Below are positions 1 through 64,000 of a stretch of 64,000 nucleotides of DNA, one piece after another. This DNA comes from Niabella sp. (GTDB lineage Bacteria > Bacteroidota > Bacteroidia > Chitinophagales > Chitinophagaceae). Every line of letters starts with the position of its first letter. Positions within the stretch are counted from its first letter, which is position 1. Location of the stretch: positions 54,143-118,142 of the forward strand of contig JAPUDO010000118.1 of the NCBI GenBank assembly GCA_027493055.1. The letters run 5' to 3'. Position numbers and translations under genes: made by a program. The notes beneath the pieces were generated by a model, which was not told the origin of the DNA, did not search any database, and worked only from the letters and a program-made list of their open reading frames with translations.

Positions 1-803
1 ACAGGAGCACGGGTAATATGGAATCTATCTGGGTTTGGCAGTTTGAAGAGTTTACTCCTGGTGGAGGAGGAAGTTTGAATGGCAATCACCAGCCCAGGGG
101 ATGGATGCCTTTTATGGTGCAGTTTACTGATCCGGCTGGGAAATTAGGTTTTTCATTAAATAAAGATACCCTGCTGCGTGGGGTTGCTGTAATGCGTCCT
201 AATCCTTATTTCCTGTATGATTTGTGGTTAAGTGATTGGGATAACGATATCAGGAACTCGAAGTACAATCTAAAAAGAGAATTCTGGTATAATAATCCCG
301 CTTCGGCTTATTTCGGCAAAAAGGTAGAAGCGAGAACAACGCCATTGGACACTATGCAGCGGCTTTACCCTTATGTAAGAAAAGTGGAAGGCAAAGCATG
401 GCAAAGCGATGTTAATAACGGAAGAAGCGGAAAGGACATGATCATATACCGCCTGGCTGAAACTTATTTACTAAGAGCAGAAGCCTATCTGAGAAAGGGC
501 GATAAAGCAAATGCTGCTGCAAGCATTAATGTAGTGCGGGAGCGGGCTCAGGCCAAGCCAGTGCTGCCGGCGGATGTTACTTTAGACTATATCCTGGATG
601 AGCGGGGGCGCGAGTTAATGGCAGAAGAGCCCAGGAAACGTACCTTGTGCAGGATGGGCATGTTAGTAGAAAGGGTGAAGAAATATAATATGAAACCTGA
701 AACCAGGAACAGTGTTGCTGAAAAACATAATTTATACCCTATTCCCCAGGGCGCTATAGATGCCAATTTCTCTGTTAAGCTGGAGCAAAATCCTGGCTAT
801 TAG
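1..803 (+). CDS. SusD/RagB-family glycan-binding lipoprotein, C-terminal part
   Basis: The reading frame is open from base 3, so the gene begins before the window and only about 266 C-terminal residues are seen. These carry the usual SusD C-terminal signature: a TPR-like helix pair (DMIIYRLAETYLLRAEAYL), a helix with ILDERGRELMAEE and the closing YPIP...QNPGY. SusD proteins are outer-membrane surface lipoproteins that cap a SusC TonB-dependent transporter and bind the incoming glycan; the partner susC should lie just upstream. It leads an operon of two sialidase-fold proteins, a nucleoside hydrolase and an acetylesterase, so it probably belongs to a host- or exopolysaccharide-glycan locus. 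The family call is firm; the substrate is not known. Confidence 0.9.
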   Translation, partial: RSTGNMESIWVWQFEEFTPGGGGSLNGNHQPRGWMPFMVQFTDPAGKLGFSLNKDTLLRGVAVMRPNPYFLYDLWLSDWDNDIRNSKYNLKREFWYNNPASAYFGKKVEARTTPLDTMQRLYPYVRKVEGKAWQSDVNNGRSGKDMIIYRLAETYLLRAEAYLRKGDKANAAASINVVRERAQAKPVLPADVTLDYILDERGRELMAEEPRKRTLCRMGMLVERVKKYNMKPETRNSVAEKHNLYPIPQGAIDANFSVKLEQNPGY

Positions 804-839
804 TATAAAATATTGCCTGGCATATTAAAAGTAAAGCAT

Positions 840-2606
840 ATGCAAAAGCTATTCAGACTTGCAGGTAAATGGTTCTGGATTTTTATAGTGAGCGTTTTTT
901 GCACAACATGCTTACATTCACAGAACACTATTGCAGAGTGGAACTTTAATAGTAAGGGATCTCCATTTTTTGACCCAAAGTCTGCTCTGACTGTAATACA
1001 TAACCGTCGGCCGCTTAAGATTGAGGATGGAGCAGTTTTTTTTAATAATTACATCGAAGATAGTGCTGACTATTTGAGCGTAAAGCATGATCCTGTTCTG
1101 ACAGGTTATCACAAAGGTAATAAGGGCTATTCCTCTTACTCAATAGAGCTGGATGTGAAGCCTCTTGTTTTAAATGGTAAAGTATTATTGATTAGCAAGA
1201 GAGATGATAAAGGCAAGGGGATTGAATTGTATATTGATGAGGAAGGGAAGGTTGTTTTTTATATTTCGGGTGACAAAGGTTCGGGAATGCTAAAAAGCAA
1301 AAACGCTATTATAGCAGATAGTATGTGGCATAAAATAGCTGCTGTATGGGTGGGGGAGGAAGATGCCTATAATTTTCAAATAGTTGTAAATGGTGTTGTT
1401 TCCTGGGGTACACGTTTGGTAGGTAATCTTACTCCCACAACTACAGACATGACTTTCGGCGGAGCATATACTATGGTAAACCGGAAATATTTTTATGGGT
1501 GGATGGATAATATAAGATTAAGTAATAAGCGGGTTGATTTATTAAACCTTCCGGGAGTTGTTGACTTAACGCCGGCTTTAGCTACGGGAAAGCATCTTAG
1601 GGAGCAGCCTGGAATTATGAAGTATGAATTTATTACAGACTTACCTCCCACTGCAGAATGCCATGCCGGCACCATAGTGGAGAACAGTAAGGGGGCAATA
1701 CTTGCTGCCTGGTTTGGTGGAACCAGGGAGGGGCATGTAGATGTAAATATATGGTTGTCTCAAATGACGGATGACTCATGGAGCCATCCTGTCAGGATAA
1801 CGGATACTCATGATTTTGATAGCTTGTATTCTTATAAATCAATTTTCAACCCATCATTATTTCAGTATCCTGGTGGAGGACCTTTATTGCTTTTTTTTCT
1901 TACGGGGCCTTTGGGGTCGGGGTATGGAAATATGAAAACAAGCTATGACGGAGGGGTGACCTGGACTAAAGCGAGACGATTACCCAAACCAATTAAAGGT
2001 GGCGACAAGAATAAATGTGTGTTACTTAAAGATGGTACCTTAGTATGCCCTAATAACCTGGGAGCTGTTCCTAAAATGGATTTTACAAGAGACTACGGAC
2101 AAAGCTGGGCGGAGTATGCGGTGGTTCCTGATCCCGAAAATTATGGAGCGATACATCCTACTATCCTTATACATGAAAACCAGGAGCTTCAGATTCTGGC
2201 CCGGACACGTGCAGGAGCTATGGTTACATCATGGTCAAATGATGGCGGGAATACATGGACACCATTAAGTAAAACTTCGTTGCCACAAAATTTTTCAGGT
2301 TTTGATGCTGTAACACTTTCCGATGGGCGGCACCTTTTAGTGTATAATCACGTATCAATGGAAAAAGGACGGTGGGGCGGCCCCCGAACTCCTTTAAATG
2401 TTGCTATATCCAATGATGGCATTAACTGGGAGGCTGCTTTATTACTTGAAGATGAACCTGGAGAATATTCTTATCCGGCAGTATCACAGTCAAAAGACGG
2501 CATGGTACATATTATTTACACTTGGAACCGGGTACGGATGAAGTATGTAAAAGTTGATCCATCAAGACTCATAACAAAACCTATTATTGACGGGATATGG
2601 CCTTAA
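840..2606 (+). CDS. LamG-like domain plus sialidase-fold (BNR/Asp-box) secreted protein
   Basis: 588 residues from the ATG at 840; a TTG 27 bases upstream is in frame but would place extra residues before the signal peptide. Residues 1-27 form a signal peptide ending ...CLHSQ. Residues about 30-225 look like a laminin-G/concanavalin-type sandwich (YSIELDVKPL, WHKIAAVWVG). From about residue 272 a BNR_2 sialidase-like propeller begins with AECHAGTIVENS and AAWFGGT. Asp boxes are visible as SYDGGVTW, TRDYGQSW and SNDGGNTW. The canonical sialidase F/YRIP motif is not seen, so sialic acid as substrate is unproven. It sits 36 bases after susD and has a shorter paralogue next door. Probably a periplasmic or surface glycosidase. 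Confidence 0.8.
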   Translation: MQKLFRLAGKWFWIFIVSVFCTTCLHSQNTIAEWNFNSKGSPFFDPKSALTVIHNRRPLKIEDGAVFFNNYIEDSADYLSVKHDPVLTGYHKGNKGYSSYSIELDVKPLVLNGKVLLISKRDDKGKGIELYIDEEGKVVFYISGDKGSGMLKSKNAIIADSMWHKIAAVWVGEEDAYNFQIVVNGVVSWGTRLVGNLTPTTTDMTFGGAYTMVNRKYFYGWMDNIRLSNKRVDLLNLPGVVDLTPALATGKHLREQPGIMKYEFITDLPPTAECHAGTIVENSKGAILAAWFGGTREGHVDVNIWLSQMTDDSWSHPVRITDTHDFDSLYSYKSIFNPSLFQYPGGGPLLLFFLTGPLGSGYGNMKTSYDGGVTWTKARRLPKPIKGGDKNKCVLLKDGTLVCPNNLGAVPKMDFTRDYGQSWAEYAVVPDPENYGAIHPTILIHENQELQILARTRAGAMVTSWSNDGGNTWTPLSKTSLPQNFSGFDAVTLSDGRHLLVYNHVSMEKGRWGGPRTPLNVAISNDGINWEAALLLEDEPGEYSYPAVSQSKDGMVHIIYTWNRVRMKYVKVDPSRLITKPIIDGIWP

Positions 2607-2668
2607 ATCAAAAAAAAGTTTTTAAAAGAGAGATGGCTTTGAAATTAATTAAATAAATAAGAATTAAC

Positions 2669-3712
2669 ATGAGATTTCTTTTAGTAATGATGTTTAGTTT
2701 ATTATTAAGTTTTGTTTCAGCACAACAGAATGTTGTAAAACTGAACGAATTTACATTTGATAAAGCTCCATTTAAGGAATGCCACGCTTCAACGATAGAG
2801 TACACGCCCGCAGGTCTGGTGGTTGCTTATTTCGGGGGAACTAAAGAGCAGAACCCCGATGTGGAAATATGGGTGCAAAGAAGGATTAATAATCGCTGGA
2901 CAGCACCGGTATCTGTGGCCAACGGGATACAGCATTCCCAAAAACGATATCCATGCTGGAACCCGGTTTTATACCAGGTTCCGGGCGGTGCATTATTACT
3001 CTTTTATAAAGTGGGGCCAAGTCCGCAAACATGGTGGGGCGAGCTGATTACCTCAAAGGATCATGGTAAAACATGGTCGGCGCCGCAGCGCCTTCCGGAA
3101 GATATCCTGGGCCCTGTAAAAAATAAGCCTGTTTTATTAAAGGATGGTACGTTGTTATGCCCGTCAAGCACCGAAGTGACTTCCGGAAATGGGTGGCGTA
3201 TGCATTTTGAGATGACTAAGAATTGGGGCAAAACATGGAGCATAACAGAAAAAATTGATACAGTATCGGCTGTTAATGCCATTCAGCCAAGTGTGCTGTT
3301 TCACAAAGGAGGCCGGCTGCAGCTGCTGGCCAGGAGCAAAGATGACGGTGTAGTAAGCAGCTGGTCCGATGATAACGGTGTATCATGGTCAGAGTTGGAA
3401 AAAGAGGTTTTGCCCAACCCTAATTCCGGGACGGATGCTGTTACGCTAAAGAACGGAACGCAACTGCTGATCTATAATCATGTAGGAAAAACAGGAAATC
3501 AGTGGGGTGGCAAGCGCTCTCCTTTGAATCTTGCCATAAGCAAAGATGGCATAAGCTGGAAGAACGTGGTTACTCTTGAAAGTGAGAACGGGGAGTTTTC
3601 TTATCCTGCAATTATCCAGGGTAAAGATGGCCTGGTATATATCTCTTATACCTGGAACAGGCAGAAAATAAAATTTGTGATTGTTGATCCTGCTAAATTG
3701 GAAAAAATATGA
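2669..3712 (+). CDS. sialidase-fold (BNR) secreted protein, paralogue of the preceding gene
   Basis: 347 residues with a clear signal peptide (residues 1-19, ending SFVSAQ). The mature protein is only the BNR_2 propeller, starting ECHASTIEYTPAG near residue 37, and lines up with the C-terminal half of the upstream gene, including YFGGTKE, the Asp boxes SKDHGKTW and SDDNGVSW, and the closing YTWNR...IVDPAKL. One Asp box has Asn for Asp (TKNWGKTW). No F/YRIP motif is visible. The gene follows its longer paralogue by 62 bases, suggesting a tandem duplication with loss or gain of the LamG domain. It overlaps the next gene by four bases (ATGA), which implies translational coupling. Confidence 0.8.
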   Translation: MRFLLVMMFSLLLSFVSAQQNVVKLNEFTFDKAPFKECHASTIEYTPAGLVVAYFGGTKEQNPDVEIWVQRRINNRWTAPVSVANGIQHSQKRYPCWNPVLYQVPGGALLLFYKVGPSPQTWWGELITSKDHGKTWSAPQRLPEDILGPVKNKPVLLKDGTLLCPSSTEVTSGNGWRMHFEMTKNWGKTWSITEKIDTVSAVNAIQPSVLFHKGGRLQLLARSKDDGVVSSWSDDNGVSWSELEKEVLPNPNSGTDAVTLKNGTQLLIYNHVGKTGNQWGGKRSPLNLAISKDGISWKNVVTLESENGEFSYPAIIQGKDGLVYISYTWNRQKIKFVIVDPAKLEKI

Positions 3713-4695
3713 ATGGGAATAGAATCGCAAAGAATTACCTGGTTTTGCTTTTCTTTATGGGAGGCTTCTTCCTGAAAGGCAATACCCAGGGACCTGTTAA
3801 AGTAATACTGGATACAGACATGGGCCCCGATTATGATGATGTTGGGGCAATAGCTGTTTTACATTCACTGGCAGATAAAGGCGAAGCGGAAATACTCGCT
3901 ACTATGTCATGTAATCATCATTATCTGACCGGTCCTACTATCGAATTGCTGAATACTTATTTTAAGCGGCCACATATTCCTGTTGGTGTCCCCAGGTTGC
4001 TTGCAGTAAGTATGGGAGCTCCGCAAAAATGGCCTCAGCTATTAATGAAGAGCTATCCGCATTGTTACAATTCCAACGATGAATTGCCAGACGCTATCCA
4101 ATTGTACAGGGAGCTTCTTGCTAAAGCTGATGATTCAAGTATTACCGTCATAGCAATTGGCTTTTTAACCAATTTATCAGATTTATTGAGGTCTCCGGCA
4201 GATAAAATAAGTCCAATGACAGGTACAGAGCTGGTTAAAAAGAAAGTAAAAAAACTGGTTTCAATGGCCGGCAGATTTCCGGTGGGTAGAGAATATAATG
4301 TTTATAAAGATGCGTTATCCGCCACTGAGGTTATTAACCGCTGGCCAACTCAAATTTATTTTAGTGGTTGGGAAATAGGCAATGAAATAAGAACCGGGTT
4401 GAAAGTAGCCGGGAATGCTCAATTAAAAAACAGTCCGGTTAAGGATGTTTTTTCCCAGTGTATACCAATGGCACCGATGGATTCTTTGGGGCGGATGAGT
4501 TGGGACCAAACAGCAGTGTTAGCAGGCATAAGAGGCAGCAACCGGTATTTTGATTTGGTTGCAGGCAGGATGGTTATGCTGGAAAACGGGAAAAACGGAT
4601 GGATTAATATGTCGGATGGCAGGCATTTTTATTATGTAATGAAAATGCCTCCGGGAAAGTTAAGTGAAGAAATTGAGCTGTTAATGATGCGGTAA
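3709..4695 (+). CDS. nucleoside hydrolase family protein (IUNH), exported
   Basis: 328 residues. A hydrophobic N-terminus (LVLLFFMGGFFLKGNTQ) looks like a signal peptide, so the enzyme probably works in the periplasm. Residues about 34-44 give the family calcium-binding signature ILDTDMGPDYDDVGA; further family traits are ATMSCNHH and VSMAGRFPVGREYNV. IUNH enzymes hydrolyse the N-glycosidic bond of ribonucleosides, but exported Bacteroidota members inside glycan loci have uncertain substrates. The start overlaps the stop of the BNR gene by four bases and the next gene follows after nine, so it is firmly in the operon. Confidence 0.85.
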   Translation: MNGNRIAKNYLVLLFFMGGFFLKGNTQGPVKVILDTDMGPDYDDVGAIAVLHSLADKGEAEILATMSCNHHYLTGPTIELLNTYFKRPHIPVGVPRLLAVSMGAPQKWPQLLMKSYPHCYNSNDELPDAIQLYRELLAKADDSSITVIAIGFLTNLSDLLRSPADKISPMTGTELVKKKVKKLVSMAGRFPVGREYNVYKDALSATEVINRWPTQIYFSGWEIGNEIRTGLKVAGNAQLKNSPVKDVFSQCIPMAPMDSLGRMSWDQTAVLAGIRGSNRYFDLVAGRMVMLENGKNGWINMSDGRHFYYVMKMPPGKLSEEIELLMMR

Positions 4696-4704
4696 GTCTT
4701 ATTT

Positions 4705-6135
4705 ATGAAAATTCAGATGAAGTATAGTATTCTTTTTTTACTGCTGTTTTGCAATACTGCTTTTTGTGCCGTTCGGCTACCATCACTAATTAATGACAAC
4801 ATGGTGCTGCAACAAAATGCTGCCGTGCGTTTATGGGGAAAGGCCAATCCGAATGCCAGGGTGAAAATTCAAACAGGATGGGATAAAAAACGGTATAGTG
4901 TTTTTGCTGATCACTCCGGCAATTGGGAAGCGTTGGTGCAAACAATAGCCGGCAGCTTTAATGCCTACTATATAAAGATCAGCGATGGCAAAGAAATAAT
5001 TATTAAGAACGTGCTATTAGGTGAAGTGTGGTTATGTGGAGGACAATCAAACATGGAAATGAGCCCGCGTGGCTTTGCCAATCAGCCCTTGTATAATGCT
5101 GCGGAAGAGACCCTGGATGCCGATTATCCTTACATCAGGTTTTTCTCTATACCGAGAACGTTCAGCGTTACACCCCAGGCAGAAAGTAAGGGTAGCTGGA
5201 AAACGGTTACGCCTCAGTCTGTAGAAACGTTCAGTACCGTTGGTTTTAATTTTGGAAAAATAATCGGTAAGACTTTAAAAATGCCGGTTGGATTAATCGG
5301 TTGTTATTGGGGTGGTTCTAAAGTTGAAGCCTGGATGAGTGAGCAGGCGCTTTCTCCGTTTCAGCAGGTAGTTATAAAAGACGAATCCTTAAATTATATG
5401 CGTGCCAATACAGCCCCAACGCTGTTATATAATGGCATGCTGTTTCCCCTTGCCAGGTATGTGATCAAGGGCGCGCTGTTTTACCAGGGTGAGGCCAATG
5501 TGGAAAAACCAGAAGCATACGGGGATCTGTTCCCGGCAATGGTGGCCGACTGGCGAAAGTTATTTGAACATGATTTCCCGTTTTATTATGTACAGCTTGC
5601 TCCCTGGGGTTATACTAATATGGGATGGCGTGCAAACGGAACAGAAGTGGCCAGGTTCCGTGAAGTACAGCAGAAATGCCTTGACAAAATACCGGGTTCG
5701 GCTATTGTTTCAACAGTTGATATAGGTGCTGAAACTACGATCCATCCTCCTGAGAAACGTACAGTGGCAAAAAGACTGGCTTTTCTGGCTTTGTCCGGCA
5801 CCTACGGAATAAAAGCTATAAATGGGCTCGCTCCGAAGTTGGTTAGTTCAAGGGCAGAGGATAAAAAAATGATCATTGCTATGTCAGATCCCGGTTTTGG
5901 CTTGTCTGATTACGGTATGGGGTTAAAAGAATTTGAAATAGCTGGTAGTGATAAAAAATTTTATACCGCCCATGCAGAAATAATCAAAGGGAGCAAAAAT
6001 GGTGAAGTTGCAGTATGGAATGAAAATGTTCCACAACCTGTTGCAGTCAGGTATTGCTTTAAAAACTATGCTTATGGTAATTTGTATAATAGTTACGGTA
6101 TTGCAGCATTGCCATTCCGTACCGATGGCTGGTGA
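4705..6135 (+). CDS. sialate O-acetylesterase-like SGNH esterase, secreted
   Basis: 476 residues with an N-terminal signal peptide (ILFLLLFCNTAFCA). It has the SASA/DUF303 organisation: a small N-terminal sandwich (NDNMVLQQN...LWGKA), then an SGNH hydrolase domain with the nucleophile block GGQSNMEM (Ser near residue 115), GCYWGGSKVEAWM, FYQGEAN and the Asp/His block near residue 345 (DIGAETTIHPPEK). Such enzymes remove O-acetyl groups from sialic acid or from plant polysaccharides. Placed after two sialidase-fold proteins, a sialoglycan or acetylated-glycan role is reasonable, but neither substrate is shown by the sequence. Last gene of the plus-strand operon; its 3' end faces the AraC gene. 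Confidence 0.85.
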   Translation: MKIQMKYSILFLLLFCNTAFCAVRLPSLINDNMVLQQNAAVRLWGKANPNARVKIQTGWDKKRYSVFADHSGNWEALVQTIAGSFNAYYIKISDGKEIIIKNVLLGEVWLCGGQSNMEMSPRGFANQPLYNAAEETLDADYPYIRFFSIPRTFSVTPQAESKGSWKTVTPQSVETFSTVGFNFGKIIGKTLKMPVGLIGCYWGGSKVEAWMSEQALSPFQQVVIKDESLNYMRANTAPTLLYNGMLFPLARYVIKGALFYQGEANVEKPEAYGDLFPAMVADWRKLFEHDFPFYYVQLAPWGYTNMGWRANGTEVARFREVQQKCLDKIPGSAIVSTVDIGAETTIHPPEKRTVAKRLAFLALSGTYGIKAINGLAPKLVSSRAEDKKMIIAMSDPGFGLSDYGMGLKEFEIAGSDKKFYTAHAEIIKGSKNGEVAVWNENVPQPVAVRYCFKNYAYGNLYNSYGIAALPFRTDGW

Positions 6136-6250
6136 TTGAATACTTTTATGGCTTACCCTGGCTGTGCGAGACGTCCTCACCTTGCACTTTGTACTTATCC
6201 TTAACAGTCAATTATTTCTTTATCTGTAGCAATTATATATAAATAGTAGC

Positions 6251-7132
6251 TTATGCTGCATATTGCTTTTTATATTCCCGTTTGTATTCTAAAGGCGTCA
6301 TCAGCATAATTCTTTTAAAATGTCTGTAAAAGTTGGAAACATTGTTAAACCCGCACTCAGCACAAATATAGGATAGGGAGAACTTGTCGTCTATGATCAT
6401 TCTACATGCATTACTGATGCGCACCTCTGTTAAAAAATCAAAGTACGTTTTTTGTGTAAGCCCTTTAAAGTACCGACAAAAAGAAGTGACACTGAAATTA
6501 CACAAAGCCGCCACTTCTTCCAGCTTAATTTCCTTATTATAGTTGGAAAGTGTATAAGCAATGATTGTATTTAGCCTGTCGGTTTCAGATTCATCGGCCT
6601 TATAATAAGCGTATGCCTTGGCTATAGAAGTTATTTCTTCCGATTCACTGATTACCTGCAATATGTTGAGCAACGTTATTATTTTTTCAAATTTGCTACA
6701 ATCTATGATCGATCTCATTAAGGACTTTACCTTTTCTGCTGTACTGCCATTTATAAGAAGGCCTTTTTTGGCGAGCTCAAATAACCTGGGTATAAGATAG
6801 GCCTCTGGCAAATGAAAGAATCCTTTTCCCAGGCAGGATGGTGTGAACTGTATTACGATGGCCTCTATCTGGAAAACTTTATCCGGTAAGGGTTCTTTTA
6901 TTTCCTTTTCACGCCAGGCATGAGGAAGGTGCTCACCCAGCAATATTACCTCGCCGGCATTAATGTGGGAAACATTATCTCCAATGATACGAATACCCTC
7001 ACCACGTATTATATAGTGCAGCTCTAATTCGGGATGATAATGCAGCAATTTCCCAAAGGCATTGATCTGATCATATCTTACAGAAAAAGAATTCTGAACA
7101 GGCACAGGCACCCTGTGAAAATGAGGCTTCAT
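6251..7132 (-). CDS. AraC-family transcriptional regulator with cupin sensor domain
   Basis: 293 residues. Residues about 10-100 form a cupin-type sensor (KLLHYHPELELHYIIRGEG, NAGEVILLGEHLPHAW); residues about 190-290 hold the two helix-turn-helix AraC domain with the signature ICAECGFNNVSNFYRHFKR and MTPLEYKREYK. The cupin type is typical of regulators that answer to sugars. It is transcribed toward the glycan operon and meets it tail-to-tail, so it is a plausible but unproven regulator of that locus. The upstream side (7133 on) is a long AT-rich intergenic stretch shared with the divergent cytochrome gene. Confidence 0.9.
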   Translation of the reverse strand: MKPHFHRVPVPVQNSFSVRYDQINAFGKLLHYHPELELHYIIRGEGIRIIGDNVSHINAGEVILLGEHLPHAWREKEIKEPLPDKVFQIEAIVIQFTPSCLGKGFFHLPEAYLIPRLFELAKKGLLINGSTAEKVKSLMRSIIDCSKFEKIITLLNILQVISESEEITSIAKAYAYYKADESETDRLNTIIAYTLSNYNKEIKLEEVAALCNFSVTSFCRYFKGLTQKTYFDFLTEVRISNACRMIIDDKFSLSYICAECGFNNVSNFYRHFKRIMLMTPLEYKREYKKQYAA

Positions 7133-7430
7133 TGATTATTTTTTAAAAAATTTATATGTACGATTTTGGTACGGTAGTTAGAGTGTAAACATACATTTAA
7201 ATTTAGATATTTTTTTCTGAAAATCAATGGTTGTGCTTGTTTTGTGGAAAATAAAATATACAGGAATGTAGCATGAATGACTTATGACAATTATTATTAT
7301 TGTGGTAATATAGTATAATAAATGATAATAAATTGCGATATTCCTGGTATAGATTTTAGAGAAGAACGAATGTGCCAACTGCCAACAGTCCATAGTTGAT
7401 GTTTTTAATTACGGATTGCTGAATAATGGT

Positions 7431-7530
7431 TACTTGTAGTACATCGTACATTATGCCGGATACTGCTTTCTGGTTCACTGTTCGACCTTCTTCGATTCGG
7501 GCTAACGGTCCTCTGTCTTCCTGAATGGTA
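7431..7530 (+). repeat. composite intergenic repeat, partial copy
   Basis: Contains the words TACATCGTACATTATGCCGG and CTTTCTGGTT, which match the core of the larger copies at 10.8, 10.9 and 16.1 kb, followed by a word resembling CCTCTGTCTTCCTGA. Same orientation as the 10.8 and 16 kb copies. Confidence 0.6.
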
Positions 7531-7642
7531 AGGAAGTTCGAAAGTTTTAGAAAGAAGAAACGCTTATGCTTTCTGCTTTTAACATCAGTCAATATGTGTT
7601 ATATTGCACGAATATTATGCTGATATAAAGCAATCATATAAC

Positions 7643-7650
7643 TACATTTG
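7643..7650 (+). promoter_or_regulatory. Bacteroidota -7 box for the cytochrome gene
   Basis: TACATTTG fits TAnnTTTG exactly and ends seven bases before the ATG at 7658. The transcript would start at or within a few bases of that ATG. This argues against the upstream TTG start and suggests a leaderless or near-leaderless message. No clear TTTG -33 box is seen at the right distance. Confidence 0.45.
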
Positions 7651-7657
7651 CAGGCTA

Positions 7658-9916
7658 ATGCCAGGTGCTACATTCATAAGACCCGTTTATTTTTACGTTA
7701 TTCTATCCGTGAGCCTGTTTGTAATAGCGGGCCTGATAAGTGTGCGTTGTACGCAGCCAGATAAAGAAAAAGAAGTTTCTGTTTCCAACAATGAATACGT
7801 AGGAGATCAGGCCTGTATCAGTTGCCATGCAAAAGAGCACGGGGAATGGGGTATCTCGGATCATTTTAAAGCGATGCAGGTAGCTAACGACTCTACGGTA
7901 TTAGGCGATTTTAATAACAGCTCTTATACTGCTGATGGCATTACATCCAGGTTCTTTAAGAAAGACGGAAAATTTTATATCAATACCCAGGGCGAAGACG
8001 GTAAAAACCATGACTATGAGATCAAATACACATTTGGTTATTACCCGTTGCAGCAATACCTGGTAGCATTTGACAAAGGGCGCATGCAGGTCACCCGCCA
8101 AAGCTGGGACAGCCGGCTTAACAAATGGTTCCATCAGTACGCAGGTCAGAAAATAGCCGCGGGCGACTGGCTACACTGGACAGGCAATGCCCAGAACTGG
8201 AACACCATGTGCGCTGAATGTCACAGCACTAACCTGCAAAAGAATTATGACTTTGAAACCGACAGCTATAAAACTACATTCAGTAATTTAACGGTCAGCT
8301 GCGAAAGCTGCCATGGTCCGGCCAAAGCCCATATCGATTTTGTAAGCAGTAAAGACTATGATCCCAAGGATAAAAATAATAACGGGTCGTTCATGTTGCT
8401 GGCGCGGTATAGTTCCCAGCAGGCAGAGATACAAACCTGTTTCCCCTGTCATGCAAGAAAAGGAAATATCAGCGCTCATATGATCCAGTCAGGAGAGATC
8501 ATGGACAACTTTATTCCTGAAATTCCCAGCACCGAATATTACCATGCCGATGGCCAGGTGGATGATGAAGATTATACTTATGCCTCCTTTTTGCAAAGCG
8601 AAATGTACAAACACGGCGTAAAGTGCAGTAATTGCCATAATCCGCACAGCGGTAAATTACTGATAGCCGGGAACGGAGTTTGTGGTCAATGCCACCAAAA
8701 AGAGAAATACGATGTTCCTTCACACACTTTCCACGCAGTGAACACCGAAGGCGCCGAATGCAAGAACTGCCACATGCCTTCCAAATACTATATGGGCAAT
8801 GATCTGAGGCACGATCATATTTTCCGGGTACCACGCCCTGATCTGTCTGTAAAGAATGGTACACCCAATGCGTGTAATGATTGTCATAAGGATAAAACAG
8901 CAGACTGGGCCGCAAAGGCTGTTGTACAGTGGTATGGCCCTGAGCGTAAGTACCATTTTGCAGAAGACCTGGTTCCCGGAAGCAGGATGGACGGGCAGGC
9001 ACAGGCGCATTTGATCAAATTGATAAAGGATTCAGCTACGCCTGCGATCATACAGGCTACGGCAGTGCATTATATGGCTGGTATAAACAATGATGCCAGT
9101 TTGCAGGTATTATTAAATGAGCTGGATCATAAAGATGCGCAGGTGAGGTATCGTGCAGTGACCGGGCTGGTGGGCTTTGATCCCAATAAATGGCGGGGCA
9201 GTGTTATACCGTTGCTGGGCGACAAAGTAAGGGCTGTAAGGGTTGCCGCAGCCAATGCCTTGATTACAGTAGACGGCGCCCAAATGCAGCAGGATTATGG
9301 ACCTGCTTATTCCAAAGCCTCAGCAGAGCTGAATGATTATATCATGTATCAGACCGATTTCGCCTCGGGGAATGTAATGGCTGCTGATTATTTTATGAAA
9401 TTGAGGAACTATGAAAAAGCTGAAAGCTTTTATCTGCGTGGCCTGCAAAAAGATACAGCCATGAACTATGCCCGTTTAAATCTTGCCACCATGTACAACA
9501 TGATGGCAAGGAATAATGATGCTCTTCGCGTATTGCAGGATGCCCTCAAAACCGATGCGAAAAATGATCGCATCTATTTTAATATGGCGTTGCTTTACAA
9601 CGAAATGGGCGACCTGCAACAAACGAAGAAATGCCTGGAGCAGGCTATTACCCTGAAATCCGCTAACCCCCGTGTGTATTATAATTATGGAGTACTGCTG
9701 CAACAGCAGGGACAACATGATGAAGCGGCGAAGCGCTATAAACAGGCATTAGCTTTAGCCCCTGCCGATGCGGATATTAATTTTGCTCTTTGCGTGCTGT
9801 ACCTGCAGCAAAATAAACCACAACTGGCAACCCCTTATGCCCAAACACTCCGTAAATATTATCCGGCAGATAACAGGTTTATGCAGCTATACCAGCAGCT
9901 GGGGTTGGTTCAGTAA
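7658..9916 (+). CDS. octahaem c-type cytochrome with HEAT-like and TPR repeats
   Basis: 752 residues from the ATG at 7658. One N-terminal membrane helix (about 9-31, VYFYVILSVSLFVIAGLI) serves as uncleaved anchor or signal; the Cys after it (VRCTQ) is not a good lipobox. Residues about 50-410 carry eight CxxCH haem-binding motifs: CISCH, CAECH, CESCH, CFPCH, CSNCH, CGQCH, CKNCH, CNDCH. A HEAT-like section follows (YRAVTGLVGFDP, RAVRVAAANALITV, about 460-560), then at least four TPRs (LNLATMYNMMARNNDALRVL, YNYGVLLQQQGQHDEAAKRY). The multihaem part resembles the family related to cytochrome c554 and nitrite-type reductases. It is a periplasmic electron carrier or reductase; the substrate cannot be told. 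The gene stands alone. Confidence 0.85.
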   Translation: MPGATFIRPVYFYVILSVSLFVIAGLISVRCTQPDKEKEVSVSNNEYVGDQACISCHAKEHGEWGISDHFKAMQVANDSTVLGDFNNSSYTADGITSRFFKKDGKFYINTQGEDGKNHDYEIKYTFGYYPLQQYLVAFDKGRMQVTRQSWDSRLNKWFHQYAGQKIAAGDWLHWTGNAQNWNTMCAECHSTNLQKNYDFETDSYKTTFSNLTVSCESCHGPAKAHIDFVSSKDYDPKDKNNNGSFMLLARYSSQQAEIQTCFPCHARKGNISAHMIQSGEIMDNFIPEIPSTEYYHADGQVDDEDYTYASFLQSEMYKHGVKCSNCHNPHSGKLLIAGNGVCGQCHQKEKYDVPSHTFHAVNTEGAECKNCHMPSKYYMGNDLRHDHIFRVPRPDLSVKNGTPNACNDCHKDKTADWAAKAVVQWYGPERKYHFAEDLVPGSRMDGQAQAHLIKLIKDSATPAIIQATAVHYMAGINNDASLQVLLNELDHKDAQVRYRAVTGLVGFDPNKWRGSVIPLLGDKVRAVRVAAANALITVDGAQMQQDYGPAYSKASAELNDYIMYQTDFASGNVMAADYFMKLRNYEKAESFYLRGLQKDTAMNYARLNLATMYNMMARNNDALRVLQDALKTDAKNDRIYFNMALLYNEMGDLQQTKKCLEQAITLKSANPRVYYNYGVLLQQQGQHDEAAKRYKQALALAPADADINFALCVLYLQQNKPQLATPYAQTLRKYYPADNRFMQLYQQLGLVQ

Positions 9917-9955
9917 AAGCAGGCGCTGATACCGGCTCCTGGTTCATTATAAACT

Positions 9956-10699
9956 TTATTTTGTAGCTGAGTAAATGCAGCACATCCCAAAGGTGAGCGC
10001 TTTATAGCTGGTATTTTTAAAACCAACTTTATCTAATATTAAAGTAAAATCCTTTCTTTCAGGAAAAGCCTTTGCTGATTTGTTTAAGTATTGATAGGCC
10101 TGCTTATCCTGCTTAAAAGCTCTGGCAATTTGAGGCGCCACAATGCTCATATAAAGCTGGTACAGGTTGTTGATAAAAGCGGGTTTGGGCCTGGAAAATT
10201 CTATAATGCATAATTGTCCGCCGGGCTTCATAACGCGCAGCATTTCCGACAGGCCTTGCTCCAGGTTTTCAAAGTTGCGTACGCCAAAAGCTGCCATAAC
10301 TGCGTCAAAGCTGTCGTTGTTAAAATGCAGGTTTTCCGAATCTCCTTTTTCCAGTTGTATTTGCCCGCTGAGACCGAGCTTCTCAATTTTTTTCCTCCCT
10401 TCTTCCAGCATTTGCGCAGAGATGTCAACGCCGGTAACCTGTTTGGGTTTAAGCATTTTGCAGGCTCGGATAGCCATATCGCCGGTTCCGGTGGCAATGT
10501 CCAGGATATGCTGTGGCTGGCCTTTTTTCAGGGAGTTGATCGCTTTTTTGCGCCAGCTTACATCTGTTCTTGCAGACAGGAAACGATTCATAAAATCGTA
10601 CTTCCCTGCAATTTTGTCAAACATTTCAGCAACCTGCTCTTTCTTGGTTTTATCAGATTCGCTGAATGGTATAATATGATCGTGTGGTTGTGCCGGCAT
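9956..10699 (-). CDS. menG: demethylmenaquinone methyltransferase (UbiE/MenG)
   Basis: 247 residues, full length for UbiE/MenG. The family opening VAEMFDKIAGKYDFMNRFLS is present, then the SAM-binding ILDIATGTGDMAI (about 65-77), GVDISAQMLEEGR, GDSENLHFNNDSFDAVMAAF and VRNFENLEQGLSEMLRVMKP. It methylates demethylmenaquinone to menaquinone, the last step of the respiratory quinone pathway, at the cytoplasmic membrane. Bacteroidota normally use menaquinone, so menG is the better symbol than ubiE. Ends tail-to-tail 39 bases from the cytochrome gene. Confidence 0.93.
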   Translation of the reverse strand: MPAQPHDHIIPFSESDKTKKEQVAEMFDKIAGKYDFMNRFLSARTDVSWRKKAINSLKKGQPQHILDIATGTGDMAIRACKMLKPKQVTGVDISAQMLEEGRKKIEKLGLSGQIQLEKGDSENLHFNNDSFDAVMAAFGVRNFENLEQGLSEMLRVMKPGGQLCIIEFSRPKPAFINNLYQLYMSIVAPQIARAFKQDKQAYQYLNKSAKAFPERKDFTLILDKVGFKNTSYKALTFGMCCIYSATK

Positions 10700-10704
10700 G
10701 GGCG

Positions 10705-10712
10705 CAAAGATA
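10705..10712 (-). promoter_or_regulatory. -7 box for menG, leaderless arrangement
   Basis: On the minus strand TATCTTTG fits TAnnTTTG. Only five bases separate it from the menG ATG, so the predicted transcript start falls on or next to the A of the start codon. No Shine-Dalgarno sequence can exist in such a transcript. Confidence 0.45.
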
Positions 10713-10736
10713 AGGGGAAAGAGGATGTCAGTGGTT

Positions 10737-11180
10737 ACAGGATGCTGGTTTGAGTCAGGAAGTCAGGAAAGTAGGGAAAGTCCGAGGTCTGAAGTCCGAA
10801 GAAGAGCTCAGATCAGCCTTTAGCTTTCATCTTTCATCTCGTACATCGTACCCCTTACACCGTACATTATGCTGGATGCAGGTTTCTGGTTTCAGGTCTG
10901 CACGGTGCCTTCCGCCTCCGGCTTTTAGCCTTTAGCTTTCATCTTTCATCTCGTACATCGTACCCCTTACATCGTACATTATGCTGGATGCAGGTTTCTG
11001 GTTTTAGGTCTGCGTGGTGCCTTCCGCCTTCCGCCTCCGGCTTTTTGCTTTTAGCCTTTTGCCTGTCCTCTGTTAATTATCATTTGTAGTCATGGTTAGT
11101 CCGTCATCTAAATGCTAAGTACTAAAATCTAACGTCTTGTATCTGTCAACTGTCCTCCGTCCCCTGTCATCTTAAAAACA
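10737..11180 (+). repeat. composite intergenic repeat with an internal 112-bp tandem duplication
   Basis: Non-coding block between menG and the GntR gene. Two direct units start at 10815 and 10927 (period 112) and share CTTTAGCTTTCATC, TCGTACATCGTACCCCTTAC, ATTATGCTGGATGCAGG and GGTGCCTTCCGCC. Bases 10751-10830 match 54,990-55,060 in inverted orientation. Bases 11,038-11,158 match 49,150-49,270 in inverted orientation with only scattered differences, through the words CCTCTGTTAATTATCATT, AGTCATGGTTAGTCC and TACTAAAATCTAACGTCTTG. Short in-frame ORFs here are not credible genes. Confidence 0.85.
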
Positions 11181-11201
11181 GGCATCTTACGCCTCCCTGG
11201 T

Positions 11202-11209
11202 TATATTTG
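11202..11209 (+). promoter_or_regulatory. -7 box for the GntR-family gene
   Basis: TATATTTG fits TAnnTTTG, 29 bases before the ATG at 11239, giving a short leader of about 20-25 bases. It lies just outside the repeat block. No convincing -33 TTTG. Confidence 0.4.
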
Positions 11210-11238
11210 CATTAACTTAGAACTTTAATTGAAGGCTA

Positions 11239-12264
11239 ATGAAGGATTTTTTTAAGCATATTGAGCTGGACGAGCTTTCGTCAACACCGAAGTACCTGCA
11301 ACTGGCGCAATCGGTCATAAAGGCAATTTCTGTAGGCAAGATCAGGAACGATGAGGTAATGCCGTCTATCAATGAAATGAGCTTTGAGTTCGATATATCC
11401 AGGGATACTGCCGAAAAGTCTTATAAATACCTGAAAAAGCTGGGTGTGCTGGGATCGGTGCCCGGGAAAGGATATTTTGTAAAATCAACCAATGTAAAGA
11501 ATGATATCAAGGTGTTTTTACTTTTCAATAAATTAAGCGCCCATAAAAAAATTATTTACGACTCCTTTGTTAAAACCCTGGGCGATAATGCCGCTATTGA
11601 TTTTTACATTTACAATAATGATTTTAATTTCTTTAAGCGCCTGCTTACCAATGCCGGAAAGCATTACTCGCACTATGTGATAGTAACGCACTTTATAGAA
11701 AGCGGAGAGAATGCGTATGAAATTTTGAACACCATACCTAAGGAAAAGCTGATCCTGCTGGATAAGCTGGTATCAGGTGTAGATGGCGATTTTAGCGCAG
11801 TGTACGAAAATTTTGAAAAAGATATTTATGGTGCCCTGGAAAAAGCCCTCGAAAGTTTGAAGAAGTATGAGCACCTGAAAATAATAGTGCCGGAACATAC
11901 TTATTTCCCTAACGAAATAACAAAAGGCTTTGAGCGGTTCTGCCATGAGTATGCTTTTTCAGACTATGTGGTAAATAATATCAGCAAAGAAAAAATAGAC
12001 AGCAGTACAGCCTATATCAGCCTGATGGAGGACGACCTGGTAACATTAATAGAAAAAATAAAGGAGTCAAAGCTTAAGATGGGCAAGGATATAGGAGTGA
12101 TCAGTTATAACGAAACGCCTCTTAAAAAGCTGATATTGCAGGGTATTACTACCATTTCTACCGATTTTGAGGAAATGGGCAGGCAGGCAGCCCAGCTTAT
12201 ATTGGGCGGTGCGAGGAAACAGGTGGAAATACCTTTTTACCTGAGGCTGAGACCGTCCTTGTAG
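11239..12264 (+). CDS. GntR-family regulator with LacI-like sugar-binding domain
   Basis: 341 residues. Residues about 10-80 are a GntR winged helix (STPKYLQLAQSVIKAISVGK, MPSINEMSFEFDISRDTAEK, LGVLGSVPGKGYFV). Residues about 90-340 look like a periplasmic-binding-protein fold as in LacI regulators (VFLLFNKLSAHKKIIYDSFV, DIGVISYNETPLKK, ILQGITTISTDFEEMGRQAA). This architecture is common in Bacteroidota regulators of sugar catabolism such as rhamnose or arabinose. No catabolic operon lies beside it, so the target is unknown. Its stop codon (TAG) is followed directly by the dispersed repeat beginning TTGACAG. Confidence 0.88.
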   Translation: MKDFFKHIELDELSSTPKYLQLAQSVIKAISVGKIRNDEVMPSINEMSFEFDISRDTAEKSYKYLKKLGVLGSVPGKGYFVKSTNVKNDIKVFLLFNKLSAHKKIIYDSFVKTLGDNAAIDFYIYNNDFNFFKRLLTNAGKHYSHYVIVTHFIESGENAYEILNTIPKEKLILLDKLVSGVDGDFSAVYENFEKDIYGALEKALESLKKYEHLKIIVPEHTYFPNEITKGFERFCHEYAFSDYVVNNISKEKIDSSTAYISLMEDDLVTLIEKIKESKLKMGKDIGVISYNETPLKKLILQGITTISTDFEEMGRQAAQLILGGARKQVEIPFYLRLRPSL

Positions 12265-12500
12265 TTGACAGATGACAGATGATTGTTGGCAGTAGGGAGG
12301 TCTAAAGGTTAAAAAGTTGAAAGGCAGGATGGCTATGAATTATTAGCGGGAGCCGGCATAATGTAAGGTATACGATATGAGGTGTACGATGTACGATATG
12401 ACAGCGAAAAGCCGGGAGCTTTATACATCAAGCCTTATGCTTTTGGCCTTTACCAGTAACCAGCATCCAGTAACTTGTAACCAGTAACAACATTTATTAT
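12264..12500 (-). repeat. composite intergenic repeat, minus orientation
   Basis: Starts at the last base of the GntR stop with TTGACAGATGACAGATG and continues with GGCTATGAATTATTAGCGGG, AGCCGGCATAATG and GGTGTACGATGTACGATATG. Bases 12353-12474 match 15992-16120 in inverted orientation, through GCGAAAAGC, CATCAAGCCTTATGC and CCAGCATCCAGTAAC. The two copies therefore form an inverted pair around engB, the DUF4856 gene and the MutS-like gene. Confidence 0.8.
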
Positions 12501-12526
12501 TTTACATTTAATATTCTATTTCTCTC

Positions 12527-13183
12527 ATGCAAATCATTTCCGCATCGTATGTAAAAAGCAGTGCTGTGTACACACAATGTCCGCCTGCAGATAAGGCTGA
12601 GTATGCATTTATTGGCAGGAGCAATGTAGGCAAGTCTTCTTTAATAAACATGTTATGTAATAAGAAAGCACTGGCTAAAACATCGGCAGCGCCGGGGAAA
12701 ACACAGCTGATCAATCATTTTATTATAAATGATATAGCTAAAAGCGGAGCTAAAGCCAAAGCCGGGAAAAGCTGGTATCTTGTAGATTTGCCGGGTTATG
12801 GGTATGCAAAGGTGTCGCAAAAGCAGCGTAAAAGCTGGACTTCCATGATCGAGGACTATATCCTGAAACGCCCTAACCTGGGCAATTTATTTGTGCTGAT
12901 AGATAGCAGGCATGAGCCGCAGAAAATAGACCTGGAATTTATTAACCAGTTGGGAGAGTGGCAGGTGCCTTTTGCCATTGTGTTCACAAAAGCGGATAAG
13001 AACAAGCCGGGCGCTACTATCAATAATGTTCAGAAATTTATAGCAACATTACAAGAGAATTGGGCCGATTTACCACCTTATTTTGTTACCTCTGCCATTA
13101 AGGGAGACGGAAGGGAAGAAGTGCTTGATTTTATCAATGATATGAATAAGGAATTTGAATCGGTAAAGGGGGAGGAGCATTGA
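12527..13183 (+). CDS. engB: ribosome-biogenesis GTPase YsxC/EngB
   Basis: 218 residues, right for the family. All GTPase motifs are visible: G1 GRSNVGKSS (about 31-39), G2 region PGKTQLINHF, G3 DLPGYGYAKV (about 86), G4 FTKADK (about 156) and G5 TSAIKGDGREE. EngB helps late assembly of the 50S ribosomal subunit in the cytoplasm and is usually essential. No partner gene is adjacent. Confidence 0.95.
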   Translation: MQIISASYVKSSAVYTQCPPADKAEYAFIGRSNVGKSSLINMLCNKKALAKTSAAPGKTQLINHFIINDIAKSGAKAKAGKSWYLVDLPGYGYAKVSQKQRKSWTSMIEDYILKRPNLGNLFVLIDSRHEPQKIDLEFINQLGEWQVPFAIVFTKADKNKPGATINNVQKFIATLQENWADLPPYFVTSAIKGDGREEVLDFINDMNKEFESVKGEEH

Positions 13184-13577
13184 GGTTTGCGGAGATGCTC
13201 ATAATGGTATTATTATGTTTTTAATTGTTTAAAGATCTGCTTGCAGTGGTATTAACCATTTTGAGGCATTATCACTAATAAGTATTCATGAGAAATTTGG
13301 AATAATTAATATTTAGATTAACCTAATCATACCCTTCCGGACTTATAGTCCCCAAGTTCTATATTGTAGCCTTCGGGTGCTTTTAAATGTAGCCAAAGGC
13401 TACAACATAGTCCTGCGAAACAAAGTGTTTCGCAGCGCATCCTTGGTATTGTCTGCCTGAATGAATGGTTTTAGACTTGAATTTAAGATGCATTTGCCGT
13501 TTCTGATCCTGATAACAGCTTCATTAAATTAAAACCGGTATTTTTGAAGAAGTTTTCCGTTACCCAAGTGCAATACA
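13184..13577. other. intergenic region with structured element
   Basis: 394 bases between engB and the DUF4856 gene. The only distinct content is the double-hairpin element at 13364-13435; no ORF or clear promoter was recognised. Confidence 0.55.
13364..13435 (+). repeat. double-hairpin intergenic element
   Basis: First part: TTGTAGCCTTCGG (13364-13376) pairs 12 of 13 with CCAAAGGCTACAA (13393-13405), and AGCCaaaGGCT is a small nested hairpin. After the linker CATAGTC comes a perfect 9-bp hairpin, CTGCGAAAC (13413-13421) and GTTTCGCAG (13427-13435), loop AAAGT. The same linker with a second hairpin recurs at 48.86-48.91 kb and twice at 52.0-52.2 kb. Strand assignment is arbitrary. Confidence 0.75.
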
Positions 13578-14654
13578 ATGAATTTGTTTTTTAGAATTTT
13601 GAGTTTTTTTACAATATCGCTGGGCTTTGTTTCCTGCGTTAAGAATGAGCCCTTTTTAAGCGCTTATTCGGTTCCCGCTGTTTTTAAATATGAAAATACT
13701 GACTCATCTGCTAAAGCCCGTGTTATTATGATGCATGGTATGCGGAACTACCTGGCAACCTCAGTTGATGGTGCCTTAAACCAGGCGATTGTTGATTCCC
13801 TGTGGGCTAATCGGGGGAAGCCTTTCACAAGTATAATGGTGCCGGATTTTGCTTATAGAGACAGTACGCTGAACAGGATGTCCAATGTAACCCTGCAGTC
13901 GGCCACCGGCGATGCTGATTCTGTTAAAGCGTATGCTGATTCTGTGGTAGAAAACAGCCGGTTTTATAATGTTGCAGGCAGCAAAGGTACGGCTGGCTGG
14001 CAAATGCAAACTACCCCTGTATCTGCTAAAAGACTTTTTAGTAAAGATGGCGTAGCATATAATGAGGTTTGGGCCAATGCCATGCTGGGCGCTATGGCTT
14101 TAAGAAACGTATTTGCCCAGCTAAACAGCGCAGCTGCCAATAAAACCTGGGCGCTGGCTTATGATTATACCGGGTTCCCTGAAAACTACGATCCTGATAA
14201 AAACTATGAAACGGCACCGGTCCCTAAAGACAGGCCGCTAAGTATAGCCGGCTGTTTTTCCTCGCTGCCTGGTTCGCTGAACCCCGGGGCAGACGTGTAT
14301 GAAAGTTTCAGAAGGGGAAAAGCAGCCGTGTATGCAGGTGATTTGCGTGTAGGCAGCACGTCCATTGGTTCTATTTATTTTACTCTGGAAAGAGCTTTAG
14401 CTTTAGCTGCGGTCATTCATTTAGATGCTGCGGTAAAATATACTGATATTGCCGGCAGGCTGAACGAGCTGTCTCAGGCTTACGGGCTTGTTATTGCATT
14501 AAAATACCGGCATGCCATCAGCCTCCTTAGCGTGGATGACTATTGGTTGCTCCGGAGCTTTTTTGATGAGAACTTTTATACATTGGTGCAGGACCCGTCT
14601 CATGTGAACATCAATGCGGCAATGACGTTGCTTACAGGCATATATAAACTGTAG
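13578..14654 (+). CDS. DUF4856 lipoprotein (imelysin-related)
   Basis: 358 residues. The N-terminus is a lipoprotein signal ending at Cys20 (LGFVSC). The mature start SVPAVFKYENTDSSAKARVI is the DUF4856 opening (VP-x-Y-x-F-E-N). The rest is helical, including KRLFSKDGVAYNEVWANAML and YDYTGFPENYDPDKNY. DUF4856 proteins are Bacteroidota envelope lipoproteins distantly like imelysin-type iron-linked proteins; no biochemical role is established here. It ends three bases before the MutS-like gene's stop (convergent). Family assignment is from remembered sequence pattern. Confidence 0.7.
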   Translation: MNLFFRILSFFTISLGFVSCVKNEPFLSAYSVPAVFKYENTDSSAKARVIMMHGMRNYLATSVDGALNQAIVDSLWANRGKPFTSIMVPDFAYRDSTLNRMSNVTLQSATGDADSVKAYADSVVENSRFYNVAGSKGTAGWQMQTTPVSAKRLFSKDGVAYNEVWANAMLGAMALRNVFAQLNSAAANKTWALAYDYTGFPENYDPDKNYETAPVPKDRPLSIAGCFSSLPGSLNPGADVYESFRRGKAAVYAGDLRVGSTSIGSIYFTLERALALAAVIHLDAAVKYTDIAGRLNELSQAYGLVIALKYRHAISLLSVDDYWLLRSFFDENFYTLVQDPSHVNINAAMTLLTGIYKL

Positions 14655-14657
14655 TTA

Positions 14658-15977
14658 TTATAAGCGCTCCAGCAGCTCAACTACTTTTTCCCTTTTAAGA
14701 ATGAGATATCCCAGCCGGTCTTTGCTGATACCTTCTTTAAGCTGGTAGCTGAAAGACAGCGCATCGTCCGTAACCGTTGTTTCAAAATGTTTAAAAGCAA
14801 TAGTAGGAAGCTCTTTCAGTTCTTCTCCTGTTTCATATAAATGAGTAGACAATACAAACAGCGAGGTTTTTACTTTCACCAGTCCTTTAATAACTGCCAG
14901 GGAGCAGCGCATGGCATCCTCCACATTGGTGCCTTTAAACAGCTCATCAATCAGCACCAGCCATTTTTTCCCGTCATTGATCTTTTGAACCGTATTTTTT
15001 ATACGCTGCACTTCGTTAAAGAAAAAGCTTTCTCCTTTAACAATATTATCTGTTACATTAATATTGCTAATGAGGCCATCAAACATGGTAAGCTTCATTT
15101 CTGTAGCCGGTACGCCCATACCTATATGGGCTAAAAATACACAGGCTCCTACCGATTTGATAAGTGTGCTTTTTCCTGCCATGTTAGCCCCCGTTAAAAA
15201 AAGAAAATTTTGTTCGGGACTCATCTGCAAATGGTAAGGAACGGGGTTGTGCAGTAATAAATGATATAAGCCTTTGGCTTCAATAAACGGGCAGTCGCTT
15301 TCTATAAATATGGGAAAATGCAGGTTGTATTTCTTTACGGCGAATGCCATAGAATACCAGGCGTCCAGCCGGCTGTAAATGTCTATCAGCTCCTGCACTT
15401 CAAATTTATAACGGCCGCGAACATTGGTAGCAAAATAGAGGGTCTTATGCTGAGGGATAACCTCGTCTTTACCTATATCAGCCATTTGCCTGAACGGCTC
15501 AATACAGCTAAGCAGATGGCTGATACGATCTGTATAAATTTTAAAAGAGGCTGGCATCTCTATTCCGCTCAATATGGTTTCGATCTTTTTAAGTCCCCTG
15601 AAAAAATCAGTAAAATGCTTAATTGAGAATTTTGCCATCGAATAATCGGCGCTGTGCAGCAGCCGGTACATAAAAGCATCCACGGCCGAAGGGTTATCAC
15701 CGATAGTATCTAAAGCATAATCCAGGAACTTGATCATTACCAGCACGGTTCCGTTAGTTATTTCTTCGGGCCATTCATCCACGTGCAGGATCAGCTTTTT
15801 AAGGATGTTTTGCGTGCCGGTTATTTTTTTGAGATCGTTGAAAGGGGAAGAAAAGAAGTGACGCAGCCACTCCTTACCCCCTTCAGTACGTGTAAAGTTG
15901 AGCTTATGGAAAATAGAGTAGCTTTCTTCCTGGTGAAATATGGAAATGTCGTTAAAAGAAATATTGTCTATCTGCAT
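14658..15977 (-). CDS. MutS-family ATPase lacking the mismatch-recognition domain
   Basis: 439 residues, about half the length of MutS. The C-terminal half holds the MutS ATPase: Walker A GANMAGKST (about 262-270), GVPATEMKLTMFDGLISNIN, signature GESFFFNEVQRI, Walker B LVLIDELFKGTN and STHLYE. The N-terminal half matches the lever/core helices; no N-terminal mismatch-binding domain with its Phe-x-Glu motif is seen, nor a Smr domain. Such short MutS-related proteins are common in Bacteroidota and their DNA substrate is not known. Transcribed alone from a region filled by a dispersed repeat. Confidence 0.82.
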   Translation of the reverse strand: MQIDNISFNDISIFHQEESYSIFHKLNFTRTEGGKEWLRHFFSSPFNDLKKITGTQNILKKLILHVDEWPEEITNGTVLVMIKFLDYALDTIGDNPSAVDAFMYRLLHSADYSMAKFSIKHFTDFFRGLKKIETILSGIEMPASFKIYTDRISHLLSCIEPFRQMADIGKDEVIPQHKTLYFATNVRGRYKFEVQELIDIYSRLDAWYSMAFAVKKYNLHFPIFIESDCPFIEAKGLYHLLLHNPVPYHLQMSPEQNFLFLTGANMAGKSTLIKSVGACVFLAHIGMGVPATEMKLTMFDGLISNINVTDNIVKGESFFFNEVQRIKNTVQKINDGKKWLVLIDELFKGTNVEDAMRCSLAVIKGLVKVKTSLFVLSTHLYETGEELKELPTIAFKHFETTVTDDALSFSYQLKEGISKDRLGYLILKREKVVELLERL

Positions 15978-15984
15978 GGTATAA

Positions 15985-16285
15985 GTTAATCGTTACTGGA
16001 TGCTGGTAAAGGCCGAAGGCATAAGGCTTGATGCATAAAGCTTTCGGCTTTTTGCTTCCAGCTTTTCGCTGTCATATCGTACATCGTACACCTCATGTCG
16101 TATATCTTACATTATGCTGGTTGCAGGTTACAAGTTTCTGGTTTCAGGTCTGCACGGTGCCTTCTGCCTCCGGCTTTAAGCCTTTAGCTTTCCGCTTTCA
16201 TCTTTCATATCGTACATCGTACACCTTACATCGTACATTATGCTGGCTCCCGCTAATAGTTCATAGCCAAACCCTGTCATCTTCA
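15985..16285 (+). repeat. composite intergenic repeat, plus orientation
   Basis: Fills the gap between the MutS-like and dihydroorotase genes. Contains GTTACTGGATGCTGG, AAGGCTTGATGCATAAAGC, TCGTACATCGTACACCTCAT and, twice, a CATTATGCTGG core (about 16110 and 16237). The second core is followed by CTCCCGCTAATAGTTCATAG, the inverted form of the GAACTATTAGCGGGAG word at 54.8 kb. Inverted match to 12353-12474. Confidence 0.8.
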
Positions 16286-16287
16286 CT

Positions 16288-17649
16288 CTATCGTTCAAAC
16301 AAAAGTCTTTCTCCCTTTATAGACTCATCCCACTGCCCATTTCCATAAACTAAATGCCCGTTTACAAAAGTATGGGTAATGCTTGCCGGGAAATGGAAGG
16401 CGCTGCCGTTTTCCCCGGCCTTTTCAAACGGGCTCCAGCCGCATTTATATAAAATATTTTCCTTGCTCACAATAAAGGGTTTACGGGTATCCACAATTAC
16501 AAGGTCTGCAAAATAGCCTTCGCGTATATAACCCCTTTCTTTAACAGAGAAGCAGTCAGCTACTGCATGGCTCATTTTTTCTGCAATTTTTTCAAGTGAT
16601 ATTTTGCCCAGGCTGTGATAGTATAACATAAGCGGCAGGGAATGCTGTACCAGGGGCAGTCCGGCGTGTGCCTTCAGGTAAGGTTCGTTTTTCTCTTCAA
16701 AAGTGTGGGGTGCATGGTCGGTGGCAATTACATCCAAACGGTCATCCAGCAAGGCTTTCCATAAGGCTTCTTTATTAGGCGCCGCTTTAATGGCCGGGTT
16801 ACATTTTATGAAATTGCCCTGCTGTACATAATCATCTGCCGTGAAATGCAGGTGATGCACGCAAACTTCTGCTGTGATCCTTTTTTCCTTCAGCGGCAGC
16901 ATGCTGGAAAAAAGCTGCAGCTCCTTTTCTGTGCTGATGTGCAGGATATGCAGCCTTGCATTATGCTTTTTAGCCAGCTGAACAGCGTAAAAAGAAGATT
17001 CAAAGCAGGCTTCCTCATTCCTGATAACAGGGTGATCCGCAGCGGTGAGTTCGCGTCCCGAATCCAGGGCTTTCTGCATATTGGCTTTAATGATCTTTTC
17101 GTCCTCGCAATGCGTAGCAATGAGCATTTCGCTTTCGCTGAAAATTTTCTCCAGCACCAGCGGGTTGTCCACCAGCAAATTCCCGGTACTGCTGCCCATA
17201 AACATTTTGATGCCACAGATGCGGTCTTTAAATGCATTGGCCGACAAAGCGCCTGCCGCGTTGATATTGTTAGTGCCTATATAAAAAGAATAATTAGCTA
17301 AAGAAGTTTGAGCGGCAATATTATATTTATCTTCCAGCAGGTCGAGCGTAAAGGTAGGCGGCACTGTGTTGGGCATTTCCATAAAGCTGGTCACACCACC
17401 GGCAACGGCGGCTTTTGCTTCTGTATAAATACTGGCTTTATGGGTCAATCCCGGCTCACGAAAATGTACCTGGTCGTCAATTACTCCTGGTAATAAGAAT
17501 TTTCCCTCACCGTTAATTTCTATTGTCTTTTCTGTGGTGCTGATCTCCGCGTCTATTTTTTCTATACGCCCGTTTTTTATAAGAACGTCTTTTGTCTCAG
17601 TTTTTCCTTCGTTTACTACCTGAATGTTTTTTAAAAGATATATTTGCAT
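16288..17649 (-). CDS. pyrC: dihydroorotase
   Basis: 453 residues from the ATG at 17649; an ATG 54 bases upstream adds a charged, non-conserved leader. Class I dihydroorotase features: IKNGRIEKID, VIDDQVHFREPGLTHKA (about 53-69), GIKMFMGSSTGNL with the carbamylated-Lys position, THCEDEK, LHILHIST and DVIATDHAPHTFEEK (about 304). It cyclises carbamoyl aspartate to dihydroorotate in pyrimidine synthesis. The first His of the metal-binding HxH is Gln here (DQVHF), a form I recall from other Bacteroidota sequences. The 3' end runs into the dispersed repeat. Confidence 0.87.
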   Translation of the reverse strand: MQIYLLKNIQVVNEGKTETKDVLIKNGRIEKIDAEISTTEKTIEINGEGKFLLPGVIDDQVHFREPGLTHKASIYTEAKAAVAGGVTSFMEMPNTVPPTFTLDLLEDKYNIAAQTSLANYSFYIGTNNINAAGALSANAFKDRICGIKMFMGSSTGNLLVDNPLVLEKIFSESEMLIATHCEDEKIIKANMQKALDSGRELTAADHPVIRNEEACFESSFYAVQLAKKHNARLHILHISTEKELQLFSSMLPLKEKRITAEVCVHHLHFTADDYVQQGNFIKCNPAIKAAPNKEALWKALLDDRLDVIATDHAPHTFEEKNEPYLKAHAGLPLVQHSLPLMLYYHSLGKISLEKIAEKMSHAVADCFSVKERGYIREGYFADLVIVDTRKPFIVSKENILYKCGWSPFEKAGENGSAFHFPASITHTFVNGHLVYGNGQWDESIKGERLLFER

Positions 17650-17749
17650 GGTTTTTGTTTTTGCTGATGGCAGTTTGCGTTGTTTGATATTATTGTTCGT
17701 CAACTGTCATCCGTGAAATGTGAACTGATTTAAACCTTATTCATAAACT

Positions 17750-19447
17750 ATGCAATTTAAGAAATACCTGCCTACACTTGCAGTTGTTTTATCCCCCCTT
17801 ATGGGTTGGGCGCAAACAACATGGCTGCCCAGGGGCGATAAACAGGAAATTATTTTAGACAGGCTGGAAATAAAGGCACAAAAAGATCCGCTGCTCAATC
17901 TAAGTAAAACAAAACCTTACAGCCGGGAGTTTTTTGTTCCTGCGGTAAGAAATTACCTGAATGCTGACTCAGCATTGGATGCCCACCTTACCAAGGTAGA
18001 TAAATACTATGTTAAAAGCCTGCTGGCCAATAACCTGGAATGGCTGCCGGAGGAGGAACGTGAGCATTACAGGAGCAAAAAACTGGTAGGCAATACTTTT
18101 TACCAGTATCCCGCAGGCCTGTTTGAAACCCATAGCAAGGACTTTGACCTGGTCATCAATCCTGTGTTGAATATTGGCTATATGAATGAAAAGGATAATG
18201 ACCAGAGCCTGTTTTATAACACAAGGGGTATAACCATACGTGGACGCATAGCAAAAAGAATAGGCTTTCACACTTCTCTTACTGATAACCAGGAGCGTTA
18301 TCCCACTTATGTACAGGACTGGATGACGGAACGTACCGCTGTTCCGGGGGCGGGATATTATAAAGATTTTAAAGCAGCCGGAGGACGTGACTTCTTTGAT
18401 GCAAGGGGTTATATTACTTTCGGCGCTACCAAATATGTGGATGTGACTTTTGGTTATGATAAAAATTTTATAGGTAACGGGCAGCGCAGTTTGTTCCTGA
18501 GCGATTTCGGAAATAATAACCTGTTCCTGAAACTGAATACCCGCATCTGGAAATTTAATTACCAGAACCTGTTCATGGAGCTGACCAACGCTTATAAAAG
18601 TAATCCTGGTGATGATTTGCTGGGAAAAAAATATGCGGCCATGCACCATCTGGATATTAACATTACCAAATGGCTGAATATAGGCGTATTTGAAGGCGTT
18701 GTATTTGGACGTGCCAATCGTTTTGAATTGGGCTATTTAGTACCTGTTATTTTTTACAGATCGGTGGAGCGTGACCAGGGTAGCCCCGACAATGCCCTGG
18801 TAGGTATGGATTTTAAAGCCAATGTGGCACGTACGGCACAATTGTACGGGCAACTGGTGTTTGATGAGTTTAAGCTGTCGGAGCTAACTGCCGGTAACGG
18901 CTGGTGGGCTAATAAATTAGGGTACCAGTTAGGGGCTAAGTATATAGATGCATTCACAGTTAAGGACCTTGATCTGCAGCTGGAACTGAACCGTGTAAGG
19001 CCTTACACTTATTCTCATTATGATTCGGTGGCCAATTATTCTCATTACAACCAGCCGCTGGCACACCCGTTAATGGCCAATTTTAATGAGTGGATAGGCG
19101 TAGCAAGGTACAGGCCTGCACCTAAATGGATGATTGAGGGCCGCGCCATGTATTATACACAGGGACTGGACAGCACCGGCAACGTGAATTTTGGAAGTAA
19201 CCTGTTCCTGCCCAGTGTTACCCGCTCCGGCGGTGATTATGGACATGAAATAGGGAGCGGCTGGAAGACTAATACAGCTATGGCAAGCCTGCTTTTATCC
19301 TACGAATTAAAGGAGAACCTGTTCCTGGAGTTAATGGGGATGATACGCAGGCAACGTTACCTGGATCCTGTAGTGCCCACCCAAAAAAGCACCATATTTA
19401 ATATAGGAGTACGCTGGAATATTGGCAGGAGGGACTTTTATTTTTAA
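17750..19447 (+). CDS. outer-membrane beta-barrel protein, Wzi/RemB-like
   Basis: 565 residues with a signal peptide (TLAVVLSPLMGWAQ). The mature protein is rich in alternating aromatic strands (YITFGATKYVDVTFGYDKNF, ITKWLNIGVFEGVVFG, YRPAPKWMIEGRAMYY) and ends in a short aromatic strand (RRDFYF), both marks of an outer-membrane barrel. The pattern recalls the capsule-assembly Wzi family, whose Bacteroidota members include gliding-motility RemB. No capsule or gliding genes are adjacent, so the role stays open. Confidence 0.6.
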   Translation: MQFKKYLPTLAVVLSPLMGWAQTTWLPRGDKQEIILDRLEIKAQKDPLLNLSKTKPYSREFFVPAVRNYLNADSALDAHLTKVDKYYVKSLLANNLEWLPEEEREHYRSKKLVGNTFYQYPAGLFETHSKDFDLVINPVLNIGYMNEKDNDQSLFYNTRGITIRGRIAKRIGFHTSLTDNQERYPTYVQDWMTERTAVPGAGYYKDFKAAGGRDFFDARGYITFGATKYVDVTFGYDKNFIGNGQRSLFLSDFGNNNLFLKLNTRIWKFNYQNLFMELTNAYKSNPGDDLLGKKYAAMHHLDINITKWLNIGVFEGVVFGRANRFELGYLVPVIFYRSVERDQGSPDNALVGMDFKANVARTAQLYGQLVFDEFKLSELTAGNGWWANKLGYQLGAKYIDAFTVKDLDLQLELNRVRPYTYSHYDSVANYSHYNQPLAHPLMANFNEWIGVARYRPAPKWMIEGRAMYYTQGLDSTGNVNFGSNLFLPSVTRSGGDYGHEIGSGWKTNTAMASLLLSYELKENLFLELMGMIRRQRYLDPVVPTQKSTIFNIGVRWNIGRRDFYF

Positions 19448-19476
19448 AGCCTGTTTATTGGAGCATCGTTTTTTTG

Positions 19477-21402
19477 TTATTTCCTGGTTTGAGCTGTTTC
19501 AATGTTCATTTTATTATTCATCATACTATGGAAAAAAAACTGAAGCTGCATTTTTAGCGAACTGTCACAATACAACATATCCTTGTTCATTTGTCCATGA
19601 TACAGGTTGTTTGATAATAAACTGTCAGATCTCCAGTTATAAAAGGCAACAGGGTTTTCTCCGTTAAACTGGTAGCAGGAAGCAGAATCAATATACTGGT
19701 ATATATTCCCGTTATAATTAATGGAATATCTCTTGCTGTTGGCAGTAAAAAGGCTTGTTCCCATTGAATAATAAGGATAAGGGTAATTAAGTAAGCTTAA
19801 TATTGAGGGCAGGATATCAATTTGATTAGCAATAATACTGCTTGTTCCCTTTAAAAATGTGTTGCCGGGTGTATAAAATACAATGGGTATTCTGTAATCT
19901 TCCATTGGAGAAGATAGCTTGTTGTCCTCTGTATTAGGCGCTGTATGATCAGCTGTTATAACAAATATTGTATTGCTGAACCATGCCTGGGTTTTAATAG
20001 CATCAAAAAAACGAAGAAGGGACAGGTCCAGGTATTCAATACAATTCAGCAGTTTTTCTTTGTGACGGCAGAAAATCTTTTCGTATTGATCAGGAACATT
20101 AAAAGGATGATGTGTATTCAGGGTAAATACTGTTGAAAAGAAAGGCTGTTTTGTTGCTGATAATTGTTGAGCCATAAACTGCAAGAACGGTTCGTCCCAG
20201 ATCCCCCAATTGCCATCATAGTCCCTATCATTATCATATTCGTTGGTGCCATAATAATTATCAAACTCTGCCAAGCTTGAATAACTGTCAAAGCCCATTG
20301 TTCCATTAAAGCCTCCATGAAAAAAGGAAGTCTGGTAACCCTGAGATTTAAGAATGCTTGCCAGTGAAGTGATTTTATTGGAGGCGTAGGGAGAAAATAT
20401 GAATGGTTCAGCCTGCCATGACGGTATGGATGAAATAATGGCGGGAATTCCTTGTATGGATTCTTTTGCATTAGCAAAGGCATTTGTAAATACCAGGCTT
20501 TGGGCAAATAGTGAATCTAGAAATGGGGTGTGGGCTTCTCCCCCGAAGTATCCTGTATGCTTCCTTGATAAGCTTTCTATTATAATAATAACAACATTCT
20601 GTCTGGTAAAAGGTTGCTGAGGGAATGCTGTATGAATACCATTGCTAAAGCTCTTTAATTGTTCTTCAGGGAAATATTTTTTATCGTGCAAATTCTCTTT
20701 TCCTAATGATTTAATAATAGTGAACGGGGTGTTGAGGATAGCAGGAATATTTTTTACTTCAGTCATTTCAGAAGCGTGTATAATATCTAATGGCTTTGCC
20801 TGAAATCCTCCCCTTATAGCAATAACGCTTATTACTATTATAATAAGAAAAGCCAGGGAAGAATACAGATAGTCCTTTAATGAACGGCTTATATTTCCCC
20901 TGGATTTCAAAGTAAATTTATAGGTTTTCCACAACAGCCAGGTAAAAAGACAATAGGTTAAAAGCAAATACCAGTATTGCATTAAAAAAGAAGGGAGCAG
21001 CCTCAGTAAATCATATCCTTTTTCTCCTGTAATAAACAATAAAGCGTCAGATTGGGAACGTTTGTGAACAAAAGAAAAATAAGCAACATCTATCATATTG
21101 GCAAGCAGGCACAGGCTGTTTATGAAAAGAAACAAAACAGCAGTTATCTTTTGATAGTGTTTATTTGTTGAAACCGGGGAAGGCGCTAATGTCATTATTA
21201 TGAACAAAGAGTTAGTAAGGATAATGGCTGAAAGGTCAAACCTAAGTCCTCCGCCAAGTACAGGCAAAATACTTTCAATTGAACTTACTTCAAGTTCAGC
21301 TTTGTTAACATAAATAAAAAGCAGCCTGCATAAAAGGCAAAAGAATAGTAAAAATAATATTTGCAGCAGTAATCGTTTTACCCGAACTGATGTTTCTTCC
21401 AT
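19477..21402 (-). CDS. LTA synthase-like membrane sulfatase/phosphoglycerol transferase
   Basis: 641 residues. Five predicted membrane helices lie in residues 1-200 (LLLQILFLLFFCLLCRLLF, ITAVLFLFINSLCLLANMI, YWYLLLTYCLFTWLLW and others). The periplasmic domain follows with the alkaline-phosphatase-fold core VVIIIIESLSRKHTGYFGG (about 266), SIQGIPAIISSIPSW around the expected nucleophile, and TADHT (about 479). Such proteins transfer or cleave phosphoglycerol or phosphoethanolamine groups on envelope glycolipids. A true LTA role is unlikely in a Gram-negative; modification of lipid or glycan is more probable. Confidence 0.85.
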   Translation of the reverse strand: MEETSVRVKRLLLQILFLLFFCLLCRLLFIYVNKAELEVSSIESILPVLGGGLRFDLSAIILTNSLFIIMTLAPSPVSTNKHYQKITAVLFLFINSLCLLANMIDVAYFSFVHKRSQSDALLFITGEKGYDLLRLLPSFLMQYWYLLLTYCLFTWLLWKTYKFTLKSRGNISRSLKDYLYSSLAFLIIIVISVIAIRGGFQAKPLDIIHASEMTEVKNIPAILNTPFTIIKSLGKENLHDKKYFPEEQLKSFSNGIHTAFPQQPFTRQNVVIIIIESLSRKHTGYFGGEAHTPFLDSLFAQSLVFTNAFANAKESIQGIPAIISSIPSWQAEPFIFSPYASNKITSLASILKSQGYQTSFFHGGFNGTMGFDSYSSLAEFDNYYGTNEYDNDRDYDGNWGIWDEPFLQFMAQQLSATKQPFFSTVFTLNTHHPFNVPDQYEKIFCRHKEKLLNCIEYLDLSLLRFFDAIKTQAWFSNTIFVITADHTAPNTEDNKLSSPMEDYRIPIVFYTPGNTFLKGTSSIIANQIDILPSILSLLNYPYPYYSMGTSLFTANSKRYSINYNGNIYQYIDSASCYQFNGENPVAFYNWRSDSLLSNNLYHGQMNKDMLYCDSSLKMQLQFFFHSMMNNKMNIETAQTRK

Positions 21403-21457
21403 CCCATAAGCTGGCAGTTTTATGCTGAAGGTGTGCTTCGTAAGCCTGCCAATAATT

Positions 21458-21465
21458 CAAAAATA
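21458..21465 (-). promoter_or_regulatory. possible -7 box for the LtaS-like gene
   Basis: On the minus strand TATTTTTG fits TAnnTTTG, 55 bases upstream of the start codon. The surrounding 21403-21702 interval is AT-rich and holds no other recognised feature, so chance is a real alternative. Confidence 0.3.
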
Positions 21466-21702
21466 CACGAAAGTCTTTAATAGATTTACATACTTGCAAT
21501 TTTTTCATTTTATATAACAATCAGGTTTTCAGACTTGAAAACATCGTTGTTGCGGAATAGGATTTTGTATATTTAATTTTTTTAAACTATACATCGGCAA
21601 CTTTTTCAAAATTGGAAGAAAGGGAAACTTTGTTTTTAACCAACGATGGCACTACTTTTGAACTGTTGGTTCTGCAAATACGGAATCCGTTCATTTGCAG
21701 CA

Positions 21703-22344
21703 ATGCCAATCATAAAATTTTAACTTATTAGAATCATATCTTTATACCTGCTGGCAGCAATACAGGCTTTTAGCATTACTGTCCTGGCCCAGGGAGGCAA
21801 TAGCAGCCGTATCATATTCTGGACTGAAAGCAGGAAACTCCAGCTCCAGGATTTTAAAGTAGTAAATGACAGTACAAAGGCTGTAGCTGATAATGTGGCG
21901 GCTCTTACCCGAACGGGTATCACCTATTACCTTACTACGGAAAAAGTAAATGGTAAACCAGTTGGCATTCGCATAACAGTGCAGGCCACCGTGCACAAGG
22001 AGCATACTTTTATAAAGGAACGGGTACTGGATTATACGCCTTCTGTAAAGCATCGCCTGCTGCAGCATGAGCAGCGGCATTTTGATATTTCCGAAATATT
22101 TGCACGCCTGGCGGCACGGAAGCTGCAAATCCTAAAGCTTACCCAAAATTATCAGAAGGAAATTGCCCACTTTGTCAATGAAAAGTTTAAAGCTGCAGAA
22201 GCGTATCATCACCTGTATGATAGTGATACGCAGAACGGCGAGGATTTTGCGGCCCAGGATGAATGGGACGATAAGATTGCCGCCCGGTTGATGGAGCTGG
22301 ACCGTTATAAGAAGAAAGTGGTGGTGAGAAGATTGGGTAAATAG
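21703..22344 (+). pseudogene. DUF922 secreted protein with an in-frame stop in its signal peptide
   Basis: The frame reads MPIIKF, then TAA at 21721-21723, then on without interruption as LIRIISLYLLAAIQAFSITV and LAQGGNSSRIIFWTESRKL to the stop at 22342. Together these make an ordinary signal peptide and a complete DUF922 protein of about 210 residues, with HEQRHFDISEIFARL carrying the family's conserved His/Glu residues. DUF922 members are putative periplasmic zinc proteases. After the TAA no ATG, GTG or TTG precedes the signal peptide; only ATT, ATC, ATA or CTG codons could restart, while the ATG at 21895 would drop the signal and part of the domain. Either a young pseudogene, a non-standard start, or a sequence error. 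Confidence 0.7.
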
Positions 22345-22345
22345 T

Positions 22346-23245
22346 TTATTGATATTGCATAAAGGCTTTTCTTTGCTCGTCTGCAATTTTCTGCCGGAGT
22401 GATTGCGGTTGTAATACTTCAACACTTTTTCCGAATGATAACAGCTCCATTATAAAATCATCTGTTATAGATAGTGTCAGTTTAACCTGCAGTTCATCTT
22501 CATTGTCGAGCATTATCTGCTGACTTGAATGTAAAGGTAAAGTTTTGATGTATTTACCTTGTGCAGCGCTAAAAGAAAGTAATATTTTTTCAGGCCTGCT
22601 GCCATTACCATTGATAACACCAAAAGAACAGGCAAAGTATTTTTGAATATCGAATAGATTATCAGGTCTGAAATGTTTCGAGGTTATATCCGGCAGGCTT
22701 AACCTGTCTAACGCAAATGTTTTTATTTTCTTATCCTTTAAGTCCTTGGCTATAAGAGACCACCTGTTTTTAAATTCTTTTAATGCATAAGGTTCAGCTG
22801 TTCTTTGTGAGGCCGTTTCATCCCAGAATTTTTGATAGTCGAAATGTACTAATAACTTGTTCTTTATAGCATGAATTAAGCCATTGAGATTTTCGGTGCC
22901 TTTAGGTTTGCTCTTTTCAAAATGCAGGATATCAGTATAGCCTTCCGAAATTTTTAAAGCATTTAATATGTCAAAGGCTTCGAGCAGATGATTATTTATT
23001 TCTGAGCTGGGTTCTTTGTCCAGGTAATACATACGCCTGGAAAAATCGTATTTAATTTCAATTCCGAAAAGTGCATTAATTTGTATTAAATCTCTGTCAA
23101 AAGTTCTTTTGGAAATAGTTAATTCATATCCCAGTATATCTGATTGCGTTTCGAGATAGTATTCAATCTCCCTGAAAGTGCAATTGCTTTTTCGGAATTT
23201 GTTTATAATAAGACTATACCTGAGAAAAGCGTCTATTTTAGCCAT
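22346..23245 (-). CDS. WYL-domain transcriptional regulator
   Basis: 299 residues. The N-terminal third is a winged-helix DNA-binding region (FREIEYYLETQSDILGYELT, ISKRTFDRDLIQINALFGIE). The WYL part follows (KLLVHFDYQKFW, AEPYALKEFKNRWSLIAKDL, IKTFALDRL) and a C-terminal extension with LTLSITDDFIMELLSFGKSV. WYL regulators bind nucleic-acid ligands and often control phage-defence operons. This gene is third in a minus-strand row after an AAA ATPase and a PD-(D/E)XK nuclease, 93 bases downstream of the nuclease. Its stop is one base from that of the convergent DUF922 gene. Confidence 0.85.
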   Translation of the reverse strand: MAKIDAFLRYSLIINKFRKSNCTFREIEYYLETQSDILGYELTISKRTFDRDLIQINALFGIEIKYDFSRRMYYLDKEPSSEINNHLLEAFDILNALKISEGYTDILHFEKSKPKGTENLNGLIHAIKNKLLVHFDYQKFWDETASQRTAEPYALKEFKNRWSLIAKDLKDKKIKTFALDRLSLPDITSKHFRPDNLFDIQKYFACSFGVINGNGSRPEKILLSFSAAQGKYIKTLPLHSSQQIMLDNEDELQVKLTLSITDDFIMELLSFGKSVEVLQPQSLRQKIADEQRKAFMQYQ

Positions 23246-23338
23246 CTGTTACTATTTTACTCAACACATCATGTATTGTATATTTTATTATATATCAATC
23301 TGCAATGACACCAGGTCAGGCTATGGCATAAATAAAAA

Positions 23339-24547
23339 TTATTCTATAGTTCGTGCTATTTCGCTTAGTACCCGTTTAATTAACTGGGGCGCTTCAGTAT
23401 TAACATCAGACCATTCCAACTCATTGTATTCTGTGAATTTTGCACCCCAAATCCATCCATCGCTTGTTGAACGCGTACCTGGTGTTGGAAAATCTTTTAG
23501 TTTCTCCCGGATCTCGTTCTGTCTTTCTTCCGTTATATTGTCTGAATTTTTGTGATCTATGCCGAACCATAAATTGTCTCCATTTTCAAAATAGAAATAG
23601 ATACAATAATCCCATTCAATTTTAGAGAACTTGAAACCCGTACCGGCATTCCCGATAGGTTTGTTGTCTCGTTCCACGTTTATTTCCCAATCAGAATTAG
23701 CACACTCTTTTTTTAGGCCTTCTATCAGGTTTTCAACAATCCGGGCTTTTATCTCATCCCAGGCATTATAAATTGTTTCCGCTTCAACTATAAAATTATG
23801 ATTGATGATTGTATTGACAATTTCTGTATTCATAGTATCATTATTATTTTGATCAGTTAATTTTTTAATTACATAGATATATTGAGTAATGGTTTCTCTA
23901 ACCAATGGGCGGCTTGCAGATTCTTTAAGACATTTTTCTAACCAACTTACGATATAGGTTTTATATGAAATACAATAGGGGTTTATGTCCTTAAGCCCGT
24001 TAATGCCATTACAAGTGGAGTTGATATCAGCTTCTTTGCCATCCAGGGTTAAATAAATGAGATCAATAAGATTGATGTCTTCAGCGTAATTTGCATATCT
24101 CCTTAACTGATGTTTCTGATCAATGGCATAAATTTTATTTTCAATGGCAATTTTTTGTCTATTCTTAAATTCTATTAATATGTCGATACGGCCACCTGTA
24201 TAACCATTTTCTTCTAATGGACCTATATACTTTTCCACGCTCACCCGTGCATTATCAAGGTTATCATAGAGCTTTTGCTCAGAATGCATTTCCTGATTAA
24301 CGAACGCTTTTTTTTGCATAGAAAGCATTTCCAAAAATAGTTTTAGAAACCTGTCTTTTAAACCATGTGAGCCTTTGGGATTCAGAAGCTCTGCAATAAA
24401 AGCAGAATGAAGTTTTACTTCATCAGTTTCCAACCCGGTTATTTCAAATATATTAAACCGTTCGCCTGTTGCTTCTGCAATCCTGTCGTATTTCTCAACA
24501 ATATTTCTGGTTTGAGAAAGCAGCTGTACTATTTTACCTGTTTCCAT
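23339..24547 (-). CDS. PD-(D/E)XK nuclease superfamily protein
   Basis: 402 residues. Opening FNIFEITGLETDEVKLHSAF and IAELLNPKGSHGLKDRFL is typical of the PD-(D/E)XK_4 family. The active-site set is visible: Asp in GRIDILIEF (about 118), Glu and Lys in IAIENKI (about 133) and the following DQKHQLRRYANY helix. The C-terminal 130 residues (VERDNKPIGNAGTGFKFSK, YFYFENGDNLWFGIDHK) form a domain common in this family. The enzyme should cut DNA or RNA; the target is unknown. It begins 16 bases after the AAA ATPase stop, implying one transcript. Confidence 0.82.
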   Translation of the reverse strand: METGKIVQLLSQTRNIVEKYDRIAEATGERFNIFEITGLETDEVKLHSAFIAELLNPKGSHGLKDRFLKLFLEMLSMQKKAFVNQEMHSEQKLYDNLDNARVSVEKYIGPLEENGYTGGRIDILIEFKNRQKIAIENKIYAIDQKHQLRRYANYAEDINLIDLIYLTLDGKEADINSTCNGINGLKDINPYCISYKTYIVSWLEKCLKESASRPLVRETITQYIYVIKKLTDQNNNDTMNTEIVNTIINHNFIVEAETIYNAWDEIKARIVENLIEGLKKECANSDWEINVERDNKPIGNAGTGFKFSKIEWDYCIYFYFENGDNLWFGIDHKNSDNITEERQNEIREKLKDFPTPGTRSTSDGWIWGAKFTEYNELEWSDVNTEAPQLIKRVLSEIARTIE

Positions 24548-24563
24548 CTTTTGAGATTGTATA

Positions 24564-25655
24564 TTAAGCAGTTATTCGTTTAAAACCAATCGTAGTTCGT
24601 TCAATATTACTAAAACTTTTTTCATTCTGGTTATATATTTCAGTTAAGGTCATTGGCCGGGTAACTTTGGTTTTAAAACCAAGCTTGTCCGAAAGTGCCT
24701 GGGCTTTATCGGTTTCCAGTTCTTTAAATTCATATTTTGCAATGAGCCGTCCTTTTCTTAGTAAGGCAGTATCTATTTTTGAGAGATCTGTGTTAAAGGA
24801 GCATATTATTTGTATATTCAAACAATCGGATAACAGACCGTCAGTAAGGTTTAGTATTGATGAAACCGGGGAATTACTGTTAATCTCCCTGCTGAAAATA
24901 ACGTTTTCTGCATCTTCGATAACGAATATTGAGTTAGGATTATTGATAAGTATTGAGATTTGATCCGGATTAGAAATGTAACTAACCAAAGCTGGTGTTA
25001 AATAGATGATTTTTTTCCCGGATAGCGTAGACAGGTATTTAATATAGGTTGTTTTGCCTGTGCCGGGTTTACCATGTAACAATACAAGCCCGCTGGTATT
25101 GTTCTGATTCAACCTCTTTTTAATGATGGCATGTATATCTGCCAGATCATTGTTATAGTTGTCGGTAATATTTAAGCGTATTTTTTTTAAAGGGAGCGTT
25201 GTTGTTGTAAATCCGCTGGTCTCTCTTATTAAAAAATCGATATAAGATTTTCTATTTCGAACTACTTTAAAATTGCTTAAAGTGGTCATTAAGTTAGTAG
25301 CTTCTGTTTCTTTTGTACTGCTATAATAAATTTTAATATGTGGTAGATAAAAGGTAAAATCAATAATTACCTCGTTATGAATTAAATAAAAAGCGGTTTT
25401 GAACTTAAGTCCTTGTTTTGATTCTTTAATCCTTCGACTGCTTAATGAGTCCTGTACCTGATCTCTGAAATTTAATAAAAACCAATTATGTGCTTTTTCA
25501 ACATCAAGAAAATCACTGGAAAGTGAGTTGGGTATTTTATTAAAAGTACTTATATAGATATTAAGGGCCGTTATTGTCTCTAAGGAGTTGTTTATAGTTG
25601 CCTTTAAATCTGTACTAAATTGTGGCCTGTTTGGGGCCGGGTACATGGTAGTCAT
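24564..25655 (-). CDS. BCS1-like AAA ATPase
   Basis: 363 residues. Residues 1-170 have no recognised domain. Residues about 185-340 are an AAA core: Walker A LLHGKPGTGKTTYIKYL (about 190), Walker B IFVIEDAEN (about 241), sensor-1 ICSFNTDLSKIDTAL, and LLRKGRLIAKYEF with the arginine region, in the BCS1 style. First gene of a three-gene minus-strand operon with a PD-(D/E)XK nuclease and a WYL regulator, both frequent in phage-defence loci. A role as motor or sensor for the nuclease is inferred from position only. Low-complexity, AT-rich coding compared with neighbours such as the S41 protease, which fits acquired DNA. Confidence 0.82.
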   Translation of the reverse strand: MTTMYPAPNRPQFSTDLKATINNSLETITALNIYISTFNKIPNSLSSDFLDVEKAHNWFLLNFRDQVQDSLSSRRIKESKQGLKFKTAFYLIHNEVIIDFTFYLPHIKIYYSSTKETEATNLMTTLSNFKVVRNRKSYIDFLIRETSGFTTTTLPLKKIRLNITDNYNNDLADIHAIIKKRLNQNNTSGLVLLHGKPGTGKTTYIKYLSTLSGKKIIYLTPALVSYISNPDQISILINNPNSIFVIEDAENVIFSREINSNSPVSSILNLTDGLLSDCLNIQIICSFNTDLSKIDTALLRKGRLIAKYEFKELETDKAQALSDKLGFKTKVTRPMTLTEIYNQNEKSFSNIERTTIGFKRITA

Positions 25656-25750
25656 ATATTTTTCTGATTTTATGAATCAAAAATAATAACCAACTACGCC
25701 AAAATATGTCGAAGTTAAACTTAGTATATAACTATCTTTTCTGAACCATT

Positions 25751-27337
25751 TTATTTCTTCAGCTCTTTTAAAGCTGTTATTACCACCGAATCTTTCGTAT
25801 TCATTACCTGGTAAAAGCCTGAGTTGCGCCATTTAAACCTTGCCAGCTGGGCTTCCATACGGTCTTCTATCCTTTGTTTCTCAAAGGCGGGAATGCCCGA
25901 AAGGTTAACAGAGTCTTTCTTTACCCAGTGGGTAAACATGCTCCACATTTCTTTTGAAGGGTCAAATTCACGGGTGTACACCTGCGGATTGGGGTAGGGG
26001 TCTAATATTTTTTTATTATCTAAGTAATAATGAAATACAAAATCATTAAAAGAACCATTCAAAAAGATCTTGTTGATCTCTCTTGAATAATTAGAGGTAT
26101 CAAGCCCTACAAAAACATCCGGCATAATGCCCCCGCCTCCGTACACTGTTCTTCCTCCTTTTGTTTTGAAAATTTTGCCGTTGCTTACCTTATTGCTGTC
26201 TGCATAGTAAAGCTGACCTGTTGCGTAACGGTTCCATACTTCGTCCATATACACTTTCTTGTCGCCTGTATAAGGTTTTTGTATACTTCTGCCAATAGGG
26301 GTGTAATAGCGGGCTATGGTAAGCCTCATGGCCGAGCCATCGCTTAAAAGGAATGGTTCCTGCACCAGGCCTTTGCCAAAAGTGCGGCGACCGATAATAA
26401 CAGCCCTATCCCAGTCCTGCAATGCGCCAGCCACAATCTCACTGGCGCTTGCGCTCAGCTCATCTACCAGCACTGTAAGCTTACCGGTTTCAAATATACC
26501 GGGGCGTTTACACCTGTATTCTGCTTTAGGGTTATTTACTCCTTCTGTATATACAATCAGTTTATCGCCGCTTAAAAATTCATCTGCAATTTCAATGGCC
26601 TGGTCCATATATCCGCCACCATTGCTTCTCAGGTCAAATATCAGCTGTGTCATGCCTTTCTTTTTCAGCTCTTCCATTGCTTCCATAAATTCACGGTAAG
26701 TAGTACTGGTGAAGGTATCCAGCTTTATGAATCCTGTAAGGCTGTCGATCATATATGCCGCTGAAATGGAAGGAGTGGGAATATTGTCCCTCACTACCTG
26801 CAGCGTTGTATCCTTTCCTCTTCTCAGGAGATTGAGCTTTACAGAAGAACCTTTTTCTCCTCTTATGGCATTCATTATTTTAGTGGTGGTACAGTTGCTG
26901 CCTGTAAGGTTTTGGTCATCTGCTTTTATGATTTGGTCTCCTGTGAGGATACCTGCTTTTTCGCCGGGTCCTCCGCCAAATACATAAGTAATATTTACCG
27001 TATCCCGGATCTGGTTAAATTCAATACCAATACCACCAAAGCTGCCGGAAAGTTTGTCATTCTCCAGCTGCAGCTCGGCTGCCGGGATATATACTGAGTG
27101 CGGATCCAGGTCGCTCATCATTTCACGGATAGCGTTTTCCTCAAGTGTGTCTATCTGTACAGAGTCAACATATCTTGTCCTTATAATATCCAATGCCTCC
27201 TGTAAAGCGGTAGACTGATCTTTTTTAAATATTTTTTTATTAGGCTGCCCTGTTGCAAAACGATAGCCAACATACATGCCTATAATCATTACCATAGCCA
27301 ATACCAGTGGAAGCCAAACCTCAAATTTCCTGTTCAT
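25751..27337 (-). CDS. C-terminal processing peptidase, S41 family (CtpA type)
   Basis: 528 residues from the ATG at 27337; a more distal ATG adds 22 unsupported residues. An N-terminal membrane anchor (VWLPLVLAMVMIIGMYVGY) is followed by LDPHSVYIPA, a PDZ domain (SGSFGGIGIEF, AGILTGDQIIKADDQ) and the S41 catalytic part: IFDLRSNGGGYMDQAIEIAD, the Ser in ELSASASEIVAGAL (about 298) and the Lys in TFGKGLVQ (about 320). These proteases trim or degrade periplasmic proteins at their C-termini. Stands alone; upstream is a tandem-repeat intergenic region. Confidence 0.93.
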   Translation of the reverse strand: MNRKFEVWLPLVLAMVMIIGMYVGYRFATGQPNKKIFKKDQSTALQEALDIIRTRYVDSVQIDTLEENAIREMMSDLDPHSVYIPAAELQLENDKLSGSFGGIGIEFNQIRDTVNITYVFGGGPGEKAGILTGDQIIKADDQNLTGSNCTTTKIMNAIRGEKGSSVKLNLLRRGKDTTLQVVRDNIPTPSISAAYMIDSLTGFIKLDTFTSTTYREFMEAMEELKKKGMTQLIFDLRSNGGGYMDQAIEIADEFLSGDKLIVYTEGVNNPKAEYRCKRPGIFETGKLTVLVDELSASASEIVAGALQDWDRAVIIGRRTFGKGLVQEPFLLSDGSAMRLTIARYYTPIGRSIQKPYTGDKKVYMDEVWNRYATGQLYYADSNKVSNGKIFKTKGGRTVYGGGGIMPDVFVGLDTSNYSREINKIFLNGSFNDFVFHYYLDNKKILDPYPNPQVYTREFDPSKEMWSMFTHWVKKDSVNLSGIPAFEKQRIEDRMEAQLARFKWRNSGFYQVMNTKDSVVITALKELKK

Positions 27338-27456
27338 CTTTGTAGAAATAAGACTGCAAAATAGATAAAATTGTCTGAACCTATATTGAGAGAGGGATAA
27401 CATTTTTAAGAATCACAGAGCGGCACAGAGTTATCCACTGAGAATACACCGAAATG

Positions 27457-27624
27457 CTTCTGAGATCTTCCTTGTAATCTGTTAGAGGTAGAGGTATTGT
27501 GGCTGATCAGGGTGTTACTCACAGAAGCCACAGAAAGCACAGCATCTTCTGAGATCTTCCATGTAATCGGTGAGAGGTAAAAGTATTTGGGCTGATCAGG
27601 GTGTTGCTCACAGCAGCCACAGAA
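27457..27624. repeat. 89-bp-period tandem intergenic repeat
   Basis: Two direct units of about 79 bases begin at 27457 and 27546 with CTTCTGAGATCTTCC and end in GAAGCCACAGAA and GCAGCCACAGAA; both contain GGCTGATCAGGGTGTT. They differ at roughly eight positions. Bordering bases repeat CACAGAG-like words (27414-27431) and TCCTCAGTGGTAAAAT. The block lies in the 414-base gap between the S41 protease and the BadF-type kinase, where no gene was recognised. Confidence 0.85.
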
Positions 27625-27751
27625 TATGCTGTGTATTCCTCCGCATCCTCAGTGGTAAAATATACATCTTTAAAAATGTTATGCATCCAGTCATGGTTCG
27701 GAAGCTATTGATACTTATATTAGCATATTATTTTCAAAATTCCCGACACTA

Positions 27752-28606
27752 ATGCCGAAAACAATATTAGTTGCCGATGCCGGATCCACTAAAACCGAGT
27801 GGTGCCTTTTGCATAACGGTAAAACAAGATCAGTGTACACACCGGGTATCAGCCCGTATTTTTTAAACGGTGAGCAGATTACCGCTCTGCTGAAAAAAGA
27901 TTTATTGCCCGCTTTAAAAAAGGCTGAGGTAGAAGAAGTGTATTTTTATGGAACAGGCTGTTTGAACCCCGCTAATACAAACCTGGTGAAAAATGCTTTA
28001 AAGAAGGCCTTTCCGGTAGCGCGGGTTGCGGTTACAGATGATGTGGAAGGTGCCGCCATTGGGCTGTGCGGTAGCAGTAAGGGAATTGCCTGTATTTTGG
28101 GAACCGGATCGAGCAGCTGTTTTTTTGACGGAAGAAAAAGGAAAAAAAGCAGCCCGGGGCTGGGATATGCACTGGGCGATGAAGGCAGCGGCGCTTACCT
28201 GGGTAAAAAGGTGCTTCAATATTATTTATACAACACTTTTGATGAGGACCTGCGGGCTCGTTTTGATGCAGCCTATACCACTAACGCCGCAGAGATACTC
28301 GAAAACGTGTATAAAAAGCCTTTGCCTAACAGGTACCTGGCTTCTTTTGCCAGGTTTTTGGCCGAAAACCGGGGCCATTATATGATTGAAAATATTATTG
28401 AAGATGGGTTGAACGACTTTTTTTTCACCCACCTCATAAAATATAATGAAACATGGAAATATCCTGTCAACTTTGTAGGCGGTATCGCTTTCGCTTTTAA
28501 GGATGTGGTAAAAGAACTTTGTGCCGTCTATAATTTTGAGTTGGGAAGAATTTTACAAAAACCCATGAAAGGCCTGATTGAATTTCATAAAAATAAAAGC
28601 AAATAA
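27752..28606 (+). CDS. BadF/BadG-type sugar kinase, probable amino-sugar kinase
   Basis: 284 residues with the ASKHA fold signs of the BadF/BadG/BcrA/BcrD and N-acetylglucosamine kinase family: phosphate-1 VADAGSTKTEWCLL (about 7-20), YGTGCLNPAN, ACILGTGSSSCFFDG and GYALGDEGSGAYLGKKVL. It stands 39 bases before murQ, so it likely phosphorylates N-acetylmuramic acid or N-acetylglucosamine released from peptidoglycan, as reported for MurK of Clostridium acetobutylicum, a member of this family. The exact sugar is inferred from the neighbour, not seen. Confidence 0.82.
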   Translation: MPKTILVADAGSTKTEWCLLHNGKTRSVYTPGISPYFLNGEQITALLKKDLLPALKKAEVEEVYFYGTGCLNPANTNLVKNALKKAFPVARVAVTDDVEGAAIGLCGSSKGIACILGTGSSSCFFDGRKRKKSSPGLGYALGDEGSGAYLGKKVLQYYLYNTFDEDLRARFDAAYTTNAAEILENVYKKPLPNRYLASFARFLAENRGHYMIENIIEDGLNDFFFTHLIKYNETWKYPVNFVGGIAFAFKDVVKELCAVYNFELGRILQKPMKGLIEFHKNKSK

Positions 28607-28645
28607 CAATACTCCAGGAATAAGCCTAAACCCCGTTCATAAGAT

Positions 28646-29458
28646 ATGAGTGAAAAAGTAACAGAACAACCCAGCCGGTATAACGATCTGGACAAGATGA
28701 GCATAAAAGAGCTCCTGGTTTCTATAAATAAAGAAGATCAAACAGTACCTGTTGCGGTTGAAGCTGCCCTGATCCAGATTGAGGGCCTTGTAGATGCAAT
28801 AGTGGAAAGGATGCTTTCGGGCGGACGGCTGTTTTATATTGGTGCAGGAACCAGCGGACGCTTAGGCATTTTAGACGCCAGCGAAATTCCGCCAACTTAC
28901 GGTATGCCTCCCGGAGTTGTAATTGGGGTCATTGCAGGTGGTAACAAAGCTATAACAACACCTGTTGAAAATGCCGAAGATGCTGAAGAGCAGGGATGGC
29001 TGGATTTAAAGCGGCACAACATTAATGAAAAGGATGTAGTGGTAGGGGTAGCCGCCAGCGGCACTACTCCTTATGTAATTGGCGCTTTAAAACGTTGCCA
29101 CGAAAATGGTATTACCACGGGTAGTATTTCATGCAACCCCGATGCTGATATCAGCAAAGCATCTGACCACCCCGTGGAAGTAATTGTGGGCCCTGAGTTT
29201 GTTACGGGCAGCACAAGAATGAAAAGTGGCACCGCTCAAAAATTAGTGCTGAACATGATATCAACTACGGTAATGATACAGCTCGGAAGGGTAGAAGGCA
29301 ATCGTATGGTAAATATGCAGCTTACAAACGATAAATTAATAGACCGCGGTACAAGGATGATCATGGAACGTACCGGTATAACCGATTACGATAAAGCCAG
29401 GCAGCTGTTATTAGAAAAAGGCAGTGTAAAGCTTGCCATCAGAGCAGCTTGTGGGTAA
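28646..29458 (+). CDS. murQ: N-acetylmuramic acid 6-phosphate etherase
   Basis: 270 residues, slightly shorter than the Escherichia coli enzyme. SIS-fold motifs are clear: LFYIGAGTSGRLGILDASEI, PTYGMPPGVVIGVIAGG, ENAEDAEEQGWLDL, GVAASGTTPYVIGAL and VTGSTRMKSGTAQKL. MurQ cleaves the lactyl ether of MurNAc 6-phosphate to give GlcNAc 6-phosphate in peptidoglycan recycling. Paired with the upstream sugar kinase. A strong terminator follows. Confidence 0.95.
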   Translation: MSEKVTEQPSRYNDLDKMSIKELLVSINKEDQTVPVAVEAALIQIEGLVDAIVERMLSGGRLFYIGAGTSGRLGILDASEIPPTYGMPPGVVIGVIAGGNKAITTPVENAEDAEEQGWLDLKRHNINEKDVVVGVAASGTTPYVIGALKRCHENGITTGSISCNPDADISKASDHPVEVIVGPEFVTGSTRMKSGTAQKLVLNMISTTVMIQLGRVEGNRMVNMQLTNDKLIDRGTRMIMERTGITDYDKARQLLLEKGSVKLAIRAACG

Positions 29459-29478
29459 GCATAAGAATCTTATAACTC

Positions 29479-29506
29479 AAAAAGGAAGGCAAAAGCCTTC
29501 CTTTTT
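29479..29506. terminator. bidirectional Rho-independent terminator (murQ / rpsT)
   Basis: GGAAGGC-AAAA-GCCTTCC hairpin flanked by A-runs and T-runs, placed between the convergent murQ and rpsT genes, so it can stop transcription from both sides. Confidence 0.88.
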
Positions 29507-29532
29507 GATAAAGATTATAATATTAAAATAGA

Positions 29533-29790
29533 TTATTTGGCAGTTGCTGCATTCAGCTTTTTAGCCAGCTTGCTTTTTAAGTTAGCCGCTTTATTACGGT
29601 GAATAACGCCGCGCTTGGCTAATTTATCAATCATGCTTTCAACAGAAGATAATTTTTCAGATGCTTCTGTATTGTTGGCGGCCCTCAGGTCCCTGATTGC
29701 ATTACGTGTAGTTTTACCATAATACCTATTTCTCTCACGACGTTTTGCTGCCTGACGCGCATCTTTTTTTGTAGCTTTATGATTTGCCAT
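29533..29790 (-). CDS. rpsT: 30S ribosomal protein S20
   Basis: 85 residues, lysine-rich, with the S20 pattern MANHKATKKDARQAAKRRER and the closing HRNKAANLKSKLAKKL. S20 binds 16S rRNA early in 30S assembly. In Escherichia coli it represses its own translation; the short leader hairpin upstream here might serve control, but nothing proves it. Monocistronic, ended by the shared terminator. Confidence 0.96.
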   Translation of the reverse strand: MANHKATKKDARQAAKRRERNRYYGKTTRNAIRDLRAANNTEASEKLSSVESMIDKLAKRGVIHRNKAANLKSKLAKKLNAATAK

Positions 29791-29807
29791 CTGTTTCTGA
29801 TTTTTAG

Positions 29808-29836
29808 TCCCCGATTTTTATCGGGAGGCAAAGGTA
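29808..29836 (-). promoter_or_regulatory. -7 box and leader hairpin of rpsT
   Basis: On the minus strand TACCTTTG (29829-29836) fits TAnnTTTG. Just downstream CCCGAT (29810-29815) and ATCGGG (29820-29825) form a 6-bp hairpin with a four-T loop, about 20 bases before the rpsT ATG. The transcript would begin within the hairpin's 5' edge, leaving a very short structured leader. Confidence 0.4.
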
Positions 29837-30076
29837 AGCGTTTTTTCTGAATTTCGCTCTATTAGATTAGACTTTTTTTATTCTTATAAATCAGCATCAT
29901 TCACAACAGGCGCTCCTGCCTTAATTTATTTCCGTTTTAACGCTTTCTAAGCATCTTTATTGTGGCTGATAAGAATTATATCTTAATTTCGCCCCATTGT
30001 AATTAAACTTATCTCTTTGTTACTCTCTGCCTTTTATAATTAAAGATATTTTTTATATATTAACGATTCATTTATA

Positions 30077-32818
30077 ATGAAAGATTTTTCTTATAACACA
30101 AACTCGTCCCCTGCATTTATCGAAAATATGTATCACGAGTTTGTTGCCAACCCGGAAAACGTAGACCAGGAATTCCGAAAATTTTTTGAGGGCTTTGATT
30201 TTGCTGTCGGAAGCGGGCTTGCCCAGAAGAACGGAGCCACAAATGGTGTATCGGCCAGTAGCATTAATAACTGGAAAAAGGAACTTGCAGTGTACAGGCT
30301 TATTTTAGGGTATAGAAATAAAGGCCATCTACTGGCTAATACCAATCCTATTAAAAAACGTAAAGACCGCGGCGCTAATGTAGAGCTTTCTTTTTACGGC
30401 CTTACGGAAGCAGACCTGGATACCGAATTTGAAGCCGGCAGCCTTGTAGGACTGGGTACAACAACGCTTAAAAATATTTTCACTCATCTGCAAAACTGGT
30501 ACGCCGGTCATATAGGTGTTGAGTTTAAATATATCAGTGATCAAAAAAGGATAGACTGGATCACCAACGAGATTGAGAAAAATTTTTCCGCTCCATTGCC
30601 CCTTGAACGGCAAAAGAGGATACTTGAAAAGCTGAACCAGGGTGTAATATTCGAAAAATTCCTGCATACAAAATATGTGGGCCAGAAAAGATTTTCACTG
30701 GAAGGCGGAGAAACCACTATTGCTGCGCTGGATGCTATTATTAATAAGTCTGCCGAGCTGGATGTAAAGGAAGTGGTAATTGGGATGGCACACCGTGGCC
30801 GGCTGAACATACTGGCCAATATCCTGGGTAAAACCTACGAGCAGATCTTTAGCGAGTTTGAAGGAACCGGCGAAATTAACCAGACAATGGGTAGCGGGGA
30901 TGTAAAATATCACCTGGGCTTTGGCAGTGAGGTGGAAACTCCCAGTGGTAATAATGTGCACCTGAAGTTGATGCCCAATCCCTCCCACCTTGAGGCGGTA
31001 GACCCGGTAGTATTAGGTTTTGCAAGAAGCAGCGCTAATAATATTCACGATGAGCAGTATGAAAAAGTGTTACCTGTTTTACTTCATGGTGATGCAGCCA
31101 TAGCAGGGCAGGGCATAGTATATGAGCTGTTGCAGATGTCAAAGCTGCCCGGCTATTATGTAGGCGGAACCATTCATTTTATTATCAATAACCAGATTGG
31201 ATTTACTACTGATTTTTCTGACGCACGCAGCGCCAACTATTGTACTTCTCTTGCGGCAATGACCCAGAGCCCGGTATTTCACGTAAATGGAGATGATCCG
31301 GAAGCAGTAGTAAAATGCGCTGAGATTGCTGCACGTTACCGGAGTATTTTTCACGATGACGTGTTCATAGATATGGTGTGCTACCGGAGGCATGGTCACA
31401 ATGAAGGTGATGACCCTAAATTTACCCAGCCGGCTATGTACGCGCTGATAGACAAGCATCCTAATCCACGTGAGGTGTATGTAAAGTATTTGCTGGATAA
31501 CGGGGAAGAAGATGCCAAGGAACTGGCCAAAGAAATGGAAACCAAGTTCTGGGCCGATTTGCAGGACAGGCTGGATGATGTAAAGCAAAAACCACTTCCT
31601 TATAAGTACCAGGCTCCTGAGCTTTTATGGAAGCAACTAAAAAAAGCAACTGACGAAGATTTTGATGAGAGTCCGGTTACTGCAGTTACCGACGAAGACT
31701 TCACAACAGTTTTTGATGCTATAATGACCATACCAAAAGGGTTTACCCCCCTGAAAAAAGTAGATAAGATTTTAAAGGATAAGATAAAGCTATTTAAGGA
31801 AGAAGGCAAGATTGACTGGGCTACAGCCGAGTTAATGGCATTTGGAACAATTATGGTTGACGGTGCTGATGTGAGAATGTCAGGGCAGGATGTAGGCCGG
31901 GGCACTTTTAGCTCCCGTCATTGTATTCTTAGGGATGAAGTAAGCGATGCCCGGCATAATCGTTTAGATAATATACCCGGCGCTGAAGGTAAAATAAGAA
32001 TATTCAATTCCCTGCTTAGTGAAAATGCGGTACTGGGCTTTGAATATGGATATGCTTTGGCAACACCTAATGCTTTGGTGCTGTGGGAAGCCCAGTTTGG
32101 AGATTTTGTAAACGGCGCCCAAACTATTATTGACCAGTTTATAACCGGGGCCGAGCAGAAATGGAACAGGATGAACGGTTTGGTAATGCTGCTGCCACAC
32201 GGTTACGAAGGACAGGGCCCTGAGCATAGCAGCGCACGCATGGAACGGTTCCTGGTGGCATGTGCCGAGTTAAATATTGTGGTTACCAATATTACTACTG
32301 CTTCCAACTATTTCCATGCTTTAAGAAGGCAGCTTGCATGGCCTTTCAGAAAGCCGCTGATCAACTTTGCGCCTAAGGCTAATTTGCGGCATCCGGGTAC
32401 CTATTCTGCAAAAAACGAGTTCCTTACAGGCTCATTTAAAGAGGTGATTGATGATGGGTATGTTGAGGCAGAAGCCGTAAAAAAAGTATTGTTCTGCAGC
32501 GGAAAAGTATATTATGACCTGCTGGAAAGACAGCAAAAGGAAAGCCGTAAGGATGTGGCCGTTGTAAGATTGGAACAGATATACCCGCTGCCCGGCAAAC
32601 AGCTGGCAGCCCTGTACAGTAAGTATAAAAATGCAGTCTGGTATTGGGTACAGGAAGAACCGTTAAATATGGGAGCTGCTTCCTTCCTGCAAATGAACCT
32701 GAAGCAAATCAATTATGGCATCATCAGCCGGAAAGCCAGCGCTTCTACAGCATCAGGATTTATGAAAGTACATAAGGCGGAACAGGAAGAAATAGTAAAT
32801 ACTGCATTTACTATTTAA
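30077..32818 (+). CDS. sucA: 2-oxoglutarate dehydrogenase E1 component
   Basis: 913 residues. Family marks are the N-terminal NTNSSPAFIENMYHEFVANP, the thiamin-diphosphate region AHRGRLNILANILGK, FGSEVETPSGNNVHLKL and NPSHLEAVDPVVLG, FIINNQIGFTT, YRRHGHNEGDDPKFTQP and the transketolase-like half with GQDVGRGTFSSRH and LLPHGYEGQGPEHSSAR. It decarboxylates 2-oxoglutarate and passes the succinyl group to the SucB lipoyl arms in the TCA cycle. The usual sucA-sucB pair is separated here by an oppositely oriented regulator, so the two are not one operon. Confidence 0.96.
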   Translation: MKDFSYNTNSSPAFIENMYHEFVANPENVDQEFRKFFEGFDFAVGSGLAQKNGATNGVSASSINNWKKELAVYRLILGYRNKGHLLANTNPIKKRKDRGANVELSFYGLTEADLDTEFEAGSLVGLGTTTLKNIFTHLQNWYAGHIGVEFKYISDQKRIDWITNEIEKNFSAPLPLERQKRILEKLNQGVIFEKFLHTKYVGQKRFSLEGGETTIAALDAIINKSAELDVKEVVIGMAHRGRLNILANILGKTYEQIFSEFEGTGEINQTMGSGDVKYHLGFGSEVETPSGNNVHLKLMPNPSHLEAVDPVVLGFARSSANNIHDEQYEKVLPVLLHGDAAIAGQGIVYELLQMSKLPGYYVGGTIHFIINNQIGFTTDFSDARSANYCTSLAAMTQSPVFHVNGDDPEAVVKCAEIAARYRSIFHDDVFIDMVCYRRHGHNEGDDPKFTQPAMYALIDKHPNPREVYVKYLLDNGEEDAKELAKEMETKFWADLQDRLDDVKQKPLPYKYQAPELLWKQLKKATDEDFDESPVTAVTDEDFTTVFDAIMTIPKGFTPLKKVDKILKDKIKLFKEEGKIDWATAELMAFGTIMVDGADVRMSGQDVGRGTFSSRHCILRDEVSDARHNRLDNIPGAEGKIRIFNSLLSENAVLGFEYGYALATPNALVLWEAQFGDFVNGAQTIIDQFITGAEQKWNRMNGLVMLLPHGYEGQGPEHSSARMERFLVACAELNIVVTNITTASNYFHALRRQLAWPFRKPLINFAPKANLRHPGTYSAKNEFLTGSFKEVIDDGYVEAEAVKKVLFCSGKVYYDLLERQQKESRKDVAVVRLEQIYPLPGKQLAALYSKYKNAVWYWVQEEPLNMGAASFLQMNLKQINYGIISRKASASTASGFMKVHKAEQEEIVNTAFTI

Positions 32819-32857
32819 TGTGTGGTTGAAGCATACTGAAATTTTAAATTAACGATC

Positions 32858-32886
32858 GGGCGGAATAGAAATTCCGCCCTCTTATA
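32858..32886. terminator. Rho-independent terminator after sucA
   Basis: GGGCGGAAT (32858-32866) pairs perfectly with ATTCCGCCC (32871-32879), loop AGAA, followed by a T-rich tract. Sits between convergent sucA and the LuxR-type regulator. Confidence 0.82.
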
Positions 32887-32908
32887 TTCAAAACTAAACA
32901 TGAGATCG

Positions 32909-33556
32909 TTATATTAATTTCTGGTTCAGTGCTTTTACCACTGCTTCAGCCACAGAGTTTACCTGTAGCTTCTCATATATCTTTTTGATATGCGTGTTAA
33001 TGGTATGGATGCTGAGATCACAGGCCGATGCAACCATTTTATGACTGTATCCTTTTACCAGGAAACCTAAAACTTCTTTTTCCCGCGGAGTCAGAGAGAT
33101 CTCCTGGTTGTTTTCGTAAAATACGTTTTTCTGAAAAGCCGTCAATACTTTCCGGGCAATAGAGGCAGTCATGGCTGCATCACCGTTATAAACATCTTCA
33201 ACTGCCTGGAGCAGCTGTGCAGGGGTTGATTTTTTTAAAATATAACCCGAAGCGCCGGCGCAGATGGAAGCAAATATCTTATCATCATCTTCAAAAACAG
33301 TTTGCATTAATACCTGAACTTTAGGAAAGTTTATCCGTATAAGCTTTACACCCTCAATCCCATTTACATTAGGCATATCAATATCCATCAGCACCACGTC
33401 CGGCGCTGTTTTCCTGACATCGGCAATTACATTGCTGCAATCAAAAAAAGCCCCTACGCAACTCATTTTGGGGGAGGAATTGATAAGCATGCAGAGGCTT
33501 TCTCTGCGGTAAGCGTTATCGTCAAAAACAGTAACTTTAATAGGGGTACTACTCAT
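32909..33556 (-). CDS. NarL/FixJ-type response regulator (orphan)
   Basis: 215 residues. Receiver domain with TVFDDNAYRRESL and the phospho-acceptor Asp in DVVLMDIDMPNVNG (about 57), SGYILKKSTPAQLLQAV near its end, then a LuxR helix-turn-helix at about 150-210 (LTPREKEVLGFLVKGYSHKM, TINTHIKKIYEKLQV). No histidine kinase is adjacent. It lies between sucA and sucB on the opposite strand and shares its upstream region with sucB, so it could control sucB; that is a guess from position. Confidence 0.9.
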   Translation of the reverse strand: MSSTPIKVTVFDDNAYRRESLCMLINSSPKMSCVGAFFDCSNVIADVRKTAPDVVLMDIDMPNVNGIEGVKLIRINFPKVQVLMQTVFEDDDKIFASICAGASGYILKKSTPAQLLQAVEDVYNGDAAMTASIARKVLTAFQKNVFYENNQEISLTPREKEVLGFLVKGYSHKMVASACDLSIHTINTHIKKIYEKLQVNSVAEAVVKALNQKLI

Positions 33557-33836
33557 CTTATAACCAAAGATAGCTTAAGGATAAGTAGTAACCGATCCCT
33601 AATTCGAGGTATATTAGTTATATCGGTATAATAATTATAATTGTTATACACTCTTGTTGTCTGGGTCAATAACATTTTTGCTGTCGGTGATAACACAGGA
33701 CAGCGGCGCCCGCAGTGGCAGGTTATCACCCGCCACAAAATATCGGCTACTATATAAAATTGTTATGCGCCCTGTTGTCTCTCTTTTATCATTTTTACGT
33801 AATTTGCCGGTCTATACTACAAAATCATATTATTTT
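33557..33836. promoter_or_regulatory. divergent control region with a 9-bp inverted repeat
   Basis: About 280 bases between the response-regulator start and sucB. GGTGATAAC (33686-33694) and GTTATCACC (33722-33730) are perfect inverted repeats 27 bases apart, around a GC-rich core. It might be an operator, or the stem of a structured leader. The sucB frame stays open through this stretch from a TTG at 33654, but that extension has no lipoyl-domain character. Confidence 0.35.
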
Positions 33837-35393
33837 ATGGCTGTTGATATTAAAGTGCCTGCAGTTGGAGAGTCAATAAGTGAAGTAACCTTATTGAAAT
33901 GGGTAAAAAAAACGGGAGATTATGTTGAACGAGATGAGGTAATTGCAGAACTGGAAAGTGAAAAAGCTACTTTTGAGGTAAATGCTGAAAAAGCAGGTGT
34001 GCTCACCACTAGTGTGAGCGAGGGAGATGCTATAAACATAGGTGATGTAATAGCCAGTATTGATGATACAGCCGCCAGGCCTGCTGATGCCGCCGGGCCG
34101 GACGAAAATGATACGAAAGAAACTGAAGCGCCTGTAGCAGCTGTTGCGCCTGCTCAGGAAGAGGAGCCGTTAAAGCCTACCGGTAAAGAAGTGCCTGTGA
34201 TCATACCAACCGTGGGAGAGTCAATAAGTGAAGTAACCCTGCTGAAGTGGGTGAAAAAATCGGGCGAATACGTGGCGCGTGATGAAGTAGTAGCAGAGCT
34301 GGAAAGTGAAAAAGCCACTTTTGAAGTAAATGCAGAGCTGGCAGGTATATTAGAAACTACTGTGGCCGAGGGAGATACATTAAAAATAGGTGATACCATT
34401 GCTCTTATAAAAGAAACTACGGGCAAACCTGCAGCGCCTAAAGCCGAAACAGCGGCTCCTAAAGTACAGGGAAATAAAACGGAAGTACTCAAATCTGCTC
34501 CTGCTGTTAAAGCTACCCCGGTTGCCTCTGCAATTATAGCCGATAAAAAAGTGGACCCCAAAACCGTTAAGCCATCAGGCTTCTCTGGAAAAATTGTAAA
34601 AGATGATGTGCTGGCTGCTTTAGCTACCCCAGGTAAAAAAGCGTTCGATGGCGGCGAATTGTTTACCCGCAACCAGCGTGCAGAAAAAATGACCAACCTG
34701 CGCAAAACCATCAGCCGAAGGCTGGTAGAAGCAAAAAACACTACGGCTATGCTTACTACTTTTAACGAGGTAGATATGCAGCCAATAATGGATATACGCG
34801 CCAAATATAAAGACAAGTTTAAAGAAGTGCATGGCGTGGGCCTGGGCTTTATGAGCTTCTTTGCCAAAGCCTGTGCTATTGCCTTAGGAGAGTGGCCCAG
34901 CGTAAATGCTTATATTGATGGCGACCAGGTGCTGTACCATGATTATGCCGATATCAGCATTGCTGTAAGCACACCACGTGGTCTTACAGTACCTGTGATC
35001 CGCAATGTAGAGAGCCTGGGTATGGCTGAAATTGAAAAAGCGGTAGTGGATCTTGCTACCAAGGCCAAGAACAGCAAGCTTACGGCTGATGATCTTACCG
35101 GTGGTACTTTTACTATTACCAATGGCGGTATATTCGGATCTATGTTAAGCACGCCTATTATTAATATACCTCAAAGCGCTATATTGGGTATGCACAATAT
35201 TATCCAGCGCCCCGTGGCTGTAAACGGTCAGGTGGTTATCCGTCCTATGATGTATGTGGCCCTGAGTTACGACCACCGTATTATTGATGGCCGCGAATCG
35301 GTGAGCTTCCTGGTTCGCGTAAAAGAATTGCTGGAAAACCCTGCTTTGCTGCTGGTACAAAAAGATCCTGTAAAAGCATTGCTGGAGCTATAA
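33837..35393 (+). CDS. sucB: dihydrolipoamide succinyltransferase (2-oxoglutarate dehydrogenase E2) with two lipoyl domains
   Basis: 518 residues from the ATG at 33837, where [13 protein letters not shown] begins. Two nearly identical lipoyl domains (about 1-75 and 118-195) each contain [15 protein letters not shown] and the lipoylated Lys in ESEKATF (near 42 and 158), joined by Ala/Pro-rich linkers. A subunit-binding region ([20 protein letters not shown]) and the catalytic domain follow, with the HxxxDG site in [15 protein letters not shown] (about 478). It forms the core of the 2-oxoglutarate dehydrogenase complex. Two lipoyl domains are more than the one of Escherichia coli SucB. Confidence 0.93.
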
Positions 35394-35499
35394 TTTTAAC
35401 CGGCCGGAGGTGCCGGAAAACTGTAGAGATATCCTAATCATTTAATTTTTTTATATTGGTTCGTGTTTTACACGGGCCATTTTTCATAATAATAACAGG

Positions 35500-36651
35500 A
35501 TGCAGCATCTTCCTTCTTCAATACCGCATATTAATCGTTTCCGCTCTCATCTTAATACAGCGGTTTCAATTGTTGAGCTGTATAAGGGGGAAGTACCATT
35601 TGTTCATTTTATTAAAAAATATTTTTCTGCCCATAAAAAGTTTGGAAGCAAAGACCGCCGTGAGATAACAGCGCTGTGCTATTGTTTCTTCCGGCTTGGA
35701 AGATCATATCCGTGGCTTTCTGCAGAACAGAAAATGATTAAAGGCTACCAGCTTTCAAAAGAAGTGTGGCCTGCTGAATGGACAGACTTTTTTGCTGCCT
35801 GTAATTTACCTGGAGAACCGCCCCGGGACATATTCCCTTTCAAAAGTGATATAAGTACAGGTATTGACAGGGAGGCATTTGAACAATCTCATCTCATTCA
35901 GCCGGATCTTTTTTTGCGTATCAGGCCAGGTTATGAACAGGCAGTAGCCACTAAGCTGCGGTCAGCAAATATTGATTTTGAAATAGCCGGCAAAATGGTC
36001 CGTTTACCTAATGGTACTAAAACAGTCGATATAATAACGGTAAATAAAGAAGTGGTGGTGCAGGACCTGAATTCTCAAAACGTAGGCATGCTCCTGCAAG
36101 AGAGCCGGTCTCAGATCTTAAATTCCGGGCCGGCAATTGATGTTTGGGATTGTTGTGCTGCAAGCGGTGGAAAATCCATCCTGGTTAAAGATATTTTCCC
36201 GCATATTCTATTAACGGTATCTGATATAAGGCCTTCCATCATTTTTAATTTAAAAACGCGTTTTGCTGCGGCCGGGATAAAGAATTATAGCGCTTTTGTT
36301 GCTGATGCCGCAACGGCTTCACCCCGCAAGAGGTTTGATCTCATCATTGCGGATGTGCCATGCAGTGGCAGTGGTACATGGGCCCGAACTCCTGAGCAGC
36401 TATCTTTTTTTGAAGAAACCCGGGTAGATGATTATGCCGTTTTGCAGGGGACTATTGTAACTAATGCCATCCGGTATTTAAAGCCGGGCGGTTATCTGCT
36501 TTACATTACCTGTTCTGTGTTTCAAAAAGAAAATGAACAGCGTGTGGGTGAACTGCAGGAAAAGGGTATGCAGGTGGTACAACAGGAAATTTTAACGGGG
36601 TACAGTAATAAGGCTGATACTATGTTTGCTGCCTTATTAAGGCTGTGCTGA
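35500..36651 (+). CDS. RsmB/NOP-family RNA 5-methylcytosine methyltransferase
   Basis: 383 residues. The N-terminal part (SKDRREITALCYCFFRLGR) resembles the NusB-like RNA-binding region of RsmB. The SAM-binding motif is DVWDCCAASGGKSILV (about 213), motif IV DVPCSGSGTWARTPE has the base-release Cys and motif VI YITCSVFQKENE the nucleophilic Cys. It probably methylates cytosine in 16S rRNA. Sequence similarity to true RsmB is moderate, so tRNA or another rRNA site is possible. Converges on the receiver gene with 13 bases between stops. Confidence 0.85.
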   Translation: MQHLPSSIPHINRFRSHLNTAVSIVELYKGEVPFVHFIKKYFSAHKKFGSKDRREITALCYCFFRLGRSYPWLSAEQKMIKGYQLSKEVWPAEWTDFFAACNLPGEPPRDIFPFKSDISTGIDREAFEQSHLIQPDLFLRIRPGYEQAVATKLRSANIDFEIAGKMVRLPNGTKTVDIITVNKEVVVQDLNSQNVGMLLQESRSQILNSGPAIDVWDCCAASGGKSILVKDIFPHILLTVSDIRPSIIFNLKTRFAAAGIKNYSAFVADAATASPRKRFDLIIADVPCSGSGTWARTPEQLSFFEETRVDDYAVLQGTIVTNAIRYLKPGGYLLYITCSVFQKENEQRVGELQEKGMQVVQQEILTGYSNKADTMFAALLRLC

Positions 36652-36664
36652 AAAGGGTCCGGGA

Positions 36665-37066
36665 TCAGGGCGCTTCTGCAATTTGTTTAATAATATCAAG
36701 GGTAAGAGGTTTAGTAATATATGCTTTGATCTGGGGGTAGGAGGCTGTTTTGTTTTTGTCTTCCTGGGCTATGGAAGAGCTTACCGTGTACACATCAATA
36801 CCTTTGGTTTTTGTTTCAGGTAATTTTATAAATTCGTCCATAAAGCCCCAGCCATTTAGTATAGGCATTTCAATATCCAGGAGAATGATATCGGGCATGG
36901 GAACATCATTACTTTCAATTCTCTTTTTGAGCTGTTGAAGGGCATCAAGGCCATTTTCAGCAAATGCTACATTAAACATATCCCCGCTTCTTTCAAACAG
37001 TTTTCTTGCTATCAGTTTAAAAACAGGATCGTCATCTACAACAAGTATGTTTTTTTGCTTCGTCAT
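36665..37066 (-). CDS. single-domain response regulator
   Basis: 133 residues, only a CheY-like receiver: acidic pair VVDDDPVFK, phospho-acceptor Asp in IILLDIEMPILNGWGF (about 66), Thr/Ser in YTVSSS and Lys in YITKPLT. Its start overlaps the upstream kinase's stop by four bases, so it is very likely the kinase's phosphorylation partner. It has no output domain and must act by protein contact or relay. Confidence 0.92.
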   Translation of the reverse strand: MTKQKNILVVDDDPVFKLIARKLFERSGDMFNVAFAENGLDALQQLKKRIESNDVPMPDIILLDIEMPILNGWGFMDEFIKLPETKTKGIDVYTVSSSIAQEDKNKTASYPQIKAYITKPLTLDIIKQIAEAP

Positions 37067-39501
37067 TTAAAATAAATTTTAAAGGTTGTGCCTGCATTCA
37101 CAGTACTTTCTACTGTGATTTTTCCTCCCATAGCTTCTATCTGCCTTTTTGTGATATAAAGACCAACACCTTTAGAGTCCGGGTTATGTGTAAACGTTTT
37201 AAAAAGCCCAAATAAGGTATGACCATTTTTTTCAAGATCAATACCAATTCCATTATCGCTGATGGCAAGTAGTTTTCGGGATTCATTTTCGCTGTAGGTA
37301 ATACTTATTAAAGGGCAAATGCCGGGTTTAGAATATTTGAGGCTATTTGATATCAAATTTAGTAAAATACTTTCTATATACGCCTTATTATAATAAATTG
37401 TTGCGTTTTGCGGAATTATATTTAATATAACAGCATCTTTATGTTTTATCTTGTTGCTTAATATATTGATGGTTCTGTCCGCTACAGCTTTAAGGTTGAT
37501 ATGTTGCTGTGTTATGTTCAGGTCTGAATGGATGCTTATCACATCGTTAAGTCCCTCAATAGTATTGTTCAGAATATTTACAACTTTATGCAGGTGTGCT
37601 ATAAGTTCGATTTTCTCGTCTACTGACGTGGTAGATAATATAAGATCGCTTAATGACTGGATATTACTGGTGTGGGATCTTAAATTGTGCGATACGATAT
37701 AAGAAAAATCAAGAAGCCTTTTGTTTTGTGAGTCAAGAATCTCCATAGATCTCTTCAGATCCTCTTTTGACTTTTTCAGATCGGTAACATCTACTGTAGT
37801 TAGGATCACCTGGTCATAATGTTCTTCATGGCCTGGAATCACCTGCCACGACAGGACGGAATAACGGAGCTCTCCTTCGGCAGTGCGAAAGGTGCTTTCA
37901 GATTTGAACTGATGCTTACCGCTGCAAATAGCCGCCAGTATATATTTAACAGTTGTTACAGTGGGCTGCTGGGATATATATTGTGAAAGATTCTGAAGCA
38001 ATTCTTCTTTGCTGCCTAATTTATATTGCCTGAAACATTCATCATTGACTGATTTTACTTTTACTAAACGGGCATACTGGGGAAGCTGGTCGGGACATTT
38101 ATTAAAGTACTCAATAATATCTTTTTCCGGTTTACCTGACAGGCCATTTTCAGAAAGCAGCTTTACCACATCCGAGAAATCTTCTTCCCAGAGTGCAACG
38201 GGAGATTCATTAAACAAATGCCTGTATTTCCTCTCCGACACTTTTAGCTTTTGCTCTGCAATCAGCTTCTCGGTAATATCTTCTGCTATTACCACATATT
38301 TCTCCTTACGCTCGGCAGTTGAGGGCAGGGCAAATAGTTTATAATTGATCCATAGCTCTTTTCCCTCTTTGTTTATATGTTTATATCTGCCTGATATGGG
38401 TTGGGTAAGATCATCAGGAGGGCCCCCTGCGGTATATGTGATAGCATTCAATATTTGTTTTACAGGGTGTTGCGATGCATCAGGAGAAGGCTTTTCCAGG
38501 TCAAAGAAACTGATGAACCTGTTGTTAGCGCTGGATAATATACCATCATTATTAACGAGGGCAAAACCGATAGGCGCATTATCAAAAATTGCTTTGAAAT
38601 CTTTTTCTGCATCAGCAATCTGTCTGTCTTTTTGAGAAATAAGATTTTTAAGCCTCAGTGTTCTCTCTAATCTTTTCCTGATTATTATAGCTATTATTAT
38701 TGATCCCAGCAGGGAAAGAATAGCAGGCAGCAGGAAGATCCTTACCCCCGATCCTTTATTAGAAATGTAAAACCTCCAGTTAATATAGGGTACATCTTCA
38801 TCAACAGTTGTTTGTCTTTTACCTGGTCTGTGGCCCAGGAAAAACACTTCTTTTTGATTAAGGTGACTGATATAGGATAGACTATACTGGTATTTAAGCT
38901 GTGGTGTATCTGTGATGCCGGTAGCTTTTAGCAAGTCTTCAAGCTTTATGACAGCGCTTGAAAATCCCCAGAATTCACCATTTATAAAAACAGGCAATCT
39001 TGCGGCAATACACTCCACATTGGCAAAGTTTTTAAAGGGTCCGGCTATTTTTATTTTTTTTGAATGATAGGCTGCCAAAGCACCGGCAACTTCTTCCCCG
39101 CTTCGGGTATTAAGGATGCTCTTATTCAGGGCGGCTTCGTTAGTTGCGGGGTAAGTATATTTTATAATGCCTCCTGGAATAAGTGATATATTACTGAGCC
39201 GCGGATTATTTTTCAGTACTTCTTTTGCCGTTTCTTCAAAATGATGCACTTCGCCGTTATTATCAATAATTCTTGCAATAGCAGCAAGTCCGCTATACAT
39301 ATCTTCAAAGAAGAGATTGAGCTCTTCATTGACCCTTTTCATTTCAGCAGAAAGTTCCAGCCGGGCATGGGTAGTAATGATGTTTCTGCGTTGCTCAATG
39401 ATTAATATAGAGGTTACAAAAACCACTACAGCAGCTAAAATGCTGATCAGCAACGGAGATTTACTTAAAATATTTTGATTATCGGATATCCTGTCTCTCA
39501 T
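37063..39501 (-). CDS. CHASE/PAS membrane sensor histidine kinase
   Basis: 812 residues. A first membrane helix (about 17-34, LISILAAVVVFVTSILII), a periplasmic CHASE-like domain (SLIPGGIIKYTYPATNEAAL, about 95-230), a second helix (IFLLPAILSLLGSIIIAIII, about 255-275), two PAS/PAC regions (FKAIFDNAPIGFALVNNDG; FNESPVALWEEDF), then the kinase core: H-box DFSYIVSHNLRSHTSNI (His about 603), N-box LLNLISNSLKYS, G1 LAISDNGIGID, F-box LFGLFKTFTH and G2 KGVGLYITKRQIEAMGG. It senses an unknown small ligand and signals to the overlapping receiver protein. Confidence 0.92.
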   Translation of the reverse strand: MRDRISDNQNILSKSPLLISILAAVVVFVTSILIIEQRRNIITTHARLELSAEMKRVNEELNLFFEDMYSGLAAIARIIDNNGEVHHFEETAKEVLKNNPRLSNISLIPGGIIKYTYPATNEAALNKSILNTRSGEEVAGALAAYHSKKIKIAGPFKNFANVECIAARLPVFINGEFWGFSSAVIKLEDLLKATGITDTPQLKYQYSLSYISHLNQKEVFFLGHRPGKRQTTVDEDVPYINWRFYISNKGSGVRIFLLPAILSLLGSIIIAIIIRKRLERTLRLKNLISQKDRQIADAEKDFKAIFDNAPIGFALVNNDGILSSANNRFISFFDLEKPSPDASQHPVKQILNAITYTAGGPPDDLTQPISGRYKHINKEGKELWINYKLFALPSTAERKEKYVVIAEDITEKLIAEQKLKVSERKYRHLFNESPVALWEEDFSDVVKLLSENGLSGKPEKDIIEYFNKCPDQLPQYARLVKVKSVNDECFRQYKLGSKEELLQNLSQYISQQPTVTTVKYILAAICSGKHQFKSESTFRTAEGELRYSVLSWQVIPGHEEHYDQVILTTVDVTDLKKSKEDLKRSMEILDSQNKRLLDFSYIVSHNLRSHTSNIQSLSDLILSTTSVDEKIELIAHLHKVVNILNNTIEGLNDVISIHSDLNITQQHINLKAVADRTINILSNKIKHKDAVILNIIPQNATIYYNKAYIESILLNLISNSLKYSKPGICPLISITYSENESRKLLAISDNGIGIDLEKNGHTLFGLFKTFTHNPDSKGVGLYITKRQIEAMGGKITVESTVNAGTTFKIYFK

Positions 39502-39630
39502 ATAACGTTAATAAAATACTTAACAGACAGTACATACCCGGGATAATATACTATAGAAGCTCATAAATGTACAGAAGGCTGATACGGCAACAAATATAGG
39601 GGCATTATTCAAATCTTGTTATAATCCTTC

Positions 39631-39638
39631 TATATTTG
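39631..39638 (+). promoter_or_regulatory. -7 box of prfB
   Basis: TATATTTG fits TAnnTTTG and ends six bases before the prfB ATG at 39645, predicting a transcript that starts at or next to the start codon, as for menG and the cytochrome gene. Confidence 0.4.
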
Positions 39639-39644
39639 CAATAT

Positions 39645-40737
39645 ATGACACAGGAAAAATTACAGGATATGCGGTCCCGCGTTCTCGGGATAAGGAGGTT
39701 TCTTTGACGTTGAGAACCGAACGCAAAAAATACAACAGGATAAGCAGCTCTCTTTAAGCCCCGGTTTCTGGGACGATAATAAGCGTGCTACCGAAATTCT
39801 TAAGACTTTAAAAGTGAATGAATACTGGGTAAATCTGTATGAGGAAGCAGACACCACAGTAGAGGACTTTGCTGTTTTATTCGAGTTCTGGAAAGAGGGC
39901 GATGCTACCGAAGCGGAAACGCAGGAAGCGTATGATAAGGCTTTGCTGGTACTGGATGAGGCTGAGTTCAAAAGCACGTTAAATGAACCGGAAGATGAAC
40001 TGCCCGCAGTACTGCAGATTAATTCAGGAGCGGGGGGCACCGAAAGCCAGGACTGGGCCGAAATGATAGCGCGCATGTACCGCATGTATGGTGAAAAGCA
40101 GGGCTGGAAAGTTACAGAGCTGGATTGGCAGTGGGGAGATGGCGCCGGTATTAAAACAGCCACCCTTCAGGTTGATGGTGCGTTTGCTTACGGCTTTTTA
40201 AAAGCAGAAAGCGGGGTGCACCGGCTGGTGCGTATTTCTCCTTTTGACAGTAATGCCCGCAGGCATACTTCCTTTGCATCAGTCTTTGTGTATCCGTTAA
40301 TTGACGATACTATCGAAATAGAAATAAAAGACAGCGAAGTAAAGATGGAAACCGCGCGTAGCGGTGGCGCTGGCGGACAAAACGTAAACAAGGTAGAGAC
40401 CAAAGTAATGCTTACGCACATTCCTACAGGCATTGTGGTTATTTGTCAAACCGAACGTACGCAGCTTGGTAACCGCGAAAAAGCCATGCAGATGCTGAAA
40501 AGCCGTTTGTACGAGGAAGAGCTGCGCAAGCGCGAAGAGCTGAAGAACGCTACCAATGCCAGCAAGAAAAAGATAGAATGGGGCAGCCAGATACGCAGCT
40601 ACGTTTTCCATCCCTATAAAATGATCAAAGACCACCGTACTGATTATGAAGTAGGCAATGTACAACCTGTTATGGACGGAGACCTGGACGGCTTTATCAA
40701 AGCCTACCTGATGGCGGATAAGGAGGGGGAAGTTTAG
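39645..40737 (+). CDS. prfB: peptide chain release factor 2, with programmed +1 frameshift
   Basis: The first 20 codons ([20 protein letters not shown]) run into TGA at 39705; a +1 shift on CTT gives Asp and the frame continues to 40737, for 363 residues in all. RF2 marks are [18 protein letters not shown], the peptide-anticodon region [20 protein letters not shown] and the catalytic GGQ in [18 protein letters not shown]2 ends translation at TGA and TAA; the TGA at codon 21 lets it sense its own shortage. A naive start at the internal ATG 39814 would miss 56 residues. Confidence 0.95.
39693..39708 (+). promoter_or_regulatory. prfB programmed +1 frameshift site
   Basis: AGGAGG (39693-39698), a perfect Shine-Dalgarno-like sequence, lies three bases before CTT, followed by TGA C. 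This is the arrangement of the Escherichia coli prfB site: the anti-SD contact strains the ribosome, peptidyl-tRNA-Leu slips from CTT to TTT, and GAC is read. Confidence 0.93.
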
Positions 40738-40854
40738 TTGATATGTTGGAAAGCTGACAGGTTTAAAGGTTGAGAGGGACCCTCATTAACTGTTAATTCC
40801 CAATTTTCAATACGCAATAATCAATGTATGCCCATTCGGAATAGTAGTGCGAGT

Positions 40855-41253
40855 CTATTTTATTCGTTTCAAAATACCCTTCCGTTTTATAAGATTTTTA
40901 TAATCCCATTGTATCTCCCTCGATTTTTCGAGCCATCGTTTTAAATCTTCGGTGTTGATTTCGTCAACTGATTTGTAAAAGATAGAAGCATCTTTAAATT
41001 TTTCTCCTTTTACATTCAGTTGTTCTTCTTCAAAATCCGCTCCGCTCCAGAACATTAGTCTTATGCCGGGTTTCTGTTTGCTGTAACCAGTTATCGGATT
41101 TCCGTATAAAAACCAAACAGGGTGTCTGTGCCAAACCTTGTTTTCAGCTCCGGGCAGTCCGTCATTAATGATAGTGGCCAGCCGGTCGCAAATGGCTTTA
41201 TCAACCAACGTTTGGCTATCATTATAGGCTTGAGTATTCTTGTTCATAGTCAC
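40855..41253 (-). CDS. DUF1801 (YdhG-like) protein
   Basis: 132 residues. The pattern LATIINDGLPGAENKVWHRH with HPVWFLYGNPITGYSKQKPG and IRLMFWSGADFEEEQL fits the DUF1801 fold, which is SufE/Fra-like; an iron-chaperone role has been proposed for some members. The short start MTMNKN may also be read from the second Met. It begins six bases after the SRPBCC gene's stop and is the last in a minus-strand row of small proteins. Confidence 0.75.
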   Translation of the reverse strand: MTMNKNTQAYNDSQTLVDKAICDRLATIINDGLPGAENKVWHRHPVWFLYGNPITGYSKQKPGIRLMFWSGADFEEEQLNVKGEKFKDASIFYKSVDEINTEDLKRWLEKSREIQWDYKNLIKRKGILKRIK

Positions 41254-41259
41254 GAATTT

Positions 41260-41718
41260 TTAACCTTCAAGCATCGATTTTAATTTGTCCAACGCTTTTG
41301 GCCAGGCCTGATTGAAATAATCGACATAATCATCTGCCATATCAATATCCACTGTAACAGTAGTAATTCCGTTGTTTCCTTCAAAGGTATAATTTTCAAG
41401 TCCGCCTGTCCATTTTTCAACGTCTTCGCCTGTGGTAATTTCGGTATCGCCTTTTATAAACCCGCAGGAACGAATGGAAACAAATTTATTGGGAATGTTT
41501 TCTGCGATTTCGCAAACCATTCCGCCTTTTTCCCCGTTTTCATCCGTTCCGATAAACAGGATCTTTGTTCCCTTTTCCCAGCTTCCTTCAAAAGTGGAAG
41601 TTGGGTTAAATTCGGCTACCCACACTTCGTAAGTTGCTTTGTCGTCCAATCCGAGCATTGCGCTGTAAACCTTTGCAACCGGTGCGTTGATGTCTGTTTT
41701 AAATTGTAACTTTTTCAT
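41260..41718 (-). CDS. SRPBCC (START/Bet v1-like) domain protein
   Basis: 152 residues. The opening LQFKTDINAPVAKVYSAMLG, VWVAEFNPTSTFEGSWEKG, NKFVSIRSCGFIKG and the end YVDYFNQAWPKALDKLKSML fit the polyketide-cyclase/AHSA1-like SRPBCC fold, which binds hydrophobic ligands in a helix-grip pocket. Ligand unknown. It pairs with the DUF1801 gene six bases downstream. Confidence 0.82.
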   Translation of the reverse strand: MKKLQFKTDINAPVAKVYSAMLGLDDKATYEVWVAEFNPTSTFEGSWEKGTKILFIGTDENGEKGGMVCEIAENIPNKFVSIRSCGFIKGDTEITTGEDVEKWTGGLENYTFEGNNGITTVTVDIDMADDYVDYFNQAWPKALDKLKSMLEG

Positions 41719-41811
41719 TGTTGTTTGATTTTGTTATTATTCGGTTGGCATTTTTCGGCATATCCATAAAGAAAATTTCTCAGGTGTGTCCGTCAAAATC
41801 TTCAATATCTC

Positions 41812-42129
41812 GTTGTTTTCTTTTCGTCATATTCTTTAATTTGCTTCTTGGTTGCAAGTCCTCTCCAACTTAATTCAAGAATTTCTTTTAATGGTCGGGC
41901 AAGTGAAAAATTTCTGAATGGCTTTCTAAATATTTATCTCTTATTTCAAAGGCAAGCCGTATTGGAATAAATGCTCCGCTGTCGTGAAGCCGGCACATTA
42001 ATTTCCCACGAACTTTTACAGATGGTGTTTCTTCGTGAGATATACTTTCTTCTGTGCCGGGAAAGTCAGGGCTATATTCTTAACTGTATTAAAGTCTGCA
42101 TAATTAAAGTTTGCTGCTTTATTTTTCAT
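41812..42129 (-). pseudogene. MmcQ/YjbR-like gene remnant
   Basis: No intact ORF covers 41719-42221, but the minus strand still reads as a broken protein. Frame one from the ATG at 42129 gives FNTVKNIALTFP and then loses homology. A second frame continues as GTEESISHEETPSVKVRGKL, MCRLHDSGAFIPIRL and YLESHSEIFHLPDH before a stop at 41888. A third frame gives LKEILELSWRGLATKKQIKE until 41812. In order these resemble an MmcQ/YjbR protein that has lost a middle stretch and the reading frame at least twice. Confidence 0.65.
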
Positions 42130-42221
42130 TGTTAATTCATTTATATGTTTTCATATCAAGTTGATTTTTGTTGCGGTTTCGCCTTACAATAATGATGTTG
42201 GCAGTTCGTTGTTTTTCTTTC

Positions 42222-42773
42222 TCATTCGTTTTTCGGTTGATAATATAAAATTATAGCTCCACTATTAAAGGGTTTAGTTTTAACGAGTTTAAAAATAATC
42301 CTGTCGTTTATGTCTTCAAATAATGATAAACCTTTCCCTTCAACCATTGGATGTATGCACAGCTGAAATTCATCAATCAGGTTAAGTTTCATTAGCTGTA
42401 TAATTAAACTGCGACTACCAACGAAAATATCTTTGCCTGATTGTTGTTTGAGTGCTGAAACAGTTTCTTTTAAATCACGATTTGCTATGGTTGCGCTTTC
42501 CCAATCTACATTTTTAAGCGTGTTGGAAAAAACAACTTTTTGGATTTTGTCAATAGCCATGGCAAAGTCATTCATTGATTTCTCTTCCGATGGATGTTCT
42601 AAAAATGTTCGCCAAAATTCCATGAGCTGATACGTTATTCTGCCGTATAGAATAGCATCACCTTGTTCTAATAACTCTGTATAATGCTGATGTAGTTCCC
42701 CATCCGGAATTCCTGCCGTATGGTCGCAAATACCGTCAAGGGTTGTATTGATTGCTGCGATTATTTTTCTCAT
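42222..42773 (-). CDS. dihydrofolate reductase-family (RibD C-terminal-like) protein
   Basis: 183 residues. MRKIIAAINTTLDGICDHTA, AILYGRITYQLMEFW, KVVFSNTLKNVDWESATI and DIFVGSRSLIIQLMKLNLID with HPMVEGKGLSLFED are typical of the YwjB/YyaP-like group in the RibD_C/DHFR superfamily. These bind NADPH; the substrate is usually unknown, and this is not a folA-type enzyme. It lies in the run of small minus-strand genes, between two broken ones. Confidence 0.85.
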   Translation of the reverse strand: MRKIIAAINTTLDGICDHTAGIPDGELHQHYTELLEQGDAILYGRITYQLMEFWRTFLEHPSEEKSMNDFAMAIDKIQKVVFSNTLKNVDWESATIANRDLKETVSALKQQSGKDIFVGSRSLIIQLMKLNLIDEFQLCIHPMVEGKGLSLFEDINDRIIFKLVKTKPFNSGAIILYYQPKNE

Positions 42774-42831
42774 ATCTCACTTTTTTGCTTTTCGAGATTC
42801 AAGTCAATAAAGTTTGTCCATTTATAAAATA

Positions 42832-43284
42832 TTACTGCTTTGCTATTTTAAACGGGCTTCCTTTACCTGTTTCCAAAAACAATTTCAGGCTATCAGTAAA
42901 TTGTTGCCAACCATTTATACATATCTCGTAGCATTCAATATCGGGGTGTAAGCCAATATGTATAAGTTGTAATTCGGTGCTATTTTCCTGTTGTGTTATT
43001 TCCCAAACAATGGTAGTTCCTATCCATTCTGTTTGATTTTTTTAATCCGGAATGGCGATCAATGAATCTATGACAGACCAAACGACTTTTAAACAGGCAG
43101 ATAATTCCTGCACTTGCACTGTTTTGTAAACGCTTTCTCCAAAACGCACCGTAAATGTTTCATTTTGGTTGTTTGCCAAACCCTCAAACATTTCAGTCCA
43201 CCAAAGCGGAATTCCCGTGGTCAATGCCTTGAATACTTTATCTGCCATAGTATTTAGCTTAATTATGTTATGGTAATTTTCCAT
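42832..43284 (-). pseudogene. SRPBCC/AHSA1-like gene with one in-frame stop
   Basis: The first 80 codons read MENYHNIIKLNTMADKVFKA, PLWWTEMFEG and VWSVIDSLIAIPD, then TAA at 43042-43044. The same frame goes on with KNQTEWIGTTIVWEI, LQLIHIGLHPDIECY and GWQQFTDSLKLFLETGKG to a stop at 42832. Both halves join into one normal START/AHSA1-like domain (about 150 residues), so a single base change, for example TTA to TAA, would explain the break. It may be a recent nonsense mutation, readthrough, or a sequence error. It sits six bases downstream of the cupin gene. Confidence 0.75.
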
Positions 43285-43289
43285 ACAAT

Positions 43290-43706
43290 TTATTTTGAAC
43301 CTGGATTTTCCTCAAACCATTTTACAATTGCAGGCATATTTCTCTCAAAACCTCCCGGTATAAAAAAATTAAGCACACCCGCTTTTTCATTTGTGTTATT
43401 GGCAAAATCATGAATGGTTTTTGCAGGAATTCTGATAAACGTTCCTTTCTTCACGTCCACCCATTTGTCACCAACTAAAAAAGAAGTTGTGCCTTCTAAT
43501 CCATAAAATACTTCATCATTCTCTTCGTGCTGATGTGCTCCGGGTCCTTCGGAATTTGGTTCCAGCCACCATTCAGAAACGCTGTATTTTTCGTTGGTTT
43601 CGTTTTCGTCTGCCTTGAAAATGGCTGTCATTGTTCCACAGTTGTATGATCTTCCCTGCCCGGGAGAAAGTATCAAAGGATCACTAAAGTTGTTTTTATG
43701 TTTCAT
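43290..43706 (-). CDS. cupin-domain protein
   Basis: 138 residues from the ATG at 43706; a more distal ATG adds 18 residues with no cupin character. The two cupin motifs are visible: PGAHQHEENDEVFYGLEG (His-x-His and Glu, metal ligands) and WVDVKKGTFIRIPAKTIHDF with the distal His. Small cupins act as isomerases, dioxygenases or binding proteins; the sequence gives no substrate. First gene of the minus-strand run of small proteins. Confidence 0.82.
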   Translation of the reverse strand: MKHKNNFSDPLILSPGQGRSYNCGTMTAIFKADENETNEKYSVSEWWLEPNSEGPGAHQHEENDEVFYGLEGTTSFLVGDKWVDVKKGTFIRIPAKTIHDFANNTNEKAGVLNFFIPGGFERNMPAIVKWFEENPGSK

Positions 43707-44337
43707 AATCAGCTTTTCTATAAGCAATTTATAAAGGAATATTCTATAACGATTTGCCATATGGCAAGAAAATGCTATTTACATCTACATTTTGTAGTAT
43801 GGCTAAAATTCATAGTATAGGAACGTTGAGCATTGATAGCACTGTATTGTGCTGTAATTCTGTTAATACGGTCAGTTCCTGGAGAGCAAAGAATAACTAC
43901 AGTGGGTTTTCCTGGATGAAATCAAAAACAGCAGGAGAAAATGTTGCAATTTCAAAGTTTGTGCTTCTACAGACAAATGATACAGTATAATCAGCGGAAA
44001 GACAACAAAGCAAGGACAGGTAAAGGCTAAAAATAAACGATATATCGATGATGTATATACTTTCTACTGTTATGTAAGTGGTAAAAATTCAATTTTTTAT
44101 AGTGGGAGAGCAACGGAGCAGTAAAAACTTGAATATGACCTTTGTCTATAGGTATTGTGAGTGGGTAATGATTTTTAGCCAGGCTTTTCTGGGCTATTGT
44201 TTTTTTGAATTTCTTGTTGTAGATCTGATAGCCTTTTAAGGAAGTGTCACATTCATAATTTTAATGTATAAAAACGAGTTTCGCTTTTTGATAAATGGCA
44301 AAACATTCAGGCGGTGGTTAATCTGTCAACCTTGAAC
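43707..44337. other. intergenic region with no recognised gene
   Basis: About 630 bases between the cupin start and the beta-mannosidase stop. A 78-codon plus-strand frame (43754-43990) has a Ser/Asn/Thr-rich composition but no start context or family pattern and is not called. No hairpin terminator, repeat copy or conserved fragment was recognised. Confidence 0.5.
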
Positions 44338-46323
44338 TCACAGCATCACATCGGCAAGTGATTTTACTTTCAGCGCACTTCTCTCTTTGGTGGTAAAGCT
44401 ATCTTCCTGTAAACTGATGACCTTTTCTTCTCCTGCCTTCAGGTTAAAATAATTATCATTCCAATAGTAATCTTTTCCCTCTGAATACAGGTACACGTAG
44501 TAAGCGTCTGCATTGGCGGTAATGCTGATACGTTTGTTGTCTAAAAATTTAAGTGTGAACTTAGGTTTTTGCAGTTGTAGGTGAATAGGTCTTACCGCAT
44601 CTCTTTCAGGAAGTATATCATCCCGATAGGCCTGCTTTACTGCATACCAGGCGGCTTTGGGCTTTCGGCTATAGTCTGTAATGCTCCAGCTGCTTACAGG
44701 CCAGCAGTCGTTAAGCTGCCATAATAAAGTGCCCATGTTAACCGGGGCTTTGCTTCTGTGTATAGCAATGGAGTTTTTAAAAGCATAGTATTGCATACAC
44801 TGGGTGATGTAAGTATAGTTTTCTACGGACAGCTTTTTAGCTTTTACAGAATCCATGAAATAATTGTGGATGTAAGTATTCAGCTTCATAAAGCCCCCGT
44901 TGGCTTTTTGGTGGGCATTGATAACATCAGAATATAAAAAGCGGTCTTCCGGTTTTGTGATCTTTTGGAGGGTGCTGTAATTGGGCATAGCCTGCATTCC
45001 ATATTCACTTACAAAACGCCCGGTTTTAGTTTCAAATACTTCTATATCCTGCAAGCCCCACCATACACCCCAGAAATGGCTGTCTCCCTCGGTAAAGCTT
45101 TTGGCACGCCCCCAGCCGTTAAGTGGCGATGTGCTGGTATAAGGCCTTGCACCATCATACCGGTTCACCCAGGCAGCAATACTGTCCTGGAAAAGCTTTT
45201 TATAATCATTCCATACTTTTGCCGAATCTCCGCCGTATAAATCGAACTGCTTTTGCCAGCCCCAGTTATGCCAGGCCTCATCAATTTCGTTGTTGCCGCA
45301 CCACACTACAATGCAGGGATGGTGGCGCAGCCGTTCAATTTGGTATTTTACTTCCTCATGTACATTATTGATGAAGTCTTTGTTGCCGGGAACCATTGCC
45401 CCCGCAAACATAAAGTCCTGCCATACATAAATGCCATATTCATCGCAGAGGTCATAAAACGCGTCGTCTTCATAAATACCGCCGCCCCATATACGCAGCA
45501 TATTCATATTGGCATTCTTTGCGGCCAGTATAATTTTCCTGTAATCTTCTTTTTTCAGCCTCGGTAAAAAAACTTCCGAGGGTATATAATTGGCGCCTTT
45601 CATATATACAGGGTTGCCATCGATCTTAAAATAAAAAGAACGGCCAATACTGTCTGCTTCCTGTACTAATTCTACTTTATGTGGTGGTGTGTAGATCTTT
45701 TCCGCAGGCTTTATATCGTAGCTTTTTATATAAACGTCTTTCCATATCCCGCTGGTAATGAATACAGGTCCCCAGTCCCACCCAAAATGATATTGGGCTT
45801 TGCGTACGTATGCCCTGGGATTGTCTGGTAAAACCAGAGGCAGCACTGCTTTGGCCATCGAGTCGGCTTTGTTCTTTGCAGAATGAAAAACAATATGCAA
45901 AGTGTTGTTGGGCTTTAATATTTTTTTTATATCAGCCCGCCATTGGCGAAACATATTGTTTGCAGACAGAATAAGCTGGTTATTCAGATAAACATCAGCA
46001 TAAGTGTCCAGCCCGTCAAACACCAGCTCAATATGTTTCTTTTTCAGCATTTCAGTACCTGCGGCAAAGCTGGTTTTGTATTCCCAGTTCATAGTGTCTA
46101 TCCATTGCAGTTTTTTTTCGTTATCGCGGTAGTAAGGATCTGCAATAAGCCTGTTGGCCAGGAGGTCTGTATGAACTGTTCCCGGAACTGTAGCCGCATA
46201 CCATTTACCGGTTGGTACTTTCCTGAATTGCCAGCCGCTGTGCAGCAGCTTTTTCTGGGCTTGTGTGTATAAACTAATACCAAACAGGCAAAGCAGTGAT
46301 AAGATCCTGAAATAGGTTGTCAT
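44338..46323 (-). CDS. GH2 beta-mannosidase, compact form
   Basis: 661 residues with signal peptide (LLCLFGISLYTQA). N-terminal sugar-binding domain: WQFRKVPTGKWYAATVPGTV, FDGLDTYADVYLNN, YHFGWDWGPVFITSGIWKDV. The TIM barrel has MKGANYIPSEVFLP, MLRIWGGGIYEDDAFYDLCD, the acid/base Glu in VWCGNNEIDEAW and the nucleophile Glu in FVSEYGMQAMP. It removes terminal beta-mannose from mannan or N-glycan fragments in the periplasm. It is nearly 200 residues shorter than usual. The first domain joins the barrel through IYTPPHKVELVQE, where the second sandwich domain is normally expected, and the section after the barrel is also very short. All catalytic residues remain. Confidence 0.88.
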   Translation of the reverse strand: MTTYFRILSLLCLFGISLYTQAQKKLLHSGWQFRKVPTGKWYAATVPGTVHTDLLANRLIADPYYRDNEKKLQWIDTMNWEYKTSFAAGTEMLKKKHIELVFDGLDTYADVYLNNQLILSANNMFRQWRADIKKILKPNNTLHIVFHSAKNKADSMAKAVLPLVLPDNPRAYVRKAQYHFGWDWGPVFITSGIWKDVYIKSYDIKPAEKIYTPPHKVELVQEADSIGRSFYFKIDGNPVYMKGANYIPSEVFLPRLKKEDYRKIILAAKNANMNMLRIWGGGIYEDDAFYDLCDEYGIYVWQDFMFAGAMVPGNKDFINNVHEEVKYQIERLRHHPCIVVWCGNNEIDEAWHNWGWQKQFDLYGGDSAKVWNDYKKLFQDSIAAWVNRYDGARPYTSTSPLNGWGRAKSFTEGDSHFWGVWWGLQDIEVFETKTGRFVSEYGMQAMPNYSTLQKITKPEDRFLYSDVINAHQKANGGFMKLNTYIHNYFMDSVKAKKLSVENYTYITQCMQYYAFKNSIAIHRSKAPVNMGTLLWQLNDCWPVSSWSITDYSRKPKAAWYAVKQAYRDDILPERDAVRPIHLQLQKPKFTLKFLDNKRISITANADAYYVYLYSEGKDYYWNDNYFNLKAGEEKVISLQEDSFTTKERSALKVKSLADVML

Positions 46324-46348
46324 TGCTGAAACAGATTATTTAATGAAT

Positions 46349-46382
46349 TTTGCTATTTTTCCTGGGGGTTACTATACTTTTG
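46349..46382 (+). promoter_or_regulatory. promoter of pruA
   Basis: TTTG (46349-46352) and TACTTTTG (46375-46382) are separated by 22 bases and fit the Bacteroidota TTTG/TAnnTTTG promoter. The leader to the pruA ATG would be about 60 bases. This is one of only two sites in the window where both boxes are seen. Confidence 0.55.
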
Positions 46383-46448
46383 TGAATATAGCAGTAAATT
46401 CCTTGACAGTATAAAAAAACAGGAAATTTTAAAAACATATCCCAGTAT

Positions 46449-48092
46449 ATGACAACAGGAAATTTTTCTTATCCTTTACCGGCAAATGAACCTGTATTGA
46501 ATTATGCACCAGGCAGTCCCGAAAGGCGTATATTACAAAATACCCTTGCCGAATTAAAATCTGAAGTGGCAGATGTCCCCATGTATATTGGCGGCAGCGA
46601 AATAAGAACCGGCAAAAAAACAGCGATGCGCCCTCCGCATGAGCACAGCCATGTATTGGGTTATTTTCATGAAGGCGATAAAAAGCATGTGCAGCAGGCC
46701 ATTGATGCTGCTTTGAAGGCCAAAGAAAGCTGGACGGCTCTTAGCTGGGAAAACCGGGCCGGGATCTTTTTAAAAGCTGCAGACCTTATTGCTACCAAAT
46801 ACCGCAGCTATATGAATGGTACCACCATGCTGGGGCAGAGTAAAAATGCATACCAGGCAGAGATTGACAGTGCCTGTGAGATAGTAGATTTTTTACGGTT
46901 CAATGTTCATTATCTGAATGAGATATACAGCCAGCAGCCTGTAAGTGCCCCAGGCATTCATAACAGGCTTGAATGGAGGCCCCTGGAAGGTTTTGTACTG
47001 GCGGTAACCCCTTTCAATTTTACGGCTATTGGTGGTAACCTTCCAGCTTCAGCCGCAATGTGTGGCAATGTAGTAGTGTGGAAGCCCGCCAATACCCAGG
47101 TGTATTCAGCGCAAATGTTCATGCGTATTCTTAGGGAAGCCGGTTTGCCTGATGGTGTGATCAACCTCATATATGTTGACGGGCCTGTATTAGGCGATGT
47201 TTGTTTTAATCACAGGGATTTTGCGGGTGTTCACTTTACAGGCTCTACCCGGGTGTTCAACACCATGTGGGAAACCATTGGCAGAAATATGGGTAAGTAC
47301 CGGTCTTACCCTCGCATAGTAGGTGAAACCGGTGGTAAGGATTTTGTGATAGCTCATAAAAGTGCCGATCCCGCAGTAGTGGCAACGGCACTGCTGCGCG
47401 GTGCTTTTGAATACCAGGGTCAAAAATGTTCTGCAGCTTCCCGTGCCTATATCCCTTCCAATATAGCCAAAGCTGTCAGGAAAAAATTAACAGAAGACCT
47501 GGCAACGCTTAAAATGGGTACTGTAGAAGATTTCACTAATTTTATAAATGCCGTAATTGATGAAAAGAGTTTTGATAAGATCAAAAGTTATATAGATAAA
47601 GCCAGAAAGGATAAAGATGTAACAATTATAGCTGGAGGTGCGTGTAATAAGAAAGAGGGCTATTTTATCCGGCCTACTGTTATTGAAACCACCAATCCGC
47701 AATATGTGACTATGTGCGAGGAGATCTTTGGCCCGGTGCTTACCCTTTATGTATATCCTGCCGGCCAGTTTGAGAAAACGCTGGAACTGGTTAACAGCAC
47801 TTCACCTTATGCATTAACGGGTGCTGTTATTGCAACAGATCGTAGCGCGGTGGAACTGGCTACCCGTAAGCTGGTGAATGCTGCCGGTAATTTTTATATC
47901 AACGACAAGCCTACAGGCGCAGTGGTAGGGCAGCAGCCATTTGGCGGCGCCCGTGCCAGCGGCACCAATGACAAAGCTGGTTCTATGCTTAATTTATATC
48001 GCTGGCTGAGCGCAAGAACCATTAAAGAAACTTTTAATCCGCCTGTAGATTACAGGTACCCGTTCCTGCAGCAGGATCAGGAAAATAATTAA
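46449..48092 (+). CDS. pruA: delta-1-pyrroline-5-carboxylate dehydrogenase
   Basis: 547 residues. Aldehyde-dehydrogenase motifs: FNFTAIGGNLPASAAMCGNV, VWKPANTQVYSA, FTGSTRVFNTMW, general base Glu in VGETGGKDFVIAH (about 291) and nucleophile Cys in YQGQKCSAASRAYIP (about 327), FGPVLTLYVYP and GQQPFGGARASGTND. The sequence matches the stand-alone P5CDH group of Bacteroidota and eukaryotes. It oxidises glutamate semialdehyde to glutamate with NAD in proline breakdown. A proline dehydrogenase is not in the window. pyrR follows after 15 bases. Confidence 0.95.
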   Translation: MTTGNFSYPLPANEPVLNYAPGSPERRILQNTLAELKSEVADVPMYIGGSEIRTGKKTAMRPPHEHSHVLGYFHEGDKKHVQQAIDAALKAKESWTALSWENRAGIFLKAADLIATKYRSYMNGTTMLGQSKNAYQAEIDSACEIVDFLRFNVHYLNEIYSQQPVSAPGIHNRLEWRPLEGFVLAVTPFNFTAIGGNLPASAAMCGNVVVWKPANTQVYSAQMFMRILREAGLPDGVINLIYVDGPVLGDVCFNHRDFAGVHFTGSTRVFNTMWETIGRNMGKYRSYPRIVGETGGKDFVIAHKSADPAVVATALLRGAFEYQGQKCSAASRAYIPSNIAKAVRKKLTEDLATLKMGTVEDFTNFINAVIDEKSFDKIKSYIDKARKDKDVTIIAGGACNKKEGYFIRPTVIETTNPQYVTMCEEIFGPVLTLYVYPAGQFEKTLELVNSTSPYALTGAVIATDRSAVELATRKLVNAAGNFYINDKPTGAVVGQQPFGGARASGTNDKAGSMLNLYRWLSARTIKETFNPPVDYRYPFLQQDQENN

Positions 48093-48107
48093 TTAAAATT
48101 TTATCGC

Positions 48108-48629
48108 TTGAAATCTATTCTCAATACCCAGAATATAGCCATCACTATTAAAAGGCTGGCGCAGCAAATTGTAGAAAACCAGGTTAACGGTGCTGATATC
48201 ATACTTATTGGTTTACAGCCGCGGGGTATTTATTTATCTGACAGGATCCATAAGGAAGTGAAGCAGTTAGTGGATGATGCCGGTGTAAAGTATGGTAAGC
48301 TGGATATTACTTTTTACAGGGATGATGTGCGCAATACGCTTCATAAAGCAAATGAAACAGACATCCCGTTCAGCATACAGGATAAGACGGTTATATTGAT
48401 TGATGATGTATTGTACACCGGGCGTACCATTCGTGCCGCATTAGATGCATTGCTCGATTTTGGCCGCCCTGGCAGGGTAGCGCTGTGTGTGCTGATAGAC
48501 CGCCGTTTTAGCCGTGAATTTCCTATTCAGGCTGATTACGCCGGCCGTGCTATAGATAGTTTTGAAAACCAGAAAGTGCTGGTGCGCTGGACAGAAAACA
48601 GCGATAAGGATGAAGTGTATATTGTTTAG
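48108..48629 (+). CDS. pyrR: PyrR-type phosphoribosyltransferase
   Basis: 173 residues from a TTG start, the only fit before KSILNTQNIAITIKRLAQQI. The PRPP-binding loop is VILIDDVLYTGRTIRAALDA (about 90-109); LDITFYRDDVR and LIDRRFSREFPIQADYAG are typical of PyrR. In Bacillus PyrR binds UMP and attenuates the pyr mRNA, with weak uracil phosphoribosyltransferase activity. Here it is next to pruA and far from pyrC, and no attenuator was recognised, so the enzyme role may dominate. The TAG stop is followed at once by a dispersed repeat beginning TTGACAG. Confidence 0.9.
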   Translation: MKSILNTQNIAITIKRLAQQIVENQVNGADIILIGLQPRGIYLSDRIHKEVKQLVDDAGVKYGKLDITFYRDDVRNTLHKANETDIPFSIQDKTVILIDDVLYTGRTIRAALDALLDFGRPGRVALCVLIDRRFSREFPIQADYAGRAIDSFENQKVLVRWTENSDKDEVYIV

Positions 48630-49490
48630 TTGACAGATGACGGATGACAGGGGGGGAAGTTGAAAAGTTTAATAGTTTAAAAGGTGATAGGGTTTGGCTA
48701 TGAACTATTAGCGGAAGCCAGCATAGTGTACGATGTACGAGATGAAAGCGGAAAGCTAAAGGCTGAAAGCCAAAAGCGAGAGACCAGGCACACGTTTCTT
48801 TTCTCGCAAACTTCCGGACCTCGGACTCCGGACATTAAGGTGTAGAATGCATAAAGCAAAGGTCGCTGCAAGCGACAGAATAGTATTGCGAAGCGTCCTC
48901 GCTTCGCATAGCGGCATCATAAAGGCTGGAAGCTTAAAACGAAAAGCTGAAGGCTAGTTACAGACGCTTCGGTCTTCCGACCCCGGACTTCCGGACTTTC
49001 CTGACTATCTTAAGATGACAGTTGACCGAGGACAGATGGCGGTTAACAGGCACGAGACTAATAACTATGAGCTAAAAGCAAAAGGCTGATCTCTTCTTCC
49101 GATCTCGGACCCCGGACTTCCGGACTTTCCTAACTTCCGGACTATCTTAAGAGGACAGATGACGGTTAACAGATACAAGACGTTAGATTTTAGTACTTAG
49201 TATTTAGATGAGGACTAACCATGACTACGAATGATAATTAACAGAGGACAGGCATAAGGCTAAAAGCAAAAAGCCAGATGCTGATTTCTTCGAAGCACGG
49301 TCTTCGGACTTCCGGACTTTCCGACTTCCGGACTATCTTAAGATGACAGTTGACCGAGGACAGATGGCGGCTAACAGACACGAGGCTAATAACAACGAGC
49401 TGAAAGCTAAAAGCAAAAGACTGATCTTCTTCCGACCTCGGACTTCCTGACTTTCCCGACTTTTCTGACTTCCCGACTCCTTCCTCCCAT
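48630..49490 (-). repeat. large composite intergenic repeat block upstream of the type VI genes
   Basis: About 860 non-coding bases. It starts at the pyrR stop with TTGACAGATGACGGATGAC and contains GGCTATGAACTATTAGCGG, GTGTACGATGTACGAGATG and GGAAAGCTAAAGGCTGAAAG, a direct match to 54.75-54.9 kb. Two direct internal units at 49003-49100 and 49331-49432 share GACTATCTTAAGATGACAG, TTGACCGAGGACAGATGGCG and AGCTAAAAGCAAAAG. Bases 49150-49270 are an inverted near-copy of 11038-11158. Runs of TTCCGGACTTTCC-like words recur throughout. No gene is credible here. Confidence 0.88.
48862..48908 (+). repeat. double-hairpin intergenic element
   Basis: GTCGCT-GCA-AGCGAC (48862-48876) is followed by the linker AGAATAGTAT and TGCGAAGCG-TCCT-CGCTTCGCA (48887-48908, perfect 9-bp stem). 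The layout equals the element at 13.4 kb, with different stem sequences and a similar ATAG linker. It is embedded in the composite repeat block. Confidence 0.7.
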
Positions 49491-49600
49491 CACTATATTT
49501 AGCTATGCCGGTAATTGGAAAACGTTTTTACCTTTACCCTGTGCCATTCAGTTACATCATAGAACCGAACGATTATATTTAAAACTAAAAAAATGTTTTT

Positions 49601-50056
49601 ATGCCTTTAGAACCTTATGGAATCGGCGGAACCGAAGTAAAAAATGATGCTTTCGAAGCTTTTGCCGATATCCCTCAAAACCGTGCTTTATTAGCCGAAA
49701 AACTTACAGACCTGCCCCCCGTAAGACCGGAGGTAGTACATGGCTTAACCGACATCAGCGCTGTCTTTAACCATTTTGCACCATCGGTTGATATGGAGTT
49801 TGAAACCGAAGACGGAGCAACGAGAAGCGAAGAACTGAATTTCAGGGGGCTGGAAGATTTTGGCCCTAAAGGTATTACCCGGCAAAGCCAGTATTTAAGC
49901 GATTTAGACATGAAGCGAGCACAATACCAGAAAATAGTAAAGCAGCTAAAAACCAATAAGCTGCTGAAACAGGCCCTGTCCGACAGTACTACAAAAGAAA
50001 ATTTAGTGGCAGCCCTGAAAGTGCTCGTGCAGGAGCTTGGTGGTCAAACAAAATAA
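49601..50056 (+). CDS. tssB: type VI secretion contractile sheath small subunit TssB
   Basis: 151 residues. The pattern GIGGTEVKNDAFEAFADIPQ, VEFETEDGATRSEELNFRGL-like text (here DMEFETEDGATRSEELNFRG) and ITRQSQYLSDLDMKRAQYQK matches TssB/VipA of Bacteroidota, with the C-terminal helix LKVLVQELGGQ. TssB and TssC polymerise into the contractile sheath that drives the Hcp tube outward. It leads tssC (22 bases on) and tssD. Upstream lies only the repeat block; no clear promoter box was found. Confidence 0.88.
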   Translation: MPLEPYGIGGTEVKNDAFEAFADIPQNRALLAEKLTDLPPVRPEVVHGLTDISAVFNHFAPSVDMEFETEDGATRSEELNFRGLEDFGPKGITRQSQYLSDLDMKRAQYQKIVKQLKTNKLLKQALSDSTTKENLVAALKVLVQELGGQTK

Positions 50057-50078
50057 ATCATCTTAATCCTATTTAAAT

Positions 50079-51467
50079 ATGTCTACACCTCAAAATCAAC
50101 TTTCTCCCGAAGAACAAAGTATATCCAAAGAGTTTAAGCAGCCCGAAAAGGCGGAGCTGGGCACGCTCGAATCTCATCTTCAGCCATTGGTAAAGCTGGG
50201 CGGCTTCGATTTGCTGGAGTCTGCTATTGACAATATTCAAAACCTGAACCCGGAACGAAAAGCCCGGAAAAAGATCTTTTTGGAAGAGGCTACTAAGAAA
50301 AAGGAACGCGAAGAGCTTAAAAACGTATTGAGCTGCTGGATCGATATCCTGGAATCTACCGAGGATATTGCTGAAATGGTAGAAAACAGCAACAAGCTTG
50401 CGGAAACAGCAGACAGAACATTAAAAAATAACCTGAGAAAAGCGCTGGAAAGAACACAGGAGCTGGAACGCTCTTATCGTTCTGTAGCGTTGTTCTTTAA
50501 GAATACCGAAAGCCAGAAAGTGAAGAATGTTTCTTTTATCAATGCCGAGCCTGATCAGCTTAAAGACCTTGACAACACAAGGTTCATGGATTATATACAG
50601 GCAGAGCTGGTGAATAATTATGACAGGCTCGACTTGCGCAACAATTACGGCATACTGGTGCTGCCGGGATATTTGGGATCAAATAAGGTAGTTGAAAAAT
50701 GGGCAAAAATTGCCTATGATAATAAAGTGATGCTGGTTACTGATTTTGAGAATCTTGATACGCCGGACGATGTTATGGAACTTTTCGAAGCAGCCAACCT
50801 TACAGGAGGTGATGCGTATCGGTCTAACGTGGTAATGGCCTGTAACTGGCTGGTAGGGCGCGACAAAGATGATGAAGTGGGAGAAGAAGACCATTTGTTT
50901 GTGCCACCCTCTTCGTCACTGGCTGGTAAAATCTATTATACCTTAATGTCTCAGGTTACTGCGGGTAAAAAACATGGCAGTATGAACGAGGTGGATGGTG
51001 TGAGGTTTGACCTGAAAAAAAGTGAAATTGCCGGCCTTGAAAAGCTGGGCCTTGTTCCTATGGCCAAAGAGTATGGCAAAGTAATGGCGTTCTCTGCCAA
51101 AACATTATTTAATGGAGATAATATCGGTTTACAGACTTACTCTGTAGTTCGGGTGTTTGATTATGTAGCTAAAGTAATGATGGACTTTTTGAACAGGAGA
51201 GCTTTTGAAAATTTTAATGCCAATACAAGAAAAGAGCTTAACGGGCAAATTGTTAAGTTCCTGGATAGCATTACGGGTCCTAATAAGCTGATTGAAAACT
51301 TTACCATTAAAAGATTTGAGCAGGACCCGCAACAGAAAGACAGGGTATTTCTTGATATTCATCTAAAACCCTATTTCCCCGCAAAAACTTTTTTGATTAA
51401 GCTTGATGGTCAGAAAGGCGACGATGCGGACGGAATAGAATGGATGTCGAAATACGAGCAGGATTAA
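50079..51467 (+). CDS. tssC: type VI secretion contractile sheath large subunit TssC
   Basis: 462 residues. LTPERKARKKIFLEEATKKK-like helices at the N-terminus (about 60-110) precede the sheath domain: LGVLVLPGYLGSNKVVEKWA-like text (GILVLPGYLGSN), LVTDFENLDTPDDVMELF, MACNWLVGRDKDDEV and the C-terminal handshake region NKLIENFTIKRFEQDPQQKD. This is the Bacteroidota (subtype iii) TssC type. It should form the sheath with TssB; both genes keep the 22-base spacing of a coupled pair. Confidence 0.9.
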   Translation: MSTPQNQLSPEEQSISKEFKQPEKAELGTLESHLQPLVKLGGFDLLESAIDNIQNLNPERKARKKIFLEEATKKKEREELKNVLSCWIDILESTEDIAEMVENSNKLAETADRTLKNNLRKALERTQELERSYRSVALFFKNTESQKVKNVSFINAEPDQLKDLDNTRFMDYIQAELVNNYDRLDLRNNYGILVLPGYLGSNKVVEKWAKIAYDNKVMLVTDFENLDTPDDVMELFEAANLTGGDAYRSNVVMACNWLVGRDKDDEVGEEDHLFVPPSSSLAGKIYYTLMSQVTAGKKHGSMNEVDGVRFDLKKSEIAGLEKLGLVPMAKEYGKVMAFSAKTLFNGDNIGLQTYSVVRVFDYVAKVMMDFLNRRAFENFNANTRKELNGQIVKFLDSITGPNKLIENFTIKRFEQDPQQKDRVFLDIHLKPYFPAKTFLIKLDGQKGDDADGIEWMSKYEQD

Positions 51468-51558
51468 TCATATAACCCCGCTCCGGCATTTACCCTGACA
51501 ATAGCCCTTAATTAGTTAGTTGTTTTATACTTATTTATTAACATCAAAATGTACAATT

Positions 51559-51948
51559 ATGTCTTTTAAAGCACAATTAGATGTGGCAGGCGCCAAAAAT
51601 AATATCCTTGACCTTACTTACACTTTAAAGCAGGAAACAGACGCTACCGGCCGGCCGTCATCAGTTACGCGCGGAGGCCAGATCACCATTACTGTAGAAT
51701 CAACAGGAGACACCAAGTTCTTTGAGTGGATGTGCAACAATTTTGAGAGAAAAGATGGTAAGGTCACATTTACAAAGAGAGATTCTGACGCTACTATGAA
51801 AGAGCTGAGCTTTAAGGAAGGGTACCTGGTTTCCTATAAAGAAAATTTCAATGCCGCCGGGGAAAACCCCATTACAGAAACTTTTACCATTAGCGCCAAG
51901 GAAATTGCTATGGGAAATGCCAGCCATGCGAACGAGTGGGCGGTATAG
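51559..51948 (+). CDS. tssD: type VI secretion tube protein TssD (Hcp)
   Basis: 129 residues from the ATG at 51559 (MSFKAQLDVAGAKNNILDLT); a TTG 39 bases upstream is in frame but unsupported. The Hcp fold is shown by YTLKQETDATGRPSSVTRGG, ITITVESTGDTKFFEWMCNN and GYLVSYKENFNAAGENPITE, as in Bacteroidota TssD. Hexameric rings of this protein stack into the inner tube that is fired with effectors. It lies 91 bases after tssC and is followed by a 326-base gap holding hairpins and a MITE-like element before tssH. Confidence 0.9.
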   Translation: MSFKAQLDVAGAKNNILDLTYTLKQETDATGRPSSVTRGGQITITVESTGDTKFFEWMCNNFERKDGKVTFTKRDSDATMKELSFKEGYLVSYKENFNAAGENPITETFTISAKEIAMGNASHANEWAV

Positions 51949-51992
51949 TTGAAGTATCTTGTCAAACATACATGTTGTATTAATGATCGCCT

Positions 51993-52242
51993 GATGCTCT
52001 TCGAAACATTGATGCTCTGCGAAACATTTTGTTTCGCAGAACTATGCTGGGGCTGACCAAAAAGGTTGCCAAATGATTCATTTATTCGGGTAGGTGATGG
52101 AGACTAATAGTCGTTTATGCAATTCTCAGAACCTTCGTTTACCTTTTTAGTCGGCCCCAGTTAAAAGTAGCCAAAGGCTACAGCATAGAACTTCGGAACT
52201 GCAAGTCCCGAAGAACGATGACAAGTCCTGAAGAGCGATAAC
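51993..52242. repeat. compound hairpin and tandem-repeat region between tssD and tssH
   Basis: Left edge: two 18-bp tandem units, GATGCTCTTCGAAACATT (51993-52010) and GATGCTCTGCGAAACATT. Then a perfect 10-bp hairpin, CTGCGAAACA (52017-52026) and TGTTTCGCAG (52030-52039), and the inverted linker AACTATG. Right edge: AGCC-AAA-GGCT (52169-52179), linker CATAGAA, a second stem CTTCGG/CCGAAG, and two 20-bp tandem units at 52203-52222 and 52223-52242 (AAGTCCCGAAGAACGATGAC and AAGTCCTGAAGAGCGATAAC). The two halves are arranged head to head around the MITE-like element. Confidence 0.75.
52047..52160. mobile_element. MITE-like element with 20-bp terminal inverted repeats
   Basis: CTGGGGCTGACCAAAAAGGT (52047-52066) and ACCTTTTTAGTCGGCCCCAG (52141-52160) are inverted repeats matching at 18 of 20 positions, enclosing about 74 non-coding bases. 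The ends resemble GGGGCTG-type termini of some insertion sequences, so this could be a non-autonomous relic moved by a transposase elsewhere. No certain target-site duplication was found, which leaves a long regulatory hairpin as the alternative. Confidence 0.5.
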
Positions 52243-52274
52243 AAAATCTTTTAACAGCGTTCCTGCCCCTGACT

Positions 52275-54746
52275 ATGCAATTATCAGAAAATCTTAAAAA
52301 AGCCATCAGCATTGCAAAAGCGTATGCCAAAGAAAATATGAACGGCGCTTATGCTGCGCCTCATTTATTAAAAGCATTGCTGCATAATGATGTGGAGCTG
52401 GACCCGTTATTGATGAAGGCCGATATTGACATGTACTACCTGGCAGATTGGGCCGATGTAAGGATAGAGTCCCTGCCTAAAAGCGGATCACCCAAAGCTG
52501 AAATTCCTGCGGATGATGCCATCGAAACCATCCTGGATGATGCAGATAATATCCGTCTTAAAACAAACGCTGAAGAAGTGTTACCCCTGCATGTGCTGGC
52601 ATCTATAAGCACGCCCGGTATTGTTTTTTCTTTTGACCAGCTAAAAACCTTTCCGGTAAAGCGGGAAGAGGTAATAAAGCTGGCTGAAGTGGATAGCGGA
52701 GGGGCGCAATTACTCAGCGATATCAGCAATAGCAATGCTGAAGGGAAAAAGAACAATGATCTTTCTTCTAAAAAAGCCCTGCAGAAATATTGTATAGATA
52801 AAACAAAGCTTGCCCTGGAGGCAAAGCTGGATCCGATCATCGGGCGTGAGCAGGAAATAAGAATGATGGCCGAGATTTTATGTCGCAGGAGCAAGCCCAA
52901 TGTAATATTAACAGGCGAGCCGGGAGTTGGGAAAACCGCGCTGGTGGATGGCTTTGCGCTTGCTATAGCCGCAGGAAAAGTGCCTGAGTTTTTAAAGAAT
53001 GCAAAAGTTTTTGAACTGAACAATGGTGCTATGGCGGCCGGCGCTTCTTACAAAGGAGAAACTGAAGAAAGGCTAAAATCGGTCATTACAGAGATTAAGG
53101 AATTTGATAAGGCTGTTTTGTTTATTGATGAGATACATGTATTACTGGATAAAAGCGGCCCCTTTGCAGGCGCTGCCAATTTACTTAAGCCGGAGCTGGC
53201 AAGGGGTACCATTACCATCATAGGCGCTACAACTGTAGATGAATACAGGAAGCATATTGAAAGGGATGAAGCTTTTGCCCGCCGGTTTGAAGTGCTGAAT
53301 GTGGAAGAGCCTTCTCCTGCCGTGGCCTTCCGTATGATGAAGATAGTAATGCCTTTGTACGAGCAGCATCATAAAATAGAAGTGGCAGATGAAACCCTGC
53401 ACGAATCCATAAGACTGGCAAAGCGCTATATAAAAGACCGGCGCCTGCCGGATGCGGCCATTGACCTGGCAGACCGTTCTATGGCTGCCCTGCGGCTTGC
53501 TACAGATACCGGTGCTGCTGCTTTGGCGGCTCAGAAAACAGCATACAGTAGTCTGAAAGAAAGTGATGGTATGGATATTGCCGAATACCAGTGGCATTAC
53601 CAGCAGTTAAAGAGTGGTATGAGCCCCATTGTATGGAGTGCTGTACCTGTGTCGGACGATCCGTTACAAATGAAGGAGACCGCAACCATAACAGCTTTTT
53701 TAGATGAGGTATATAAGGTGCTGGAGCCACTGGCCGAAGAAAAGCGTACAGCATTGGAGATGCATGATGTGATGTCAATTGTTGCCGATAAAACGGGGAT
53801 ACCCCTGGGGAAGATACAGGCGCAGGAAAAAGAAAGGTTGCTGAACATCGGGGATATTTTGTCGCAGCGTGTGGTAGGGCAGGATCATGCAGTAAAAGTG
53901 ATTAGCGAATCTATTCTTGAATCGCGCTCAGGACTGGGCAAACCAGGTCAGCCTATCGGCTCATTCTTTTTCCTGGGACCTACGGGTACGGGTAAAACAG
54001 AATTAGCGAAGTCGTTAGCCGATTTTCTTTTCCAGGATGCCAGCAATATCATTCGTTTTGATATGAGCGAATTTAAAGAGGAACATTCTGCTGCACTTTT
54101 ATATGGCGCCCCTCCCGGCTATGTAGGCTATGAGGAAGGAGGATTGCTGGTAAATAAGATCAGGCAGCAGCCTTATGCGGTTGTTTTGTTTGATGAGATC
54201 GAAAAAGCGCACCCATCGGTATTTGATCTTTTCCTCCAGATATTAGATGAAGGGAAGCTGCATGATAAGCTGGGTAAGGAGGGCGATTTCTCCAATTCCC
54301 TGATCATTTTTACTTCAAATATCGGCAGTAAATATGTGGTGGATGCTTTTAATAAAGGTGAGATCCCTAACCATTCACAACTGCTCCAGGTAATGGGTAA
54401 TCATTTCAGGCCCGAGTTTTTAGGCCGCCTAACCGAGATCGTTCCTTTTGCACCTATGACGCAGCAAATGGTAGAGCGTATTTTAGAGATCAACCTGAAA
54501 GACCTGTATGCAGCCTTAGAAAAACAGCAGATCTCGCTTACAATAACACCCGCGGCCAAAAGCAAAATTGCGGTTTTAGGCTTTACACCTGAATATGGTG
54601 CACGCCCGTTGCACGGCGCTATCCGCTCTCAAATACGCAGGCCGCTCTCCAAAAAAATAATAACGGGGGAATTGGCGCCTGGCAGCTCAGTTACGCTTGA
54701 TGTAGCAGGAGATGAATTAAGCTGGCAGGTTGTTGGAAACAGTTGA
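52275..54746 (+). CDS. tssH: type VI secretion AAA+ ATPase TssH (ClpV)
   Basis: 823 residues, ClpB/ClpV architecture. N-domain about 1-150 (AKENMNGAYAAPHLLKALLH). First AAA: Walker A GEPGVGKTALVDG (about 213), VFELNNGAMAAGASYKGETE, Walker B AVLFIDEIHVLL, and FARRFEVLNVEEPSP. Second AAA: GPTGTGKTELAKSLADFLF (about 568), FDMSEFKEEHSAALLYGAPP, GYVGYEEGGLL, VVLFDEIEKAHP, and LGRLTEIVPFAPM. ClpV disassembles the contracted sheath for reuse; ClpB or ClpA-like roles are less likely beside tssB, tssC and tssD. Its TGA stop is supplied by the start of the next repeat (TTGACAG). Confidence 0.87.
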   Translation: MQLSENLKKAISIAKAYAKENMNGAYAAPHLLKALLHNDVELDPLLMKADIDMYYLADWADVRIESLPKSGSPKAEIPADDAIETILDDADNIRLKTNAEEVLPLHVLASISTPGIVFSFDQLKTFPVKREEVIKLAEVDSGGAQLLSDISNSNAEGKKNNDLSSKKALQKYCIDKTKLALEAKLDPIIGREQEIRMMAEILCRRSKPNVILTGEPGVGKTALVDGFALAIAAGKVPEFLKNAKVFELNNGAMAAGASYKGETEERLKSVITEIKEFDKAVLFIDEIHVLLDKSGPFAGAANLLKPELARGTITIIGATTVDEYRKHIERDEAFARRFEVLNVEEPSPAVAFRMMKIVMPLYEQHHKIEVADETLHESIRLAKRYIKDRRLPDAAIDLADRSMAALRLATDTGAAALAAQKTAYSSLKESDGMDIAEYQWHYQQLKSGMSPIVWSAVPVSDDPLQMKETATITAFLDEVYKVLEPLAEEKRTALEMHDVMSIVADKTGIPLGKIQAQEKERLLNIGDILSQRVVGQDHAVKVISESILESRSGLGKPGQPIGSFFFLGPTGTGKTELAKSLADFLFQDASNIIRFDMSEFKEEHSAALLYGAPPGYVGYEEGGLLVNKIRQQPYAVVLFDEIEKAHPSVFDLFLQILDEGKLHDKLGKEGDFSNSLIIFTSNIGSKYVVDAFNKGEIPNHSQLLQVMGNHFRPEFLGRLTEIVPFAPMTQQMVERILEINLKDLYAALEKQQISLTITPAAKSKIAVLGFTPEYGARPLHGAIRSQIRRPLSKKIITGELAPGSSVTLDVAGDELSWQVVGNS

Positions 54747-55080
54747 CAGAGGACAGATGAAGGATTGAAAGGGTGGAAAGGTGAAAAGTTTAATGGTTTA
54801 AAAGTTGATAGGGGTTGGCTATGAACTATTAGCGGGAGCCAGCATAATGTACGATGTAAGGGATGAAAGCGGAAAGCTAAAGGCTGAAAGCCGGAGGCGG
54901 AAGTCACTGTGCAGACCAGAAACTAGTAACCTGCATCCAGCATAATATATGATGTAAGGTGTAAGATATACCATATGAAAGCTAAAAGCAGAAGGCTGAA
55001 GGCTGATCTTTTCTTCGGACTTCAGACCTCGGACTTTCCCGACTTTCCTGACTATCTTAAGAGGATAGTGACATCTGGTA
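54744..55080 (-). repeat. composite intergenic repeat downstream of tssH
   Basis: Begins at the tssH stop (TTGACAGAGGACAGATG) and contains GAAAAGTTTAATGGTTTAAA, GGCTATGAACTATTAGCGGG, AGCCAGCATAATGTACGATG and GGAAAGCTAAAGGCTGAAAG, in the same orientation as the block at 48.63-48.78 kb. Bases 54,990-55,060 (TCTTCGGACTTCAGACCTCG, GACTTTCCTGACTATCTTAA) match 10751-10830 inverted. It fills the whole gap between convergent tssH and the GH16 gene. Confidence 0.85.
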
Positions 55081-55107
55081 TCTGCCAAATCTCAACCCCG
55101 GATCCAA

Positions 55108-55944
55108 TCATTGGTACACTCTCACCCAATCTATTTGCATAGACTGAGGAAAGATATTTTCGTCTATTCCATTTTTACCTCCCCAGTTGCCGCCAACAGC
55201 TACGTTCAGAATCAGGTGGAAGGGCTGGTCAAAAGGCCATTCTCCAAAAGTTTTATTTTCATTTTTATAAATGAAGTATAATTCACTGTCGATAAAAATC
55301 TTTATTTCATTTTGGTTCCAGTCAAGCGCATATACATGAAAAGTATCAGACAGGTCTTTGCGAAATGTTTTAGTGCCTTTCTGAGTACCGTTAATATGAT
55401 TATAAGCTTTTGTATGCACGGTAGCAAAAACAGAATCTGGCAGGTATCCCACATGTTCCATAATGTCTATTTCGCCGCTTACCGGCCAGTTACCATATTT
55501 CCAATCGGTGGGCAACATCCATATAGCAGGCCATAAACCTCTTCCTTTTGGCATTTTGGCTTTTATTTCAAAACGTCCGTAAGTCCAGTCTCCCTTGTTC
55601 TTACTCACTAATCTTGCCGAAGTAAAGCCGGCGCCTTCGTAATTTTCCTTTAGGACAGTAATATTTAGAACGCCGTTTTTAACATTCGCATTTTGCAGTC
55701 TTTCCTTTGTGTAAAACTGTTTTTCATTATTTCCCCAACCATGTGCGCCCGTGTCGTAACTCCATTTGGCACTATCAGGCAGGCCGGTGTAGTTAAATTC
55801 ATCGCTCCATACCAGTTTTTGTTTGCTGCCGGCATCACCCCGCTGCATGTTTTTTGGGGTGCTGGAGCAACCTGTTATCAATGTAACTAATAATACTATT
55901 TTTGTAATTGTTAGGATACTTTGATACCTGTTTCTGCTGTTCAT
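55108..55944 (-). CDS. GH16 endo-beta-glucanase lipoprotein (laminarinase-like)
   Basis: 278 residues. Lipoprotein signal with lipobox LITGC (Cys26), so probably outer-membrane anchored. The GH16 domain follows: LVWSDEFNYTGLPDSAKWSY, GWGNNEKQFYTKER, YGRFEIKAKMPKGRGLWPAI, the active site GEIDIMEHVG (nucleophile Glu, Asp, acid/base Glu near 155-160), TFHVYALDWNQNEIKIFID and the end QIDWVRVYQ. The pattern is that of beta-1,3-glucanases. It is downstream of susC/susD on the same strand but behind a strong terminator, so it is only partly co-transcribed if at all. Confidence 0.92.
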   Translation of the reverse strand: MNSRNRYQSILTITKIVLLVTLITGCSSTPKNMQRGDAGSKQKLVWSDEFNYTGLPDSAKWSYDTGAHGWGNNEKQFYTKERLQNANVKNGVLNITVLKENYEGAGFTSARLVSKNKGDWTYGRFEIKAKMPKGRGLWPAIWMLPTDWKYGNWPVSGEIDIMEHVGYLPDSVFATVHTKAYNHINGTQKGTKTFRKDLSDTFHVYALDWNQNEIKIFIDSELYFIYKNENKTFGEWPFDQPFHLILNVAVGGNWGGKNGIDENIFPQSMQIDWVRVYQ

Positions 55945-56000
55945 CTAATAATTTTTTTTATCTAAGGTAATGGATCGGTATAAATTGAAAATGTCTAATC

Positions 56001-56036
56001 AAAAATCCCCGGTAGTTTTTTGTATCGGGGATTTTT
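56001..56036 (-). terminator. Rho-independent terminator after susD
   Basis: AAAAATCCCCG and CGGGGATTTTT pair around a short loop (GTA..TAT), ending in a T-run on the minus strand. Position between the susD stop and the GH16 start suggests it ends the susCD transcript; it is symmetrical enough to work from either side. Confidence 0.8.
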
Positions 56037-56070
56037 GATTATAAAAATCTTTTCGGCCTGTAACCTGATA

Positions 56071-57738
56071 TTAATCGTAGCCCTGATTTTGCTTCAATAT
56101 ACCATTAGATTGTGATACCTGTGAAGGAGGTATGGGCAAATAACCGCGCCTGGCCTTGTTCCAGTTCATCTGGTAGCCATTAGGTGGTGTATTGGCTCCG
56201 GCTGTAAAAACAACAGGTCCGTTAATTACTGCTGTTCCGTTGTAATATGGGCCGATTTTGCTGGATTCATCTATCTTCTGCTTGGTATAGTCCAGCCCGT
56301 AACGCAGCAGGTCCCAATAGCGGATGCCTTCACCAGCTAGTTCAACTCTGCGTTCATGACGGATGTTTTCTATTGTTGCCGTCCGTGCAGGCAAATCAGG
56401 ACTGGCCCGTTTTCTTACACGATTCAGATAAGTATCAGCTTTAGCCTGGTCAATACCCATGTATAGCTCAGATGCCATCAACAGTACATCAGAAAAGCGA
56501 ATAGCATGGATATTTTGTCCCCAGTTGATAGACGCAAGGCCTGATGATGTAAGATACTCTCTGCCAGAATTGTATTTATTATTGAAATAACCGGTATGCT
56601 GCCATCCTTTGATCAGGCCGGGCGCATCTGCCGCCGATCTTAATTCTAAAATGGTTGCGGATCTCCGGGGATCCACCACAGGTGTCGTTTCAAATTCCTC
56701 GTATAAAGTTTGAGTTGGAATAGCATTACTGAAACCTGCTGTGTACGGATTGCCATTAACCCCGCGTGGGCCAAAATAATTAACATTATAATTTCCCTGG
56801 GCCCGGTATTGATCGCTGGTACTGCCAGACATATAGGCCAGATCGCTGCAGTCTATTTCCCAAACAGATTCTACACCCATTTCATTAGCTTTCCGCCACA
56901 CATCCGAATAATTAGCTATCAGATCAAAACCGGCCGCAGGTGCAATAATCTCATCCAGGTAGTTACGTACTTTGGCATCGTCAATAGCAACGCCGCCGGC
57001 ATCAAGCGTAATCTGATACACCCCTTTGGCATATAAATAAACCCGCGCCAGTAATGCTGAGGCAGACCAGTAAGTGGCATGACCCATATTTGCTTTTATT
57101 GATTTTTTAGGCAAATAATTCATTGCATCTACAAGGTCTTTGGCTACCTGGTTTAATACTTCCTTTGGCTGGGCCTGAGGGGCATTATACTCTTCAGGAT
57201 TTTGTGGTTTGGTTATTAATGGCACATTCTCAAAAAAACGAACCAGGTCGAAATAAAAATAAGCCCTGAGAAATTTAGCTTCGGCTTCAGCGCCATGCTT
57301 AAAATTGTCATCTGCCTCTACCCGGTTTATGTTGGACAGATAGGTATTAGCCCGTGCAATACCCTGGTAGTAAATATACCAGATACTGCTATAAGTGGCA
57401 TCACTGGCGTTAAAAGGCGCTGCTGCTGTAGCCTGAAAGTTCTCAACACCCTTTACTCCCACTGCATCAGAAGAGCTGCCGCCGCCGGCATAGGCATCGT
57501 CTGACATTGCTTCCATAAATCCCATTAACGGGGAATGCCCGTAGTTAATATTACCCCATTGTAATACGTGATAGATGGCAGCTAAAGCCTGGTTGGCCTG
57601 CAATTGTGTTTTAAAAAAATTAGATTCTTCTACCTGCGATGGAGGCGATACTTCTAAAAATGACTTTGAACAGCCTGCAGCTATTACCAGCAATACTGAT
57701 AATAAAGCGCTGATGGATATTTTATTAAACGATTTCAT
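56071..57738 (-). CDS. SusD/RagB-family glycan-binding lipoprotein
   Basis: 555 residues from the ATG at 57738, which gives a proper lipoprotein signal (SVLLVIAAGC, Cys23). SusD traits: FLEVSPPSQVEESNFFKTQL, helices with AEAKFLRAYFYFDLVRFFEN and YWSASALLARVYLYAKGVY, HAIRFSDVLLMASELYMGID, ERRVELAGEGIRYWDLLRYG and the end YLPIPPSQVSQSNGILKQNQ. It binds glycan at the cell surface over the SusC channel. It starts 24 bases after the susC stop. The nearby GH16 enzyme suggests beta-glucan as the cargo. Confidence 0.95.
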   Translation of the reverse strand: MKSFNKISISALLSVLLVIAAGCSKSFLEVSPPSQVEESNFFKTQLQANQALAAIYHVLQWGNINYGHSPLMGFMEAMSDDAYAGGGSSSDAVGVKGVENFQATAAAPFNASDATYSSIWYIYYQGIARANTYLSNINRVEADDNFKHGAEAEAKFLRAYFYFDLVRFFENVPLITKPQNPEEYNAPQAQPKEVLNQVAKDLVDAMNYLPKKSIKANMGHATYWSASALLARVYLYAKGVYQITLDAGGVAIDDAKVRNYLDEIIAPAAGFDLIANYSDVWRKANEMGVESVWEIDCSDLAYMSGSTSDQYRAQGNYNVNYFGPRGVNGNPYTAGFSNAIPTQTLYEEFETTPVVDPRRSATILELRSAADAPGLIKGWQHTGYFNNKYNSGREYLTSSGLASINWGQNIHAIRFSDVLLMASELYMGIDQAKADTYLNRVRKRASPDLPARTATIENIRHERRVELAGEGIRYWDLLRYGLDYTKQKIDESSKIGPYYNGTAVINGPVVFTAGANTPPNGYQMNWNKARRGYLPIPPSQVSQSNGILKQNQGYD

Positions 57739-57762
57739 GAATAATTCTTTTGAAGTGAACAA

Positions 57763-60700
57763 TTATAACCTGGCATTGATACCAAAACGGAATGTTCTGG
57801 ACTGGGGATATACACCTCGATCTATACCAAGCGACAATGGGCTTGTAGCACCAATTTCAGGATCAAAACCACTATAATCTGTAATAGTGAACGCATTGTC
57901 AACAGCTATATAAAGCCGTATATTACTGAGCCTGGCTTTACTGATAAGCGCCTTAGGGAACGAATAGCCTAACTGTATATTCTTAACCCGCACAAAGCTT
58001 CCGTCCTCAAGGAACAGGTTGGATACGGTAGAATAGTTTTTATTAGGGTCGTTACTCACAAAACGTGGAAACCGGGCATTGGTATTTTCTGTTGTCCAGT
58101 GATCCAACATAGTTGCCGGCATATTGGAAACGGTTTTGTCAAAACGATAGTTACCGTTAAATACTTTATGCCCAAACAAGCCAATGGTGAATGCACTAAG
58201 ATCAAAGCTTTTATAAGTAAAGCTGGCTGTAAACCCGGTAATATAGGAGGGGTTGGGATCTCCGATATTTACACGGTCAAGATCATTAATAGTACCATCA
58301 TTATTGGTATCTATAAATTTCAGGTCGCCTGGTTTGGCATTAGGCTGGATCTTTTTAACAGCACTTGTGTTGGGGTCGGTATAGGTATAAGCATCTACCT
58401 CAGCCTGTGTTTGGAAAATGCCGGCAGTGCGTTGTCCCCAGAAGTAGCCGATTGGCTCACCAACTGCCAGCCGCGTAATACTTCCCAGGTTAATATAATT
58501 AGCACCTGCAAGTGTTCCGGTAGCATTATCTATACGGGTAACTTTGTTAGTGTTGTGAGACAAATTAAGTGACAGGTCAATGCCAAGATCTTTGCCAATT
58601 TTATCGTTATAGTTAATGCCCAGTTCAATACCTTTATTTTCTACATCTCCGCCATTTACAAAAGGTGCAGAATAGCCCACACTAAGCTGGATGCCAGGGC
58701 GCACCAGCAGGTCTTTTGTTTTCTTAATATAATAATCAGCAGAAAGTGAAAGCTTATTATTAAAGAGGTTGAAGTCCAGGCCGAAGTTTGTTTGCTCGCT
58801 GGTTTCCCATTTCAGATTAGGGTTGGCAATAGCTGATAATGAAGCGCCGCTCACCAGGATCTCTTTACCCGATGCATCCAGGAAGGTATAACCATTATCT
58901 TTTATGTTCATGGTAGATGCCCATGGAAATGAGTTGCTGCCAATATTTTCATTACCATTTTGACCCCATGATGCCCTTATCTTTAAAAAAGATACAATAT
59001 CGGATCTGAAAAAATCTTCTTTTGAAATGATCCACGCACCTGATACAGACGGGAATGTAGCATAAGGATAGTTACGCCCGAAACGCGAAGAGCCGTCACG
59101 GCGTAATACAGCGGAGAGCAGGTACCGGCTATCATAATCGTAGCTCACCCTTCCGAAGTAAGAAGCTAATGTTCGTATGTCGGCTCCGCCATTATTTAAT
59201 GTTACAGGCAACGCGTCGTTGGTCATCGAAAGATAAGCCATATCCGGGTCTATAGGCGAATCGCCGTTACGGGATGCCCCTAAGTCCTGGTAGGTATATT
59301 TAAACGCCGACTGACCTGCTACCGCCTGCACATTGTGTTTGCCAAAACTATTGCTGTAGGTTAACACATTTTCGCTTTGCCATGTGTAATTTCTGGAAAA
59401 GCCGGTGCTCACTCTTGCATACGTTTGTCCTGAAGTGGGGGTAAGATAATAGGGTGGTGTATAACCGTTGGAGTTATAATTATTCAAATCCATGCTGAAT
59501 GATGACCTGAATTTAAGCCCTTTCCAAATGCTGATTTCGCCATAGGCATTACCCAGTAATTTATCGGTTCTGTTGTAACCATGCGTAATAGCCATTTGTG
59601 CCAATGGATTGGGATAGGTAGCTAATGGCGATATACCATACACCTGTGTTCCGTTTTTAACTGCATTTACATTATATGCCGCCAACTTTGTTGGGTCAGT
59701 TTCGTAAAGTGGCGTAATTGGGTCAATATTTACAGCATTGCCGAGTACGTGCCCGCCCTGGTCGCCATTATCAAATACAGCACTGCGCTTATTGAAAATG
59801 TAATTCAGGTTGGTTCCAACTTTCAGGAAATTAGTTATTTTCTGATCTACATTTAAACGGAAGGTATAACGGCGAAAGCGTGAATTATCGCCACCAATAA
59901 TTCCCTGCTGATCAAAATAAGAAAATTCTCCCAGGTAAGTTGCTTTATCTGTGCCTCCTGAGGCCGTAACCTGGTGGCTGAATACCGGTGCATTTTTTTC
60001 AAATAAGGCCTCCTGCCAGTTAGTGCCCTCGCCTAATGAAGCCGGATCGGGATAGGGAAGGGGATTGGTAGGATTAGCATTAACAGCACCCTCATTCATC
60101 ATGGTAGCATATTGTGTTGCATTAAGTACAGGCAGCTTGCGCCACGCATTCTGAATGCCATAATAACCATCGTAGCTGATAGAGGACGAGCCGGGTTTTC
60201 CTGTTTTAGTTGTAATAAGCACTACTCCGTTGGCGCCGCGGGCGCCGTATATAGCGGCTGATGCGGCATCCTTCAATACATCCATGCGTTCTATATCTCC
60301 GGGGTTAATGTGTTCAATGCTACTTACCGGGAAGCCATCTACAATAAATAGGGGATCTGGGTTGCCGTTAGTGCCTGTTCCCCTGATACGGATCATAGGC
60401 TTATCACCCGGCTGGCCGTTCTGGTTTAAAACCAGCACTCCCGGAGCATTTCCCTGCAAGGCCTGCTCAATGCGGGTAACCGATAGCTTGCCAATAGTGC
60501 TGCTGGTAACGCTTGATACAGCAGTTGAAATATTCTGCCGTTTCTGCGTGCCATATCCCACTACTACTACTTCATTCATTAGGCCTCTTACGGCTTCTAA
60601 AACAATATGCAGAACTTCATTGCCGTATACAACCACTTCCTTTGGCACATAACCTATATGCGTTATTTCCAATACTGAATTTTCTTTGATGATATCTATT

Positions 60701-61185
60701 GAAAATTCACCGGATGCATTGGTGGTGGTTCCTCCCGTTTGTCCTTTTATTTTTACAGAAACGCCTTCAAGAGGTTCATTATTTGCATTTTTTACCACTC
60801 CGCGTATAGGCAGCACCGCAGATACACCGGAGGTATTGGCTGCAGATAATAAGACTATTTTGTTATTGTCTATTATATTCCAGGTCAGGCCGGTACCACT
60901 TAAAGATTCCTTCAAAACAGAATCTATTGTCGCATTCACTGCCCGGATGGTGAGCAGCTTATTTTCAGGAACCTGGTTGTTGCTGTAGTAAAATCTGTAC
61001 GGTGTTTGTTTTTCTATCTTTTTAAAGATATCCGCAAGCGTAATATCCTTTGCTACCAGGTTTACCGTCTGGCCATAGTTAGCCGAAGATACCTGCAATG
61101 CAATGAGTAAAAAGAATACTGACATTTTCATAATGATAATTGTTTTCCTGGCAGGCCAGCTACCAGACCGAGCACTTTTTTTCAT
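57763..61185 (-). CDS. SusC/RagA-family TonB-dependent transporter with STN domain
   Basis: 1140 residues. Signal region KMSVFFLLIALQVSSANYGQ after a short basic leader; STN domain at about 45-110 (ITLADIFKKIEKQTPYRFYY); a carboxypeptidase-D-like repeat (LPIRGVVKNANNEPLEGVSV); the SusC plug with VVVGYGTQKRQNISTAVSSV, PMIRIRGTG, LFIVDGFPV and DVLKDAASAAIYGARGANGV; then a 22-strand barrel ending in RTFRFGINARL. It imports oligosaccharides with TonB energy. The STN domain is the part that contacts FecR, matching the upstream fecR and ECF sigma genes. Confidence 0.95.
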   Translation of the reverse strand: MKKSARSGSWPARKTIIIMKMSVFFLLIALQVSSANYGQTVNLVAKDITLADIFKKIEKQTPYRFYYSNNQVPENKLLTIRAVNATIDSVLKESLSGTGLTWNIIDNNKIVLLSAANTSGVSAVLPIRGVVKNANNEPLEGVSVKIKGQTGGTTTNASGEFSIDIIKENSVLEITHIGYVPKEVVVYGNEVLHIVLEAVRGLMNEVVVVGYGTQKRQNISTAVSSVTSSTIGKLSVTRIEQALQGNAPGVLVLNQNGQPGDKPMIRIRGTGTNGNPDPLFIVDGFPVSSIEHINPGDIERMDVLKDAASAAIYGARGANGVVLITTKTGKPGSSSISYDGYYGIQNAWRKLPVLNATQYATMMNEGAVNANPTNPLPYPDPASLGEGTNWQEALFEKNAPVFSHQVTASGGTDKATYLGEFSYFDQQGIIGGDNSRFRRYTFRLNVDQKITNFLKVGTNLNYIFNKRSAVFDNGDQGGHVLGNAVNIDPITPLYETDPTKLAAYNVNAVKNGTQVYGISPLATYPNPLAQMAITHGYNRTDKLLGNAYGEISIWKGLKFRSSFSMDLNNYNSNGYTPPYYLTPTSGQTYARVSTGFSRNYTWQSENVLTYSNSFGKHNVQAVAGQSAFKYTYQDLGASRNGDSPIDPDMAYLSMTNDALPVTLNNGGADIRTLASYFGRVSYDYDSRYLLSAVLRRDGSSRFGRNYPYATFPSVSGAWIISKEDFFRSDIVSFLKIRASWGQNGNENIGSNSFPWASTMNIKDNGYTFLDASGKEILVSGASLSAIANPNLKWETSEQTNFGLDFNLFNNKLSLSADYYIKKTKDLLVRPGIQLSVGYSAPFVNGGDVENKGIELGINYNDKIGKDLGIDLSLNLSHNTNKVTRIDNATGTLAGANYINLGSITRLAVGEPIGYFWGQRTAGIFQTQAEVDAYTYTDPNTSAVKKIQPNAKPGDLKFIDTNNDGTINDLDRVNIGDPNPSYITGFTASFTYKSFDLSAFTIGLFGHKVFNGNYRFDKTVSNMPATMLDHWTTENTNARFPRFVSNDPNKNYSTVSNLFLEDGSFVRVKNIQLGYSFPKALISKARLSNIRLYIAVDNAFTITDYSGFDPEIGATSPLSLGIDRGVYPQSRTFRFGINARL

Positions 61186-61644
61186 ACATTTGTTATTGGG
61201 TTTAAGTTAAAAAGACACATCAAAAACATTACTATTTCAGGTTTTTTAATGTGTTGGAACCTTAAGGAGAATGTTCGTAGCATTCTCCTCATTCTTTTAA
61301 GAAAGACTTCAGCTTTTGTTAAAAACCGGTTATTGTATTTTATGCCAAGCTATTAGCCTTCTATTCTCTTCTTATTCAGGCAGAGCGTTTTTAGAGTTAC
61401 TTTCTATTTCATAGTAAATAATTTTAGTTAATAGACTGTTATGGTATTTTTAATTTCTAAAACAAAACATCCCCTTCTCCACAATAAATAGTTTTGTGGT
61501 TCAACAACAAATCAGATTCGTTACAATTAAAAGCTGTATATGGATTGTGTTAGCTTGCTTTTTTATTGGCAAGCCTATTTAATGGCTTATTGGCAATCTT
61601 TTTTTATATTTTAATTATTAATAAAAACTTTTATGATCTGTTTT
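61186..61644 (-). promoter_or_regulatory. susC upstream region with a 9-bp leader hairpin
   Basis: 459 bases between fecR and susC without a gene. A perfect hairpin, AGGAGAATG (61265-61273) and CATTCTCCT (61281-61289) with loop TTCGTAG, lies 80-105 bases before the susC start and may be a leader structure or attenuator. The rest is AT-rich. No TAnnTTTG box at a useful place was found, which fits control by the ECF sigma factor rather than the housekeeping one. Confidence 0.4.
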
Positions 61645-62721
61645 TTATTCTATAATTAGCCGATCTCCTGTAATATGATACTCAAACGGGTTCGATAATT
61701 TCATTATCCGCATAATTTTTCCCAAATCAGAATTATCATATATACCTGTAAACCGGTATTTCATCACTTCTTTATTTCTGAAAATTACCTGTATGTTAAA
61801 GGCTCTTTCCAGGTCCTTGGCAATATCTTCAAGAGATTTATTGTGAAACGCAAGCTGGTCATTGATCCAGGAAGTTTCAATCACTGTATTGTTTTGTACA
61901 GAAAGTGGTTGCACCTGCATCAGGCTGAAATTTTCCTCATTTTTTATTTTGGGCTCTGTTGCTGTAGCAACGCTTGCGTTAGGGTTATTATTTACAATGG
62001 TAAGTTTTTCATTAGGAACAAGCTCAATCTTTTTGTGGGTTTTGTTTTTCATGGTCACTTCTACTTTTCCTGTTACTAACGAGGTCTCAAAGATTGGTTC
62101 GTTCATATAGCTTCTCACATTAAAAGTAGTGCCCAGCACTTTAACATCTGCCTGCTCTGTGTGCACAAGAAAAGGACGCGTGGCATCATGAGTAACCTCA
62201 AAATAGGCTTCACCAACAAGGGTTACGGAGCGATCTTTCTTGCCAAACGATTCGTCATAAGTAATACGGGTATCATTGTTCAGCCATACTTTTGTTCCAT
62301 CAGGAAGCACAAGATTCGATTTCCCCCCTTTTTTAGTAGAGGCTGTAATGGGATGTGTTTTAACCGGCACTGCCCCGTCTTTTCTATTAAACAGAAATAG
62401 CAGCGAAACAAATAAAATAACCGCAGCTGCAGCGCCGATTTTATACAGAGAGAATGTCTTTTCTTTTTTAGCTTGCGGATCTTTTTTGCTAATCTTATCA
62501 AGCACAGCCGAATAGACTCTTTGTTTTGATGAAACCGGTAACTGATCAATATCAAAGATTCTTTTATTCAGAAAAAACTCCTCCACTATATTACCGAGGC
62601 GCTCTTTATGAGGCTCATTTTTAATGAGCTCAGACAGTTCTAATCTTTCGGGTAAGGTAATGTTGCCGGACAGTTTTTTGCCCAGTAATTCCAGTATCCT
62701 ATCTTCATTTGAGAAGCTCAT
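61645..62721 (-). CDS. FecR-family anti-sigma factor
   Basis: 358 residues. The cytoplasmic sigma-binding part comes first (about 1-90), then one membrane helix (IGAAAAVILFVSLLFLF, about 95-112), then the FecR domain with KGGKSNLVLPDGTKVWLNND, RSVTLVGEAYFEVTHDATRP and TTFNVRSY, and a C-terminal DUF4974-like domain (FHNKSLEDIAKDLERAFNIQ, FTGIYDNSDLGKIMRIM). FecR holds the ECF sigma factor until the SusC STN domain signals substrate. The gene is 43 bases after the sigma gene. Confidence 0.93.
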   Translation of the reverse strand: MSFSNEDRILELLGKKLSGNITLPERLELSELIKNEPHKERLGNIVEEFFLNKRIFDIDQLPVSSKQRVYSAVLDKISKKDPQAKKEKTFSLYKIGAAAAVILFVSLLFLFNRKDGAVPVKTHPITASTKKGGKSNLVLPDGTKVWLNNDTRITYDESFGKKDRSVTLVGEAYFEVTHDATRPFLVHTEQADVKVLGTTFNVRSYMNEPIFETSLVTGKVEVTMKNKTHKKIELVPNEKLTIVNNNPNASVATATEPKIKNEENFSLMQVQPLSVQNNTVIETSWINDQLAFHNKSLEDIAKDLERAFNIQVIFRNKEVMKYRFTGIYDNSDLGKIMRIMKLSNPFEYHITGDRLIIE

Positions 62722-62764
62722 CTGTTAATAAAGACAAGAATTTAAAGCCGAACCCCACAAAGCG

Positions 62765-63367
62765 TTAACCTTTTTTTTCTATTTTTTTAAAATAGGAAGA
62801 ATATTCTTCTAGCTCGTTCTCCAGGATGGAGATGATTTTTTTAAGTGCGATGGTCATTTGCCGCTCCACGGCCTTTACAGATATATTAAGCAGCTGAGCT
62901 ACCTCTGCATATTTCAAACCTTCATCCTTTACTAACCTGAAAATCAGTTTGCATTTGGGCGGTAGCAGATTGATGGCATTGTTAATGGAAATCAGGTTTT
63001 CCCGGTTAACCAATGTGTCGTTAAAGCTGTAATAATGAGAATCAAATTCATTGCCCAGATCCTCAACAAGAATGCTGTTTTTTTTGACCGCATTAGCTTT
63101 CCCTGACAAATAATTTAATGAGGTGTTCTTTGTTGCGGTATAAAGATATTGGGTAAAATTATTTATAGAAGGCAATGCCGTTTTATTAAGCCAGACTTTG
63201 TAAAAAACATCTCCAACAATTTCTTCGGCCTGGTGATTGTCCTTAACAATAGAATAGGCAAAGGAAAGCAGCCCCGGAAAATAATGATCGAAGATCTCCC
63301 TAAACGCAGTTTGATCCTCGCTTTCAGCCATACTGGTCAACAGCCATAAAATCTTACTTTGATCCAA
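62765..63367 (-). CDS. ECF RNA polymerase sigma factor
   Basis: 200 residues. Region 2 at about 18-90 (FREIFDHYFPGLLSFAYSIV, EEIVGDVFYKVW, TQYLYTATKNTSLNYL) and region 4 at about 125-185 (INNAINLLPPKCKLIFRLVK, EGLKYAEVAQLLNISVKAVE, ALKKIISIL). This is the Bacteroidota ECF type controlled by FecR. It should direct transcription of the susC-susD locus when the glycan is sensed. Order sigma, fecR, susC, susD on one strand supports this. Confidence 0.95.
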   Translation of the reverse strand: MDQSKILWLLTSMAESEDQTAFREIFDHYFPGLLSFAYSIVKDNHQAEEIVGDVFYKVWLNKTALPSINNFTQYLYTATKNTSLNYLSGKANAVKKNSILVEDLGNEFDSHYYSFNDTLVNRENLISINNAINLLPPKCKLIFRLVKDEGLKYAEVAQLLNISVKAVERQMTIALKKIISILENELEEYSSYFKKIEKKG

Positions 63368-63457
63368 AATAATTTCTTAATATGATTGAAAACCGTCAAT
63401 CAGGGGTTTGAGGGTTAAAATTAGTACTTTCTGTTAAAATACTAAATTTTACAAAAG

Positions 63458-63488
63458 TTGTACACAAGGCAAACGTATTTTAAATTTG
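63458..63488 (+). promoter_or_regulatory. promoter of the first ORF6N gene
   Basis: TTG (63458-63460) and TAAATTTG (63481-63488) are 20 bases apart and fit the Bacteroidota promoter. The ATG at 63506 follows 17 bases after the -7 box. The second gene copy has its own TAAATTTG at 63788-63795, overlapping the stop codon of the first. Confidence 0.5.
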
Positions 63489-63505
63489 AGAACAAAACCA
63501 GAATA

Positions 63506-63790
63506 ATGGCAAAAGAGTTAACGCTAAACGATGAAAAAGTAATCAGTAAAATCTATTTATTGCGCGGGCAAAAAGCGATGCTGGACAGGGATCTTGCTGA
63601 AATGTGCGGTGTGGAGACAAGAACATTGAATCAGGCTGTAAAGCGAAATATAAAACGGTTCCCCGAAGATTTTATGTTCCAGATGACGGAAGAAGAGCTG
63701 GAAGAATGGAAATCACAAAATGTGATATCCAATAAAGAAAGGGTGGGGTTACGCAAACTGCCAAACGTATTTACGGAAACAATGAGTTAA
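63506..63790 (+). CDS. ORF6N-domain protein, short copy
   Basis: 94 residues from the ATG at 63506. The ORF6N domain is clear: [40 protein letters not shown] and FPEDFMFQMTEEELEEWKSQ. The protein stops soon after RKLPNVFTETMS, where longer members continue with an FTEQGVAMLS-like segment and a C-terminal part, so this copy seems cut short. ORF6N proteins are DNA-binding proteins frequent in phages and mobile regions. A second copy follows in tandem 42 bases on. Confidence 0.8.
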   Translation: MAKELTLNDEKVISKIYLLRGQKAMLDRDLAEMCGVETRTLNQAVKRNIKRFPEDFMFQMTEEELEEWKSQNVISNKERVGLRKLPNVFTETMS

Positions 63791-63832
63791 ATTTGCCCAA
63801 TCAGGTAGCTTTTGAAAAACAAAACCAGAATA

Positions 63833-64000
63833 ATGGCAAAAGAGTTAATGCTAAACGATGAAAAAGTAATCAGTAAAATCTATTTACTGCGCGGGCAAAA
63901 AGTGATGCTGGACAGGGATCTTGCAGAAATGTACGGAGTAGAAACAAGGAGATTAAACGAACAGGTAAAGCGGAATGCGGAGCGGTTCCCGGAAAGTTTT
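63833..64000 (+). CDS. ORF6N-domain protein, second copy (runs off the window)
   Basis: 56 codons are visible and open at the right edge. The start [20 protein letters not shown] and the next residues ([20 protein letters not shown]) match the first copy closely; then the copies drift apart ([16 protein letters not shown]). The DNA match begins before the ATG (AACAAAACCAGAATAATGGC in both), so the duplication took the leader along. This copy has the more usual residues ([17 protein letters not shown]) and is probably the functional one. Confidence 0.8.

Follow-up and report, generated by a model that had tools for sequence, protein, structure and literature searches.

The non-coding blocks that lie between genes in a 64,000-nt stretch of a Niabella sp. 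genome (contig JAPUDO010000118.1; hereafter the window) are probably degenerate heptameric tandem repeats, which grew by slippage, drifted and were then copied between gaps. An earlier sequence-only reading had placed six such blocks in the window; all six are present close to where it put them and have words in common, with matches between blocks of up to 151 nt at 85% identity and 60 nt at 95%. All six are quasi-periodic at 7 nt, with a lag-7 identity of 0.42–0.55 (z 4.1–12.4), and every other lag below 14 stays at z ≤ 2.8. This period, present in every block, is the defining property that the earlier reader missed. The description of the blocks as unlike a simple tandem repeat was wrong in substance, as they are degenerate 7-nt tandem repeats. 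The arrays look like a little-studied class of repeats in bacteria, extended through slips in copying, and not like a gene or a jumping element.

The longest block (48630..49490, + strand) begins where a phosphoribosyltransferase gene has its stop codon, and the unit GACTATCTTAAG-GACAG-AAGC is repeated within it. A palindromic hairpin (GCGAAGCGTCCTCGCTTCGC, 48856..48910) lies inside this block and is separate from the heptad sequence. Written in sevens by eye, the block at 10737..11190 (− strand) gives about 57 heptads in register and contains an internal tandem duplication of 112 nt (16 × 7); the genes on either side, for a UbiE-type methyltransferase and a GntR regulator, are divergent, and the block takes up most of the space separating them. 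A further block (12262..12500, + strand) runs from the GntR stop codon to just short of an EngB-type GTPase gene, its start reading TAG-TTGACAG-ATGACAG, where TAG is the GntR stop. The block at 15985..16290 (− strand), flanked by an amidohydrolase gene and a MutS-type gene, contains two tandem sub-blocks spaced 133 nt apart (19 × 7). In the block at 54736..55085 (+ strand) the opening word TTGACAG (54743–54749) includes the TGA with which the ClpB-type AAA gene upstream terminates. The blocks had been said to fill the whole gap each time, but the one at 7420..7600 (− strand, lag 7 z 4.1) is an array fragment confined to the right side of a 471-nt gap (7133–7603), which it does not fill. Within this fragment 36 nt (TACATCGTACATTATGC...) aligned at 69–89% to five further sites, including one, 6240–6275, that is not a block.

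Heptads across the genome

In an 848-kb sample of the genome, 504/9,660 gap windows were heptad-like at lag 7, compared with 3/9,808 at lag 4, 2/9,761 at lag 5, 2/9,713 at lag 6 and 2/9,561 at lag 9. A smaller excess at lag 8 (41/9,607) indicates that octads occur too. Markov-shuffled gap windows reached the lag-7 threshold in 37/96,600 cases, making the real rate about 136 times higher. Heptad-like windows made up 549/10,948 of the intergenic windows and 59/101,013 of the coding ones, the latter falling to 41 without one masked run of N. The family is dispersed, intergenic and multi-copy with no sign of coding, as had been proposed.

Searching the whole genome for the modules, as the earlier reading had advised, placed two words far above chance: GATGTACGATGTACGA gave 49 matches with at most one mismatch against 0 for a reversed control, and TTGACAGATGACAG gave 73 against 7. 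A third, GAACTATTAGCGGGAG, is present in the window but is local rather than dispersed, all 4 of its matches with 0–1 mismatch lying inside the window; with 2 mismatches it gave 15 matches against 13 in the control. Used as a query, the 48.6-kb block matched 68 places in the genome.

Drifting repeats may resemble low-complexity sequence, and nothing else favours chance, low complexity or misassembly as the source of the blocks, a reading with next to no probability. The excess over shuffled sequence and the peak at lag 7 oppose it, and heptads are seen too in congeners that were assembled separately. A chance or artefactual origin is refuted by the 7-nt period in the six blocks together with the shuffle comparison.

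Proposed slippage, drift and copying between gaps

Neighbouring heptads are alike, and in 23 long blocks the identity at lags 7 to 49, in steps of 7, was 0.52, 0.44, 0.38, 0.33, 0.31, 0.28 and 0.26. The blocks were picked by their lag-7 identity, so that the first value is itself biased, while those at lags 14 to 49 are free of this selection. Similarity is lost gradually over about five or six units, reaching background by lag 49, and because it fades so smoothly the modules of the earlier description are stretches of a heptad ladder. Adjacent heptads differ by transitions in a fraction of 0.504, against 0.321 expected from composition. The arrays are not near-perfect copies of one word, as 204 word classes were found in 74 blocks, the commonest being ACATCGT, ACACCGT and ACAGATG.

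These patterns suggest that one heptad at a time would be duplicated or lost, most likely through slippage of the replicating strand, and that transition-rich substitutions would keep altering the words, so that an array may walk through word space. A simulation with single-heptad slips reproduced the decay with an rms deviation of 0.020; the fit was worse when a slip could span as many as two or three heptads (best rms 0.037 and 0.064). Among indels of at least 3 nt between copies the peak is at 7 nt (in 451 block alignments, 51 indels of 7 nt against 9 of 6 nt and 5 of 8 nt), although gapped alignment of a 7-periodic sequence favours 7-nt gaps by construction, and single-base indels (134) are commoner than 7-nt ones; a further 46 are 2 nt long. 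It is from such patterns in the sequence that we infer both the rate and the step size of slippage. The arrays probably sit between genes because intergenic DNA would tolerate 7-nt changes that coding DNA would not. Their sequence would not be needed by the genome, though some copies may make terminator-like hairpins.

The modules had been described as shuffled in varying order. The words are indeed shared, but they are not freely shuffled, and follow largely one order with losses and duplications. Read in one orientation, the orders in five blocks are A-B-C-A-D-F; A-B-C-D-E-F-C-A-D-F; A-H-B-C-D-E-F-C-D-G, the fullest copy of the shared order, in the 54.7-kb block; A-H-B-C-D-G-A-D-G-A-I-A-D-G-A-D-G; and A-I-A-I-A-D-E-F-C-D-E-F-C-G-F. 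The module scan detected none of the named modules in the 7.43-kb block. Different gaps, nearby ones more often, have strings of some 5 to 30 heptads in common. The probable route is recombination, or template switching, with shared heptads as the primer; copying of this kind would yield modules in a largely common order. Sharing of at least 100 nt was found for 16/213 gap pairs within 50 kb and 40/1,513 pairs between contigs, a roughly threefold higher frequency for the nearby pairs (p 0.0007, the pairs not being independent). The effect is not monotonic, as pairs on the same contig more than 50 kb apart (3/165) fall below those on different contigs. Diagonal shifts of well-separated matches were multiples of 7 in 37/96 cases (p 4e-9 if independent), with remainder 2 likewise raised (20/96). 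Of the three roles floated earlier, a recombination substrate fits best, in that long sharing is commoner nearby and shifts favour multiples of 7.

Four orthologous gaps are 140–702 nt shorter in four sister species, where the heptads are absent or different. The 10.7-kb gap measures 539 nt here and 138–259 nt, without heptads, in the sister species; the 15.99-kb gap 310 nt against 78–167 nt with other or weaker heptads; the 48.6-kb gap 971 nt against 269–274 nt; and the remaining one 262 nt against 62–122 nt. Heptad gaps are not alone in having grown, since three gaps without heptads likewise exceed their counterparts in length (394 versus 51–110 nt; 348 versus 100–145 nt; and 326 versus 176 nt in the one relative measured). 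Growth of the arrays in this lineage would be a simpler reading than shrinkage in the others, and the sister species whose orthologous gaps are short supply before-and-after pairs. Recurrence of heptads at the corresponding gap of a sister species was seen in 6/16 versus 2/25 gap–species pairs (p 0.04), a small sample in which the pairs are not independent.

Alternative origins and roles

It is possible, but unlikely, that the blocks derive from a non-autonomous mobile element, MITE- or REP-like with GACAG-heptad ends, the long blocks being old, degraded and nested copies. Five window blocks do follow a largely common order, which opens with GACAG. In N. ginsengisoli (G007), neighbouring pairs within 600 nt, drawn from 76 matches of TTGACAGATGACAG, were 13 inward, 0 outward and 7 in the same direction, with outer ends alike by eye, often (T/A)AGTTGACAG ... 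CTGTCAACT. One filled site in this species has about 196 nt between matching flanks, where the congeners G016 and G005 have 55 and 51 nt, without heptads by eye. The 13 paired elements nevertheless have seemingly unrelated interiors by eye, their word spacing varies from 24 to 225 nt start to start, and arm pairing is no better within elements than between them (means 15.9 and 17.0; permutation p 0.93). In our own genome sample, pairs within 500 nt were 4 inward, 3 outward and 32 in the same direction for the strict word and 21, 24 and 74 for a looser one, and copies in this sample did not each carry terminal inverted repeats. No target-site duplication was recognised by eye, and a mobile element would not account for dozens of unrelated words sharing a period of 7 nt.

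The GACAG word forms inward hairpin arms in N. ginsengisoli (53 inward, 9 outward); here the count is 20 inward versus 4 outward, the excess being only at 15–45 nt. Debris of a non-autonomous element is not supported as the main origin: neither the ends nor the interior could be recognised as constant, and this genome's sample has no longer-range excess of inverted GACAG ends. Nothing that was searched matched a known insertion sequence: a 106-aa ORF (16028–16345), the only one scanned inside a block, matched no Pfam family up to E 0.01, and the 48.6-kb block, the only block tried, gave no plasmid or phage match. Two further ORFs, of 92 and 89 aa, overlap the 54.7-kb block. REP, BIME, REPIN and MITE families are small, intergenic and multi-copy, sometimes with inverted pairs. 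The window blocks differ from these in having no constant palindrome or ends, and we know of no 7-nt period as a feature of such families.

Arrays could also be parts of terminators, their stems of 7- or 8-nt quasi-repeats growing by hairpin-assisted slippage while keeping a termination role, which we regard as distinctly unlikely. Downstream of one conserved gene, species-specific hairpins or short repeats stand at the same place by eye in the 8 of 17 Niabella genomes that were read (G007, G016, G009, G005, G010, G001, G008 and our own). The best 35-nt lag-7 identity at this locus is 0.57–0.74 in five of the eight, and 0.37–0.43 with words of about 8 nt in G016, G009 and G005. Heptad hairpin arms are also present in other Chitinophagaceae by eye. 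In 15/60 blocks the inverted arms beat all 8 heptad-permuted versions, against about 6.7 expected, and one G007 element, L268, folds to −25.4 kcal/mol ahead of a T run. Single congener copies such as this resemble intrinsic terminators, with a stable hairpin and a T run; the blocks of this genome, judged by their folding, do not. They fold no more strongly than control gaps (58 blocks, mean z −0.72, 6 of them below −2; 70 control gaps, mean z −1.02, 11 of them below −2). Divergent gaps carry arrays in 8/69 cases, not significantly more rarely than codirectional (42/222) or convergent ones (8/50; p 0.20), and the 10.7-kb block itself sits in a divergent gap. The arrays do not stand significantly closer to stop codons (21/32, p 0.11), nor are they clearly linked to inverted arms at gap ends (5/64 versus 14/344). 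Rfam returned 0 families at gathering score in the window; in 48.5–55.2 kb the only two matches (E 0.69 and 0.8) are both outside the arrays.

A third role, which appears improbable, is that of a platform for a putative heptad-reading protein, such as a cold-shock or S1-type protein, controlling the adjacent genes, as MacGregor proposed for TAACTGA. The regular 7-nt spacing would suit such a protein, MacGregor 2015 (PMC4679880) citing one cold-shock protein per heptamer, and in codirectional gaps the GACAG word leans to one strand (19 sense versus 9 anti). This bias is not significant (p 0.09), nor is that of GTACGAT (13:6, p 0.17), AAGC words have no strand preference (27:24), and the arrays show no clear placement relative to start or stop codons. 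The words moreover vary within an array and differ between species.

Slippage, drift and copying remain our preferred account, though pure neutrality is strained by the inward GACAG arrangement and the recurrence of heptads in the same gaps of sister species. A more speculative scheme, to which we give tentative and limited credence, is that active hairpin-templated copying with a 7-nt step gives fixed intergenic sites in Niabella and its relatives, often gene ends, a fresh 7-letter vocabulary lineage by lineage. The heptad length would thus read out the replication machinery, and terminator stems would be nurseries of long ladders that spread.

Relation to known heptamer repeats

Short tandemly repeated repetitive (STRR) heptamers are known from Calothrix and Nostoc, and the arrays of Mrazek, Guo and Shah are reportedly near-perfect repeats of one word. 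The Niabella blocks resemble the heptameric SSR/STRR kind in their 7-nt unit, similar neighbours and intergenic concentration, and are variants rather than plain members because their words drift within an array. Heptanucleotides are the most abundant long-unit SSR class in most of the genomes studied, and polymerase slippage over a 7-nt contact has been proposed for them (Mrazek, Guo and Shah 2007, as related in PMC4679880 and PMC4692102). Compared with these SSRs, the Niabella words drift continuously, over up to about 57 heptads, and form multi-word cassettes in many gaps.

TAACTGA direct repeats are described from Beggiatoaceae, cyanobacteria and five Bacteroidetes as intergenic and patchy (MacGregor 2015, PMC4679880). 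The same account gives shorter gaps and no obvious repeats in relatives for the arrays of Gramella forsetii and A. sublithincola, where other heptamers occur too, and reports larger heptamer-repeat assemblages in Elizabethkingia anophelis. The Niabella heptamers are likewise intergenic, but the TAACTGA system has one fixed word, mostly just before start codons in its main species, whereas the words here are many, drift and have no clear start-codon preference, which places them outside that system. The GGGNATC and GGGGA(C/T)T arrays of Xanthomonas and Nostoc form G-quadruplexes from a single word and are intergenic; two related species carry them mostly at shared gaps, though length and sequence differ (Rehm 2015, PMC4692102). 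The Niabella words are not G-tracts. That paper also mentions three Calothrix heptanucleotides, and several heptameric words in one genome are a feature that the Niabella arrays have in common with the STRR of Calothrix and Nostoc.

The bacterial preference for 7-nt units has been noted, without experimental explanation in the literature consulted. The dozens of arrays here record the process: sequence alone allows one to measure how similarity decays from neighbour to neighbour, how large the steps are, which substitutions occur and how gaps copy from one another. For the annotation of Bacteroidota it matters that intergenic repeats of 'modular' appearance may be tandem repeats that have drifted and not mobile elements. 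A 50-kb stretch of a Trichormus plasmid contained only 2 heptad blocks, both mostly in called genes.

Heptameric periodicity of the blocks

Searching the whole window for repeats recovered the six intergenic blocks (7420..7600, 10737..11190, 12262..12500, 15985..16290, 48630..49490 and 54736..55085) among the largest repeat families, in direct and inverted orientation, with some intragenic repeats alongside. When each block was compared with itself at shifts of 1-30 nt, the shift of 7 was outstanding in every case, with identities of 0.42, 0.54, 0.49, 0.55, 0.42 and 0.49 and z values of 4.1 to 12.4 against first-order shuffles. Lesser peaks were observed at shifts 14 and 21 in the five larger blocks, and the highest z at other shifts below 14 was 2.8, reached at shift 8 in the 48.6-kb block and at shift 10 in the 7.4-kb fragment. 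In the 12 other window gaps longer than 120 nt, identity at shift 7 was 0.24 to 0.34. Set out by eye in sevens, the 10.7-kb block contains about 57 heptads (7-nt words) and includes a ladder, CTTACAC, CGTACAT, TATGCTG, GATGCAG, GTTTCTG, GTTTCAG, GTCTGCA, CGGTGCC, TTCCGCC, TCCGGCT, TTTAGCC, in which every word is like its predecessor. The sequence-only reading had described the blocks as assembled from recurring short modules. These modules are pieces of the heptad ladder. The blocks are real and strongly above chance, and drifting heptameric tandem repeats are a better account of them than a modular element. The steps of mechanism that go past this observed pattern are those that we infer.

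The window's genome is a 5.75-Mb draft of 131 contigs, from which we took a sample of 848 kb, window included, and defined a heptad window as one with a lag-7 identity of at least 0.5. Among named sequences, the EngB gene of the window is matched best by Niabella (Chitinophagaceae). Heptad windows made up 549 of 10,948 in intergenic DNA versus 59 of 101,013 in coding DNA, the latter falling to 41 once a masked N run was removed. Within the 341 gaps of at least 80 nt, lags 4, 5, 6, 7, 8 and 9 gave 3, 2, 2, 504, 41 and 2 windows (of 9,561 to 9,808). Ten shuffles gave 37 of 96,600 at lag 7. Octads were seen alongside heptads, with the smaller lag-8 excess amounting to 41 of 9,607 windows. We found 98 blocks and kept 74, setting aside 24 that lay more than half within a called gene, one of them the masked N run. 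Because gene calling always picked the longest ORF, the called genes are overlong at the 5' end and some of the discarded blocks are repeats in false ORFs, as at 7.35-7.49 kb of the window. Blocks occur in 58 of the 341 gaps (codirectional 42/222, divergent 8/69, convergent 8/50), the total of heptad gaps varying with overlap and window rules between this gap-type count (58), the sharing between gaps (62), the terminal arms (64) and the lag counts (46). Gaps with blocks have a median length of 290.5 nt (n=58) versus 177.5 nt for those without (n=282). The vocabulary comprises 204 word classes, the most frequent of which is present in 17 blocks.

Word drift and the proposed slippage and copying between gaps

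Across the 23 blocks of at least 150 nt, identity declines smoothly over lags 7 to 49 (0.523, 0.438, 0.379, 0.327, 0.306, 0.283 and 0.264), the remaining lags lying mostly at 0.24 to 0.28; lag 7 was the criterion by which blocks were selected, and the longer lags are free of this selection. Transitions account for 703 of the 1,395 differences between adjacent heptads, 0.504 versus 0.321 expected from composition. A simulation of single-heptad duplication and loss with transition-rich substitution reproduces the decay with an rms of 0.020, and letting a slip span as many as two or three heptads gives a poorer fit (0.037 and 0.064, respectively). Gap lengths in the block-to-block alignments (n=451) were 7 nt in 51 cases, 6 nt in 9, 8 nt in 5, 1 nt in 134 and 2 nt in 46. 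We give the 7-nt peak a supporting role, because 7-periodic sequence itself favours 7-nt alignment gaps. Diagonal shifts between well-separated matches within one block pair were multiples of 7 in 37 of 96 and left a remainder of 2 in 20 of 96. Identical 16-mers within a block at spacings above 21 nt lie 111, 112, 113, 114, 119, 119 and 133 nt apart, four of the seven being multiples of 7.

Once uniformly oriented, five blocks follow one largely common order, with losses and duplications. With the 48.6-kb block as query and 40 of 194 first-look candidates scored, there were 68 matches in the genome, of which those on other contigs were shorter than 150 nt. Looser gapped scoring extends the cross-contig block alignments to as much as 295 nt at 63% and 254 nt at 78%. 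The longest alignment of all covers 529 nt at 78% identity, between two gaps of contig C76 that are separated by 7 kb. An alignment of at least 100 nt is shared by 16 of 213 heptad-gap pairs less than 50 kb apart, 3 of 165 farther apart on the same contig and 40 of 1,513 on different contigs. Together with the common block order, these counts by distance suggest that heptad cassettes are copied with a local bias; such copying between gaps would proceed via recombination or template switching.

Sister species and other genomes

Queried with 101 nt of the 54.7-kb block, the window's genome gave 33 matches and the 16 Niabella congeners none. Four heptad gaps measure 539, 262, 310 and 971 nt here, versus 138, 140, 259 and 161; 79, 80, 62 and 122; 78, 78, 167 and 78; and 274, 272, 273 and 269 nt in the orthologous gaps of the sister species G016, N. 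hibiscisoli (G009), N. ginsengisoli GR10-1 (G007) and N. defluvii (G005), in that order. Among heptad-free gaps above 300 nt, two have conserved lengths (618 nt versus 612, 612 and 604, with 2,107 in N. ginsengisoli; 312 versus 315-317). Three others are also longer here (394 versus 51-110; 348 versus 100-145; 326 versus 176 in the sole relative measured), so gap growth extends beyond the heptad gaps. Sister species hold short heptads in other words at two of these four gap positions with arrays here, for example GTTGATAGTTGACAAATGACAG in N. ginsengisoli and AAGGTTTAAGGTTT in G016. Scoring an array as present in a relative when its best 42-nt window reached at least 0.50, we found heptad windows in 6 of 16 gap-species pairs with an array in the window's genome versus 2 of 25 without (p 0.04, with small numbers and non-independent pairs). 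This count excludes the gap 33557-33653 (four relatives too short), three relatives of 51949-52274 (moved) and gaps without an orthologue in the compared stretches.

By lineage, heptad windows numbered 72 of 1,746 in the congener G011, 1 of 1,032 in G016, 3 of 1,840 in N. hibiscisoli and 5 of 4,204 in N. ginsengisoli. The richness of G011 (loci L153 and L256-L260) is about that of the window's genome, yet its words differ and several of its blocks are hairpin-like, and relatives nearer to the window's species have almost no heptad windows. Hairpins of about 8-nt words are present in G016 and N. hibiscisoli. Word classes in common with the window's genome numbered 35 of 83 for G011 (reversed control 22), 16 of 32 for close Niabella (9), 7 of 21 for other Niabella (6), 56 of 157 for other named genomes (52) and 1 of 6 for Trichormus (2), the last being one 50-kb plasmid stretch, too small to represent Nostoc. 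Vocabulary sharing is modestly above the control for G011 and for the close relatives, with no excess in the other sets compared. Among 80 named loci, 17 have at least one lag-7 window and 18 at least one lag-8 window, with 109 of 16,684 and 54 of 16,575 windows, respectively, which makes for a modest heptad excess among these loci; no genes were called at locus L160, and its whole length was counted as intergenic.

In the open-licence literature searched, we found no paper on arrays of drifting heptads from Niabella or the Chitinophagaceae. The closest reports describe heptamer repeats of a fixed word in gaps that differ among relatives and mention the idea that the 7-nt unit reflects polymerase contact (MacGregor 2015, PMC4679880; Rehm 2015, PMC4692102), whereas the words of the present arrays drift. 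A further paper considered is that of Huang and Mrazek 2014 (PMC4060949).

Alternative readings and neighbouring features

Transposon or MITE debris was suggested by the modules and then by inward-facing GACAG pairs in N. ginsengisoli. The word TTGACAGATGACAG has 73 matches in the window's genome and 76 in N. ginsengisoli, where neighbouring matches at most 600 nt apart face inward in 13 cases, outward in 0 and in the same direction in 7. With a degenerate pattern and arms 15-45 nt apart, inward versus outward pairs numbered 53 versus 9 in N. ginsengisoli and 20 versus 4 in the window's genome (inward reversed-pattern controls 7 and 8), and the other 15 genomes gave 2 to 13 inward pairs with controls of 4 to 15, nested matches being included in the counts for all 17. 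By eye, the N. ginsengisoli elements often have AGTTGACAG at both their beginning and their end and have varied interiors, some terminator-like. Arm matching within an element of this species was no better than across elements by permutation, and neither this test nor the longer-range orientation test in the window's genome upheld the mobile-element reading. A terminator role draws support from the 3' side of one conserved gene, where species-specific hairpins or repeats of 7- or 8-nt words occupy the same place (by eye, in 8 species examined of 17 matched). The blocks of the window's genome have no folding excess (up to 160 nt folded per sequence) and no clear preference for gap type or stop codons, and for these reasons we keep the proposal that the arrays are parts of terminators as an improbable rival to slippage and drift, and as one component of a further, unlikely reading in which long word ladders would originate from terminator stems. 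An Rfam scan of the whole window gave zero matches at gathering score, and with the folding result this leaves a structured RNA unsupported in this genome.

Several other associations were considered alongside the slippage and drift reading. Gap-terminal inverted arms exceeded the null in 19 of 408 gaps of the window's genome, and in 0 of 41, 6 of 50 and 0 of 51 sampled gaps of N. ginsengisoli, G011 and G016; no clear link to heptads emerged (5 of 64 heptad gaps versus 14 of 344 others). A strand rule, with words running along the gene direction in 3 of 3 codirectional window gaps, was unconfirmed by the wider sample (sense:antisense GACAG 19:9, GTACGAT 13:6, AAGC 27:24, TCCGGAC 5:4, CCAGTAAC 10:9). 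A sense-strand stop-codon bias was dropped, with more or fewer than antisense in 29 and 16 of 51 blocks versus 93 and 67 of 173 control gaps.

At 54738-54763, the stop of a ClpB-type gene is a TGA inside the first array word, TTGACAG. Full-length orthologues mostly align only up to residue 817-820 of 823, and judging from these alignments the array may have encroached on the end of the gene. Another array-adjoining gene, 14658-15977, encodes a MutS domain V protein whose domain III match lies below the curated cut-off. A second small palindromic family, with arms around GCGTCCTCGC or TTTCGCAG, is found at 48856-48910 within the longest heptad block, with similar pieces in two heptad-free gaps (13383-13441, 52011-52049 and 52161-52199) and, by eye, a look-alike within the N. 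ginsengisoli heptad element L263. A divergent gap holds a non-heptad 89-nt direct tandem duplication, 89% alike, at 27457-27624. Long direct repeats at 33864-34432, within an ORF (spacing 348 nt, 75%), and at 63491-64000, at the window end (spacing 327 nt, 86%), are probably repeated protein domains.
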